Source: Sarcocystis neurona (Eukaryota; Apicomplexa; Conoidasida; Eucoccidiorida; Sarcocystidae). From it: a stretch of DNA of 64,000 nucleotides. The stretch is taken from the NCBI GenBank assembly GCA_000727475.1, contig KL647296.1, positions 3,392,784 through 3,456,783 on the forward strand. The letters are read 5' to 3'. This document shows, in pieces, positions 1 through 64,000 of this stretch. The notes beneath the pieces were generated by a model. That model saw only the letters and a list, made by a program, of their open reading frames with translations. It was not told the origin of the DNA and did no database searches. Each line of letters starts with the position of its first letter. Within the stretch, counting starts at the first letter, position 1. Made by a program: the position numbers and the translations under genes.

Positions 1-156
1 TTGCTGCTTCTGCTGCTGTTGCTGCTTCTGCTGCTGTTGCTGCTTCTGCTGCTGTTGCTGCTTCTGCTGCTGTTGCTGCTTCTGCTGCTGTTGCTGCTCC
101 TTTTGCTGTTGCTGCTTCTGCTGCTGTTGCTGCTTCTGCTGCTGTTGCTGCTGCTG
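1..156. repeat. 18-bp CTG-type minisatellite at the window edge
   Basis: An 18-bp unit, TTGCTGCTTCTGCTGCTG, is repeated about eight times with one short interruption near 95-110. It reads as poly-Leu on the plus strand and as Gln/Lys-rich on the minus strand. The array runs off the left edge, so it cannot be assigned to an exon or intron. Nothing non-repetitive beside it supports a protein. Confidence 0.9.
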
Positions 157-2419
157 CCGGTCGTGCTGCAGCGACTTTTTGATGTGTCGGGGCGTCCACC
201 GGGAAGGCACTTCCTTCTGTGTCGTTGGTATATATATATCCCTCTCTGCATGCGGTAACAAATCCATTTCTCTTCAGAAACATCACTCGAAATATCTTCT
301 CTCAACACACCCGTCTGCACACGGATGGATATATACGTGTGTGGATGTGTCTGTGTACATGTGTCTCTCTACGTATCTGTGTGTGTGTCTGTTTGTCTTT
401 CTATTTCTTCGTTTTGTATACCTGTACGAACTTTCATCGACTGCATTTCTCTATAAACACATATAAATGTGTGTCTACAGAGGTGCGGTCAATTTTTTTT
501 GAATCTCCACATTTCTCTCTGTCTCTCTTATTCTCTTCCCATATTCTTCCCTCTGCATTTCACTCTCTCTCTCTATACACACACACATATATACTTCCCT
601 ATCTTCTTCCCATATGTATATACATGTATTCGTATATATGAATAGCTCTATCTCTCTGTGTCTTTTTCTACGTTACTCCCCCTCTGTATATATATATATA
701 TATGTGCATTTATCTCTCTCTTCAATATATATGTATGGGTATGTATTCTTCTGTCTCTCAATATCTGCATTTACTTTTTGTCTCTCTGCATGCGTGTCTC
801 ACGACGTGTCTCCGTGTCTCTCCCCCCCGCCGTTTCCGTGTCTCCGTCGCTCGGTACATTTCTTCTGCCGTCTCGCCGGCCCTTCTCCGGTTTGCTGCTG
901 CTGCGGATTTCCTTCCATTTGTCTGCGTCCGCTTCTCTGCTGCTCTGCGTCCCTGCTGTCCTCCCCTTCGTGCTGCTGCACGCCTTTTCGTGTCCCTCCC
1001 TTCCCGTCTCCGTCTCGCGTCCGTCTGCTGCGTGCGCGTCTCCGTGTGTGCTGCTGAGCCGCTTCTCCGTCTCTCCGTACGTTTTCCCGCTGTCTGTGCT
1101 GCGTTTGCTGCCCGCTTTCCGACTCCCCCCCCCTCCCCCCACGCTGCTCTCCCCTCTCGCCGTCTCTCTGATTTCCCCTCCCATTTCTTTCGCCCTGCAT
1201 GCCTTCGCTTCCCCGTCTTCTTTCCGCCGTCTCCGTGTCTCCGGCGCTCCCCCCCCCGTCTCCCCACTTTCCGCAGTCTCGTCTCCACACGCAGCCGCGT
1301 CTTTCCCGCAACACACCTGCGCAGGGGGGCCGGAGGTGAATGTGTGTGCTGTTTTTCTTCTGACCCCCGAAAATATTTATTCACTGCGTCTTCCTTGCTG
1401 TTGCGTCTGCCCCCCCCCCCCGGGCTTACACAAATATTTGTCATTTTCCGTCTTTTTGCTGTCCCTTCTTCACTCTCTGTATCTGTCTGGGGGGGAATAT
1501 ACTCACACAGACCTGCTGTTCTCAAAAAGTGTAGACCCACCCACCACTCTGTGCTGTTCCTCTCTGTTCCTCCCTATCTGCCATTCTCATATATATATAC
1601 CTTTGCGCGTATATATATATATACGCGTAGAGAGAGATGGATGCATACGTAGTTGTATACGTATATAGGTGTATGTATATGTAGATATATGCATATGTAT
1701 CTATGTACGTATATATATATAAGTGTATATATGTTTGTGTATGTATATATATATGTATAAGTGTATATATATATGTATAAGTGTATATATATATGTATAT
1801 GTATGGATACGTGTTTGTGTGTGTGTGTATATATGTGTATATGCATAAGTGTATGTATGTGTAGATATATGCATAGGTATATGTGTATGTATATGTGTAT
1901 GTTATATATATATGGATGGATGCGTATTTGTGTGTGTATCCATATAAGTGTATGTATATATGTATATATTCATATATATAATATAGATGTATGCATACGT
2001 ATTTGTGTGTATGTATCTAAGCATCTATGGACGTAGATATACGCATATGTATATGGGTATATGGGTATATCTACATATATATAAATATAGATGCATGCAT
2101 AGGTATTTGTGTGTGTGTCTATAAACAAGTGTATTTATATATACATGTAAATACAGACACACACATATACAGATGGGTATATCTACATCTACATACACTT
2201 CCACATATATACACACGAGTATATATGTGTTCAAATGTATATTTGTATACATAAGTGTAGACGCATGCGTACGTATGTGTGTGTGTGTGTGTGAGTATAT
2301 ATGTAACTGTACGTAGATATATGCATGCGGATATGTGTATATATGTAGGCGCGTGTGTACTTGTATCTTCATGGATACGTATATATATTTTCTCTCTGTC
2401 TGTGTGTGGGGTGGTGCAG
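157..2419. other. Non-coding stretch: pyrimidine-rich, then TATATG microsatellite
   Basis: From 500 to 1570 the plus strand is strongly C/T-rich (TCTCTGTCTC, CCGTCTCC), which leaves long but meaningless ORFs in several frames. From 1590 to 2390 it becomes a TATATGTGTATA microsatellite. The stretch ends in an AG at 2418-2419 before a probable exon, so it is most likely an intron or upstream flank. No gene is seen. Confidence 0.6.
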
Positions 2420-3476
2420 GCTCGCTCCGGCGTTGTTTATCTATAACCCTCTGTTGACAGTATCTGCAAAAGAAGCTGCTTTATATTGCCGATATGTGGA
2501 TCTGCCGGTGTCTTCGCCGCTTTTGCTGCTAGCGTTGCAGCCGGCAGCCGCAGCAGCAAACGGCGCCTTTTTCCCGCGCTCGCGGTCTGCTGCTGCCAGC
2601 GCAGGCGGCAGACGACTTCTTGCAGAAGAGCAGCAGCAGCAGCGAGCGGAGGGGGGGAGGGAAGTCTGGGGAGGACCCGGCGCAGCAGAGAAAGGAGGAG
2701 CTGCGCGGCAACAGCGACAGCTGCAGTTTTCCTTGGGTTACCTGCTGCATTCGTTTCTTGCTGATCTTCAACGAAGTTTCCCCTCTGCCGTCTCAAACAT
2801 CCTGCAGACCGCGCAAAAATTTGCTGCTGCAGCAGTGCACACGCCACCACCAGCACCACCACCACCGAGAGGGACGCGGTCAGCTGCAGCAGAGATGCCA
2901 GGAGTAGCAGCAGCTGCAGTCGAGAGGCCAGGAGCAGCGGCAGCAGCAGCAGAGAGACCAGGAGCAGCGGCAGCAGAGACGGCAGCGGCGGCAGCGTCTT
3001 TTCCGATTGATGTGCACAGAGCAGCAGCAGCGTCTGCAGCAGCAGAAATAAAAGAAGAAGTAGCTGGCGCTGCAGGCGGGTCCCTCGCAGCTTCAACAGG
3101 AGAGACGCGGGCGACCTCCCCTCCCTGCGGGAAGTTTGCTGCAGTAGAAAGCGAAGCAGCCGATGTTCCTCGCGTAGTAGCTGCCGCCAGTTGGAGCGGT
3201 GGCTGCTGCGGCGCTGGCTTTGCAAGCAGCAACAGCGCCCACGAGTATAGCTACAGGAACAGCAGTAGTAACAGCCGGAGAAGCAGGAGCAACGGCAGCA
3301 GCAGGAGCAGCAGCAGCAGCGACGGGAACAGCGGTAGCAACGAGAGCGGCGGTAGCAACAGGAGCAGCGGTAGCCACGGGAGCAGCACCGTTCGACGATG
3401 TGCGTTGTGCTACACAGGAGCGGTGGATGAAGAGGGACTGGGGAGCCCGTCGCTATGGACGAGACAGCAGCAGCAG
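2420..3476 (+). CDS. Probable exon of an unidentified protein, with Ala/Ser/Gln runs
   Basis: An open frame with a plausible acceptor (GGTGCAG, ending 2419) and a strong donor (CAG|GTAAAT at 3476/3477), entering in phase 2 and leaving in phase 0. Two segments look like ordinary protein rather than repeat. One is near the start (LFIYNPLLTVSAKEAALYC, about 2430-2490). The other is a hydrophobic/amphipathic stretch around 2725-2825 containing FSLGYLLHSFLADLQ and SAVSNILQTAQKF. The rest is Ala-, Ser- and Gln-rich homopolymer sequence from CAG repeats, typical of Eimeria exons. I recognise no family. It may belong to the same gene as the segment at 4992-5402, because both are on the same strand and their phases are compatible. 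Being an internal exon, it has no assignable start codon. Confidence 0.4.
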
Positions 3477-4370
3477 GTAAATTCTTTTCCTTTTGATTTG
3501 CGGCAGACGGTAATCCGAGGTAGTTTCATGATTGTTGCTGCTGTTGCTCAGACTGCTGCTGCTGCCGCTCCTACTGCTGCTGCCGCCACTTCTGCTGTTG
3601 TGCGGGACGTCATGCCGCTGCTTTTGCTGCTGGCGTAGTAGACGAGGACTGCCGCTGCTGCAGCCCCCGGGCTCCTCCCATTGCAGCTGCTGAAGCAGGA
3701 GTATCTTTGCAGGAGCTTCTGCCGCTGCTGCTGCTGTCAAGGTCGACGTGCTGCTGCTGCGGCTGTCGCCGATGCTGCTGCTGCCGCCTCTTCTTCTCGC
3801 GCTGACGAAGTGCTGACACTGCTGCCGCAGGAGTGCTGCGCTGCTGTGTGGCTGCTGCTGCTGCAACACCGTTGCTGCCGTGCCTCTTAGCAGAGTAAAA
3901 TGTAGGAGGAGAGCAGCAGCAGTGGGGCAGGAGAGCAGAGGCGTGGTACAACACTGCCGGGGCTGCTGTTGGAGCGCCGGAGAGAACCGAGAAGTTGCTG
4001 CTGCTGCTGCTGTGCTGCCAGAGAGCGCAGCTGCGCCAAGCATCGCAGCAGCAAAGCGGTTGCAACTGCAGCAGCTGCAGAAGCAAACGCACCAGAAGCA
4101 GGTGCAGAAGATGCTTCAAAAGCAGCAGCAGCCTCGGCAGCAGCAGCGGCAGCAGCAGCAGCAGCGGCAGCAGCAGCGGTAGCAGCAGCGGCAGCAGCAG
4201 CAGCAGCACCGGCAGCAGCACCGGCAGCAGCAGCGGCGCCGGCAGCAGCAGCAGCACCGGCAACAGTAGCGGAAGCAGCACCGGCAGCAGCAGCAGCGGT
4301 TGACGGCGAAGGTCGCGGCGTGGCCCATGCGAGACGTCCCAGAGAAGCAGGAAGCGCAGCCTAGGCGAGC
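3477..4370. repeat. CTG block followed by CAG block
   Basis: About 3530-3880 is imperfect CTG repeat on the plus strand and 3905-4320 is imperfect CAG repeat (CAGCAGCGGCAG units), with the switch near 3890. Every frame is partly open and gives Gln, Ala, Ser or Leu runs, so frame alone cannot decide whether it codes. It follows a strong donor at 3477 and is probably intronic. Confidence 0.6.
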
Positions 4371-4991
4371 AGCAGCAACGTAGACTAGGTTAAGCAGCCG
4401 CGCGACTCTTGCCAAGTCGAATCCCCGGGACGCAGGGCTCTGCGCAAGTTTCCTTCCTCTCTTCAGCAGCACCAGCACCCACACGACAACCGACGTCCCC
4501 TCCTCACCCCTGTTGCTCTGCTTATCCTCCGACATTCTTCTCCTTCAACGCCTTGTATATCCTTCGCATGTATATGTATATGTACATTCATATGTGTATA
4601 TGAATGTACTTACGTGTGTGAGGATATGTGTATAAGTATATATATCTATATGCGTATATGCGTGTATACATACATGTGTGAAGATGTGTGTATATCTATA
4701 TATATCAATATGCATATATATATGTATATACATGTGTATAGAGAGTTCCTTTGTAGACGTGCTGGTAGCTTTGCATATATGTATGTCTGGGTATTTTTGC
4801 AGGTGTATATGTCGACCGTCCTTGTACTGGGGTCGTCGCACCTTTCCTCAGGCCGGACGCATGCACATTTATATATATATTCATATATATGTATATATAT
4901 GTATATACGTATGTATATGTATAGAGATAGGGAATGGTGTACGTGTGTATGCGTGTGGGAGCTGCTGCGGTACGGCTGTGACGGTGCGCAG
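4371..4991. other. Probable intron with TATATG microsatellites
   Basis: A short unique stretch (4371-4550) is followed by TATATG microsatellite tracts at 4560-4740 and 4870-4930. No credible ORF. AG dinucleotides at 4990-4991 and 4999-5000 are the likely acceptors of the next exon. Confidence 0.5.
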
Positions 4992-5402
4992 GTGCTGCAG
5001 ACTGCGGGTCTGCTTCCGTTTTTTCCCGTTGCCATGAGGAAGCAGCAGGAGGCAGAACAGCAGCAGCGGGAGGAAGAGCGGCAGCAGAAGGAGCAGCTGC
5101 AGACGGAGCGTCATCAGGCGGAGCAGCAGCAGCATCCGCGGGGGGTTGGAGGTTCAGATGGGGTCGTCCCGCTGCAGCTGAAAGGGCAGCAGCCACAGCA
5201 GAGAGAGCAGCAGCCGACGGGGCGGCAGCTACAGGTCGAAGGAGAGGACTACGGAGAAGCGAGATTTTGCATGCCCTGCGCTCGTCTTGCAGCAGCCTCT
5301 CCGGCCAGCGCTGCTGCTGTTGGTGCGCTGCTACACGCTGAAATGCAGCAGCAGCAGCAGTGGCAGAGGAATCAGCAGCAGCAGCAGTTTCTCTGTGCCT
5401 GA
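4992..5402 (+). CDS. Probable Gln/Glu-rich exon of an unidentified protein
   Basis: The frame starting at 4992, or at 5001 if the second AG is used, gives VLQTAGLLPFFPVAMRKQ, then a charged Gln/Glu/Arg/Lys stretch that would form a coiled coil. A less repetitive segment follows (EGEDYGEARFCMPCARLAA, about 5240-5300), then a TGA at 5400-5402. Both possible starts are in phase 0, matching the donor at 3476, so the two segments can be spliced in frame. Either the gene ends here or splicing leaves this frame before the stop. A very strong donor (GTAAGT) lies a little downstream at 5784, so another exon in a different frame is possible. No family recognised. Confidence 0.35.
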   Translation: MLQTAGLLPFFPVAMRKQQEAEQQQREEERQQKEQLQTERHQAEQQQHPRGVGGSDGVVPLQLKGQQPQQREQQPTGRQLQVEGEDYGEARFCMPCARLAAASPASAAAVGALLHAEMQQQQQWQRNQQQQQFLCA

Positions 5403-5783
5403 CGACAACGGAAGAGGAAGAAGAAGAGGAGGAGCAGTAAGGGCAGCAATGCGCTGGCCGAGACGGCAGCAGGAGCAACAACGTCGCGTCGGATCTCGAA
5501 GAACTCGTGCGACAACAGCAGCACCACCGCACGGGACTTGAGAGGGATGGCAGCAGCAGCTTGAAAGCGCAGAGAGAAGAAGCACCAGCAGCAGATTGAA
5601 GCGCCGAGAGAAGCAGCCGCGGTAGCCGGTTGGAACCGCAGGAGCAGCAGCAGCGGAAGCAGCAGCAGCAGGGGCAGCAGCAGCAGAAGCAGCAGCAGCA
5701 GAAGCAGCAGCAGCAGGAGCAACAGCAGAAGGAGCAACAGCAGAAGGAGCAGCAGCAGCGGGGCCAGCTTTTTGCTGCTGTTT
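5403..5783 (+). other. CAG block ending at a consensus splice donor
   Basis: Imperfect CAG repeats at 5540-5765 read as a Gln/Lys run in one frame (open after a TGA near 5600). The run ends in GQLFAAV immediately before TTT|GTAAGTATCC at 5784, the best 5' splice-site match in this part of the window. A short Gln-rich exon of roughly 5600-5783 is possible, but no acceptor stands out. Confidence 0.3.
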
Positions 5784-6180
5784 GTAAGTATCCTTGAATA
5801 CTGCTGATTGCCGTGTCACGGGACAGCTCTCTCCAAATCTCACCAGAGCTCGAGCATGCGTTCTCTGCAACAGCAGGAGCAGCACCAAGTTTATCAGCAG
5901 CAGCAGTCTTCAACAGAAGCCTATATACTTATACATGTAAATAGGAAATGTAGGTGGCTGTAAGGGAAAGTTAAAAGTCAAACTTTGTATACGTGTACTC
6001 CCTCACCCTAACTGCAAGCGCCTCCTTCGCACACCCACATGTATACTTATACATGTGTATATATGGTAATACATACGCACATATATGTATACATATGTGT
6101 ACATATATATTTGTGTATATGTCTATTTGAATATGCAGAGGTCAACACTGGCGTAAACCGCCAGTGTGAGGCAGCAGTGA
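5784..6180. other. Non-coding, with TA microsatellite and a perfect hairpin
   Basis: A/T-rich sequence with TATATG repeats at 6030-6130. A 9-bp perfect inverted repeat (ACACTGGCG, loop TAAAC, CGCCAGTGT) lies at 6145-6167. No gene seen. Confidence 0.6.
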
Positions 6181-7200
6181 AGAGAGATGTACCGCAGGGC
6201 GACGAGCAGCAGACGTGATGCATCGTCTCTCATCAAAGATGTACAGATAGGCATGCAGGGCTATCCACGTCAGGTATGTGTGTGCCATCGTAGGTATGGG
6301 TTGAATAGCATTTATGTAGAAAAAGAGAAAGGACGGGTGTTCTCGAGGTGCCCGCATCCCGTCTTCTCAGCAGCGGAGTCAGCAGCAGCGAGAGCTTGTG
6401 GAAGAGCCGTTCCTTCGTACGGATGTTATCATGCGCGTGGTTGGGAGGGAGCGGGATTGCTGCTGGCGTTTGCGAGAGACAGATATATGGGGCACGGCGC
6501 TGCGTTTCCACGGAGGAGTAGCGGCACAAAGGGCACTCCTTCGACAGAAAAACGACACCAGCAGCAGAGAAAGGTTTTCGTCAATATGTTGGCGCCGTTC
6601 GGCGTGTTGCTGCGGCTGCTGCAACAAGGTGGACAGCAGCAGCAACAGCAGCAGCAGAGAAGCGTCCTCGTCAATATTTTGGCGCCGGCGGGCGTGTTGC
6701 TCTGCAGCAGCGGCGGGTGCGGCGCACTCCTGCGAGAACGCAGCTGCAGCAGCGATGCACGCGAGCGGTTCGTCGCAGCTAGCAGCAACAGCAGCAGCAA
6801 TCGGTGCAGCAGGGCAGCAAAGAGCTGCAGCTGCAGCACCACGAGGAGCGGAGAAGAAGGAGGAGAAGTCGATGACGGCGCACGTCGCTGCAGCGCATGC
6901 AGCAGTCGTGCGGCAGCACCAGAGACAACTGCCGACTGAAAACAGCAGCGCGCAACAGAAGCGCGTATATACACGAGAAACTGCAGCAGCTGACTCGCAG
7001 TTACGTAGCGCCGAGGACAGCAGCAAAAGTGACGCAACGGCGCAGCTGCAGAACTGGCAACACTTGCAGCACACAGCCAACGCAGCCGCGACGAAGACGA
7101 GATAGGAGACGAGCAGCAGGTGCAGCGCGACAGGTTGCAGCAGCGGACGAAGCACAACAGCAGCGCTTCTCGCCGTAGCAGCCGCACAGGCGGACAGCAA
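6181..7200. repeat. CAG-rich block containing a ~93-bp tandem duplication
   Basis: Mostly imperfect CAG repeat with several overlapping ORFs and no way to choose between frames. Around 6570-6715 an approximately 93-bp unit occurs twice; each copy carries GTCAATAT, one variable base, TTGGCGCC, then GGCGTGTTGCT. In one plus frame this gives NMLAPFGVLL and NILAPAGVLL. It could be exonic, but no splice-site pair makes a convincing exon. Confidence 0.5.
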
Positions 7201-8050
7201 CTGCCCACACATTAGCGCCCTCCGCTGTCATAGCGCTTCTATGTAACGTTTTCCTGCTGCAGCAGCCGTGCGCACAAGAGCAGAACATGCGACGGCAGCA
7301 GCACCAGCACCTCTGGCAGGTGTCTCCTCCACATATATGTATGTACATAGATATGTATATATATATAAGCGCGGTAAATACGTTTGCACGTGTCTCTCTC
7401 CATATTCTGTACGTACAAAGCATCTGCCTTTCAAGGGCAGGTGTCACTACGCTGCACGCGTCTGCTGTGTGTGGATATGTGTGTGTGTAGCTGCATTTGT
7501 GTAGACATGCCCGGGGACTACATATATATATATATGTGTACGCATATATATTGAGGACGCATATATATTTGCATATATTGTATATACATATTACGCATGC
7601 ACAGACGTGTAGAAAGCTGAGCTGATGTGCTTGGGTAAGTCTTCCTCTCCATGTGTCTATGGAGAGCGTAGTCACCTACAGGTATATGCGCCTCTTCTTG
7701 TGGTAGTGATGGTGGTCGTAGGTGGTGTTGGTGGTGGTGATGGTGATGGTGGTGGTGAAGCGTATGTACAGGTTTTCTGCCTTTACGTGTGGCAGATGGT
7801 TGAGAAAATACCGGCCGGTGAAGAAAGTGTAGCGCTCCGCATGTAGATCATCGCGCAGCAGCAGCTGCTCTGAATCTCAAACGACTGTCGCACGCTGCAC
7901 TTCCGTCAGCGCTACTTTTCTGCGGGCTCGTCTCGAAGCGAACACATTCAAAAAAAAAGGATGGACGACAACAAAAAAACAGAACATGAAGCGCTGCAGC
8001 TGCTGCTGTGGCAGCCCGGCAAACGAACTGACGCTGCGGCTGCTGCGGAG
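7201..8050. other. Non-coding: TA microsatellites and a GGT-rich tract
   Basis: TATATG microsatellites at 7330-7370 and 7510-7590, then a GGT/GAT-rich tract at 7700-7760 (GGTGGTGGTGATGGTGATGG). A GTAAGT donor-like sequence is present at 7635. No exon recognised. Confidence 0.5.
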
Positions 8051-8059
8051 ACGCTGGAA

Positions 8060-8440
8060 TGAGAGGTCTGCAAGGAAGTTCGCCGCTTCTTTGGCTGCTG
8101 CTGCTGCTGCTACGTCACTGCGATGAGGTAGCGGTGATCAAATACGCTGCTGCCTTTGCTGCTGCTGCTGCTACGCTGCAGCGAGATATCCGCGAGGAAC
8201 TGCGCTGCTGCCTTGGTTGCTGGTGGTGCTGCTGCTGCCACGGCGCAGTCTGCGAGTAGCTGCGCTGCTGCTTTGACTGCCGCTGGTCCTGCTGCTGCTG
8301 CTGCTGCACTGCAGTAAGATGTCTGCGAGCAACTGCGCTGCTGCTCTCGCTGCTGATGCTGCTACGCTGCAGTGAGATGTCCGCGAGGAACTGCGCTGCT
8401 ACTTTGGCTGCTGCTGGTGCTGCTGCTACGCTGCACCGGT
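8060..8440. repeat. Degenerate ~60-70-bp tandem repeat inside a CTG block
   Basis: Five diverged copies share the core GATGTCCGCGAGGAACTGCG followed by CTGCTGCTTTGGCTGCTG. Cores lie near 8067, 8185, 8248, 8317 and 8374. The copies contain stops in most frames, so this is probably a minisatellite grown within CTG repeat rather than coding repeat. Confidence 0.65.
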
Positions 8441-8773
8441 GTGGAGCAGGCGCTGCTGCTGTCGCTGCTGAATCTGGTATGACCGGTGGCCAAGTCTGCT
8501 GTGGTGTCGCTGCTGCATCTGCTGTTGTCGTTGGTCAATCTGCTGCTGCTGCTGCCTCGTTCCAACGAACGCCGCCCGAATTTGCGGTGGTCACCGCTCT
8601 CGCGTAAATGCCCATGCATGCGCAGCGTCTTCTTCCGCTTGCATGGACGTGAGTCACTGGGCGACAGAGACAGTGACTTCTTGCTCCCACGTCTTTGCAG
8701 GCCTGCGCGCCTCGTCAGGAAATAACGCGGTACTCCAAACACTAGTGCACGACCGCCATGCATAGACATAACT

Positions 8774-9090
8774 ACGCAAGGCCATGTGCACACGTTCCAC
8801 AAGTATAAAGAAGTGCGAGACAGCATGTCTACTTATATGTGTATATATGTATATATGTTACAAGGCCATCCACTCGCCACCCGTAACTGCAGAGAAGTGC
8901 GAGAGAGTGTTTACATGTATGTATGCATATACATATATATATGTATATCACAAGGCCGTCTCCTCGCCATTCATATGTATCGAGAAGTGCGAGAGAAAAT
9001 GCGCATATATATATATATATATATATATCTGACAAGGCCACCTACACACGCCCCATACGTATAGAGAAGTGCGAGAGAGAATGTTTATTC
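8774..9090. repeat. Four copies of an ~87-bp repeat with a TA-microsatellite core
   Basis: Each copy has ACAAGGCC, a variable stretch of about 20 bp, AGAAGTGCGAGAGAGAATG, then a TATATG run of varying length. Copies begin near 8774, 8860, 8950 and 9033. The conserved part resists decay while the TA core varies in length. No coding sense. Confidence 0.8.
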
Positions 9091-9660
9091 GTACACTGAT
9101 TTATATAGGGGTGTGTAATTATTTGCACGCGGCAAGTTGGTGGACGTGCGCGTCTCAATCTCTGGTGTGTATGGAGCAGAATTGTACATGCATGTGAGTG
9201 GACCAGGTGGACTCCGCCACACGCGTCCCCACATTCAAGACAGCCCAAATATACATCCGTTTCCCTCTGCAGAGAAGTGGAAAACACGCACATCACTTGA
9301 GCAGCCGAAGACGCCGACGTCTGTTTGTACGTGGGCGCATGTGTACACACACATACGGTGAAACATTTGCTTCTACAGCGGTCAGCGTATTTTACGTAGA
9401 TACGCACAAGCATGTCTATGTACTTGTACATTTGTATGCATGTAAAGATCTCTACACACGCGCACAGAGTTCTACATGCATATGCATTACATTAAGTGTG
9501 AACGTATGCATAGATTCGTCGTGTGCGTGTGTGTATTTGCACGGGAGTTTATTCTGGTCCATCGTCATTTGTGAACCTTCTCTACTGCGGCCGCAAAGGC
9601 ATTTTGTGTATGGGCTGAGCAAGCAGCACGTTTTTCTTTTTGAGCCGCAGATTTGATGCC
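9091..9660. other. Unique sequence, no gene seen
   Basis: Lower-repeat sequence with only short ORFs. The longest, about 150 codons on the plus strand from 9198, has no start context, splice sites or motif I can support. Confidence 0.5.
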
Positions 9661-10260
9661 GGTTTAATCTATAAAAGAGTCGTAGTTTTCAAAGAGATGA
9701 CACTGCAACGACCTTGAGACCTGTGGAGCTTGCACAGGTCTAACACGCCGGGCTTCATCCTAGAGATCTGTCGAGCTTGGACACATTCGACACACTGCTT
9801 CAATCTAGAACTGCTTAACAGGCTTTACCTTATTTTTCATCTATGAACGTTTGTCTCTTGAACACCCTTTTGACGAAGATTCGATTCTACGAACATACGT
9901 AGTTTGAACAGATTTGACAGTGGTTCAATCGAGTCGTAACGTGGACCCATTTGACAAGTGTTCAGTCCACAAATATTCGTAGTGACTTCAACCGCTATTA
10001 CACTGGGTCAATCTATACATACTCGTAGCAGCTTGAACAGGTGTTACACTGGCTCAATATGTAAATATTCGCAGTTACTTTGACAGATGTTACATTGGCT
10101 TTATATATAAATACTCGTAGCAGCTTGAAGAGGTGCTACGCTGGCTCAATCTATAAATACTCGTAATAGCTGGGACAGGGGTTAAACCGCCTCGATTTAT
10201 ATTCGTAGCAGCTTGGACGAATTTCCACGTGTTCCATTATTCAAGGCTACGTAGCTTTCC
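9661..10260. repeat. 46-bp minisatellite, about 12 diverged copies
   Basis: Consecutive units of about 46 bp follow the pattern GGCTCAATCTATAAATACTC, then GTAGCAGCTTGAACAGGTGT, then TACACTG. The clearest four copies lie between about 10,006 and 10,190; copies to the left are increasingly diverged. Stops occur in all frames, so it is non-coding. The A/T-rich ATAAATA core sits at a constant position in each unit. Confidence 0.85.
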
Positions 10261-12480
10261 TGGGTCGCGTACGTCCGTTCGGTAAAAATCATCCTTGAAC
10301 ACGCACGAAATCCTTCTAGAGAGACACAAGTTTCTTCACCCTCTGTGTGTGTGTGTGTGTGTTTGTATATGTGTGCAAGTGTGCGTGAGTGAGTGTACTA
10401 TACATATATGTATATATATATATGTATATGTAGAAACACATGTGTGTGGAACGTTTCGAGCGGTAATTCACCACGTGGCGACGGCGCGCTGCCGAGTGAA
10501 GAGAAATGTCCTCCATTCTCGAGGAGCGCGCCCAACCGGCTTCGCAGAATGAAAGAAAGAGTCGCGTCCCCATTTTCTTGAGGGAAACAAGTTGTCCTCG
10601 GCGACACTCTTGCCCTGCTGCAGCAGCACCGGCACCTGCCGCGGCTGTGGCGGGTCGGTCACAGAACGTTTTCGTCCGCGGAGCAGGCGGCACCCCTCTG
10701 GCGCATGTTCTTTGTCAAAGTGGAAAGCAGTTATAACAATAATGAGCGAAGCGCAGTTTCTCCCGAGAGACTTGACACGCCGTACATATAAGAAAGAGAG
10801 CCGCGATCATCGGGGACGCTTTGAATTGTGAGTTTCCTTCGGTGCAAAGGGAGGGAAGTCAAACAAATCTCGCGGAACTGCAAACAGATGTGCGGGATAT
10901 GGTTCTTTCTGCAAAGGGAGGAAACTGCCGTGTCAAATGCTGCACGTAGCTCCAGAATGCCGTGCTTGGTGTGAATCTATCTGCAGAGGGAAGGACCTCC
11001 CGTACCAAGTGCTGTGTGTGCCTGCAAAAACATGGGCGTGGCATGTCCTCCTCTGTAGATGCCGTGTTTTATGTTCCTTCTGTTGTCACATTACCGAAAA
11101 GAAACAGGATACACTTTACCCTCCTCTCCTCTTGTGCAAACGTGGTATTCCTCCTCAGTACCAGTGCAGATAATATTCACACTGCTGCGTGTCTGTGTGC
11201 CTGTATATATATATATATGTACAAGTAGCCACTAATGCAGACGCACATCTGTGTACACAAATATATATACACATATATATTTATTGATATGTACTACAGA
11301 TGTAGGTGTGTATATTGACGCCTGTATACAAATATTTATATACATAAATAGATGTAGAACGCATCGGTGTGTGGCTGCAGGAGTCTTCTGGACGAGCAGA
11401 TAGTTTCCGATGTCCAGCTACGCATAGACGTAGACCTTTATCCATTTACATACACGTGGATACACACATATATATAGATGTGTGCAGTCATATGTACGTA
11501 TAGGTGTATACGCACGCTTATGTGTATACCCATGTGAGAAGTACATGCATACACGGCTACAGAAATCTTTGGCAGAAGCATACAAGCATCTCTGCATGCA
11601 GGTACAGACAGACATGCATCTGTACCCATATACATCTACATATATAAATATATCTGTTTATCTATTTAGTTAAATAGACACGCATACCCATATACATATA
11701 TATATATATAGCCGAATTGCTACACGGGTAGACAGCTGGAGAGGTTTCTGCGAGGAATACGTGCGCAGAGCGCAGATACATACCTACATCCCGTGTGTTT
11801 AATATGTATATAGTAAGAAATTATACTACGGCTGCCTAAAGCAAATACACGTACCAATAACCATTTGTTGGCACTATAATTTATTGACACTTTCATCTTC
11901 TGGCACGAGAGTGGAGTGGCGTTTCACTTGATTGGCATATATTTATCTTTTGCAGTTGTAGCGTACGTTTCTACGCGTGTAGTTGTGTACCAGTACACAC
12001 GCAAAAATACTGAAAGTCATAGAAATGCATGCAGCTAGAGAGATTTGTACATGCATACAGTCTTGCGGACCCGCCGCCTCACAACAAAGCTGACTATATA
12101 GATATATAGATATGTGGTATTGTAGAATTACTGCACGTCCACTTCTTCACTACACAAGTAGATATCACGCGCCCGTTGGTGTGTAACTCTATGGACAGAC
12201 ATCGGCAACAGGAAAAAAGGAATGCGAATCTATCAGTCTGCATACATGTCACATCTATCACATGTGTGTATACGTATATTCGTATATAGAGAGAGACATA
12301 CATACACACACTAGAGATGAAGAAGGAGGAAGACACAGAGTGAGAGAGACCGACATTTAGGTATGTTTGAAAGCAAAGATACCTAGAGATACATCAAGGT
12401 AAAATGTGGGGCAAGAACATCCATACGTATTTATAGACAGATAGGAAGTTATTCAAGAACACCGCGTTGTACGCCTCCCT
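10261..12480. other. Mostly repeat-poor non-coding pocket
   Basis: No CAG/CTG tracts, scattered TATATG microsatellites (10,395-10,435, 11,195-11,350, 11,440-11,480, 11,640-11,715), and no ORF above about 125 codons. A diverged ~72-bp repeat lies at 10,835-11,060. No exon is recognised. The pocket resembles the repeat-poor sequence after 56 kb. Confidence 0.5.
10835..11060. repeat. Degenerate ~72-bp tandem repeat
   Basis: Three to four diverged units each begin CTGCAAAGGGAGGAA or a close variant (near 10,840, 10,910 and 10,980; a weaker one near 11,053) and continue with a segment containing TGC-rich CCGTGT and CCAGAATGCCGTG variants. Non-coding as far as can be seen. Confidence 0.5.
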
Positions 12481-14478
12481 GTTGCTGCTACTGTTGCTGC
12501 TACTGCTGGTGCTGCTGCTGCTGTTGCTGCTGCTGTGGGTCCTGAGGTGTTGATGGTTCTGCAGCTGTCGCTTTTTTTCTGCTGTTCTGCTACTGTTTTC
12601 CTAGAGGCTCCTGCAGCGTCGGAGTGGCGATGACGCGGTGCTGCTGCTGCTGCTACGTCTCTGTGCAGCCGTGCTGTTGTTGCTGCTGCTTCGGCTGCAC
12701 TACGCAGACGTGCTGCTCTCTCTTTTATGCGCGCGCGCTTCCTTCAGCCGCGCTGCAAATATTTACGCAGTTCCCATGCAGCAGGGCATTTGTACGAACA
12801 AATTAATGTCGTAGAGAAACGAGAAGAGGCGGACTCACCGACGTGTCTGGCCGACGCCTCTATCTGCAGTCACCGGGGACGCTGCTTAATTTCCTACGGT
12901 TGTACGTTTGTGTTGTCCGTACATGTATGTATGTGGATAGTTATATACATGCATATACATGTATATGTATGTGTGATAAATGTGTATATATGTGTGATAT
13001 ATGTACATGTATGTGTAGATTATGATGTATACATATAGACATGTATGCAGATGAGGGTGAAAATGCATGTGTGTACTAGAAAATGTGTACGTACACGTGA
13101 AATGGGTAGAGAGACACATGTCTCTGTGCATGCAGGGAAGTGTATGGGGATCTAAGGAGAAAAAACGCGTAGCTAGCAACTTTATAAGTTGTTTGCGCCT
13201 GTGTGTGCACTGCAAAAATATATGGATATGTATGCAGTAGAACAATTATATTGAGTGTAGGGGCACAGGGAAGTAATGGGATCTACGGAGACACATGGCG
13301 TAGCCCAAGTACAAAAGCTTGTTGTGTTGCTGCTGTTGCAGCCGCTGCTGCTGTTTCAGTCGCTGCTGCTGGTGCAGTCGCTGCTGCTGCTGCTGTCGCT
13401 GCTGTTGTTGCAGTCGCTGCTGTTGTTGCAGTCGCTGCTGTTGTTGCAGTCGCTGCTGTTGTAGCAGTCGCTGCTGCTGTTGCTGCTGCTTCTTTTTTCT
13501 CTTGCAGTCCCATCTGGCCGCTTTTCTTCGTTGCTGCTGTTTTTCCTGCGGCTGCAGCCTCGTTGCTGCTGCCGCCGGTGCTGCTCCCACCCGGCGGGGC
13601 AGCGCAGCATGCGGCAGCAGCAGCACCAGGCGCAGGCACCGGGTGCGGACGAGGGGGGAACAGCGGCTGCAGCGCGGCAGTTGAAGCAGCGGGAGCAGCA
13701 GCAAAGGGCAGTAGCAGCAGCATCACGGCGCACACACTGCCAATGCGGCGCCTCCTCCGTACCATCTATCTCACACTGCTGGGCTAGCGCAAGAAGAAAA
13801 AAACGCATGCAATCGGCTGCTGTTGCTGTTGTGCTATTCTTTTTGCCACTGCGCTGCTGTTGCTGCTGCAGTACTGACATGAGTCTTCTGTTGTCCATCA
13901 TTCCACGTCATCCTGGTCGAGGTGCTGCAGGTGCACCACCGGCAGCGGCGAGGCGAGCCGCAGGAGCGCCCATAGCGACAGCGATGACGCGCGCCAGGGA
14001 GCGCAGCAACAACACCAGCAAGCAGACGGCAGGAACAGCAGCAGCCCAAGCAGCGCTGCAGCAGCAGCAGCTTCAACAGCAGCTGTTGCAGCGACATCAG
14101 CAGCAGGAATCAGAGGAGCAGCACTGGCACAGGTAGCAGTTCCACCGACATCAGCAGCAGTACTCACAGAAGCAGCCCTGCGTCAGTTAGCAGATCCAGC
14201 AGCGGCAGCAGGAGAAGCAGCACTGCCACAGGTAGCAGCAAAACGGCGCTCGCGAGACAGCAGCAGCTGCTGCTGCTCCATGTGGTCTACCTGGCACGAC
14301 CCCGGTACGCGACGGCCTCCACGCCCGGGCAGCACACGCCAGCAGACAGGAGCTGCACCATCACCAACATTGATATAGTAGCCACGGCGTCATCCGTCGC
14401 AGCAACAGCTGCAGCAACAGCAGCAGCACCAACACCTGCAGCTGCAACAGCAACAGCCGCTACAGCAACAGCAGCAGC
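12481..14478. other. CTG and CAG blocks with TA microsatellites; coding status unclear
   Basis: CTG repeats at 12,480-12,700, TATATG sequence at 12,920-13,040, an 18-bp CAGTCGCTGCTGTTGTTG array at about 13,375-13,480, then CAG-rich sequence to 14,478. Several frames are open in pieces (for example [17 protein letters not shown] at about 14,475-14,525 in a frame different from the long ORF that follows). Upstream exons of the giant gene could lie here, but no splice-site pair is convincing. Confidence 0.35.
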
Positions 14479-17400
14479 ATGACAAGACAGATGACCAGCG
14501 GTGGCTGCAGCAGCAGCAATTTTTCCAGGAGGAAGAAGACCACAAGCAGCAAAATGTTCCTCCGCGGCACCATCGGCAGCAACTGCATCAACGGCACCGC
14601 TAAAGGCGGCGACAGCAGCACCTACAGGAGCAGCTGGAGAAGAAGCAGGCAACAGCCGCACAGGAGCAGCAACAGCAGCAGCGACACCAGCAGCGACAGC
14701 AGCAGCAACCGCAGTAGCAACAGCAGCAGCGGCAATCACAGCGGCAACCACAGCAGCAACCACAGCAGCGACTGCAGCAGCGACAGCAGTAGCAGCAGCA
14801 GCAGTGCCAGTGAAACTCATGTTGGTGTTAGCAAAAGACGCAGCAGGAGCAGGGAGGATACACAGGAGATTATATCTGCCGTTGATGCATGCAGTCGCAG
14901 CAGGACCAGCAGTGTCGACTGCACTGCTGCATCTCGAGTGGCCCCTCGTAAATTTGCTGCTGCTGTTGCTGCTGCTGCTTCTTCTGCCGCTTCCTCTTCT
15001 CCCGCTTCTTCTTCTCCGCCAGCTGCTACTGGTGCTTCTTCTTCCGTTTCTCGTGCTGCTGCTAGCGGTCCTGCGTCTGCTGCGACTTCTTCTCCTGATG
15101 CGTCGCAGCAGCTGCTGCGGCCTGCGGCAGCAAAGGCTGTCGAACGGGTGCTGCTCCAGCCGCTGCTATTGCTGCAGCAGCAGCAGGAAGCAGAGGCAGC
15201 AGCGCTGCATTTGTTTTGCCGCCGCACAGCACGAGCTGAAGCCGCGCTGGTGGATCTGTTGCAGCGCGCGCCACTCCTTCAGCAGCAGCGGCATCGCCCG
15301 TCGCAGCTGCTCGAACAGCAGTTCACCACCTCCCCACAAGAGCAGCAGCAGCAACATCCGCAAGAGCAGCAGCTGGTGCAGCTGCTGCAGCGAACGGGTG
15401 AGTCGCAGCAGCAGCGTCACCGCGACCACCGGCGGCAGCAGCCTTCCGGGCAGAAACCGTGGAGAGAACAACAACAGCAACACGAGAGAAATAAAAGGGA
15501 AGGGCCGCAGCAGCGGAAGAAGCAGGGTGTAGTTAGCAGCCCTGCAGAACTGCTCGACGGCTGCTCTCTGCTGCATCAGCAGCAGCGCCTTGCCGTCGTC
15601 CCCGCTCGAAAAGACCGCCCTGCGGTCTGTGCCGCCTTTGCTGGGGGGCGGCCGCCTCATCAGCAGCACGCTTGCTGCCCGCGTGATGAAGATGAAGCAG
15701 CAGCAGGAAGAGCAGCAAATGCAGCAAGAGCAGCAGCGACAGATGCAGCAGCAAAAAGAGCAGCAGCGGCAGATGCAGCAGCAACAAGAGCAGCAGCGGC
15801 AGATGCAGCAGCAACAAGAGCAGCAGCGGCAGATGCAGCAGCAACAAGAGCAGCAGCGGCAGATGCAGCAGCAGGAACGCGAGGACGAGGACCGGAGGAC
15901 GCACCAGAGGCAGATGGGAAAACGGCAGCAGCAGGCGGCTTCTGGACATCTACGGCTGCTTCCCCTTGCACGAGGGCGCTGCCCGACAGCAGCAGCAGCA
16001 GCAGCGAAGGCGACTGCCTTTGTGCTTCAGTAGCAGCGGCAACGGCGGCAGCACAGCGTGCGGACTTCCAGAAGCAGCAGCAAGACGGGCAGCAGCAACA
16101 GGAGCAGCAGCAGCAGCAGCGAAGGTGTTCCTCAGTGGCGGTCTCAGCGTCAACAGAAGAGGCGCATGCACTGACGCCGCGGCCTCAGCAGCAGCTGTCC
16201 AGCTGCAGCAGCAACGGCGGCAGCAGGATCAGCAGCAGGTACGCAGCAGAAGTAATAGAAGAAGAAGCAGAGCGCCAGCAGTTGATGGAGGGACGTCTGA
16301 AGCAGCTGCTGGAGCGAGTGCTGCTGCAGCACAAGCGCGCGCACGTATTTTTTGCGACAGCGGCAGAGCGGCTGCAGCAGGTGCAGGAGGAGATTGAGCA
16401 GCAGAGACGGCAGCAGCAACACCTTTCTTTACAGGCTTTTCCCCTGCTGCTGCAGCAGAGCAGCGGAAACGAACCCTCAGGACGCGTAGCAGCAGCGCGG
16501 CAAGCCGTGGACGTGCTGCCTCGTCCTTTTCCTGCTGCAGCTCTTCGAGCGGCATGCGCAGGCGCAGCAGCGGCGGCAGAAGAAGAAGCAGCAGCAGGAG
16601 GAAGTGCGAGAAAAGGAAGAAGAACAGCTTCAGCAGCCGAATCCTCAGCAGCAGGAACTACGGCAGCAGGAGATGCAGCAGCAGGCTTAAGAGTAGCGGC
16701 AGAAAGAGAGAGACAAGGAACAGCAGCAGAAGAAGCGTTCACGGTGGACGGAAAGAACAGGGAGAAGAGAAAATTACGAAGGGGAGTGACTTATCGTAGT
16801 GCTGCTTTTTTTCTAGCAGAGCTGCAGCACTCGCTTGACACGCGCGTTATCTGCGTAGCAGCGCATATACGTGCTGGTGTCCTGCGGTCGCTCAGCAGCT
16901 GCTTGCGGGCGCACTGCTACACGCTGGAGCAGCAGCAGCAGTGGAATGCAGAGGAGACGCCGAAGGAGCAGCAGCAGCAGGTGGAACTGCAGCGGCGGCA
17001 GCAGGAGGCAGAGGACGAGCGGCAGCAGCGCGCGTTCTCCAGCAGCGGCTGCTGCAGGAGAAACAGCAGCAGGAGCAGCAGCAGCAGGAACAGCAGCGAA
17101 GGCGGGGGGGCGTGCTTAAGCAGCAGAACAGGAAGAGAGGAGAAAGAAGTTGAGGAAGCGCTCAGCAGCGACAGCGGGACGGCGCTTGCTTTTTCAAGGC
17201 AGAAGCAGCAACAGCAGCACTTCGTCCGACCCCCGCACATACAGAAAGCCTCTGCTGCTGCTGCTGCCACTCCTGCTGCTGCTGCCACCACTGCTGCTGC
17301 TAGTGACACTCCTGCTACTGCTGGTGACACTGCTGCTGCTGGTGACACTGCTGCTGTCAGTGGCGACGTAGTCGGCCGGGCTGCAGCAACAGCAGCAGAA

Positions 17401-20089
17401 GACCCGCAGCCGCACGAATGGGAGAATGGAGGGGCAGCAGCAGCTACGGCGCGGAAGGCAGAGCAGCAGCGCGAAAAGGAAAGGCAGCAGGAGGAGAAGC
17501 ACGCGAAGGAGAAGCAGTGGCACCAGGAAGAAGAAGAAGAAGCAGGCGAGGCGATCAACGAGCTGGAGCAGCTGCACAAACAGCAGCAGCAGAGGCAGCA
17601 GAAGCAGCAGGAAAGACAGCAGCATTCACGGTCCTCTACATGCAAGGATACTTCCCTCTTATTCGAGTCTTCCCCTTTTAATTCGTCTTTTCCTTCTTCG
17701 TCTGAGTTACCCGTTGCTACTTCTTTTCCTCCTGGGCGGCAGCTTCCTTCATATGTCCCTTCTGCTGCTCCCTCGACTGGGTCTTCTTCTGCTTTGCTGG
17801 GTAGGAGAGGAAAACTGCTGTCACTGCTGCAGAAGAAGAGAGCGGCTACGAGAGGGCTACAGCAGCAGAATTGTTTCTCTCTCGACGCGGCGCGCAGCAG
17901 TGCACAGTTGCTGCTGACAGGCCTTGCGGTCTACAGCAAAAGTCTCCTTATTATTGCTGCAGCAGCAACAGCAGCAGCCCAGGGCAGAGGAGAACGGGCA
18001 GAGGGAACAGCAGCGGAAGAAGAAGCAGCAGCAGGAGAAAGGGCAGGAGAAGGAAAGGCAGGAAGGAGAGAAGCAGAAGAAGAAGATACAGCAGCAATAA
18101 GGGCAACAGAGGATTGTGGGAAGCGAGGAGCTTTGTCTTCGCCTGGTGGAGCTTTCTTTTCTTCTCCTGCACGCGGTCTGCCACAGAGAAGAAGAGAAAG
18201 GCGGTCGGAGCCCTTGCAGCTGCAGCAGCAACAGCAGCAGAAAGCGAAGGAACAGCAGAAGGCAATGACCGGAAGGAAGAAGAAGCGAAACAGGCATGCG
18301 TGGACGAAGAGCGAAGAAGGAGAGGAGATGCTGGTGCTGCTGCAGCACGCTAAAGCAGCAGCAAATTTCTACCGTCGGTGGACGTGGCAGGCCAAGAAGA
18401 ACTTCCTCGCTTTCCTCCTTCCGGTCGCCACACCCCACACACCAGTTCTCCGTTCTTCTTCATCTTCTTCATCTTCCGCGTTGTCCTTCGGGTGGCACGG
18501 CAGGGGCGTCGCTGGCTGCGGCAAGGGGACGCAGAGGAAGAAGCGGGAGGCCGGAAAAGTAGAGGAAGCAGCAATAGAGAAGGAAGAGAAGAAGAAGGAA
18601 GGCGGAGGCAGCAGCGGCTGCAGCAGCGACAGCAAGTGGGAGAGCCTCAGGACTGACGTGACAAGCCGCCCTCATAGAGAGAAGAAGAGGGGGAAAGGAA
18701 AGCGGCAGAGCAGCAGAAAAAGCAGCAGCACCAACAGCAGCAGGTGCCGGGACATCAGCCGAAGATGCTCCAGCAGCAGCAGCAGTCGCAGCAGAAGACG
18801 CAGCAGCAGCAGCAAGAGTAGTAGCAGCGGCAGTAGCAGCAGGGTGGACGGCGGATACTATAGCAGGAGCAAGAAGAGGTGCAGCGCAGCAGGAAGAAAA
18901 AGAAGGGAGAGCAAGAGCAGGGAAAGCAGGGAGAGGAGGAGGAAGTGCAGCAGCAGCTGGAGGCAGACGAAGAAAAACACCGTGAAGCAGCAGCGTCCAA
19001 ACGAGCGGGCACAGCAGCAGAGGGATTCGCTGCAGCGACGGCTGGGATACGAGGAGAAGACGCAGCAGCGGAAGAAGAAGCAGGTGGGGGGAGGGGATGG
19101 AGAGGCAGGACCAGGCTCAAGGAGAGCGCTACTGCTGCATCTCTTCCATATAAAGAAGGAGCGAGGCACGAAGACTTCCAGGCCCGTCGTAACATGTGCG
19201 CAGAAGAAGAAGCAGCAGCAGCAGGCAGCAGGCAAGCGGGCTGCTGCAGCAGCAGCAGGGATCACCGGGAGAGCCGCAGGGCGAGGCATAGCAGCAGTAG
19301 CAGCAGCAGCGACAGGAGGGACCGGGGAACACACAGAAAAGGACAACGTAGTGGAGGCCGAAGAAGAAGAAAAGAGTGGGAAATGCAGAGAGAAGGATAA
19401 CAACGGCAGTGTCAAGCGTGAGGCGACGGCTGCTGCGGCTGGGCGACAAGGGGAGCGGGTGGGAGCTGCTGCGGAAGAGCAGAGACAGCGATGCCGCGCA
19501 CTGCCGGGACGGATGCAGCTGCTGCAGGAGAGGAGTGCTGCTGCTGCAGCCGCTGCGGCTGAGGCGTGCGACGCCGCAGCCGCGAGGATGGAAAAAGCTG
19601 CTGCGTCGGGCGGACGCAGAGCTCAGCTGCTTCTCTCCTATTTGCAGAAGAACCAGCAGCAGGTGGTCCAGCAGCAGATACGCAGGAGCAGCAGCAGGAG
19701 GAGCGGCAGCAACTGCAGCAGCAGGAGGCAAAGTTTCTACAGCAGCAGGAGTGCGGCAAGCGAGCAGACGAGCAGCAGCTGCAGCAGGGGCAGCAGCAGC
19801 AGCAGAACAGGGAGGAACGGCAGCAGCAGGAGGGGTTCGGGGAGACGCAGCGCAGACGTGGCAAGTGCTCAGAAACCGACAAACACTGCGTCTCCTGCAG
19901 CAGCAGAAGTAAAAGCAGCAGCGGCAGCAACAGCGCGGGCAGCAGCACAAGGAGCAGCACAAGAAGGAGAATCAGCAGCGACAGAAGGAGAAGCAGCAGC
20001 AGCACTTGAAGGCAGAAGGACGCGGTTTGAGCGTGGAGCGGGTGCTGCAGCTGATGCGTTGTTTCTACGTCCTTCCGTTGAAGAAGCAG
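14479..20089 (+). CDS. Exon: long low-complexity N-terminal region with BAR-like helices
   Basis: One frame stays open for about 1,870 codons. Most is Ser, Ala, Gln, Arg or Glu homopolymer sequence, but islands look like real protein: [20 protein letters not shown] (about 16,285), [20 protein letters not shown] (about 16,800), [20 protein letters not shown] (about 17,895) and [20 protein letters not shown] (about 18,350). These long amphipathic helices, separated by repeats, would fit a BAR domain as in fungal Lam1/Sip3. The exon ends [11 protein letters not shown] plus one base at GCAG|GTAAAT and joins in phase to [15 protein letters not shown], which reads like the last strand and helix of a PH domain. 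ATG 14,479 is only the first Met in the frame. Gln-rich alternative frames exist at 14.5, 15.7 and 19.7-20.1 kb, so exon limits may be more complex. Confidence 0.5.
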
Positions 20090-23000
20090 GTAAATACGTG
20101 GAGAATATATCTTTCTTTGGTATCCATCTTCTCTCTCTGTTCTCCGTTCATATGTATTGAAGTGTTTATGTCATCGTCTCTCCTTCTCTCTCTCTTTTCA
20201 TATACATATATATATCTGCCCCTACATCCATATCCCTGTCTCTCTATCACTCTCTATATATTGTCTATATTATATATATAACATAGTCCTCGCTGCAGAT
20301 ATATATATAATATTTTTGTGTCTTTGTGTGTGTATTTGTCTGCTATTGTGAATATACGTATCTTGCTTTCTGTCTCTCCGTCTCTGTCCGTTTCTCTTCC
20401 CCTATTTATACATCACCCCTTCTACTACATTTCTTCATATGTGCATATATATGCCTGTCTCTCTCTCTCTGTCTATACATATATCTATATATATGTGTAC
20501 ATGTATGTACATATTATATCCATCGTTAGGGGCATATATGTATGTATGTAAATGTATTTCTAAGTAGAATATTTGTATCTCTTCCCTTCTCTCTCCCCCT
20601 CTGTCTCCCTCCCTGTCTCCCTGTCTCCCTCCCTCTGTCTCCGTCTCCCTGTCTCCCTCCCTCTGTCTCCGTCTCCCTGTCTCCCCCTCTGTCTCCGTCT
20701 CCCTGTCTCCCTCCCTCTGTCTCCGTCTCCCTGTCTCCCCCTCTGTCTCCGTCTCCCTGTCTCCCCCTCTGTCTCCCCTGTCTCTGTCTCCCTCCCTGTC
20801 TCCCTCTGTTTTCCCCTCCCCGTCTCCCCGTCTCTCCGTGTGTGTTGTCTCCTCCGTCTCCTTCCCTGTGTAGAGCAGCTGCCTCTCTCTCGCCGCCCCC
20901 ATTTCCTCATGTGTCTCTCTCTCCATACGTGTATATACCCCAATTGACGAAGACGTATATACCTACACATAAATACATACACCCAGCTATCTATTTATAC
21001 ATATATACGTACACCTGTAGAGAGTAGGACACATACATATATATATCTATGTATCTATAGAGATATATATAGATATATAGGTACACACATATATATATGT
21101 GTAGAGAGAGACAGAAACAAAGACGTATACGCGTAGGTATTTACATAGAAACATACATACATATATGTATATATGTATTGATATGTACGTATATATATAT
21201 ATAGGTATCGAGAGAGTATAGGGGTACATGTTTACGTAGATGTATGTGTATGTGAGCATAGAGAGAAAGACGTGTATATATAAAGAGACTGAAGAGATGG
21301 AGAGACACGCGTGCAAACTGCAGAGACGGAGAGAGAAGAAATGTGGGGAAAAGCAGTTCCTGTTTTGTGAAGGAAGTGACGACACTTTTTCTCCTCTTCT
21401 TCCTCGTCAGCACTCCTTGCGCGGAGTCGTCTTGCTGCAGAAGCTGCTGCATGCGTCGGGCCTGCTCTTATTCGTCAGTCTTTCCTTCCTATTCTTCGGG
21501 TGTTGTACTCCCTCTATACACCTACGTACACACATATATGCTCGCGCTTGCATGTGCGGGTCCCGCGTCTGTCTATGTATTGATAGATAGATACTATGTG
21601 CTTGCGCCTGCACGCATGCGGGTAATATATATATGTTTCCATATTGCATGCATGTGCGCGCATGCAGGCGTGTGGGTATCTGCGTGTATGTGCGCGCATG
21701 CATCTTGAGAAGTTTCGTTTAAGAGAGTATTTGAAGCGCCTGCTTTCTTCTCAAGTAGAGAGCGCAAGACCGTCGCGTCTCTTCTTCCGCCATGCATGCG
21801 CCCGTTTTTGCCCGCCGTGGATACGCGCAGCCAGCATGCGACACCTCTCTCCCGAAGGTACACCCGTATCAAGAAAGGGAGAAGCAAAAAGGAGGGACAA
21901 GGAGGGAAATGCACGGGGGCAGAAAATAGACGGAGACACAAAAAAAGGGGAAGGGAGACGGAGACATGGAGACACAGAGAGAGACACGGAGACAGGGTGG
22001 GAAAGGGAGACACAGCGCGAAAAAGGGAGGGAGACGGGGCAATAGAAAAGGAGACACGGAGATATTTAGGAGGAAAAGGGAGAAATGAGGGGAAGAGACA
22101 GCGGGCGGAAGTCTGTCGTGTTGTCTTGGCTTCGTTTGGTCTTCTCTTATTCACTTTTCCTCTCTGCGTGAGAGACGTCGTCGTGCTTCCTGTGCTGCTG
22201 CTGTTGCTGCTGCAGCCTCGCGGTGGTGGCTGCCCCTGGTGCGGCGTGTGGCTGCCGAAAGAGAAGATCACGCGGAGACGCCTTCCTCGTCTTCCACTTC
22301 TTTCGTGTCTGCCTTTTCTTCTTCTCCTCCTCTCCGTTTTTGCTCCTCTTCGCCTCCCGCTTTGCTTCTGCCTTCCCGCTTCGAAGCAGGGACTAGCAGA
22401 GACGGTGCTGCTGCTGCTGCGCGGGCGTGCCCGTGTCGCCCTCCACCGTGGCAACAGCAGCAGCAGCGGGAGAGACGGAGAAGCAGAAGCAGCAGCAGCG
22501 GCAGGAGACGTAGTAGCAACGGCGCAGATGAGAAAGACGCGGAGGAGAGACGCAAGGACAGAGAAAGGAAGGTAAATGGGGAGGAAGAAGAGAACGAGGA
22601 AGCAAAGGAAGAAGAAGTCACCCAGGCTCGCAGCAGCACCAGCAGCAAACATGCGTGGGCGGACGCAGCTGCGGCGGAGAACTTCTGCTGCAGCAGTGAC
22701 AGCGTCATTTTCTTCGACTGCAGCAACAGCAGCAGCGGCAGCAGCAGGTGTGACAGCAGCCACAGCGGCAGCAGCGGCAGACGGCGAAGGAGGAAGAGCT
22801 GCAACAGCAGCAGCAACAGCAGCAGCAGCAGCCGCAGACGGACAAGAAGGAGAAGGAGCTGCATCAACAGCAGCAGCAACAGCAGCAGCAGTAATCGCAG
22901 CCGTGGAATTAAGAAGAGCAACAAAAAGAGCAGCAGCAGGAGCAGCGTCTTGAGTAGTCCCAGCTCGAGCAGCAGCAGCAACGGCGACGCAGCGGTGGCG

Positions 23001-26000
23001 TTGCCGGTGCTCCGGTGGTCAGACTGCAGTTTGTTATTATTTGACCGCGGGACGTGCTGCAGCGGCAGCTCTTCTGCTCATGCAACAGCAGCAGCAGCAG
23101 AAGCACCGACAGCGTGTGTACCAGCAGCACCAACAGAAGATTTACCAGCAGCAGGAAAGCAGCTAAAAGAAGAAGAAGAAGCTGCAACAGCAGGACGAGG
23201 AAGAAAAGAAGCAGTATTTTGTGAAGGAGGGCGGGGAGGTAGCAGAGCACAGGCTGCAACAGCAGCAGTGGAAGCGGCAGTGGGAACTGCAGCAGATGAT
23301 TTCGCCGGAAGAAGAACGAGGGCAGCAACAGCAGCAAAAGGAGGACGAGATGCGGCAGCTGATGAAGGAGCAAACGGCGGAGCAGCAGCAGTGTCCGAAG
23401 CAGATATAACGCCAGTGCCGGAAGAAGAAGACGAAGAAGAAGAAGACGAAGAAGAAGACGAAGAAGAAGAAGAAACAGCAGCAACCACAGGAAGAGAGAG
23501 AGACAGAGCAGCTGCAGCAGGTGCTGTTGCTTTTGGGGGAAGACGACTCCACGGACAAAAACGTGAAGAACAGCAGCAGCAGCAGCGACAGGAGCAGCAG
23601 CAGCAGGAGGAGGAGGAGGAGCAGCAGCCGGAGGAGGAGCAGCAGGAGCAGCAGCAGCAGCCGGAGGAGCAGCAGCAGCAGGAGGAGGAGCAGCAGGAGG
23701 AGGAGGGGCGAGAGAAACAGCAACAGCGACCGCAGCAGCGATTTCTGTGGAGGAGATTGTCGAGCAGCAGCCAGGCGAGAGCAGCAGCAAAGAGAGAAGC
23801 AGCCGCAGCAGCAAAAGCGAAGGTGGAGAACGAAGAAGCGAGAGACGGAAGCAGACGCGAAGCAAGTCGCTCGGCCGGTGCGGCTGCACCACGTCCAGCA
23901 GCAACGCCGTCGTCTTTCGCTTCCTCCTTTTCCTCGGCTGCAGCGGCGATGAAGGAAGCAGCAGCAGCAGCATTCCGCAGAGACGAGTCACTCGGCAGAG
24001 GAGGGAAACACGAGGCCCGGAGAAGAACGAAAAACTGCAAAGTTCAGATCTCTCTTCTTCCTCCACCACCTGCTCCTGCTGCTGCTGCGGCGTCGACCGC
24101 TTCCTCTCCGGCTGCTATAGCTGCTGCCTCTTGTTCTGCTGCTGCTGCTGTGCCTGGTCCGGCGTCTGCTGCGTCGAGTGCTTGCTCTCCCGCTGCTATA
24201 GCTACTGCCTCACGTTCTGCTGCTGCTGCTGCGTTGGGCGCTGCTTCCTCTCCCGCTGCTGGAGCTGCTGCCTCGTGTTCTGCTGCTGCCGCTCCTGCTG
24301 CTGCTGCGGCGGTGGCTGTTTTCTCTACGGTTGCCGCTGCGGCGGTGGCTGCTTCCTCTCCCGCTGCTGCTGCTGCAGCGTCTTCTTCGTTTTCTGCTGC
24401 CGATGCTCCTGCGGCTGCTCTGCGAGGGAGAAGAGGAGGACAGCGCTCGCGCAGCGAAGGTTTTTTTCGATCTAAGTTGGGGCGCAGCAGAGAGGCACCG
24501 CTTGCTGGCCGGCGTCCCTTCAGCAGCAGCAGCAACAGCAGCGACAGCAGCAGCAGCGTTAGCAGCAGCAGCTCCTGCAATACCAGCAGCAACAGCAGCA
24601 ATATGATCAGCAGCACCAGCAATAATATCACCAGCAGCAGCAGCAGTATCAGCAGCAGCAGCTGCTGGCCCAGTTCCTTGTTGCTACATCAGCAACAGCA
24701 CTCTTCTCTTTCGCAGGTCAACGGACAGTCTCCCTCACTTTTCCTGTTCTTCACCACGCATATATATATATGCATGTCTATGTATACCCGTCTATCGACC
24801 TATCTCTCTCTCTCTCTATATATATACATATATATATTTACACAGACGCTCACGCATATATATATATACATACATACGTTTCCATATATATATGTATAAA
24901 TAGATAGGTGGATAGATAAATCTGTCCACACACAGGTATATATACGTACCTATCGCCGCAATAGATATGTGGATCTTGACATATATATATAAAGGTATTA
25001 CGATCCTATCTTTTGTTTATCTGTGTACATGCATGTGCTTTTCTCTGTCCGTCTCTCTACAGACTTTTTCTTATTATATGAATATGTACGTTTGCATGCG
25101 TGCCTACGTCTCAATCTGTCTCTCTGTGGTGGCTGGACCCTCATCTGTATCATACATATATATATATATATTTGTACGTCTCTGTGCCTGTATATATATA
25201 TTTGTAAGTATACGCATATGCAGGGTTTCGTCACTTGATACGTAATCACATATTTCTGTGCGCCTACGTGCATGCGTGTCTGTTTCTTTTTCTCTCTCTC
25301 TCTCTCTATATGTGTATATACAATATATATATATCTATGTATATATGTAAATGCATGCATATACGTTGCCCTGTCAATTAAAAACATTGCCATATATGTG
25401 TATATATTTATGATAGGCTTATACAAATATAAATATATATATTATACGTCTATATACACGCAATATATATAAATGATGTGAAGAGAGGTGCGCTGATTAG
25501 CACTTTCAACAGGGAGGAAGGAATTTGAATAACTTCGCGGTCCTGTCCACATTAATATATATCCATACATGCACGTATCTCTCTCTCTACATACACATAT
25601 ATATACAGGTTTGCATGTGAATATGTCTCTCTTTAATGTGTGTATGTGTATATATATAGAAACGCGAACAGACGGGCAACGAGACAGCCAGACAGCCAGC
25701 CAGAGACAGGGAGACAGGGAGACAGGGAGACGGGGAGACGGGGAGACGGAGAAGTACCTCTTCTTAAGAATTTATATCAATATACGCATGATGAGGCGGA
25801 CACGTCTACACACACAGAAATGGAGATATTTGTCGTTTTGTGTGGTAGTGATGGTAGTTCGTACGTATTTGTGTTTGTGTACCGCCTGCGTCTCCGCCCG
25901 GGTATGTGATGCACGTGGACGTGTCGAGGACGAAGTGTACGTGTGTGGGTGGTCAGAGCCGCCGCATGCAGTTTGTTCGGCTGTCTGAACACGCCGTGGT

Positions 26001-29000
26001 GGGGTGTACGTACAGCTGGTGAAGCCTGAAGAGAACGCAGAAGAAGAAGGTGAAGAAGGGGAGAAGAGAGGGAAAGGAGCAGCACGTGAAGGAGGGGAAG
26101 ATGAACGCGAGGGAAGGCGAGGCGAACGAGGAGGAAGTTGGCCGGATTCGTCAGCAGCACCTGCTGTCGCTGAGGATGCAGAAAGTGCGGCTGCACCAGA
26201 CGCAGCAGCACCAGCAGCACAGGCAGCAGCAACGGCTGCAGGAGCAGCAGGAGGAGGAGCAGCAGCAGGTGCAGCAACAGCAGCAGCGGTTCTCAGTAAC
26301 TACGACCGCCTGCAGCAGGAGGAATTTCGTCAGAGGTAAACTCTTTCTTCTCCTTAGAAAAACGAGAGCTGTCCATATGCGTACGTGTATATCTGCGTGT
26401 ATGTGTATGTGTGTGTATTTCTTTGCATGCGCAGGAATTTCATGGAGGGACACTTCTGTGTGCCTGTCTTAGCAGAACACATAAGCGAGCGAACAGATCT
26501 CAGAGCGAGGAGAAGCGTAGATAATATATACACATATATATACATATATATATGTATGTAGATGTATATGTGTGTATATTTGCCGCACAGATGTGTGTGT
26601 ATGTGAACAGCAAAGTATTTATATTTAGCTCTGTTAAACACGCTGTGCGTATACGTGTATATGGTTGAGTCCACGACACAGATATACATATAAATGCACC
26701 TAGACATCTTTAACGTATACATCTGTATATCCATAACGTATACACGTATATATATGTGTCTATAAGTGTACGTCTGCTCGTCCACATGTATATAAATATA
26801 TATATATTGTAGTTGAAGAGTCGGTGAGCGAATGAGGGAGACAGATACCATTACGGGAGTCTCAATGCAATACACATATATATATATATGTATGTGTACA
26901 TATATATATATGTATATATCGATGTATATGAATTAGAGAGTGAGACGGAGAGAGAAAGAGATACGGGTTCGCGTGGTTATTTCTGCAGGACATCTATACA
27001 TGTATATATATATAGACAGAGAGGGAGAGATACAGGTATATATATATACGTGGGGACAGAAATACATATATATATATCTATGTATATGTAGATGAGAGAG
27101 GGCGAAGGATGAGACAACGACATGTATATGTAGAGGAAGATTGAGAGGCAGAGAGAAAGGAACGTATATACATATACATATATATACATATATATACACA
27201 CATATATATATATGTGTGTATAGGGGAGACACACATACACACATACACACATACAAATACATATACATGTATGTATGCAAGGAGAGACATATATATGTAT
27301 ATATAGATAGATAGATATGTCTCTGCGTCGAATTTGAGAGAGAGAGACACACACACACCCACACAAACGCATGCACACATATAAATATATACTCACGTAT
27401 ATATATGTGTATATAGATATATATGTACATGCGGTGTGACGGTGATAAGATGAATGTATATACAAAGATATACACATTCATTAATATTTTGTCTTCCTGA
27501 GGCAGGGCCCCGGCGCAGCAGCGATGTCTCGCGTGTGTCTCTATTTCTCGTGGAGCTTCATAAACACGTGTGTGTCTACGTCTGTATATGTGTCTACTAC
27601 TATCTCTTTGTGTGTCTACTATCTCTTTGCGCGTGTATATGTATATGCCTTCGTTTTCCCCTTCCTTTCCAACGTCGCAGGCCCGCACGTGTGTATGTGT
27701 GTGCGTCTCCAATCGTGCGCCTGTCTTCGCAGTTGTATGGGCCGTGTCTCCTTTCCCGTGGCCGCAGATGTCTCCTTCTTCTGTGGAGAGATGCGTTCAC
27801 CATGACGAGTGCCTTGCTGCTGCTGCTGCAGATTCGGCTCAGAAGACTTCGTCCTGCAGTCGTACAGCTGCGCCCTGTCCCGACGTATTCTTCTTCAAGT
27901 AATTCCCTTCCCTTCCTTCCCCGCTCTCTCTTCTGGGCACTCTGTGTGTCTTCTCTGCTGCTCCTGCTGCTGCTCCTGCTGCGACGTGTGCTGCTGCTCC
28001 TGCTGCGACGTGTGCTGCTGCTCTTCGCAGCGGGGTCGTTCCAGTGCTGCTGCACGCGCTTCGCATCCTCTCTTTTATCCTCCTGCTCATCCTGCTTCTG
28101 CTGCTGCTGCTGCTTCCCGTCATCTTTTTCCTCGTGCTGCTGCCGATCCTTCGCCTGCGGGGAGCGTCTTTCAAAGAACAGCAGTACGGCTACCACCTCG
28201 CCCACCCTCTCTCTCGCTCTCTACATATATATATATTTATATTCAGGGATGTCATCTGTCTCTGTGTGTGTCTCTGTGTCTCCTCTTCTATTTATTTGTA
28301 TCTACTCACGTATATATATATACACATGTTCTTATGTGTATCTGCGTTTGTACTTACGTGTATTTCTACTGCAATATTTGTATGTATCTATATTTCTCTC
28401 CTTTTGTATCTATCTACCTGTTCACATATATATATGTACATATGTGTTTGTGTACATGTGTACTCATAAATACATATATATATGTATGTTTGTGTAGGTG
28501 TGTTTCCATACCTGTCTGTTGTATTTGTCCATATCTATTCACATATATATATGTGTTCGTGCACATGTATACTGATACACACATATACGTACACATATCT
28601 ATATACGTGTATACGTACTGTCTCCGGATATATATATATGTCTACACGTGTACTGATATATATGTATATATATGTATGTCCTGTGTACGGTAATGGGGAG
28701 AGAAGATTCTCCGATTAGTACTGCTGCTATCATATCTTGTGGGAGTTCATTTCTGCGCCTCGTTTACAGAGGGAGAGGAGTGTGGGGTGACGAGGAGAAT
28801 TTGGAGGAGCAAATCTATTTCTCTCCACATTCTTCTACCTTCGAGCTGCATGCATTTGTGCTGCCATACATTAGTAGACTTCCATTTGTCCAGGTCTGTT
28901 ATATGTATATGTATGTCTGGCGACTTATATACGTCGTCCATACGTCTCGACACGATATTCGTCTATTCCTGTCCCGCTGAGGAAATAAATATATTCCATG

Positions 29001-32000
29001 TATATACGTATATATATGTATCTAAATGTGTGTGTGTGTATATACACATATATATATATATATGTACATGTGTGTATGTATGGGGAGACGTATGTATACG
29101 TATGTATATGTACCTACGTATATGTGTGTATATTTATGTATGGATATGTGTGTGTATGTACGTGTGTATCTGCATGCGCAATTCATATGTGATATCGCGT
29201 GCGCATATAAAGTTTCTCTAAAACATTTGTTGCAGGTGAACAGGGGTGTCGCTCGCGTGATCTGGGGTGGGGTGTACGTACACCTGAAGGACGTAGACGC
29301 GAATGGTCTCGTTAGTAGTGGATCTTCTCTTCCAAGCCTTTTCCTCTTTTTCGCCTCCCTTTCTCCCTGTCTGCCCGTCTCCGTGTCTCCCTGTCTCCCT
29401 TTCTGTCCGTTTTTCAGTGTCTGCTTTCGCAGCAACTCCCGGTCCACTACTGGACGGAGTGTGGGGTGTACCTACACCTGAACTACTCGAAACGAATGTC
29501 TTTCGTCCTCCGTCCCCGTCGTTTACGTTGTGCGCGCGCTGTCCCCCCCCACGAAGTTGCGGTGTACGTACACCTGGAAGTGTGCGCTTGGGTTTACCTC
29601 CAGGGACGACTTTACGTGACGCAGAATTCCCTCGCGTTTTTCTCCTTCTTCAATGAAACGACTCTCTTCGGGCCAGAAACGGTTATTCTCCTCCCCATGC
29701 AGGAGATCGTTGCTATACGGTAACAACCAAATATTTCTCTCTGTGTGTCTTTTTCGTGTCTCTCTGCTCTTCTTTGCTGGCAGCTCTCCCTCCGTCTCTT
29801 CCTGAAGCGCAGCGGTGCGTCTGCCTTTTCTCCCGTACTCCTTCCCTACATACATGCAGAAGTTTTCCTCAAACTCGTTTCCACATCTGGTGGCGCCGTC
29901 ACCTACACATATGTGCACATACTTGTATATATGTGTATCTATTCTATATTCCTTTGACTTCGTCTACGTATTACATGCATACACATATACATATATATGC
30001 GTGTTCCTATACACACATCTACGTAGATCCTTTCCAGTACATGCAGTCAAGTTTTATATAGATGCATATGTGTGTATATATTCTATGATTTAATCTGCTC
30101 TCTCTCTATATAAATGTAGACACATACCCATATGTGTATACATATATATATGAACAAATATTTCGTGTATATATATATATATATATTGTAAATAACTTTC
30201 TCTCTACTTGTGTTGCCATCGATGCAGTAAATTTCCTGTATATGCATATGTAGGTATATTTTCATGTGTGTGGCATTCTTCCGGTGGTTTTCTAGCACTG
30301 TTCAGGAAAATGGATACATCCTTAAGCAAGTCCGCATCTGTTGACTGTTGTCTGTATCTGGCGGCGTCTACGTATTTCCGTGCGCATGCAGTCACACATA
30401 CATTTGCATGCGGGTGTGCCTCCTCCCTTGCTTTGTTAGCTGCCTCTAGAAAGACACTGGCGTGCATTCTTTTTTTTCAAGTCGAAGATGTGCGCGTGTT
30501 GAATTTCTTCGCTTTCCGGTCCTCTTCCACCGACCCTCTATTTGCCAGAAAAGGCAGCTGCTGGGGAGTTCTTCTCTTCGTCTTCGGTCTCCCCTTCCCC
30601 GTCTCCCCTTCCCTGTCTCCCTGTCTCCCCGTCTCACTTCCTTCTCCCGTCTCCGTCTCCCCTCCTTTTCTCGTCCCCTTCTGTTCTCACTGTCTCCTTC
30701 CCTATCTCTTCATATCGCCCTCCTCTTCCTGTCTCCTCCTCTTCGCGTTGTCCTCCCTTCCTCTCTGTCTCTCCCTGTCTCGCTGCCTCCGTTTCACTTT
30801 CCCGTCCTGTCTCCGTCTCCTCCCCTTCTTGCCGTCTCCTCCTCTCCGGTCTCTCCCCGTCTCCCTGTCTCCTTCGCTTCCTTGCTGCGCCCCCCACCAC
30901 TTCCTGTCTCCGTCTCTCTCTGCCGTCGATCTTCACATGAACGCGTCTCCTTCTCTGGAGCAGCAGCGACTGCCACTTTTGTGTCTTCCGTTTCCCTCAT
31001 CCATCTGTCTTCCCCGTACATCTCCTCCTCCCTTCGCTTTCTCTTCAACAATGCAGCAGCAACGATATTATCATCTAACAGCATCCCTCTGTATCCACCT
31101 CTATATCTTCTCCACAACATATATATTGCAACACACACAAATATCTAAATATAATACCTACATATAATATATATATTACAACATACTGGGGAGGTGTATA
31201 TATATATATATATGTATATCCTCATACATATATATATGCGCATACATATGTATATGCTTATATATATATAGATAGATTAAATTACAACGTATTTGATGTA
31301 TATAGAGAGAGAGTTGAAGGATTTTAAATATATATGGGTGGACAAATATATATATATATATATATGTAGACACAGACTTGCATGCGTATATCTCTATACT
31401 GATAATCTTATCCACAAATTCCATATGTATATATATGTATGTATATCAAAGCGTACACAGGTATACATATATATGCACATATGTATATATCTGTGTCTCC
31501 ATGTATGTATGTTTGCGGGTCTATATATGTTCGATTGAGTCTTTATTTATATATACGTGGATATCTTTTCCCCCTTCTTCTCTCTTTCACCTCCTCTATA
31601 CATACACGTGTCAGCAATCTTCCAATATACTTCTCTTTCTTGCTGTTTTCCTTCCTCCTTCACCCTCCCTTTGCACCTACATACACACATATGTATACGT
31701 GCATGCTTATATATATGTGGGCAAAGCTTGCTGCATGCATGTGTGTCTCTGGTTGCTTGTTCCTCTTTCTTCGTGTCTCGCTTTCGCTGTGTATATCTTC
31801 GGGTGAAGAGGGTAGAAGAAAAAGAAGAAGGAAATGTCCTCGTTGTGTTCCTGCCGCACTTCTACACGACGCATGCAGCAAGAAAGTCAACGCTTTTTTC
31901 TTCGACAATTCAATCGAAGTCGAGTTGACCGGGGGACGCACCCATTTCTTTGCCACCCTTTTAAATCGCGACAAGGTAATCTGCTGCTCCTCCTGCTCGG

Positions 32001-35000
32001 CTCTGCTTCTCTGCTGCTCTGCATCTCTGCTGCTCTGCTGCTCTGCTTCTCTGCTGCTGCCGCTGCACGTTGTTCTCTGCTGCTCCTGCTGCTGCTTACC
32101 TGCTGCTACTGCTTGCCAGGTGCGGCTCCTGCTTCGGCTCCTGCCTCCCTGCTCCTACGGCTTCTCTGCTGCTGCGCGAGTTGCTGGTGCAACGCACACG
32201 GCTGTGTATTGCTCCTGCTGCTCTACTTGCGGAAGAGAACGGCCTTGGCTGTTGTTCGTTTCCCTCTCTGCTTTAGCTGCTGCATCTTGTGCCGCTACTG
32301 CGATGCTCCTACTGCGGCTGCTCCTGCTGCGCGTTTTGCTGTTGCTGTTGCCGCTTCACTGTTGCTGCTGCGGTGCCTGCGTCACCTCCTGGCGCTGCTT
32401 CCGGCTGGACGCTGCAGCTGCTCCGCCTTCTCTGACAACGCCTACAGCTGCTGCTCCTGTTACTTCTCTAACTGCTGCTGCTGCTTCTCTAGCAGCTGCT
32501 GCTGCTTCTCTACCTCCTGCTGCTGTTGCTTCTCTACCTGCTGCTGCTGCTACCTCTCTACTTCTTGCTACTGCTGCATCTCTACCTGCTGTTGCCTCTT
32601 CTTTGGGTGAGTGTTTAGTCGGTAGATGTTGAGTTAAATTACTTGCGGAGGTTTTTTGTAGAGCCGTGTGGATATATGGGCGCGTCTAAGTCGATGTCTT
32701 TGTCTGCGGACATGCATGCGTCTTCGGAGAATGGCAAGTACAAGTTTTGTTTGCTGCGCGTAGCTAGCTCTCTCTGTGGCCTCCTCTGTAAAGACAAGGA
32801 AATGTGGAAGTAGAAGAAAGTTACACGAAAAAGATATTGGAAAGGTGATCGAAGAAGAGAAAGAGAGAGCAGCACGAGGAGAAGCAGCTGCTGCGCTCTC
32901 TTCGGCTCCTCGCGTGACCAGCGGCGAGCCGGCCGGTGTGGGGTCCCCCTGCCCCCGCCCCAACGCCCCGCACGTGGGCGACAGCAGCAGCAGTTGAGTC
33001 TACTTCCGTTTCTCCGCAGTAGAAGGTGTATTCCTGTCTGAGAGGAGACTTATTTTGCTGCTGCTGCTGCAGCTAGCGGCAGGGGCGTTTGTCCAGGAGC
33101 AGCAGCTTCGCCCGTTTTTCTGCGCAGCTTGTGGGGCGACGCCAGCGTAGCAGCAGCAGCAGCAGGAGTGAGGGTCGTTAGAGAGAGAAACGAGGATCAG
33201 AAGAAGCAGATGGGACAGAGCAGAAGAATAGCAACGGAGGAAGACCGAGCAGTCGACGTGGAAAGTGGTGTGTTCTTCTGCTGCTCCGGTGTACGTACAC
33301 CTCAGCGTCGCGACGTCCGGCGCCGCCCCACAGAGTGTGGGGCGCCAACACCCGACGCCGCCGTCGCGCAGCAGCAGCGTCTCGTCGACCTCCTCCTGCC
33401 CCTGCAGCAGCAGCTCAGAAACGCATGCAGCAGCTTTTTGTCTCGCGTGAAGCAGCAACGCCTCACGAGACAGAAACGGCCTGCTGCTGCGGGGTGCTGG
33501 TTCTTTTCTCCCGCCCAACGCTGCTGCTGCTCTCTCAATCACCGCAACCTGCGCATGCATATAAACACACTCCCTGCCCTTCTTTTCTCTCTCTGTCTGC
33601 TGTCATTCTTTACGTCTTCCTCCGCCTATATATATATATATATGTAGAGAGAGAGCTGTCGCGTACCTGTGTCTATACATTACTTCTTTATATACACACA
33701 CATATACATGAGTGCCGCCCAGGGATATCTCCCCGTGTCTATGTCTGCGTGTCTACATTCATGTGTCTACCTGCTGCGTGCTGTAAGTCCCTCCCAGGGT
33801 ACCTCTCCTCCATCGCATCTCCTCCTCTCTTCATATTCGTGTGTGCAGCAGATATCTGTGCGTGTGTATATATCTCCCTCTCTTCATACATATATGTTCA
33901 CGGCATATATATGTGTGTATGTATCGCTCTCGCGCTCTCCATCCATATATATGAATGCGAGTACAGCATACGCATGCGCGTGTACGTCTCTCTGTCTTGC
34001 TGTCAGTCTCTCGTGTATTGTCGTCATATATATATGTTCGTGCATGCGCATATGTATGTGTTCAGAGTGTATATATGTCTCCCTGGTCATATTTGTATGT
34101 CGCCCGGGCCGGGCCGTCCCCCTCCGCGTCAAGCGAGAGTTTGCATGCGAAAAAAAAGCGGGTGGGGAGACAGCGGGACTCGCGTGTGTGGGGTCGGAGA
34201 CGTCCCTGCTGCTTGCTGCTGCACCGCGCAGCCACCCAGCAGCAACTCGTCCCTTTTCGTGTGCCTTGCGCCCCCTTCTCTGTGGAAGGCACCCACGCCA
34301 CAACCTGCGAAGGAAACCGCGCCGTAGCGCTCTGCATGCATTCGTATTCACACATGAGGAAGGTGCTATGAATAGGTACTTCTATATTCCCCCGTTACTC
34401 ACATATAAACGCATGCGTATTTATGTATGTGGGGTTGCGTATCATCTCCGGGCGTATATATAGAGAGAGAGAAATACGTGTGTATATGCGTAGGTACAGC
34501 TCTCTATATACGTAGATGTAAATGCATGCATATGGGTATTCATGTATATACATAAAATGTATAGAAATACGAGGGGAGATATATATATATTATATGCGTA
34601 TATCTATATGTACCATATATCTATATATGTATATATATGTAAACGCATGCATATTTGTAGGTATGCGTATGATGATACATATAAGTTAGGCATCAGTTTA
34701 CACATGTATATATATAGTATATGTAGAAATACGAGGAGATATGCATGTAGATGGTCTCTGCGTATATGCATATATATATATGATGTACGTGTAGAGCTGC
34801 TTTGTACGGAAATTTGTACGCGCATGCAGCTTCACCACGTCAGATGAAGAGAGAACTCAAATTTTGCCGAAGTATATGTCCAAGAAAAGACCTATCCTTT
34901 TCTACCCGTGTATACGTATATCTATGTATATAGCTATATGTGTATTCTATGTACATAAATATATATGTGTGTGGGGGAAGGAAGAGACAGGGAGACGCAC

Positions 35001-38000
35001 ACACAGAGACAGGGCGACAGAGAGACGAATAGAGCGGCTTGTCAGAGAAGAGAGGAGTATATTTTCCTTTTCTGCATCGGCGTTGGTGGAGACGGATAGA
35101 CGAAGAGCCGTTGCGCATGTGCAGAGTATGAAGGCGCTGCAGGACCTCTGCAGAATTTTTAGTCTTCGAAGCGGACAAGTTGTTCTGCCCCGCCGGGTGA
35201 CTCTTCTTGCGAAGAAAGAGAGTAGCAGCAACAGCAGCAGCAGCAACAGCAGCAGCGACAGCAGCAACAGCAGCAGCAGCAACAGCAGCAACAGCAGCAG
35301 CAACAGCAGCAACAGCAGCAGCAGCAACAGCAGCGACAAGTGCAGCAGCAGCAGGAGCAGAGCAGCGGTCGGAGCAGTGGCAGACCCCGCAGCAGCCGAG
35401 TCTTCGTGTGAGAGCGAAAGACAGAGACAACGCGCTGCAGCACGAGGAGGAGGAGCAGCAGAAGCAGCGGCTGGGGGCCACGAAGGAGCCGCGCAGCACA
35501 GGAGGAAGAAGCGCCACAAGTTCTGCGGTGGTGTTTTCCGTAGCTGGTCTCTTGTTGCTGCATCTCTGACGTGCGCATGTCGCTCTCTGTCTCTCGCATA
35601 TATTTCGACGCACGCAGCTTTCCATGAAGAAGAGAGAACGTGTAGAAGTATATTTTCTTCTCCAGGAGTCTACTCTTGTACATGTCTTTGACGTATGTGC
35701 TTGTTTCGTAGACATACGCGTATAAATTCAAGCAAATGTATGCGAATGTATACATATATTTATACGTGTAGTTAGTTTTGTAGAAGCAGCGTGAAAGCAG
35801 GGGACGTCTGAAGAGAGAGATTAATAAGACGGGCGAAGTGGGATATATATATATGTATATACGTGGAGAGTATGGAAGGGTCCTGCGTAGGCGGTGGTGG
35901 TGGTGGTGCCTGCGGTTCGGCAACAGCAGCAGCAGAAGGGGGGAGGGGTACGAGCAGCAGAAAGGCCAAGCGGCAGCAGCACCGGCAAGAGCGACAGCAG
36001 CTGCAGCAGTACTTGCGCCGGGAGGAGCAGCAGCAGCAGCATCAGCGAGGAAGACAGCGCGAAGGGAAGGAAGCGGAAGGAGAGGAAGATGAGGAGAAGA
36101 GAATTATTCGAACGTGGCAGCAGCAGCAGCAGCGTCGGAACGAGGCGAAGAAGCAGGCGCAGAGGATGCGGGAACAGCAGCAGCAACAGCAGCAGGTGAA
36201 GAAGGAGCTGCAGCACGAGGTGAAGGAACAGCACCAGGAGCGGCAGGAGCTGCAGCAGCGAGGAAGGGAAGAAGAACAGAGGGAACGAAAACAGCGGCGG
36301 CAGCGTCTTGAGCTGGAGCTTGAGAAGCAGCTCAGGCAGAAGCAGCAGCAGCAGCAGAGGCAGAAACAGCAGCAGCAGCAGATTCTGGCGCTCCGCAGGT
36401 CAGAGGAAAAGAAGCAGAAGCAACAGCAGCAGCATGAGGGAGAAGAGAGAGAAGACGACGGAGAAGCGAAAGATCTGCAGCAGAACAGAGACAGGCGGCA
36501 GCAGCAGAATGAAGAGCAGCAACAGGAACAGCAGCAGAATGAAGAGCAGCAGCAGGAGGAGCAACGGCAGAATGAAGAACAGCAGCAGCAGCAGCACGGG
36601 CGAGGAAGTTATTCTTTTTGGAGCGCTCTGCCTGCGGCGCTGCGACCGGATCTGCTGTCTCTTGCTGCGGGGTCGTGGAAAGTTTCACCAGCAGCAGCAG
36701 CAACAGGACGGAGAGGGAAAGGAAGATCAGCAGAAGGCAGAACAGCAGCAGCAGCAGACTGCAACATTGGCAACAAGGAAACACCGGGGGGTACAGATGC
36801 AGGAGGAACGGGCAGTCGGCATGTATTTGTCTTCCCGTTGCTTGCTGCGTTTTCTTCGACAGACGCAGCAGCAGCAGCCAACACCCGGGAGCAGCAACAG
36901 CAGCAGCACGAGCAACAGCAACACGAGCAACAGCAGCAAGAGCAGCAGCAGCAACAGCAACAGCAGCGACAGGAGCAGCAGCACTACCTACAGCAGCTGC
37001 TGACGCGCCGCCGACAGCAGCGGCAGCAGCAGCAAGAGCAGCACGAGCAGCAGGAGCAACAACTGCAGGAGGCAGGGGAAAAGAGGACGGGAAAGCAGCA
37101 GGAGCAGGTGGGGCCTGGCGTGCTGCTGCAGTGTGATGCTGCAGCGAGCTTTGGGTGGGTGAGCGACAGGGAAAGGACTGCAGTTCCAGGTGTACGTACA
37201 CCGCAGCGTGAAGGTGAAGGCGATTCACCCGCGTGCTCTGCTGCTGCTGCTGCAGCTCCAGCAGCGAAGCCGAGGCTGCCTGCGCAGCCAAATGAGCTCT
37301 CTTCTGGTGCAGCAGTTGTTTCTCCTCTTCTCTCTTCTGCTGCTTCGTTTACTTCCCCTGCTGCCCGCTCGTCTCATCCCCTTGCCGCAACAGCAGCGGC
37401 AGGATGCGTTGCTATACCTGCGGTTGCTGCAAGCGGCTCTGCTGCCGTCACTCCTGCTGCTGCTGCTTCTGGAGGACGCAGCGGGGCGAGTTTCAATGCT
37501 GCAGCAGCAGCAGAAGCAGCAGCAGCGGCAGAAGTGGTAGGTGGAAGAGCCACTGCAGCAGCTGGTTCTGCTGCGTCTTTCGTCTCCCTTGCTGCTGGTG
37601 CTGTTCCTCCCGCTTCGTCTCCTTGTCCTGCCGCTCCTGCCCTACAGCTTGTGGACTCGGGCGGCTTCATAAATCGTCGAGCGACCGCGGCAGATGCTGC
37701 AGCAGCAGATGCAATCGCAGCAGCAGAAGCAGCAGCAGCTGCTGTGCAACGTGCTGCAGCAGCCGTCACTGCGACAAGAGAAGCACGTGTGCACTTGAGC
37801 GCTTGGCGAAACTTCCACCAGCAGAAATCTGGGAGCAGCTGGTGGCTGTCAGCTTCTGCTGCTTCTGCGGCTGCTTCCGCTGCCGTGGCTGGTTCCTCTT
37901 CCTCATCTGCTCCCGCTGCTGCTGCTGCTGTGCGTAGTGATGCTGCTCTCGGCGTCGCTACCGCTGCTGCTGCTGCCGTTCATGAAACTCTGCGCTCTGA

Positions 38001-39071
38001 AGATTTTTTCACTGCTGCTGTGGGTTTGCAGCAGCAGCAGCAGAGGCAGCAGTTGCCGGTTCAGCACGAGAAACAGCAGCAGCCAGAGCAGGAGCAGCGG
38101 CAGGTACAGCGGCAGCTACAGCTTGAGGGTGAGAAGCAGCAGCCAGGGCAAAAAAGTCGAGAGAAAGACTCGCTTTCTTTATGCTGCATGGCCGAGAATG
38201 AGAGAAGCCGTGCAGCAGCAGCAGGCGCAGCAGCACGAATCACAGCGGCAGTGCTGGATGAAAAAGGTGGAACGGCAGAAGCAGTGGCAGGAACAGCAGG
38301 AGCAACAGCTGCAGGCCAAGATGGAGAAGGAGCAGCAGCAGCACTGGCAGGCGTGTACGCGAGTCAGGAAGAAAGTGCCAGCAGCTGCCAGCAGCGCGAT
38401 GTAACCGCTAATAGGAAGGAAGGGAAGCAGCAGCAACAGCAGTACCCACAGCAGCAACAGCAGCAGGAGCAACAGCAGCAGGAGCAACAGCAGCAGCAGC
38501 AACAGCAGCAGCAGCAACAGCAACAACAGCAGCAACAACAGCAGCAACAACAGCAGCAACAACAGCAGCAACAACAGCAGGAGCAACAGCAGCAGCAGCA
38601 ACAGCAGCAGCAGCAACAACAGCAGCAACAACAGCAGCAACGACACCAGCAACGACAGCAACAACAGCAGCAACAGCAGCAACAGCAATGGCAACAAGAG
38701 GGAGAGAAAGAAGAAGGTGGTCTTGGGTCAGAGGAGGTGTGTTGCAAAGAAGTTGCTGTTGCCTGCGTTGTAGTGGCGACGACTTCGCCAGAGGAGAAGG
38801 ACGAGAAAGAAAGTTGTGTATTCTTTCTTCGCGGATGCTGCACATGTGCACTGCTGCTCCTCCTTTTCCTGCTGTTCCCCAGCGTTTCTACGATCAAGCT
38901 GCTTTCATTTCTCGGTTTGTTGCTGCTGGATACGGCGCGCACCTCCTCCTGCTGTTGCTCGTAAATGTGGGTGCTGCTGTTGCTGCTGCTGCTGCGATTG
39001 CAGGCGTATAATTTCATATCAGCGATGTGGGACATCTTCAAGCGAATGATGGAACAGGGAGTCGTAAGCAG

Positions 39072-39107
<36 letters not shown>

Positions 39108-42100
39108 TAATAATAGGAGGGGCAACAGGTCTACTCGCAGGCGGGGTTGTCACAAAGGGATATCATTTATCTGCTGTGCATACACCTCTCTTGTCGCCTA
39201 TTTACATAAGAGAAAGAGGGACACACAGACGGAAGAAACATAAGTCTGTGTGTGTTGTATTTCTCAATTTCATTCTCTCTGTATATTTGTGTCTCTCTAT
39301 ATTCGTACATCTCCTCTATATCTCCATATACGTAGACATATGTATGTTTTAGCGTGTTGTTCCCTTTCTCTCCGTGTATATGTGTAAACCGTTTCCCTCT
39401 ACCTCTCTACATGTGCGTATATATTATCTTCCCCTCTCTTCTGTCTCTCTATACATATATATGTATGATTTATCTTCTTCTCCTCTTCCTCTCTACATAT
39501 AAACATACACCTATCTTTAATAAAGTGGGTTCCTCTCTCTCTCGCCATACATACATATATATATATCATCTTTCGCTTTCTTCTCCCCTCTCTATCTACA
39601 TACATATATGTAACTTGTGTTCCCCTTTCTCTCTCCACATATATATATATGTATGTATATATTATCGTTCCTTTCCTCTCTCTATATATACATATATATA
39701 CATATATATAGACATATATATGTACATGCATGCGTAGGCTGTGTTCCTCTCTCTATATATACATATATGCATGTATATATATATACATCTCTAGGCTGTG
39801 TTCTTCTCTCTCCATATATATGTATATATATATACATGTATGTGTAGGCTGTGCTCCTCTCCATATATATATATACATAGATATATATACATATATATAC
39901 ATATGTATGTGTAGGCTGTGTTCCTATCACTCCATATATATATATATATATGTAGGGTGTGTTCCTCTCTCTCCATATATATATATATACACATGTATAT
40001 ACATATATGTATATATATGTGTAGGCTATGTTCCTCTCTCTCCATATATATATGTATATTATGTTTCTTTCTTTTCCGTCTCACTATATATATACATACA
40101 TATGTATATATATATAATGTATGTGTAAAGTGTGTTCCTCTATCTCTCCATATATATATATATATTTTCCCTTTTTTCCGTGTCTCTCTGTGTGTGCGTA
40201 TGTATGAATTGTGTTCGTGTGTCTCTTCATATATGTGTCTATATATTCTTCCTTTATGTTCTCTTCCCGTGTCTCTTTATCCCTACTGCATGCATGCATA
40301 TATTATGTACCTTGGCTTTTCCCCTCGTCTTCTGCTGCTGCTCTCCGTGTCTCCCCCTCTGTCCCCGTGTCTCCCCGTGTCTCCCCGTGTCTCCGTCTCC
40401 GTGCGTCCTCGAACCTTCGCAAAAAAGAGAAAAACGGGGGCCGCCTTCCCGTGGGCCGGTAATTCACAGAAATCTCCTCTTCCACGCGTGTGTGTCTCCC
40501 CCCCCCGCTGTTCTCCGCCGCGATTTTCTCCGCCGCCGTCTCGCCGCTGCAGAGACACGACGGGGAGACGAGACGGCGTCTGCGCGTGCATTTGCTGCTG
40601 CTGGGGGGGGGGGGGGAGGTCCGTTTGGTGAGGTTGCTGCGGCTCTTTTTGTTTTTCCCCTCCTCTTTTTTTTCTCCCCAAGGCCTGGCAGCTGCCGCCC
40701 GTTCTCCTGCCCTGCACTTCACCAAAAAGTGGATTTCTCTCTTGCGGAAGCACCAGCAGCTCTCCTACACTTCTCTACACAACTTGCCTTTCACGCAGGC
40801 CCGCCGCACACCTATTTCCTCTATATCTCTCTACCCTTATATGTGCCTATACATATATATTTAGTATATACATATAGTCTGTATATACACATACCAGTAT
40901 ACACGTGTAGGTATCACATGCATCTTCTCCAAAAGCATCTCTTTAGTATATACAAATACATACATATCCCATATATAAACATACATGTATCCATGCACAC
41001 AAATATTATATATATGTGTACGTATACAAATATATATATACATCTTCTATACAAGAATATATACATATGATATGTCCATGCAATACATATATATATCCAC
41101 GCATAACATCTATACTTAATACAGGTATACATATATGTATGCTCTCTCCAATATGAATACGTATTCAAGATATAGATGTAGATATCCTGGATACACATAA
41201 TATATACATACAAATCTCTATATCCATATTCATCCCCCATATATATATATATATACGTACATATCATCTCTCTCTCTTCCTACGTATATACATATATATT
41301 GTATGTACAAATATACATGTTAAACACCTATATATATGCGTTATGTGGCCTATATATATTATATAGACAATATACGTATATTTGTATATATATGTTAAAT
41401 ATGTGTGAGCAGATCTTAGTTTTGTGTGTGTGCTTGTGTCTGCAGAGAGACGAGGAAGCAGATTACGACGGGAGAGCAACAGCAGTGCGAGAGGCGCTGG
41501 AAACTGCAGAGAAACAGCAGCAGCAGCAGTCGAACAACGGGGATGCTGCTGCTGAGAACGTCGCCGCCCTTCCTTCTTCTTTGCCTGCTGCTGCTGCTGC
41601 GCGGCTCGCTGTAGCAGACGAAGAAGAGGAGGAGGAGGAGGAGACTCGCGCTGCTGCCGCTGCTGCTGCTGCTCCGGCTGCGCCGCGGTGGCAGCTGCTT
41701 TTCGGAGAGGTGCGTTGCAGCGGCAATGGCGGACACGCAGGGGGAGCCACGAAGAGATTTGCGAGGAAGTTCTTCCCCAACTGCCCAGCGCGAAGCAGCA
41801 GCTCCACCTCTTCTTCTCTCTGCACTTCCTATTCAAAACTACCCACGCCTCTCCTTCCTTCTCATCTGCCTGCAGCAACAACAGCACCATTGCCTGCAAC
41901 TTCTCGAACTCCTCCCCTGCACTCGTAGAACTATGTATGTCCTTGCATACATATATATTTATATGCACGCTTGTGTATATATATATATATATGAATGTGA
42001 ACGTCTGTATGTCGAGGTACGTGTGTGTGTGGGTGTATTTCTCTCTCTATATATAGAGAGAGCGATAGACAGAGAGCGAGACGTATACACATGTATGTAT

Positions 42101-45100
42101 ATATATATATATAGACAGATATACACAGACACATACATATGTATATATATATGTGTCTGTAGGTAGATATGTACATGTTTGTAGCGGGTGCTTCATTTTG
42201 CGGCTTGTGCAGGCGACGGAGGCTGCTGCTCTCCCATCGGATCCTCGTGCGTTTGATCGCCTTGCTGCTGCTGCTGCTGTCGCTCTTTCTTCGACTTCTC
42301 CGCCGGTATCTGCTGCCTCTGGTGGCTCTTCTCCTCTTCTGTCTCCTCCTCCTGCCGCTGCTGGTGGCGCGCTTCTGCCTGCAGCTGCTGCTTCGCGTCC
42401 TGCTGCTGCTGCTACCGCTGCAGCCGCTGCGTGTGAAGTTTCTTCGGAGCGTGGGCTGCCGCAGACTGGCGCAGGAGATCCTCCAGCCACAGGAGCAGAA
42501 GAAGGAGAAGAAGAAGAGGGGCGAGAAGGCAGAGCAGCAAGCAGCAGTGGGGTCTCGGGGAAGTTTGCATCTGCAAGGGACGGTTCTTCCTTTCTGATAA
42601 ACCGGAGAAGCTGTCACGCAGAAGCTGCAGCAGACGGAGACAGAAACGAAGCAGAAGAGGAGTCCAAAGAAGAAGGAGAACGAGAAGGAAAGGCAGCAAA
42701 TGGAGGAGATGATGGCCCCGGCTACAAAAAACTCAAAAATGTGAAGGCGGGCTTCCGCGTAAATTTGTCCCTCTGTCAACTCGTCAAAATTCTCTTCCTC
42801 GATATCAATTCTCCCTACAACCCCTTCCTCAGGCACGTCCTCCATACATGTCCACACACGTGTGCATATGTGTGTGTATATATATTTATATATTTATATA
42901 TTAAATATACGTGGATATATTTGGTCTTTATATGTTCTCCTCATACAGTCCTTTCCTTAGGTGCTTCATCTATCTATCCTTCCACCTATCCATATCTATG
43001 TACATACGTGCATATATATATGATAGAAACAAATATATCATTCCTTGATATTAGTTCTCTCTAGAGTGCTCTCCTCAGAAACGTATATGTGTGTGTATAT
43101 ATATGTATATATGTGCATATATATGTATATATGTGTATATATATGTATATATGTGTATATATATGTATATATGTGTATATATATGTATATATGTGTATAT
43201 ATATGTATATATTGTATATGTATAGATATATATATATATATCCCTGCTACCAGGTGCTGTCTGTAGAATTCTTTCTTCTCTGGCATGCATTTCCCGCATA
43301 TATTTATATACGTGTGCGTCTCGTATATGTATTTGTTTATTATACAACTCGATTTAATAGCTAGGCTGCGCCTATTCGTCTCTGATACATGTATACTTGG
43401 ATACAAACAAATAGATATACGTATATGTGTATGGGGAGGGGCGGGGGGGGGGGGGGGGCAAAGCCATAGAGACGACGGGAAGTATCACGTCTCTCTATCT
43501 ATCGATTCCTCTATATACCATATACTATCAAATACATATATATTATGTGTATACTGTATATTCTTACATATATATGCATGTGTATAAGTACTACAAAATA
43601 TATCTCTATATACATATATTTACGATATACTATCAAATATACATACACACATATATATATATATATGTATGTATACGTACATACAAATGTATGTGTATAC
43701 TGTACACTATAGAATAGATATATGTATATAAATGTATGTGTATACTGTACACTATAGAATAGATATATATGTATGGATATGTTGTATGCTATGAAACGTA
43801 TATATTGTGTACTGCTACATACATATATGTATACTGTACACTATAGAATAGGTAGATGTATATAAATGTGTGTGTATACTGTACACTATAGAATAGACAT
43901 ATATGTATGGATATGTTGTATGCTATGCTATTGTGTACTGCCACATACATATATGTATATGCATGTATTTGTTAGAAGATTGGTGGACAGTGTGATGTGA
44001 CTTTCGGTGTGTATAAGGCGAAGTGTCTACTTTTAGTTGTTGGAGGATGCGCGTCAGCAAAGGGGCGTCCATGTGCGTGTCTCCGTCTCCGTGTGTGTCT
44101 CCCTCGCTTTCGCTGCCTGGCCGCAGACTTCCGCGCCTCCTCGCTTTGCGTCTCCTCCTCACTTCGTCTGTGTGTCTCCAGCAGGACACAATGTAGCCTT
44201 TTCATTGCATACAACGTATCCGTACATGTATATATGTCTATTCTAGAGTGTACAGTATACGCATGCATTTGTAGGTACGTGTGTCTATGTATGTGTGTAT
44301 GTGCCTGCTGCTGCAGAGCAGGAGGCAGTCGTCTTTCCTCTGTCTCTGTGTCGCTCTGTGTGGACGTGCCTGTGTGTACGTATATACACAAAATTCTTGT
44401 ACAAGTTCCACGTCCTACGTGGTGGTGGTGTTTGTTTATATGTGCCCCGCTGCAGGAGCATGCAAGAAGTCGACGCATATCCCGGCCCGCCGTTCCCGCC
44501 GTGGGAACCGCCGCTTCTGCCACACGCGATCGGCTGCAGCAGCAACACGTGTCTCCTCTGCCGCTGCTGCAGCCAGTCCTACTCGAGGAGCAGCAGCAGT
44601 GACAGCAGCAGCAGTGACAGCAGCAGCAGCGGCAGCAGCAAAGAGACGAGCAGTGGCAGTGAGAGCAGAAGAGGAAGGAGCGGCGCAAGGCTAGGAAGCA
44701 CAGGTGCTGCAGCAGCAAAGGAAGAAGAAGCTGTTGCGAGTGCGTCCCCCTCTTGTGTTGCTGGGGCTCTTGCTGGTGGCAGTGGGTCGTCTTCTTCTTC
44801 TTCTGTTGCTGCTGCTGCTGCTGCCTCGTTTTCTTCCCCGCCTGCGGGTGGAAACGAAGACGGAAGAAGCGGCGTGACTCTCCGCGCGCAGCTGCAGCAA
44901 CAGCAGCAGCTCCTGGCGCTGCTCGCCGTGAAGAGGCCGCGGAGGGCACTGCGCTACGAACTCAGCCGTAAGAAAGTGCCACTCTTTCGCAAGAAGAACT
45001 AAAAGAAGAACGTCGCGACTGTAGAGAGACAGAGACAACCACGCAGAATTCCTGCATGCTGCTGCCCTCCATTTTCTTCTCCGTCTCTTCTTCTGTCGCG

Positions 45101-48100
45101 TCTCTCCGTCATCCTCCCACTCCGTCTCTCTCCCCACAAAATTGGCACCTCTCCATACCCCGTTTTTCCTTGCTGTCTCTCTTTCTCCCTTCCTGTCTCT
45201 CGAACTCTCCCTTTCGCTCTCTCTCCCCGTCTCCCCCCCGAATCCGTCTCCCTGTCTNNNNNNNNNNNNNNNNNNNNNNNNNNNNNNNNNNNNNNNNNNN
45301 NNNNNNNNNNNNNNNNNNNNNNNNNNNNNNNNNNNNNNNNNNNNNNNNNNNNNNNNNNNNNNNNNNNNNNNNNNNNNNNNNNNNNNNNNNNNNNNNNNNN
45401 NNNNNNNNNNNNNNNNNNNNNNNNNNNNNNNNNNNNNNNNNNNNNNNNNNNNNNNNNNNNNNNNNNNNNNNNNNNNNNNNNNNNNNNNNNNNNNNNNNNN
45501 NNNNNNNNNNNNNNNNNNNNNNNNNNNNNNNNNNNNNNNNNNNNNNNNNNNNNNNNNNNNNNNNNNNNNNNNNNNNNNNNNNNNNNNNNNNNNNNNNNNN
45601 NNNNNNNNNNNNNNNNNNNNNNNNNNNNNNNNNNNNNNNNNNNNNNNNNNNNNNNNNNNNNNNNNNNNNNNNNNNNNNNNNNNNNNNNNNNNNNNNNNNN
45701 NNNNNNNNNNNNNNNNNNNNNNNNNNNNNNNNNNNNNNNNNNNNNNNNNNNNNNNNNNNNNNNNNNNNNNNNNNNNNNNNNNNNNNNNNNNNNNNNNNNN
45801 NNNNNNNNNNNNNNNNNNNNNNNNNNNNNNNNNNNNNNNNNNNNNNNNNNNNNNNNNNNNNNNNNNNNNNNNNNNNNNNNNNNNNNNNNNNNNNNNNNNN
45901 NNNNNNNNNNNNNNNNNNNNNNNNNNNNNNNNNNNNNNNNNNNNNNNNNNNNNNNNNNNNNNNNNNNNNNNNNNNNNNNNNNNNNNNNNNNNNNNNNNNN
46001 NNNNNNNNNNNNNNNNNNNNNNNNNNNNNNNNNNNNNNNNNNNNNNNNNNNNNNNNNNNNNNNNNNNNNNNNNNNNNNNNNNNNNNNNNNNNNNNNNNNN
46101 NNNNNNNNNNNNNNNNNNNNNNNNNNNNNNNNNNNNNNNNNNNNNNNNNNNNNNNNNNNNNNNNNNNNNNNNNNNNNNNNNNNNNNNNNNNNNNNNNNNN
46201 NNNCCCCCTCCCTGTCTCCATGTCTCCTTTGCCCTATTACTACTCCTCCCTGCCTCCCTTCCCCTATCATCCCCTCCGTCTCCCTGTCTCCCTTCTCCTA
46301 TTGTCCCGCTCCCTGTCTCCCTGTCTCCCTTCCCGTATCATCCCCCTCCCTGTCTCCTTTGCCGTATTATACCCCTCCGTGTCTGCAGGATTTGCGCCTC
46401 TTCTGTCCCGGTCTCCGTCTTTTGCTGCCTCTGTCTTCCTCCGTCATCCTCGCGCTCCTGTTGCTGCCTGCTTCGCTCCTGGCCCCCTCTTCCTGTGTCT
46501 CTCCGTATACACCTGAGCCCCCCCCTACCAACAAATGGGGGTCTCCCTCTCTTTTTAGCCACGCACCTGCATGCATATAAGCGACGCTTCGGCAGACGTA
46601 AAGGAGTGTGCGTCTCTCTGCTCCTGCTTTAAGCCGCTCAAAATGTGTCTTCTGCTGCTGTCCTTCTCGCCGTGCTGCTGCCCTCTGCTGCCCTCTGGCG
46701 GCGCATGTCCGTCTCTGCGGCACACGCCTTGCTGCGATGATGCACATTTGGTCTCCCTCTTTTTGTCTCCCCTCCTCCTTCGCTCGCCTCCTCCCTCCCG
46801 CAATATCATCTTTCTAGAAGTGATGGGTCCACCTCGTACTGCAAGTTGCGACCGCGTGTTCCCCACTTTGTTTTCCTCCTTTTCGACCTTCGCTTCGTGT
46901 CCCCACCTCCCTTCCTGCGCCGTTTTGTTGGCTTTTGGTTTGGGGTGACTGCGTGCGCTGCAGTGCCCATTCCACGTTTCAACGTGCTGCGCGTGCCGTC
47001 TCGAGCGCAGATCGAAGAAAAGTTTCTTCTCTTCTTCCTCTCCCCAACAGCTGTTGTGCTTCAGCGCGACTCGTCTCTCGTGGGCGTTCCTCTCAGCGAC
47101 TGCTTCTTCACACGAGCGCGCTTCCGCCTCACGCAGCTCCCTGCAGCAGCACCGCCCCAAGCAGCAGCAGCAGCCCCAGCAGCATCCGCGGCAGCAGCAG
47201 CGCCCGCAGCAGTGCCAGGCGCCGCACGGCTCTGTCTTCCCTCGCAGCAGCAGCAGGAAGGGCGCCGAAGTCCGCCTCTGCCGGGCAGCAGCAGGAACAG
47301 CAGCGGCACGAGCAGCAGCAGCAGTCTGGGGAGTGGTGCGGTGCCCCGCGCAACTGCTGCTGCCGTTGTGTCTCCTGGCGACGAAGAAGACGCTGCTGCA
47401 GCGCCTGCTGCGCCTGGAGCGGTGGGGGTTCTTCTTCCTCCTGCTGCTGCCGACGAGACTGCAGTCTTGGCTCGCAGCAGCAGCGGGAGGGGGGAGACGG
47501 ACCTCGCTGCTGTTGCTCATCACGAAGGAACAGAAGAAGCAGCGGGGCAGAACAAAGCCGGGGAGACTACCGAAAAAACAGCGGCAGCAACTGCAGCAGG
47601 ACGAATGTAGAGACGCAGCTCGACGTGGAATATGAAATCGTCTTTCTCAAGCGATCGCTCGTGCAGGTGAGCAGCAGCACCTGAGCTGTCCCCACCGCTT
47701 CCTTTATCTTCGCTATTATCTTCTCCTTCGTTTCCTCCCCCCCTCTCCTTCCCCCTTCTCTCCATAAGTTTTATTCCTTCGTCTCCTGGCGCCGGTCTCC
47801 CCTGCTACTGCGGGTTCTCCCTTGCTGCCGTGGCGCCGCTACTGCTGCTGGCGTCACTCCTGCTGCTGGTCCTCCTCCTCCTCCGCCGGCGCAGTAAAAT
47901 CGACAAAGTGAAGGAGAACAGGAAAGACGGGGAGGCGTCCTGGCCAGAGTTTTTGCGCCAGCTGACGCTCTTTTCGAAAAAAGGGAAGAAGAAGGGAAAG
48001 CAGATGTCAACGCGCAACACCGGTGTCCCCACGCACAAAAGAAAGAGGCACAGCAGCAGGGAAAAGGAAAATAAAGAAGAGGAGTGCGGCACCACTCTTC

Positions 48101-51100
48101 TGTTGTTGCTCTTACGAACAGTAGAGCGCAAGAGATGAAAAATTATAACATCTGTGTGTGTACACCAGCCCAGCTCCCCGCCTTCCTGCAGCCTTCAGCA
48201 GCTCGCTACGCCTTCTGAAACGGTCGCGGCGCGGACGGCCCCTGCGCCTGGGCGTACCGCCGGCGTCGCGTTCCGGCTCTCTTGCTTTATTTGCAGGCAT
48301 TTCCCGACCCTCCCATATACTACGCAATTGCTTTCCTCCTGTTAAAGGCGGAGGGAGCAGTGCTACGCTCCTCCTGCCACTGGCGGCGCTGCAGTAGTGC
48401 TGCTGCTGCTGCTATCGCTGCTTCTGTTGCCGTTGCTGCTTCTGTTACTGTTATTGCTTCTGTTGCTGCTGCTGCTGCTTCTGGTGCTGCTGCTGTCTCT
48501 GGTGCTGCTGCTGCCTCTGTTGCTGCTGTTGCCTCTGTTGCTGCTGCTCCCGCTGTTGCTGCTGCTGCTTCTGTCGTTGCTGCTGTTGCTTCTTCTGTTG
48601 CTGCTGCTGCTTCTGTTGTTGCTGCTGTTGCTTCTTCTGTTGCTGCTGCTGCTTCTGTCGCTCCTGCTGCTGCTTCTGTCGCTGCTGCTGCTGCTTCTGT
48701 CGCCGCTGCGACTTCTCCTTTGCAGCTGGTGCTACTGCGTCTACGAAATTGACGTTGGCCCCGTCGACATCACCGCTGCTGCCACTGCCGGTTCTGCTGC
48801 ATCCGCTGCTGCTGTTGCTCGTCCGTCGCTGCTACCCTTGCTTCTGCTGCTGCTGCTGCCCTGCCTGCCGCCCACCTGCTGCTGCTCTTGCGGGCAGTAG
48901 AGCCTGTTGTCCATCTGCTGCTGCAGCTGCCGCTGGTCCCTGTGAGAATCTGCTCCACCACCACCTGCTGCTGCTGCTACATGTATGTGTATGTGTGCCG
49001 CCGTTGAACTGCCCTCAGGGAAAAATTACAGCGCAAGCAGAGTCGCAAGTCCTTGCTTCGCTGGAGCAGTTTTTTGACTTTAGTAAAGAGGCGCTGCAGC
49101 ATGCAGTTGAGCAGCGAGAGCAGGAGAAGGAGCGGCGACAGCAGCAACTGCTGCGTCAGTCCACGAGTCGTTCTTCGCCTTCCTGGGCTGCTGCTGATGA
49201 TGCGCGCGATGCTGCTGCAGATGTTGCAGCGAGGACGTCGCCTGCAGGAGGCGCAGCAGCGCCAGCAACTGCTGCGGCACCAGCAGAAACAGAGGCAGCA
49301 GCAGCAGACACAGAAGCACCTCCGAGGGAAGGGGGAGCAGCAGCGGCAGCAGAGATGCACCGGAGTGGCGCGCCGCTGCACGAAGCCAGGGAGAGGAAAG
49401 AAAGGGTGTCCAGACGGACCCCGCAGCAACAGGCAAGCAGCAGCAACAGCAGCAGAGCCTCGGCAGTGCGGTCCTTGCGTTAAGGCGACGCACCGCAGCA
49501 TAGACTGCAGCACCGTCCGGTGTCCCGACTCTAACTTGTGTACAAATGACTGCATGCGCGCGCTATCTCTCTCCTCCTTCCCCACGTATTCGTATGAGGA
49601 TCGCCGTGTCCTCCTCTGCCCACGTCTCTCTCTCTTCCTATACATATTTATACATATACATATACATATACATATATATATATGGACATGGGCGCGCATG
49701 CATCCCTGTACCGATTTCGACTGAGAGACAGCGACTCTCTCCTACGTGCATCACTTTAAAATTTTTGTTCGCTTCGATCCACCCAATATATATATATATA
49801 TATGTGTGTTGTAAGTGTAGCGAAGACATATATATGGATTTATACACGTCTTGCACATGTATCTAGAGTGAATATATATATATATATATATACATTTGTG
49901 TTGAATAGACACATTCAGGAAAGATATATATGTATACACGTGGTGCACAGGGTTTTCAACGATATATATATATATATATATGTATGTGTATACGTGTTTC
50001 TTCGTGTCCAGGCCCCGTAGTGGACAGAGGACCTGTCCAGTTGCAGCGCCGCGTCTGCATTGCGATTGCGTGCTGCTTTATCGACTGCTGCTGCTTGAAG
50101 AGCTGCTGCTGGTGGGAGTGCTTCTGCTGCAGCTGCTTGAAGAGCTGCTGCTGATGGGAGTGCCCCTGGTGCTGCTGCTTTAAGAAACGCTGCTGGTGGG
50201 AGTGCTGCTGCTGCTGAAGAGCTGCTGCTGGTGGGACTGCTCTTGCAGCTGCTGCTGCTGCTCTAAGGGCTGCTGCTGGTGGGCGTGCTGCAGCTGCTCC
50301 CGTAAGGGCTGCTGCTGGTGGCCGTGCTTCTGCTCCTGCTGCTCTCTAAAAACTGCTGGTGGTGGAAACGCTGCTACTGCTACTGCTCGAAGAGCCGCTG
50401 CTACGGGGATTGCAGCTGCTCCTGCTGGCCCAAGGGCTGTGATCGGTGGAAATGCTGCTGCCGCTGGTCACACGGCTGTTATTTGAGCAGCTGCTGCTGC
50501 GGCGTTTGGCTGCTCAGTCTCCCGCGCTGTTGCCGCTCTGCTGTCTTTCGCAACGCTGCGTTGCTGCTGTGATTTGGCTGCTGCTGCTGCTGCGATTTTG
50601 CTGCTGCTGCTGCTGCGAGTTTGCTGCCGCTGCGACTTTGCTGCTGTTGCTGTTGCTGTGTTGCAGCTGCGACTCTGATGCTGTCATTTTGCTGCTGGTG
50701 TGGGATGTGGCTGACGCTGTGCTGCTGCTGCTTCTGCAGAGGTGGGGATGGCGCTGCCGTCGGCGTTTTTTCTGCGGCCGACCCGAAGTAGCATCGGGCG
50801 TGGGGGAGGCGATAGCATCTGCTGCTGCTGCGGCTCTGCGCCGTGCTGCAGCGGGGTTTGCGGAAGGAGAGCGCAGAGCGCTTGTGTGGCTGCTGTCTGC
50901 CACTTCCACTACGAGTCTGCTGCTGCCGGCTTCCTCGCAGACACTTCTTACGCGAGTACCGCTGCAGCTTCTGCAGCTCCTGCAGCTGCTTCTTCCTGCA
51001 TCTCTGCGTGAAGGTCAGAGGCTCCTTTCTTCTTCTCTGTCCTGCTGCGGTTGGGCTGCGGCTTCTGCTGCTTCCGCCGTCGCTTCTTCGCTGCTGCAGC

Positions 51101-53157
51101 TGCTTTCCCCTCTCTGGGTCGCTGTTGCTGCTGTGTAATACTCCTTCGTGCCGGGTCACCGCCGTTTTCGCCGTCGCGCTGCTGTCGCCCCTCCCCCTGT
51201 TTCTGCTGCTCCTCCGCCGTCGCGCGGTCCTGCTGGTGGTGCGACGACGGCTGTCCTCCTCGTCCTCGTGCTGCTGCTGCTTGTGAACCACGTCTGTGCG
51301 GTGGTGTGGGGGCACTGCTGCTGCTGCGGTGTCGTGGAAGTGCTGTTGCTGCTGCCGTTGCGCGATGTTGCCTGACTGCTGCTCCTGCTGCTGTTTTGTT
51401 GAAGAAGAAGCCGCGCTTCTGCTGCTCCTGCTGCTGCTGCGGCTGGTGCTCCTGCTGCTGTTGGTACCTCAGCCGCACCCGGCAGCAGCAGCTGCTGCCG
51501 TTACGATGAGAATCCTCCGAGCAGCTGCGGCAACGGCGTCTGCTGCTGTGCTTCTCCCGAGAAATGCACCTGCCGCTTCTGGTGTGGAGAAGGGGGTGGG
51601 AAAACTGCCTCACTGCTGCGGCTGCTGCAGACGCGCGCTCCTGGCTGCTGCTGCTGCTGCTGTACCCGGGGGAACCGACGGCTGCCTCTTAGTCTGTGGC
51701 TGATCTTCTGCCTCAAGCGTCTTCCCTGCTGCTACTCTCCCACCTCCTCCTTCTGCTGCAACGGCTGCTGCTGCCACGATGTGGCTTCATTCTCTCTCGT
51801 TTCCCTCGCCTCCTGCTCACTTGGCTCCTGCTCACTTGGCTCCTGCTCCTGCTGCTTCCCCGACTGCTGCTACTGCTCAGCTGCGTTTGCGGCTGCTCCT
51901 GCTGCTCTTGCGGCTCCACCTGCTGCTGCACTTCCTGCAACATCTTCCTCACGTCAATCGTTGGGCGTCATTTTCGGCCGGGTTCCACGCTGCAGGACCC
52001 TGCGGGTGCTGCTGCTGCTGTTCGTATCTATATCTGTCTGTCTATATCTGCCTGTACCTATTTGTATCTGTCTATCTCCATAATTATCTGTATCCGTCCC
52101 TCCCTATATACCTGTCTATATCAATCTATATCTGTCTATATGCATATCTATATACACCTCTCTAAGTCTGCATCTATTTGTATATCTACATGATAGTGTA
52201 TGTGTCTCTGTTTCTGAATATTTGTATCAACTTGTGTAGCCCTTCACGCATGCATATATGTGTGTGTTGCACCGGAGAGCTGCTGCTGGGAGAGCTCTGG
52301 CGTGCGCTGCTGCTGCTGCTGTTGCTGCTGCTGTCGTCGTGAAGGCAGGTGATCATTAATAGGAGAAGATACAGGAAGGAAATGAATCTCGACGGTGATA
52401 TATGTTTTCCTCTGCGTACAAATAATTTGTAGATGTACGTATTAACTTCCCTCATCCCTATGGAAGTCCACAAATATGTCCCTCTGCAGTTCTCTCTCCG
52501 TATATATATGTACGTACTTCTGTATACGTATGTATGTGTATGGGGAGAGAGAGAAGAGAAAGACAGAGGGATATAACACGCATTTATATGTCATACATAG
52601 AGAGTTGTGGTAGATAAATCTCTGCGCGTGAAGTTGCATATATATATATATATGTATATATGTGTATGTATGTGTGTTCATGTGTATGTATATGTGTTTC
52701 TATATATGTATATATACATGTGTAAAGTGAGCTGTGGGTGCATACGAATAAAAATATAAATATATATATGTTTGTCCGTGTATGTTTCTATTGCATACAT
52801 ATATGTATATGTGTCTTTGCAGATACGTAGATATAGGTATATATTCCCCTGCACGTATATATATAGATGGTAGCTGCCTATGTATGAACTATGTGGGTGG
52901 CTTTGCTATTTTCAGCTGGCTCGTTCCTTTCGCTGCTGTTGGCTGCTGCAGGCGCATTGGTGGCGCTTCTGCTGCTGCTGCTGGGTTATACGCTGCGCAT
53001 GCACGCGCGGCTGAATAGTCTCGAAGGTAGCCTCGCAGCGCAGCAGCAGCAGCTGGCGACGCAGCAGCAGCAGCTCCTACGGGAGCAGCAGCAGCAACAC
53101 GTGGCGCTGATGCAGGAGCAGCCCCTTGCTGCGCTGGACCGCTACAGTCTTCGCTAA
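14479..53157 (+). CDS. Giant GRAM-VASt membrane protein (LAM/Aster type), possibly with BAR-PH N-terminus
   Basis: An intron-split gene whose exons encode, in order, BAR-like helices, a PH-like C-terminal helix, a GRAM domain, a VASt (StART-like) domain and a C-terminal membrane helix. Proposed exons: 14479-20089, 22216-24716, 26016-26335, 27832-27898, 29604-29719, 31879-31975, 39004-39063, 41446-41709, 42213-42832, 44456-44967, 46964 to about 47666 (one unresolved internal break), 49019 to about 49480, 52916-53157. Known members of this family sit in the ER at contact sites, sense the partner membrane with GRAM and carry sterol with VASt. Apicomplexans do not make sterols, so a role in distributing scavenged host sterol is an inference. 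Phases match at every junction from 20089 to 46964. The 14479 start and the end of the penultimate exon are unsure. The protein would have 3,000-3,900 residues, mostly low-complexity insertions; family members elsewhere are usually about 600-1,400. Confidence 0.7.
15711..15875 (+). repeat. 30-bp tandem repeat inside the long exon, open in two frames
   Basis: About five copies of a 30-bp unit (CAGATGCAGCAGCAACAAGA plus GCAGCAGCGG). In the long-ORF frame it encodes the decapeptide [10 protein letters not shown]; in the next frame it encodes [10 protein letters not shown]. Both are uninterrupted. A 30-bp unit keeps either frame. Confidence 0.85.
20090..22215. other. Intron with CT-rich minisatellite and TA microsatellites
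   Basis: Runs from GTAAAT (20,090) to CTGCTGCAG (22,215). It holds TATATG tracts (20,195-20,300, 20,440-20,520, 20,990-21,240), a CTCCCTGTCTCC array at 20,580-20,830, and the opposite orientation (GGGAGACGGAGACA) at 21,945-22,070. No credible exon inside, although some C/T-rich frames are open for more than 100 codons. Confidence 0.55.
22216..24716 (+). CDS. Exon: PH-like helix then long acidic/Gln/Ala low-complexity linker
   Basis: Starts after TGCTGCTGCAG and, with the single base from 20089, reads [20 protein letters not shown], which fits a PH-domain C-terminal helix with its conserved Trp. It then stays open for about 830 codons. Recognisable parts are a Ser/Arg-rich stretch, an acidic run following [11 protein letters not shown] (about 23,400-23,475), a Gln/Glu block (about 23,560-23,730), the charged segment around [12 protein letters not shown] (about 23,740) and long Ala runs (24,070-24,400). 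The donor is CAG|GTCAAC at 24,716, phase 0, matching the next exon. An internal donor-like AAG|GTAAAT at 22,571 is also in phase 0, so a shorter form is possible. I infer it is the linker between PH and GRAM. Confidence 0.5.
23412..23480 (+). repeat. GAAGAAGAC repeat encoding an acidic run
   Basis: Tandem GAAGAAGAC/GAAGAAGAA units give a Glu/Asp run of about 20 residues in the exon frame. It is preceded by the non-repetitive SEADITPVP, which supports this frame as the coding one. Confidence 0.8.
24717..26015. other. Intron, TA-rich with a GACAGGGAGACGG tract
   Basis: TATATG microsatellites fill 24,755-24,900, 25,140-25,200 and 25,310-25,470. A purine-rich CAGGGAGACGGGGAGACGG array lies at 25,675-25,755. 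The acceptor AG (26,014-26,015) overlaps a near copy of the GGTGTACGTACACC palindrome. Confidence 0.55.
26016..26335 (+). CDS. Exon: acidic/Ala linker running into the GRAM start
   Basis: Reads [14 protein letters not shown], then a charged and Ala-rich stretch, and ends [12 protein letters not shown] plus two bases at [21 protein letters not shown] sits immediately before the GRAM core, as a leading helix does in GRAM-VASt proteins. The two leftover bases (AG) plus the first base of the next exon (A) give Arg, an exact phase match. The frame only opens at 25,989, so the AG at 26,014-26,015 is the only workable acceptor, although its upstream tract is not pyrimidine-rich. The end of this exon is secure; its start is less so. 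Confidence 0.75.
26336..27831. other. Intron, TA/CA microsatellite-rich
   Basis: Almost entirely TATATG and CACATA microsatellite (26,520-26,810, 26,870-26,930, 27,000-27,430), then a C/T-rich approach ending TGCTGCTGCTGCAG at 27,831. No gene on either strand. Confidence 0.7.
27832..27898 (+). CDS. Exon: GRAM domain, first strand
   Basis: A 67-bp exon between TGCTGCAG and CAA|GTAATT. With the carried-over AG it encodes R then [20 protein letters not shown] and LQ. The pattern of acidic residue, hydrophobic pair, then SCAL followed by a hydrophobic LLQ is the start of the GRAM fold, where the family has variants of 'E.L...YSCAL....LLQG'. It leaves in phase 0, and the next exon opens with the GRL that completes the LQGRLY signature. 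It would be missed by ORF-length gene calling. Confidence 0.92.
27899..29603. other. Intron containing three palindrome copies
   Basis: CTG-rich and C/T-rich sequence (27,900-28,230), TATATG microsatellites (28,300-28,680, 28,990-29,180), a CCGTGTCTCCCTGTCTCC tract (29,365-29,410), and three copies of GGTGTACGTACACC or a one-mismatch form (29,271, 29,465, 29,561). Acceptor TACCTCCAG at 29,603. Confidence 0.65.
29604..29719 (+). CDS. Exon: GRAM domain, central strands
   Basis: Encodes [20 protein letters not shown], then [18 protein letters not shown] plus two bases. This is the diagnostic GRAM core: '[13 protein letters not shown]' followed by a Phe-Gly-x-Glu-Thr turn and the 'LP..EIVAI' strand, closely parallel to plant VAD1-like and animal GRAMD1 domains. 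It starts in phase 0 after CCTCCAG and ends CG|GTAACA. The CG is completed by C from the next exon to give Arg. The Asn-Glu-Thr-Thr before Leu-Phe-Gly is a short insertion relative to most family members. Confidence 0.95.
29720..31878. other. Intron, C/T-rich and TA-rich
   Basis: TATATG microsatellites (29,985-30,190, 31,090-31,560) surround a CTCCCCTTCCCTGTCTCCCT minisatellite at 30,590-30,930. Acceptor GACGCATGCAG at 31,878. Long C/T-rich ORFs here are composition artefacts. Confidence 0.65.
31879..31975 (+). CDS. Exon: GRAM domain, last strands
   Basis: Begins with the base that completes Arg, then encodes [20 protein letters not shown] and [12 protein letters not shown], ending AAG|GTAATC in phase 0. 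This is the second half of the GRAM fold: the '[11 protein letters not shown]' strand, a Gly-Gly turn, and the '[10 protein letters not shown]' strand that precedes the closing helix. The joined sequence [20 protein letters not shown] has no gap relative to the family. Two downstream segments can supply the final helix in phase, at 39,004 (preferred) and 35,125. Confidence 0.95.
35125..35178 (+). CDS. Candidate alternative exon for the GRAM closing helix
   Basis: After ATGTGCAG (AG at 35,123-35,124) the phase-0 frame reads [18 protein letters not shown], a plausible amphipathic helix that could follow LLNRDK just as the 39,004 exon does. CAA|GTTGTT at 35,178 is a weak donor in phase 0; otherwise the frame runs on into Ser/Asn repeats. 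It shares the Ile-Phe position with the preferred exon but lacks the Trp usual in this helix. It may be a mutually exclusive exon, a decayed duplicate, or chance. Confidence 0.3.
35872..38961 (+). CDS. About 1,030-codon Gln-rich ORF within the GRAM intron; status uncertain
   Basis: A frame open from ATG 35,872 to 38,961. The first 240 codons are a convincing charged coiled coil (for example [20 protein letters not shown] and [14 protein letters not shown]). Later parts are Ala-rich or pure poly-Gln. From about 37.2 kb neighbouring frames look equally protein-like ([14 protein letters not shown] near 37,682; [16 protein letters not shown] near 37,799; [16 protein letters not shown] near 38,170; [20 protein letters not shown] near 38,890), so either several small introns or random frame slippage is involved. 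It lies between the strand and helix exons of GRAM. Options are an in-domain insertion, an alternative transcript, a nested gene, or an intronic repeat that stayed open by composition. Confidence 0.3.
38431..38697 (+). repeat. Long CAG/CAA array (poly-Gln if translated)
   Basis: About 265 bp of CAGCAACAACAG units with few interruptions, encoding more than 70 Gln with occasional Glu in one frame. It is the longest near-pure trinucleotide tract in the window. The CAA/CAG mixture would slow slippage compared with pure CAG. Confidence 0.9.
39004..39063 (+). CDS. Exon: GRAM domain closing helix
   Basis: A 60-bp exon, GCTGCGATTGCAG|...GTC|GTAAGC, encoding [15 protein letters not shown] followed by MEQGV, phase 0 at both ends. 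Joined to 31975 it gives [18 protein letters not shown], the classic end of a GRAM domain ('RD.AY..I...W'). The reading frame matches the exon before and the one after. It is the best evidence that the 3-kb open region upstream is not constitutive exon. Confidence 0.88.
39064..41445. other. Intron with repeated TAGGCTGTGTTCCTCTC units
   Basis: CT-rich and TATATG sequence; a tandem array at 39,733-40,140 (separate entry); a CCCCGTGTCTCC tract (40,340-40,400); a 14-G run (40,603-40,616); then A/T-rich sequence to the TGTGTCTGCAG acceptor at 41,445. Confidence 0.65.
39733..40140. repeat. ~60-bp tandem repeat with TA-microsatellite core
   Basis: Seven or so units, each with GTAGGCTGTGTTCCTCTCTC then CATATATA runs of varying length. 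Starts are near 39,733, 39,792, 39,846, 39,911, 39,951, 40,021 and 40,125. Same design as the 8.8-kb array: a conserved non-TA block alternating with a variable TA core. Confidence 0.8.
41446..41709 (+). CDS. Exon: linker between GRAM and VASt
   Basis: An 88-codon exon with a clean acceptor (TGTGTCTGCAG) and a consensus donor (GAG|GTGCGT), phase 0 at both ends. It reads [20 protein letters not shown], then Gln and Ala runs, an acidic run, and [10 protein letters not shown]. The charged first part looks like ordinary protein; the rest is a flexible linker. Its phases match the GRAM helix exon before it and the VASt exon after it. Confidence 0.75.
42213..42832 (+). CDS. Exon: linker plus VASt domain start
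   Basis: Begins [17 protein letters not shown] after CGGCTTGTGCAG, continues as Ala- and Glu-rich linker, then enters the VASt fold: [33 protein letters not shown]. The family pattern is a basic strand, a helix beginning 'S..QL...LF', then Asp-x-x-(Ser/Pro)-Phe-Leu; this matches. The last two bases AG are followed by GCACGT rather than GT. Joined to the next exon they give [15 protein letters not shown], the expected continuation, so the donor appears to be a GC-AG type. The acceptor at 42,212 is plausible but less certain than the domain itself. Confidence 0.85.
43090..43215. repeat. 20-bp TA-rich tandem array
   Basis: Six near-identical units of TATATATATGTATATATGTG. Non-coding, inside an intron. 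Confidence 0.9.
43695..44260. repeat. Direct repeats plus a long inverted repeat
   Basis: The 23-bp element GTATACTGTACACTATAGAA TAG starts at 43,695, 43,740, 43,839 and 43,874. The last copy extends to TGTTGTATGCTATG (43,929), and its reverse complement, with several mismatches, is at 44,203-44,260. The arms are about 56 bp with a spacer near 270 bp, so transcript or single-stranded DNA could fold into a stem. Confidence 0.8.
44456..44967 (+). CDS. Exon: VASt domain, second part with a Ser/Ala insertion
   Basis: Starts with the base completing Arg, then [20 protein letters not shown]. The aromatic 'PWEP' corresponds to the conserved Trp segment after the first VASt helix. A roughly 110-residue Ser/Ala/Gln insertion follows, then the fold resumes with RRALRYELS plus one base at C|GTAAGA, a consensus donor. 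The C is completed by TG of the next exon to give Leu: [19 protein letters not shown], the 'R.L.Y..P' strand pair of VASt. A homopolymer insertion inside a loop of a folded domain is typical of Eimeria proteins. Confidence 0.88.
44968..46963. other. Intron containing the assembly gap
   Basis: CT-rich minisatellite (CCCTGTCTCCCT) flanks a run of N at 45,258-46,203 on both sides. Unique sequence resumes at about 46,400. Acceptor TGCGTGCGCTGCAG at 46,963. ORFs drawn through the N run have no meaning. Confidence 0.8.
45258..46203. other. Assembly gap (946 N)
   Basis: A run of N bounded on both sides by CTCCCTGTCTCC repeats. The gap was probably caused by that minisatellite; its true length is unknown. 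Confidence 0.99.
46964..47666 (+). CDS. Exon(s): VASt domain core
   Basis: Opens [20 protein letters not shown], then [19 protein letters not shown] and [20 protein letters not shown]. This is the centre of VASt: the 'VE..F.L' strand, then the conserved 'VP.SD.F' turn and the following strand. A long Ala/Ser/Gln insertion follows. The fold resumes at [18 protein letters not shown], ending CAG|GTGAGC at 47,666 in phase 0. The two ends are in different frames (first part stops at about 47,610; the last part uses another frame), so there is either one more small intron in the insertion or an assembly slip; I could not place it. Both ends fit VASt and join their neighbours in phase. Confidence 0.82.
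47667..49018. other. Intron with CTG array
   Basis: GTGAGC to TGCCCTCAG. Includes a CTG/CTGCTTCTGTTG array at 48,400-48,720, which reads as poly-Leu or poly-Ala. It is skipped because KRSLVQ joins perfectly to GKITAQAE across it. Confidence 0.7.
49019..49480 (+). CDS. Exon: end of VASt and start of the cytosolic linker
   Basis: After TGCCCTCAG, phase 0, reads [20 protein letters not shown] then [20 protein letters not shown] and Gln/Ala/Glu-rich sequence. Joined to the previous exon it gives [18 protein letters not shown], the last VASt strand and final helix ('FLK..W..G.I......SLE'). A stop follows at about 49,481, so the exon must end before it. The next exon needs a donor in phase 1, and none is clearly best, so the 3' limit shown is an upper bound. 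Further linker exons may exist in 50-52 kb. Confidence 0.82.
49481..52915. other. Intron(s) with extensive CTG repeat; linker exons possible
   Basis: TATATG tracts (49,640-49,685, 49,785-49,990, 52,640-52,860) surround imperfect CTG repeat from 50,080 to 51,930. A short unique segment after a good acceptor (TTCTTCGTGTCCAG, 50,008) reads [20 protein letters not shown] in one frame, and another at 51,940-52,000 contains [18 protein letters not shown]; neither can be fixed as an exon. Confidence 0.5.
52916..53157 (+). CDS. Last exon: C-terminal membrane helix and Gln-rich tail
   Basis: Acceptor GCTATTTTCAG, then CT completing a codon and [40 protein letters not shown], a Gln-rich coiled coil, ALDRYSLR and TAA at 53,155-53,157. 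A single hydrophobic helix of about 22 residues followed by a short charged tail is how LAM/Aster proteins are anchored in the ER after VASt. A basic cluster (RMHAR) flanks the helix. The tail's Gln repeats come from CAG expansion. That it belongs to this gene is inferred from order, strand and architecture, because the upstream donor was not found. Confidence 0.78.
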
Positions 53158-55208
53158 GCGACAGGCCCGCTGGCCGTGTGAATCTCGCAGATACCTATGT
53201 GTGTGTCTATGTGTATATATATATATGTGTATGTATATGTGTGTGTGTATGTTCATACATGAAAGAGCTGCTGCTCTGCCCCTGGCTTTGCCCTATCTCT
53301 CTTGGCTTTGCCCTATCTCTCATGGCTTTGCCCTGTTTGTTTTGCTGCTGCGTGGACTTCTATTCCTCCTTTTGTTCCTGCTCCTCCTCCTCTGCGTCCT
53401 CACATTTTCTCGCCCATCTGCATGCGACTGCTCGCGCGTGTTTGTCTGCACGCGTCTGCATGCGGGTCTCCGTCAACGTCGTGGCCAGGCAGCAACGCCC
53501 GCGCGGTGCACTTCTGCTTGCCCCAGCTGCTGCTTCTGCTGCTGCTGCCAGCCCGCGAGACTGCCTCTCTCTCTATATATTTCTCTCCCGTGCGTATTCT
53601 GCGAAACTACGCGACCGTAGGGGGAGCCGCACCCACGTCCCCCACACATTCCCATTTCCATATAACTACACAAAGGGCTCTCTCTGTATATACGCATGTA
53701 TATAAATTCTGTGTACACGTATATAAGGCCATAGATGTATTATATGTACCTGTATACGGCTGTAAACGTGTATAAATTTCTATGTGCAAGTACAAGGACA
53801 TAGATATAGGCGTATTTCTATATCCTAGTAGGAGGCTATATATACATATGTATATATTTATGTGTATATATATGTGTATATATTCTGCGTACGCTTTGCA
53901 AGGCTATTAACATACATATTCATTTCTACCAAAAGATGTACAAATATCCACCGCATACATACACGTGTACAAGTGCATGAGGTGGGGCTATCTGCACACC
54001 TACATGCATATGTATATTTGACACTGGTGTATATATATATACATAAATAGATAGATATATATAGAAACAGATACATAGGTGTAGATATATACGTATACAT
54101 ATATATGTATATATATATGTATATATATTATGCCGACACACAGTTTTACATACGTGAGCAGATCGATCTCTCTCTCTGTCTGTCTCTGTCCATCTCTCTA
54201 TCCATATATATATATATATATGTATGGGTAGCTGCATATTTATAGTAGACGCGCGTACGACTATAAACGGTGGTGTATGTAGAAATGTAGGTAGGGGTAT
54301 CTGTATGTACATACGCGTGTGTATGCATGCAGCTGTACAGAATAGATACACGTACGTGTGTGGTGCCGCCATACAGCAGCCCCACGTCTTTCATGGGAGC
54401 TGTCCGGGGGAAGGACGCTTCCTGTGCGCAGCTGTGGCTGACGCATGTCTATAAAATCTCTCCGTTACGTGGAGGAAAACAGGCGTCGTCATTTTGTATA
54501 TGCCTCTCTGTGCGAATGTATGTGTACTACTACACATACACGTACGCAGAGATGCAGGCACGTCTTTCTGCCTGTGCTTTTAGCTATGTGCATATGAAAC
54601 TATATATATTAGATATATATATGTCTGAAGTTACATATACATACATATATGTAGGCATATATATTTATATATATATGTATATATGTACGTGCCTACCTAT
54701 ACATATATATATACATACATGTATGTGCACATTCTTGTAATGAGTAGTTTTAGCTATGAGCGTATGGACACTTTTTTTGTCCACGTATGTGGATATGTAT
54801 TGTTTGTGCGATTGGTACTCTGTATAATTTTGTAAATGGCGATATGCATGCGCGGTACATGTGGAGGATAGAGTGGGGGCGGGTGGAACAGAGGGAAGCA
54901 GATGCGTGCCAGCAGGTGACTGCTGCACCCTTTCGCAGAGGACGTGTCTGCCAGCACTTTTCCTCTCTGTTGTACGTTTTTTTCCGAGAGAAAGGAAGGA
55001 GCCGTTGTCTTCGCGTTTTTGTCGAGAAGCCTTCGTCGCTGTGCGCGCGTAGCAAGTGACGCGCCAGCTCGCGGAGAATTTGTGGCCACACGGAGAGGGA
55101 TTCTTTCTTGTGTTGGGGCAGGTCGTCAAGCCTTACGTCTGCACAGGACGCGTGGGGGAGTTCTGTAGATGTGTGTCTGCGTCCAACTCTCCGTCAAAAT
55201 GTCGGAAA
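53158..55208. other. 3' flank of the giant gene; no gene seen
   Basis: TATATG microsatellites (53,210-53,250, 53,840-54,130, 54,600-54,725), a 21-bp tandem repeat (53,283-53,340) and a CTG patch (53,525-53,545). No credible ORF or poly(A) signal cluster that I can single out. Confidence 0.5.
53283..53340. repeat. 21-bp tandem repeat, just under three copies
   Basis: Unit TGGCTTTGCCCTATCTCTC plus TT or AT. It would encode repeats of about seven residues if translated, but it lies after the stop codon of the last exon. Confidence 0.85.
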
Positions 55209-55844
55209 ATGGCATCTGTTGAAGGACGGGAGATGGTGGCGGTAATTGTCGGCGTTCTCGAAGGCGTGACACTGACAGAGAGAAAAACGCAGACAGCTGC
55301 TGCGAGTCTCTTGTGGTGCGACACCTACGGCTACATAAAAAGTGCACACGTTTTTGCGGAGACGACACACGTTGGCTGCCTGCACGAGACGTCACAGGCA
55401 TGCGCAGCAGTGCGGATTTCTCTGTTCGTCAGTTTGCTTGTGTACACCTGCGTGCCCGATCTCCCGCCGTCGCACTGCTGTCGGAAGGGAGAAGTGACAA
55501 GCAACCGCAAAGCAGCGAACAACTGCGTCCTCTCCCCAACAATCCGGCAACATCCACACGACAGCACCAACAGCGCAGCACCAACAGCGCAGCACCAACA
55601 GCGCAGCACCACCAGCGCAGCAGGGCACCACGTCAGTAGTAGTGCTCCCAGAAACGCAAGTGCGCGAGCGACACTCGCAGCGGCAGCACCTGCAGCTGCT
55701 ACAACTGCAGCAGCAACACTGCAGCAGCAACACAGCAGCAGCAACAACTGCAGCAGCAACAACTACAGCAGCAACACTGCAGCAGCAACAACTGCAGCGG
55801 CAACACTGCAGCAGCAACAACTGCAGCAGCGACAACTGCAGTAG
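55209..55844 (+). CDS. Hypothetical ORF ending in CAG/CAA repeats
   Basis: ATG 55,209 to TAG 55,844, 211 codons. The frame is also open upstream to about 55,056 (with TRQLAENLWPHGEGFFLVLG), so an upstream exon is possible. The first 90 codons are not low-complexity (MASVEGREMVAVIVGVLEGV, then KTQTAAASLLWCDTYGY). The rest is a 15-bp CCAACAGCGCAGCAC repeat and CAG/CAA repeats giving Thr/Ala/Ser/Gln runs. I recognise no family, and codon use gives no strong support. It could be a small single-exon gene, one exon of a longer one, or chance. Confidence 0.28.
   Translation: MASVEGREMVAVIVGVLEGVTLTERKTQTAAASLLWCDTYGYIKSAHVFAETTHVGCLHETSQACAAVRISLFVSLLVYTCVPDLPPSHCCRKGEVTSNRKAANNCVLSPTIRQHPHDSTNSAAPTAQHQQRSTTSAAGHHVSSSAPRNASARATLAAAAPAAATTAAATLQQQHSSSNNCSSNNYSSNTAAATTAAATLQQQQLQQRQLQ
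55560..55843 (+). repeat. 15-bp CAACAGCGCAGCACC array and CAACAACTGCAGCAG array
   Basis: First array at about 55,567-55,625 (four units), second at about 55,690-55,843 (CAGCAGCAACAACTG variants). This is the last CAG-type block before the repeat-poor segment. Confidence 0.8.
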
Positions 55845-58800
55845 TTTCAGCAGGGTTCGAGCAGCGGAAGAGGAAGAAGAAATCAAAAAGTCGAGAGGGA
55901 AGAGTATGACAGCAGTGTGGCTACGCGCGGCGACGCATCCGTGTGAAGCAGTTTCCTTCGAAAAACACCAGGTGGCGCAAACTGTCATCAGGAAACGCAG
56001 TCAGAAGAGCAGATTTGTGCAGATCCACGAAGACGCTCGCGTTCGCCTCACGGTAGTTCCATGTACTTCTGTGTGCACTACAACAATGTAGTGTACATCA
56101 ATATATATATTATATAGATGGGTGCCCTATATCACACAATTTATGTATCGATGTACATTTTTGTTCACACACACGAAGACACGCACGCGCGTCCATATAT
56201 GTGCGCCGTTATTGCTATGTTTATGTTGGTGCCGCTCCAGACTAGAAGACACTGTCCTGGTCACAACGCTTGGATGCCTTCTGTGTAGAGAACTAAAGTT
56301 TTCTACATAGGTCCACACGCATGCACGCCTTTATACGGGGAAGAGACAAGACTATCACACAAGGGGGTTTCTGTCGCGTATGCAGAGAAGCCACACACTG
56401 CGGAGATTTATCGTTCTGTGTAGATGGTGCGGGTGGAGAGGCAGTAGAACGGACGCGTACAACTCGGCTTAAACTGCATCCAAAATTGTTCTTCGTATGC
56501 TGAAGCTCCATGTAGCAGGCTTGTATGCGTTACCGCACTGCTATCATTAGAGTTACTCCATAACAACGTGAGCTCGCTTATACACGCAGATTTACATGTA
56601 GGTACATATGTGTATGTTGTTACTGGGCGGACACGAATATGAAGGCACTTACGCAGAGAGATACAACAATCAGATCAATACGTCCAAGTCGCATGGCGGC
56701 GGGGCTTTTGTACGTTAGTCTTCCCTCCACCCTCATTCCACTTACATATATGTATATATATATATATGTATAGAATGAGGAAATCCTGAACAACACGCCT
56801 GCATTAACAGATCCTACACAATGCAACACTAGGAGTCACGTTGTTTCACCTGTCTCGTACTGTCGAAAAGTGGCATCAGAGCTGCAGCTGTCCTGTTCCA
56901 CTATAACACACACAGGTGCAGACCAGTTACAACCTAGAAGGTTACGTATGCGTCCGTCCTCGTCCCGGTGGGAATACATGTCGAATCAATCAACTTTTTC
57001 GCGGAAGTGGACGAGAGCTACGGCGCGCTGCAGGTCCTATCATTATGCCGGATGTGGTGTCACGTGGAATACTAGTATGAGCGAGCGCGAATGGACAAGC
57101 GCAAGGCTGCATGAGTAAGAAGAGGCTCCAGATATCCAACGCTGCAGAAGAGTAGGGTACATGTGGAATGAGACGGTACCTTCTCCTAAATAGTTTTATC
57201 TCCAGGCGCAGTGCAGTTTAAGCTGCGGCCGAGCTTCATTATGCGATGCAAGAGGCCCCTCTGGGTACCCTGCTTCCTCGGACGAGAACTGCACAACGCT
57301 AGAGCGTTTAACTAAAGATCAAGACCCTACGTTTAACCAACACAAACAATTAATGCTGCACGGCCGAAATATTTTGCAGGTGTGACGTGGAGTGTAAATG
57401 CATTCAGGTACCAGTGGCGCATACGCTGTGGCACTGACTGAACCCCCAACACATCTCGTGAGCTGCGGATTCATTAGAGAGGCGTGCAGGCTTGAAACTG
57501 CGGAACAGACGAAAGCAGAGAGGAAAGGGCAACATTCTATGTTGGAACAAGGATTGTAGTCCGCTCGACTTTTGAGTGGTCAACCGGTGCCACTCAACTC
57601 GAGAAAGCAATTATTTTACGACAGATCTGGAATATACACATGGAGTTGAACACGACACATGGCGATTCAAAAGTCTGCCTTCCAGTAAAGTGGAAATATG
57701 TGGAATAGGGCCTCACAAGCGTGTAGCGCATACGGACGCGCAGCATGCGAAGTCGTCAACGTGGGAGTTTGCCGACTTTAGCCCCCGACTGTAGAGTAGG
57801 GGTCACATGCAAACGATATGACTTTTTCACCTTCTCGTCGACGTAGTGTTTCAGCTGTCTGAGCCTGCAGAACTTACGGCAGACGCCAACGCGTAAAAAA
57901 GAAACTGTTTCTTATCCGTGCAGATGTCACCTGACCATGAAAATGCACATCCGATGCTTACGAGCTGGAGTGCAAAAATCTTCTTTTGTTCTTTGAAATT
58001 GTGGTACAAAGCTCTGCCACTAGATCTTCACACGCAGCCACTTTCAGCCATAGTGTAGAGAATATTGCACGTTCTCGATACGGAATGCGAATACAGGCGT
58101 ACTACGTCGACCTCGTACTCAAAAGGTGAAACTGAACCTTCAATTCAGATCGCCTGCAGATGAGTCTCCCCAGTGGAAAGAAGTGTTGTATATGAGCAAG
58201 ACATCGATATGCTGAAACTCTGTCCTACTGTCTGCAACATTTACAGGCACGATAGAAAATGGCTGTAGAAGCTTGCGAACAGGAATCTCGCACCACATGT
58301 ACACTGCTTGTAGAGCGCGCACAGCCTACGTCACCTTACTGAAAGCATCCCTTTCCGCTACCTTTGTGATATTTTTAAGAAGCTGAAAGTACAAGACCAG
58401 AGAAGACTTGATAAAAATGCAGGAGATGGTACTTTCAAGTTGAAACTTTCCAGCTGAGCTGCTGGAAAGACAAGGAGTGACTGGTGTAACTTGACGCAGC
58501 CCTTTTTGTAACTCGAAGCGGTGTTCCAGGCAGCACACACATGGTGCCGCCGGTGCACATTCGACTTCATGGTCGTTGAAGAAGCCGCTTCAAAAACCAC
58601 CTTTACACATGCAACGGCTATTTTAAACAAGGTACACATAAGAGAAACCTCATGTGTTCGATGCACTAAGACGCTTTTTCATGTAGGCTGTTCCGCACGT
58701 AGCCGAAGATACTGGGTAGCATGGCCAGATTCAAAAAGCGTGTGAAGCAAACGGAGTGCAACCCTCAGTCGTCTCACGCAGCAGGCAAATGAGATCGTTA

Positions 58801-61800
58801 TTACTCTCATCTCTGGTTGGGAGGAGAGATAGTAATTTTCTAGTTCATAAATGCTCCGCAGCAGAAAGGAGACCCTGTTATGAATACAGCTCGATTCCAT
58901 GCGGGTGACAGCGGTTGCCAAAATACATGGGAGGGGAAGTGTTTTCATACAGTCAAACCATATCACAGGGGCACTCACGCTGGTTATAACGCTTACACAA
59001 TGCCATCAAGATGTTTAGCATACCTGTCCCACACAGTACCGCTTTCGAGCTGAGGTCAGCCAATGCGGCATAACCTACTTAATGCTATAATTTCATGGGA
59101 CGCAGGTATGCACACACAGTATTTTGGACGATCTTGAGTTCCTCGATGAAAAGTCAGCCAGTTGTGTAAGTCGAAGGTATACATACCCACACGTGTACGG
59201 ATCAAGAGTGAGCAGCCAAGCAGGTACCTAGAACAGCGTGCTTCTGATTCGCCAGACTCCTACGTTTGAATCAAATTATATGTGTGTGTATGCGTATATA
59301 CATGCAGGCATCCAGTTCACACTCGAAAGTTTCAAGCAGGCCGCACAACAAATGTGAAAGGCTGATCCTCGAGCTGCGAATGCGTCACATCGCGCGTTCA
59401 GACAACTGTGGCCGTATATGCAACCGTTCGTCATGCACCACCTCTCAGAAAACCTGAAAAGACTTTTGACAAAGGATAATCCGCAAGGATACAACTGTAC
59501 CACAGTTTTGTCGAGAGTGAGGTAGTTGCACCCGCATGCGTCTGCATCTAGTTCAAAGCCTGCCGGTAACGCGTACGACTGTAGAATCAGTCAGCTACGT
59601 ATGTTGTATCTATGTCACCATGCAAACCTTGTGGGCGATATAATCGTGTGCCGTATATGGACGTATATATCTGTATGTGTACGTATTATATGCTGTAATT
59701 GCGGAGATGTATTTGTGTATATATATATATATATACGTGAATGTGCATATATACATATATATATATATATATAAATGCATGAATTAGTCAAGAGAGAGCG
59801 ACCTACACGTAGGTACACAAAACAGTATGCAGAGAGTTCAACACATTTTTGTCTTCTTTTTGTATTCACCTCTAGCTCTTCCTCTTGATTCCGTCTCATC
59901 CTCCTCCACCCACACGTAGATATGGGCGTCTGCCTATACGTATGGGCGTACGTAGCTGTCTAAGTTTGCCACACGCATGCAGCTGTGTGGCTACACGGGT
60001 ACGTATGTGCATTCGTGTATGCCCTACGTGTGCTCCCAAGTGTGCACACCGGTATAGGTTCATGTATGTTGAGAAGTGTGCATCGCCGTATATGAACATA
60101 TGTATACATGTGTGTATGAATGGTTGTATGCATGTATGCATGCATAGACCTGACGGCGACGAAAAAACGCGCTCGGTCCTTAAAGCTTCGGGGAAAGGAT
60201 ACTTCAGAAAATAGACAAAAAATGACTCTGCTCGAAGTACATTCGTATTGAAATGCCTGTCGACTGTAGTACGCTCTCACACAATTTGCGAGGATTTCCC
60301 CTGCTTGAGAAAACGGTATTTAGAGTTCGAGGCAGAGTACCGCTGCAGCGTCTTCATCGCAAAACCATCATCAATGCCTGCTCGCCGATTAGGGAAGGAC
60401 CGGTAGCAGGCACAACTGATGGACGCGTTCTGACGCAAATCATACAAACTAGCACACCTATACCTATTACATATGAAAGGACGCAGTGTATGCATGGATA
60501 CGTATAACAGAGTGTGACTGACAGACGGACGGACAGATCCGTGTACAGATGCGTATGACTGTGTTCACTTGCACGTGCGCACATAAACCCACAGGATACA
60601 TGAAAACCTGCAGAGTTCTGGCATGAAAGCAGCGCCACTTCAACATATACAAAAAAAACGTTCCTGGATGCAATTAGATCATACAGAGCTAGGCACCTGC
60701 ACGTTCCATCACCAAACTGAGATAGGTGAGTGCTCCGAAAGCCCTCAGGTCTGTTCACATGGCACACCGCCACCCATCGGGTGCGTGATGTGCAGAAGGC
60801 TCTAGTTCACATTGTTTTGAACCAGCAGAGTCACCCCTGATGCAGCAGCTCGCATCTTCACAGGGTTCAGGTTCTTCAGGTTCCGTGCGGCGCTCTCCGG
60901 TTCACGCTTTCGTTTGCTGCCAGTGGTTGCCCTGCGCTCCCGAGTTCGAAAGAGCTGGAGCCAGTATGGATAACGGTGCGACAACAAGTGGTGCTCGCCC
61001 GTGGAGTATACTTAGACTGGTCTCAGTCCGTGTGAATATGGCGCTACCACAACTATACTTGAACTAAATGTTGTTCGTGAAAGTGTAGAAGACTATCCAC
61101 GGATTCAGTGGTTCAAGTTGCGCGTTGTATGGCTGCATGTTTCCACAGTGATGCCACCATGAGCCGCGACGCGTTTTACTCAGCCGACGTCATCTGCAGT
61201 GGCGCGCAGCGATACACACAAAACTCTATGTACATTTCGATTGAACCGCACCTTCGCAGAGCTAAGCGTCGTACGAGTATTGCTTCTCCTACTGTTTCTG
61301 ACCTGAGCTTTGGCAGGTGCCACGAACAGTGAGACATCTGACATTATTTCTATCGCGCCCTGCAATTTGGAAGCCTGTATCGATCCTAGGAAAATAACCA
61401 CTGTGTACGGAAAACCGCGTTTCTGTACGTGGGTGTGTTTGTTGCAGGATCCGTTGCACGGGAGTGCTAGTATGTATGCAGGAGCTAGCACAGTGAAAAT
61501 TTTCCTTACACACGTCCATAAAGAAAAAGATGGATACGTTCCACTTACACCACAAAAACTAGTGGAAAGAGTCACTTATTCTATTCCCGTGGATATTGTG
61601 ATGCTCGTTTTTCATTCGTCGGGTGAAGTCGGTAGTTGTCGTCGTGCGGTGCGGCGGAGAGCCCCGCCGAGCACTCTTTCTACGCTTGCTAGAGTGGAGC
61701 CGACAGGGGCGCAAGTAGCCGCTAGTTAAGCCAGGTATCGCCGTCTGCCGGTTTTCCGTTCGTGCTTTCTTATTTCCTTCGCATGCTTGGTCACAACAAA

Positions 61801-63742
61801 CGTCTTGTGCAGCTGTTTAAGCTTCGAAAGTACAAGGAGCCGCGTACTGCTGACTGTGGCTCCATCTCCCTTGCGTTTTGCATGGGCTCGTCGCAGGGAA
61901 GCGAATTTTGGGTCTTCTGAAGCCTGATGCGGCGTAGCGGTCGGTGCACTGCCGGTCCTGGTGCCTTGTGTTTTGATTGGGCAGAGGAGAAACCAGACTT
62001 ACTAAGGCTTGATCCTGCATGCTTTCGACGGACCGCAGATTTTTTTTCCCCTTACATTGCTTCCCTCTTTCTACCGCTAAAGGAAGTCGCTCCTGTCCGT
62101 ACTTCCCTCTTTTGTCCTCTCTGTTAAGTTCCTCGTTCCATCAGTTCGCTCCCCTTTCCCTAACGTGTGCGCGCCGCTTTCTCTGTTTCCCCGTTTCCGT
62201 CTCCAGTAACCATTCTATTCTCCCTTATCGCTGACAACCCCGTTGCTCATAATAAGGCGGGCTGCTGCCTTCCCGCCTGAGTTATGCCTGCGTTATGGTC
62301 GGCTAGCCAACCCCTCCAGCGTACATACACCTCTGTTTTGGGAGGTTGATCATGTAAATTTCATCATCACTCACAGTAGTTCAGTCGTAGTGGCTGTGTG
62401 AAACTCCTGCATGTTTTTTGACCGTGCGTCCCTCGCGTGAGAGTCATCTGAATACTACTCTTTTCTCCCCCTTTCTGGGAAACTCCAGTCATTTTCTACT
62501 GTGCTTGAGAAGGCTTGTTGTACACTGCCAGTCTCTTACAGCTCTTCGTCTTGTCCAGACGGCGTCCCGGCTGCGCACACGTCTTTTCTGGCCGGTCACA
62601 CCTACGCGTATTTTCTCAAGAGGGCAGGTTTTTTTTTTACAACTTCTGCTTTCCGAGAGCTTTGCGTAGAAGTGCTGTCGAGTGACAGCGGCGATTTCTT
62701 CTTTAGCGTCGCTTGTTAGAGACCGGCACCGATCTTGCGTGCGTCCGGTTCATTCTACGCGTTTCGGTGTGTTGGAGGATGCCAGGCTACAGTGACGAGA
62801 CCTCTACAGTCCTGGCCGGCACAGAGCTTTGTGTGCAGCCTTCCTAATGTCTCCACTTATTCTCAGGTGCTGCGTTCAAGTGGCAGTACTTTGTTCGAAC
62901 GATTTCCGTTAAGCTATATCCGTATACCCTGATGTATTGTTAGAACCAGAACTGCAGTTTTTGTGGCAGTACTTCGTTGGAACGACTCCTCTTGAGCTAT
63001 CAACGTATCTCTTGGTGTATTATCAGAACCGGAACTGCAGTTTTTGTGAGCCCCTTAACAGCGTCGACGCAGATGATGCATCACTGCACACGGAAACGGC
63101 ACATGCGGCAGAGTTCTTTCCCTGATAACATTCAATCATTTTAAAGTCCCAAAACACTCTTTCGGTGCCATAATATGGTTGTCTGGCAGTGGTCAACACC
63201 TTCAGCACGCCGCAGAAGAAGTGTCGGAAAGTCGGCACCCCAAACACCAGTAGCAAATCTGCATCCCAACTCAAGTCGTATATCGATCAAGTCTTTTATT
63301 CAGATCAAAACCACAGTCCACAGCGTAGGATTTCCCTGGTGTAGAAGAGGCATTCTTGCAGCTCCTCCATCGGGCGCACCCTCGTCTCTTCGTTGTACGC
63401 CTTAATTTAATGCGTGGCCGCAGCGAACAGCGGGAGCAGCAGCAACCGCAGCAACGCATCCCAAAGAACGGAGGGGATACACATAGTTTCATTTTACAGA
63501 AGGAGCATCAGCAGGCAGTTCCCCTGCGGCTTCAGCGGCATCCAAAAGACTACCGGTTGCCTGCGGTCGCAGCAGCAACGACGAGGAGAACAGCAACGTA
63601 GCGTCGACACCGGCTACACACCAGCAGCAGCAGCCTCAGAGGGGAAGGGCTTTAGAGAATTACTGCAGACGGCCATACAGGCACGGACGACTGAAGTGAT
63701 GATTGCAGAAAAAGTTTTCATGTCCATCTTTGTCTACCGTGT
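55845..63742. other. Repeat-poor segment, no gene recognised
   Basis: Nearly 8 kb with almost no CAG/CTG, only short TATATG tracts (56,103-56,118, 56,749-56,769, 59,718-59,775) and balanced composition. The longest ORFs are about 140 codons; the one at 61,310-61,729 follows an AG and has ordinary composition, but no motif supports it. A short CAG-containing patch at about 63,407-63,630 may be 5' leader of the Rab2-like gene. An 83-bp duplication lies at 62,881-63,048. Confidence 0.5.
62881..63048. repeat. 83-bp tandem duplication
   Basis: Two copies, starting 62,881 and 62,964, each TGGCAGTACTTTGTTCGAAC-like at the left and AGAACCAGAACTGCAGTTTT-like at the right, with about 80 percent identity by eye. 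Confidence 0.75.
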
Positions 63743-63751
63743 ATGCAGAAG

Positions 63752-63800
63752 ATGTCTCCATACCAGTATTTGTTCAAATATATCATAATCGGGGATACGG
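63752..63800 (+). CDS. RAB2: Rab2-type small GTPase, first exon (partial)
   Basis: ATG at 63,752 encodes MSPYQYLFKYIIIGDTG, cut after the first base of the last Gly by GTAAGC (63,801). 'YLFKYIIIGDTG' is the N-terminus of Rab2; Rab14 has IIIGDMG and Rab4 has FLVIGNAG, so Rab2 fits best. Rab2 is a prenylated GTPase of ER-Golgi and Golgi traffic. The P-loop GDTGxGKS is split by the intron, and the next exon, which should begin by completing Gly and then Val-Gly-Lys-Ser, is not within the window. An in-frame ATG nine bases upstream (63,743) is possible, but the sequence TTTGTCTACCGTGTATGCAG ending 63,748 looks like a splice acceptor, so a 5'-UTR intron may end there. Start chosen on family length. 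Confidence 0.88.
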
Positions 63801-64000
63801 GTAAGCAATGAGACTTCCCTTCCTACATCAGCCTTTTCACATCTTCAAAAACAGCGGAAACTCCTCCAACGTTTTGGCGAGTGCCAAGACCGTGCTTAAG
63901 CGCGTCTACGACTGAGTAACATCCACCTGCGTGTGCTTCCATCAGTCGAAGGGTTAACTGCTGACCACGTCCATCTCGCGTAGCACCGTTGCAGCAGCTG
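63801..64000 (+). other. First intron of the Rab2-type gene (incomplete)
   Basis: Begins GTAAGC; no sequence encoding VGKSCLL is present before the end of the window, so the intron continues beyond it. Confidence 0.8.

Follow-up and report, generated by a model that had tools for sequence, protein, structure and literature searches.

Exon structure of the locus

The window (the whole 64,000-bp stretch of DNA analysed) very probably holds on its + strand a split gene with exons of about 50–650 bp, which begins at some point upstream of 26.3 kb and ends with a stop at 53157. Its exons are given below, together with two upstream open frames whose membership in the gene is tentative, and with the approach by which each was placed; P0001 to P0005 are related proteins described further on.

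14479–20089, +, long open frame, initially annotated as BAR and PH (Pfam, phmmer against PDB, Markov resamples); membership in the gene tentative
22215–24600 (3′ limit approximate), +, open frame, initially annotated as the PH end plus a linker; membership in the gene tentative
26016–26335, +, exon with the GRAM start at its 3′ end, donor AG/GTAAAC, phase 2 (spliced alignment to P0002 and P0003, sequence view); 5′ limit tentative
27832–27898, +, GRAM exon 2 (spliced alignment, splice sites, tblastn with 74% to P0002)
29604–29719, +, GRAM exon 3, with EIVAI (frame scan, spliced alignment, tblastn)
31879–31975, +, GRAM exon 4, with NRDK (spliced alignment, tblastn)
39004–39063, +, GRAM exon 5, the C-terminal helix with AYNFISAMW (spliced alignment, tblastn)
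41446–41709, +, possible linker exon of low complexity (phase and splice sites only)
42213–42859, +, linker and VASt start (VASt part by Pfam join and spliced alignment; both limits by phase and site)
44456–44967, +, VASt exon in which low-complexity sequence separates PPWEP from RALRYELS (motif, phase, site; the spliced alignment to P0002 and P0003 covers only its RALRYELS end)
46964–47139, +, VASt exon (tblastn with 49–51% to P0001 and P0002, Pfam); 3′ end tentative, possibly extending into low complexity
47613–47666, +, VASt exon (splice-site search, spliced alignment, tblastn); 5′ end tentative
49019–49480, +, last VASt exon and the linker after it (motif, spliced alignment, tblastn); 3′ end tentative
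52916–53157, +, terminal exon with a hydrophobic helix, a Q-rich stretch and the stop (hydropathy, sequence); join to the preceding exon tentative

Phases match at all eight junctions of the model between 26335 and 46964. This agreement is partly by construction, the junctions 39063/41446, 41709/42213 and 42859/44456 having been picked by eye from phase and splice site; for the remaining five there is also support from spliced alignment to relatives. The phase agreement that the initial annotation had drawn from 20,089 to 46,964 was recovered from 26335 to 46964. No stop interrupts the exons when they are joined from 26019 to 47139, and their phases agree. Between 46964–47139 and 47613–47666 the frame changes, and the intervening stretch (47139–47613), which offers no good splice pair, may reflect a pseudogene or an assembly error.

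Three further features of the DNA were observed. A run of 946 N lies at 45258–46203, inside the VASt intron 44968–46963. A Q/A-rich open frame of 1050 codons (35812–38961, +) is contained in the intron that separates GRAM exon 4 from exon 5; it is longer than any found in 300 Markov resamples of its region (maximum 802) and may be a nested exon, an alternative exon or an effect of repeats. CAG-type runs occupy 2442 of the 64,000 bp, as against 327–1053 bp in three 60-kb control blocks.

Spliced alignment recovers the GRAM domain

To locate the GRAM exons we used a spliced-alignment program written for the purpose, which forbids stops, requires GT-AG introns and follows three phases. Run over the whole window with a profile built from three GRAM domains, it picked the exons at 27.8–39.06 kb (+) with no manual selection and a score of 85.0, compared to 33.9 on the opposite strand and 33.8–39.2 on the six strands of three 60-kb blocks from the same genome. 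Twenty first-order Markov resamples of the window gave a mean of 38.3 and a maximum of 51.1, ten permuted profiles reached at most 46.4, and the reversed profile scored 47.9 and 39.7 on the two strands. At its front, the whole-window alignment also took in a spurious piece at 8.6 kb, which disappeared when the search was limited to 20–42 kb or the intron cost was raised, the chain being otherwise the same.

When joined, GRAM exons 2–5 gave a Pfam GRAM (PF02893) match of 62.3 bits (cut-off 23.6 bits; E 4.5e-17) that spans positions 12–108 of the 112 in the profile. The start of the domain was placed at 26301–26335, phase 2, by a profile of P0002 and P0003, with an uncontrolled score of 510 over 20–54.5 kb; this profile also took doubtful pieces at 42.2–42.4 and 44.1 kb. 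The full GRAM domain originally proposed from short exons is nearly full in exons 2–5, with its start in the exon ending at 26335.

Two earlier attempts at this region were set aside. Continuations of GRAM chosen by eye at 30.48 and 32.7 kb (22.8 bits) were wrong and were superseded by the spliced alignment; a phmmer search of PDB with this first continuation returned no match. A pattern search upstream of 27832 yielded four exon candidates, none of which was the 26335 donor that the later spliced alignment found.

An assembled VASt domain downstream of GRAM

The VASt domain lies downstream of GRAM, at 42.2–49.1 kb (+), its exons (42213–42859, 44456–44967, 46964–47139, 47613–47666 and 49019 onward) having been joined by motif, phase and site. 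Joins that omit the low-complexity sequence at 47.14–47.61 kb scored 31.8, 31.7 and 33.9 bits against Pfam VASt (cut-off 27 bits), these matches being limited to the second half of the domain (profile positions 74–150 to 78–150). A shortened join gave the sole match to nearly the whole profile (7–150), at 26.9 bits and thus just below the cut-off, and two further joins scored 25.0 and 14.2 bits, also below it, the latter being the one that keeps an actual GT-AG pair in 47139–47613. This spread arises partly because the frame changes in that stretch without a good splice pair. Taken alone, three VASt pieces (two of them two-exon joins) had no Pfam match, so the signal depends on joining. The initial annotation had described a full VASt domain and had tied its reading to a VASt profile match in the 42.2–49.5 kb exons; such a match exists in the best joins, at 31.7–33.9 bits for the second half, with the nearly whole domain falling just short.

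Spliced alignment with a VASt-only profile of P0001–P0003 scored 175.4, compared to 82.0 on the other strand, 86.0–113.2 on six control strands and 72.7–93.5 with ten permuted profiles. In this alignment the first half of the domain was filled by scattered spurious pieces, and the reliable part is 46965–49102. Spliced alignment with profiles made from solved Aster/LAM VASt domains failed to single out the locus, two of three settings scoring no better than the opposite strand and the third choosing a wrong chain. Likewise, an HMM built from seven solved Aster/LAM VASt sequences gave the join only 8–9 bits, and phmmer found no match to the joined VASt in PDB.

Both domains, whose exons the initial annotation had described as invisible as ORFs, were largely missed by a frame-by-frame Pfam search. 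The three + frames of 28.5–38.4 kb showed just one weak GRAM trace (E 0.11), those of 40.5–50.4 kb showed no VASt, and low-complexity matches to TFIIA appeared across these regions. A domain carried in exons of 60–120 bp within CAG-repeat-rich DNA can thus nearly escape frame-by-frame Pfam, and spliced alignment recovers GRAM where that search leaves a trace of it and nothing of VASt.

The terminal exon encodes a hydrophobic helix

In exon 52916–53157 a strongly hydrophobic helix, whose hydropathy reaches 2.83 over 19 residues, is followed by the Q-rich stretch and the stop at 53157, the very coordinate at which the initial annotation had ended its membrane-helix protein. We take this exon to be the probable C-terminal membrane helix of the GRAM-VASt protein, on the basis of its sequence and of a tentative join from 49.0–49.5 kb. 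Among P0001–P0005, no 19-residue window exceeds a hydropathy of 1.8, the most hydrophobic windows of P0001–P0003 lying at 1.58–1.76; the best window is close to the C-terminus in P0001, P0003 and P0005, whereas P0002 has it at 808–826 and P0004 at 238.

Relatives carry GRAM and VASt in one protein

With the corrected GRAM as query, five proteins (P0001–P0005) were recovered from a protein database at E≤10 among 2172 candidates; two earlier searches with the wrong continuation had yielded none. By name, P0001 and P0002 derive from GHVS and P0003 from GHVQ (EukProt, TSA), which PMC7522995 gives as the Rhytidocystis sp. ex Travisia forbesii and R. pertsovi transcriptomes, respectively. The ciliate Blepharisma stoltei is the source of P0004, while that of P0005 is unnamed. 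All five carry GRAM and VASt over the Pfam cut-offs within one protein, and P0001–P0003 share 60–67% identity with the query across 34–35% of its length.

The relatives also match the unspliced window directly. In tblastn, P0001–P0005 hit the + strand in order at 27830–27898, 29592–29732, 31871–31978, 39001–39063, 46963–47139, 47601–47663 and 49019–49099, which bears out the order of GRAM before VASt. P0002 matches six of these seven places (E 2e-5, 3e-11, 6e-11, 0.003, 9e-10 and 0.60) and no protein matches all seven; the 49.0-kb piece was matched by P0001 alone, at E 3.2. Matches elsewhere in the window were at E 1.2 or worse.

Searched against the whole assembly from which the window comes (123 Mb, 74 contigs), P0002 gave four matches at E≤1 (nine candidates scored), all of them at these exons, and therefore no second copy was seen. 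Pfam searches of the same genome for VASt and GRAM gave zero matches by a method that is uninformative here, since in controls it found VASt in 0 of 14 genomes and GRAM in 1 of 14, below the cut-off. A candidate paralogue on contig C4 (L006) was discarded on inspection.

Two of the relatives' own features deserve description. P0001 contains two stretches of GRAM and, as judged by eye, a VASt-like repeat, a doubling that is either a tandem duplication or a chimeric transcript. P0004 and P0005 have a long N-terminus ahead of GRAM (residues 1 to ~540) that looks helical by eye, lacks any Pfam match above the cut-off and might adopt a BAR-like fold.

A candidate lipid-transfer protein

We regard the locus as very probably one + strand gene for a membrane-anchored GRAM-VASt protein that, by analogy, would act in lipid transfer of the GRAMD1/Aster/LAM type. 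The lipid-transfer identity proposed at the outset for the GRAM, VASt and membrane-helix exons is supported by Pfam, by the alignment controls and by the relatives' proteins, which match the exons in order. A single transcript would presumably join all exons. The best reading is a new member of a known family with an unusual and well-hidden gene architecture.

If the protein works as GRAMD1/Aster and LAM proteins do, its C-terminal helix would anchor it in the ER, its GRAM domain (a PH-superfamily fold) would recognise lipids on the apposed membrane, and its VASt pocket would carry across the contact site a lipid, of which sterol is the likeliest. Both the ER location and the action at contact sites are suggested by this analogy, from which sterol also appears the likely cargo. 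Apicomplexans obtain sterol from their host, and the protein may have a part in host-sterol scavenging. The intracellular distribution of sterol in apicomplexans has been little studied. A direct candidate for this task is a GRAM-VASt-TM gene of which no second copy was seen and which Rhytidocystis and a ciliate also possess.

The natural cargo of the VASt domain might instead be a non-sterol lipid (a phospholipid, ceramide or similar), the mechanism being otherwise the same. The distance of the apicomplexan and ciliate VASt domains from Aster speaks for such a cargo, the family profile matching the Aster and At5g50170 VASt chains at E 0.012–0.18. Against this, the StART-like domains of yeast Ysp2p and Lam4p bind sterols specifically (PMC4463742), and we consider a non-sterol cargo rather unlikely.

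The upstream frames and the BAR-PH question

The initial annotation placed BAR helices in the 14.5–20.1 kb frame and a PH domain split over 20089/22215, which would make the product a full LAM1/Sip3-like BAR-PH-GRAM-VASt-TM protein. The 14479–20089 frame spans 1928 codons and is probably coding, because it is longer than any in 300 Markov resamples of 14.0–20.2 kb (100 at each of the orders 2, 4 and 5), which reached at most 736 codons. Furthermore, the phase-1 junction 20089/22215 is present in the sequence, joins in phase and yields a PH-helix-like string, and BAR and further PH domains are known in the yeast and human family (PMC4463742). However, the 1050-codon frame also exceeds its 300 resamples and sits inside an intron, so a long frame here is weak evidence of membership in the gene.

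Searches for the domains themselves gave the proposal no support. Pfam named neither BAR nor PH in the N-terminal frames at E≤10, in a scan whose reach is limited by HMMER filters that remove most matches above ~0.1 and which, for PH, used a typed composite sequence. The region 16222–18480 (+), in which hydrophobic islands stand within the homopolymer-rich N-terminal frame, matched just a ribosomal protein in PDB by phmmer (E 0.042). A spliced search for PH reached 40.3 over the whole window and 26.3 over 14–30 kb, not above its controls (37.0 on the other strand, 36.9–43.8 on six control strands). In the relatives P0001–P0003, complete ORFs by name, Pfam likewise detected neither domain, and hhalign of a P0004/P0005 profile against 16222–18480 gave a probability of 0.1. 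The BAR searches are weakened by low-complexity sequence and weak profiles. An own-genome search with two N-terminal islands returned two strong matches, both of which fall on the window, together with 11 weak ones (best E 0.01).

The Pfam check of the spliced translation that the initial annotation had called for places GRAM, and in the best joins VASt, over their cut-offs and names neither PH nor BAR. A BAR-PH front half is a guess, and we hold the full five-part protein to be unlikely. We likewise think it improbable that the product is a giant protein whose divergent, homopolymer-laden BAR-PH front precedes GRAM-VASt-TM, a LAM1/Sip3-like sterol carrier retained in an apicomplexan that would sense both membrane curvature and lipid. 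Decay of the gene into a pseudogene, or a division of GRAM and VASt between two genes, is highly improbable: the frame change without a good splice pair before 47613, a VASt match over cut-off in its second half only and the tentative helix-exon join would fit either, but the exons up to 47139 remain open with agreeing phases, and every relative found has both domains in one protein.

Comparison with known GRAM-VASt proteins

We compared the probable membrane-anchored GRAM-VASt protein with described systems. VASt was defined in 2014, with GRAM-VASt proteins in ciliates and FCH-GRAM-VASt proteins in stramenopiles (PMC4082322); none of six terms for apicomplexans, alveolates and BAR appears in the main text of that paper. 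Among the literature matches listed, no title concerned a GRAM-VASt protein of Eimeria or Toxoplasma. The Rhytidocystis proteins P0001–P0003 resemble the protein in having GRAM and VASt within one chain, and differ in the two GRAM stretches of P0001 and in their weaker hydrophobic windows.

Human GRAMD1A-C/Aster proteins share the GRAM and VASt domains, and their solved VASt chains match the family profile weakly; they are distant, and in the present gene many introns and low-complexity inserts split both domains. In the yeast LAM/Ltc family (Ysp2, Lam4, Lam6; Sip3/Ysp1), whose members bind sterol and are located at ER-PM contacts (PMC4463742), the GRAM domain of LAM6 matches the family profile at E 5.9e-9. 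Here the differences are that Ysp2 has two VASt domains (PMC4463742) where one is seen in our gene, and that the yeast family's BAR and PH domains are not demonstrated at this locus.

One of the closest described systems is apicomplexan. PfGRAMD1 (PF3D7_0803600), reported in 2026 from P. falciparum, is a VASt-domain shuttle protein named by homology to human GRAMD1, and is described as lying in proximity to VAP and at the ER (PMC13036008). The same source ascribes other domains “(PH and GRAM)” to PfGRAMD1 and PfPITP in wording that is ambiguous as to which has PH, and it attributes the ER location of episomally expressed PfGRAMD1 to its TM domain. With PfGRAMD1 published, this kind of protein is already known, also in Apicomplexa.
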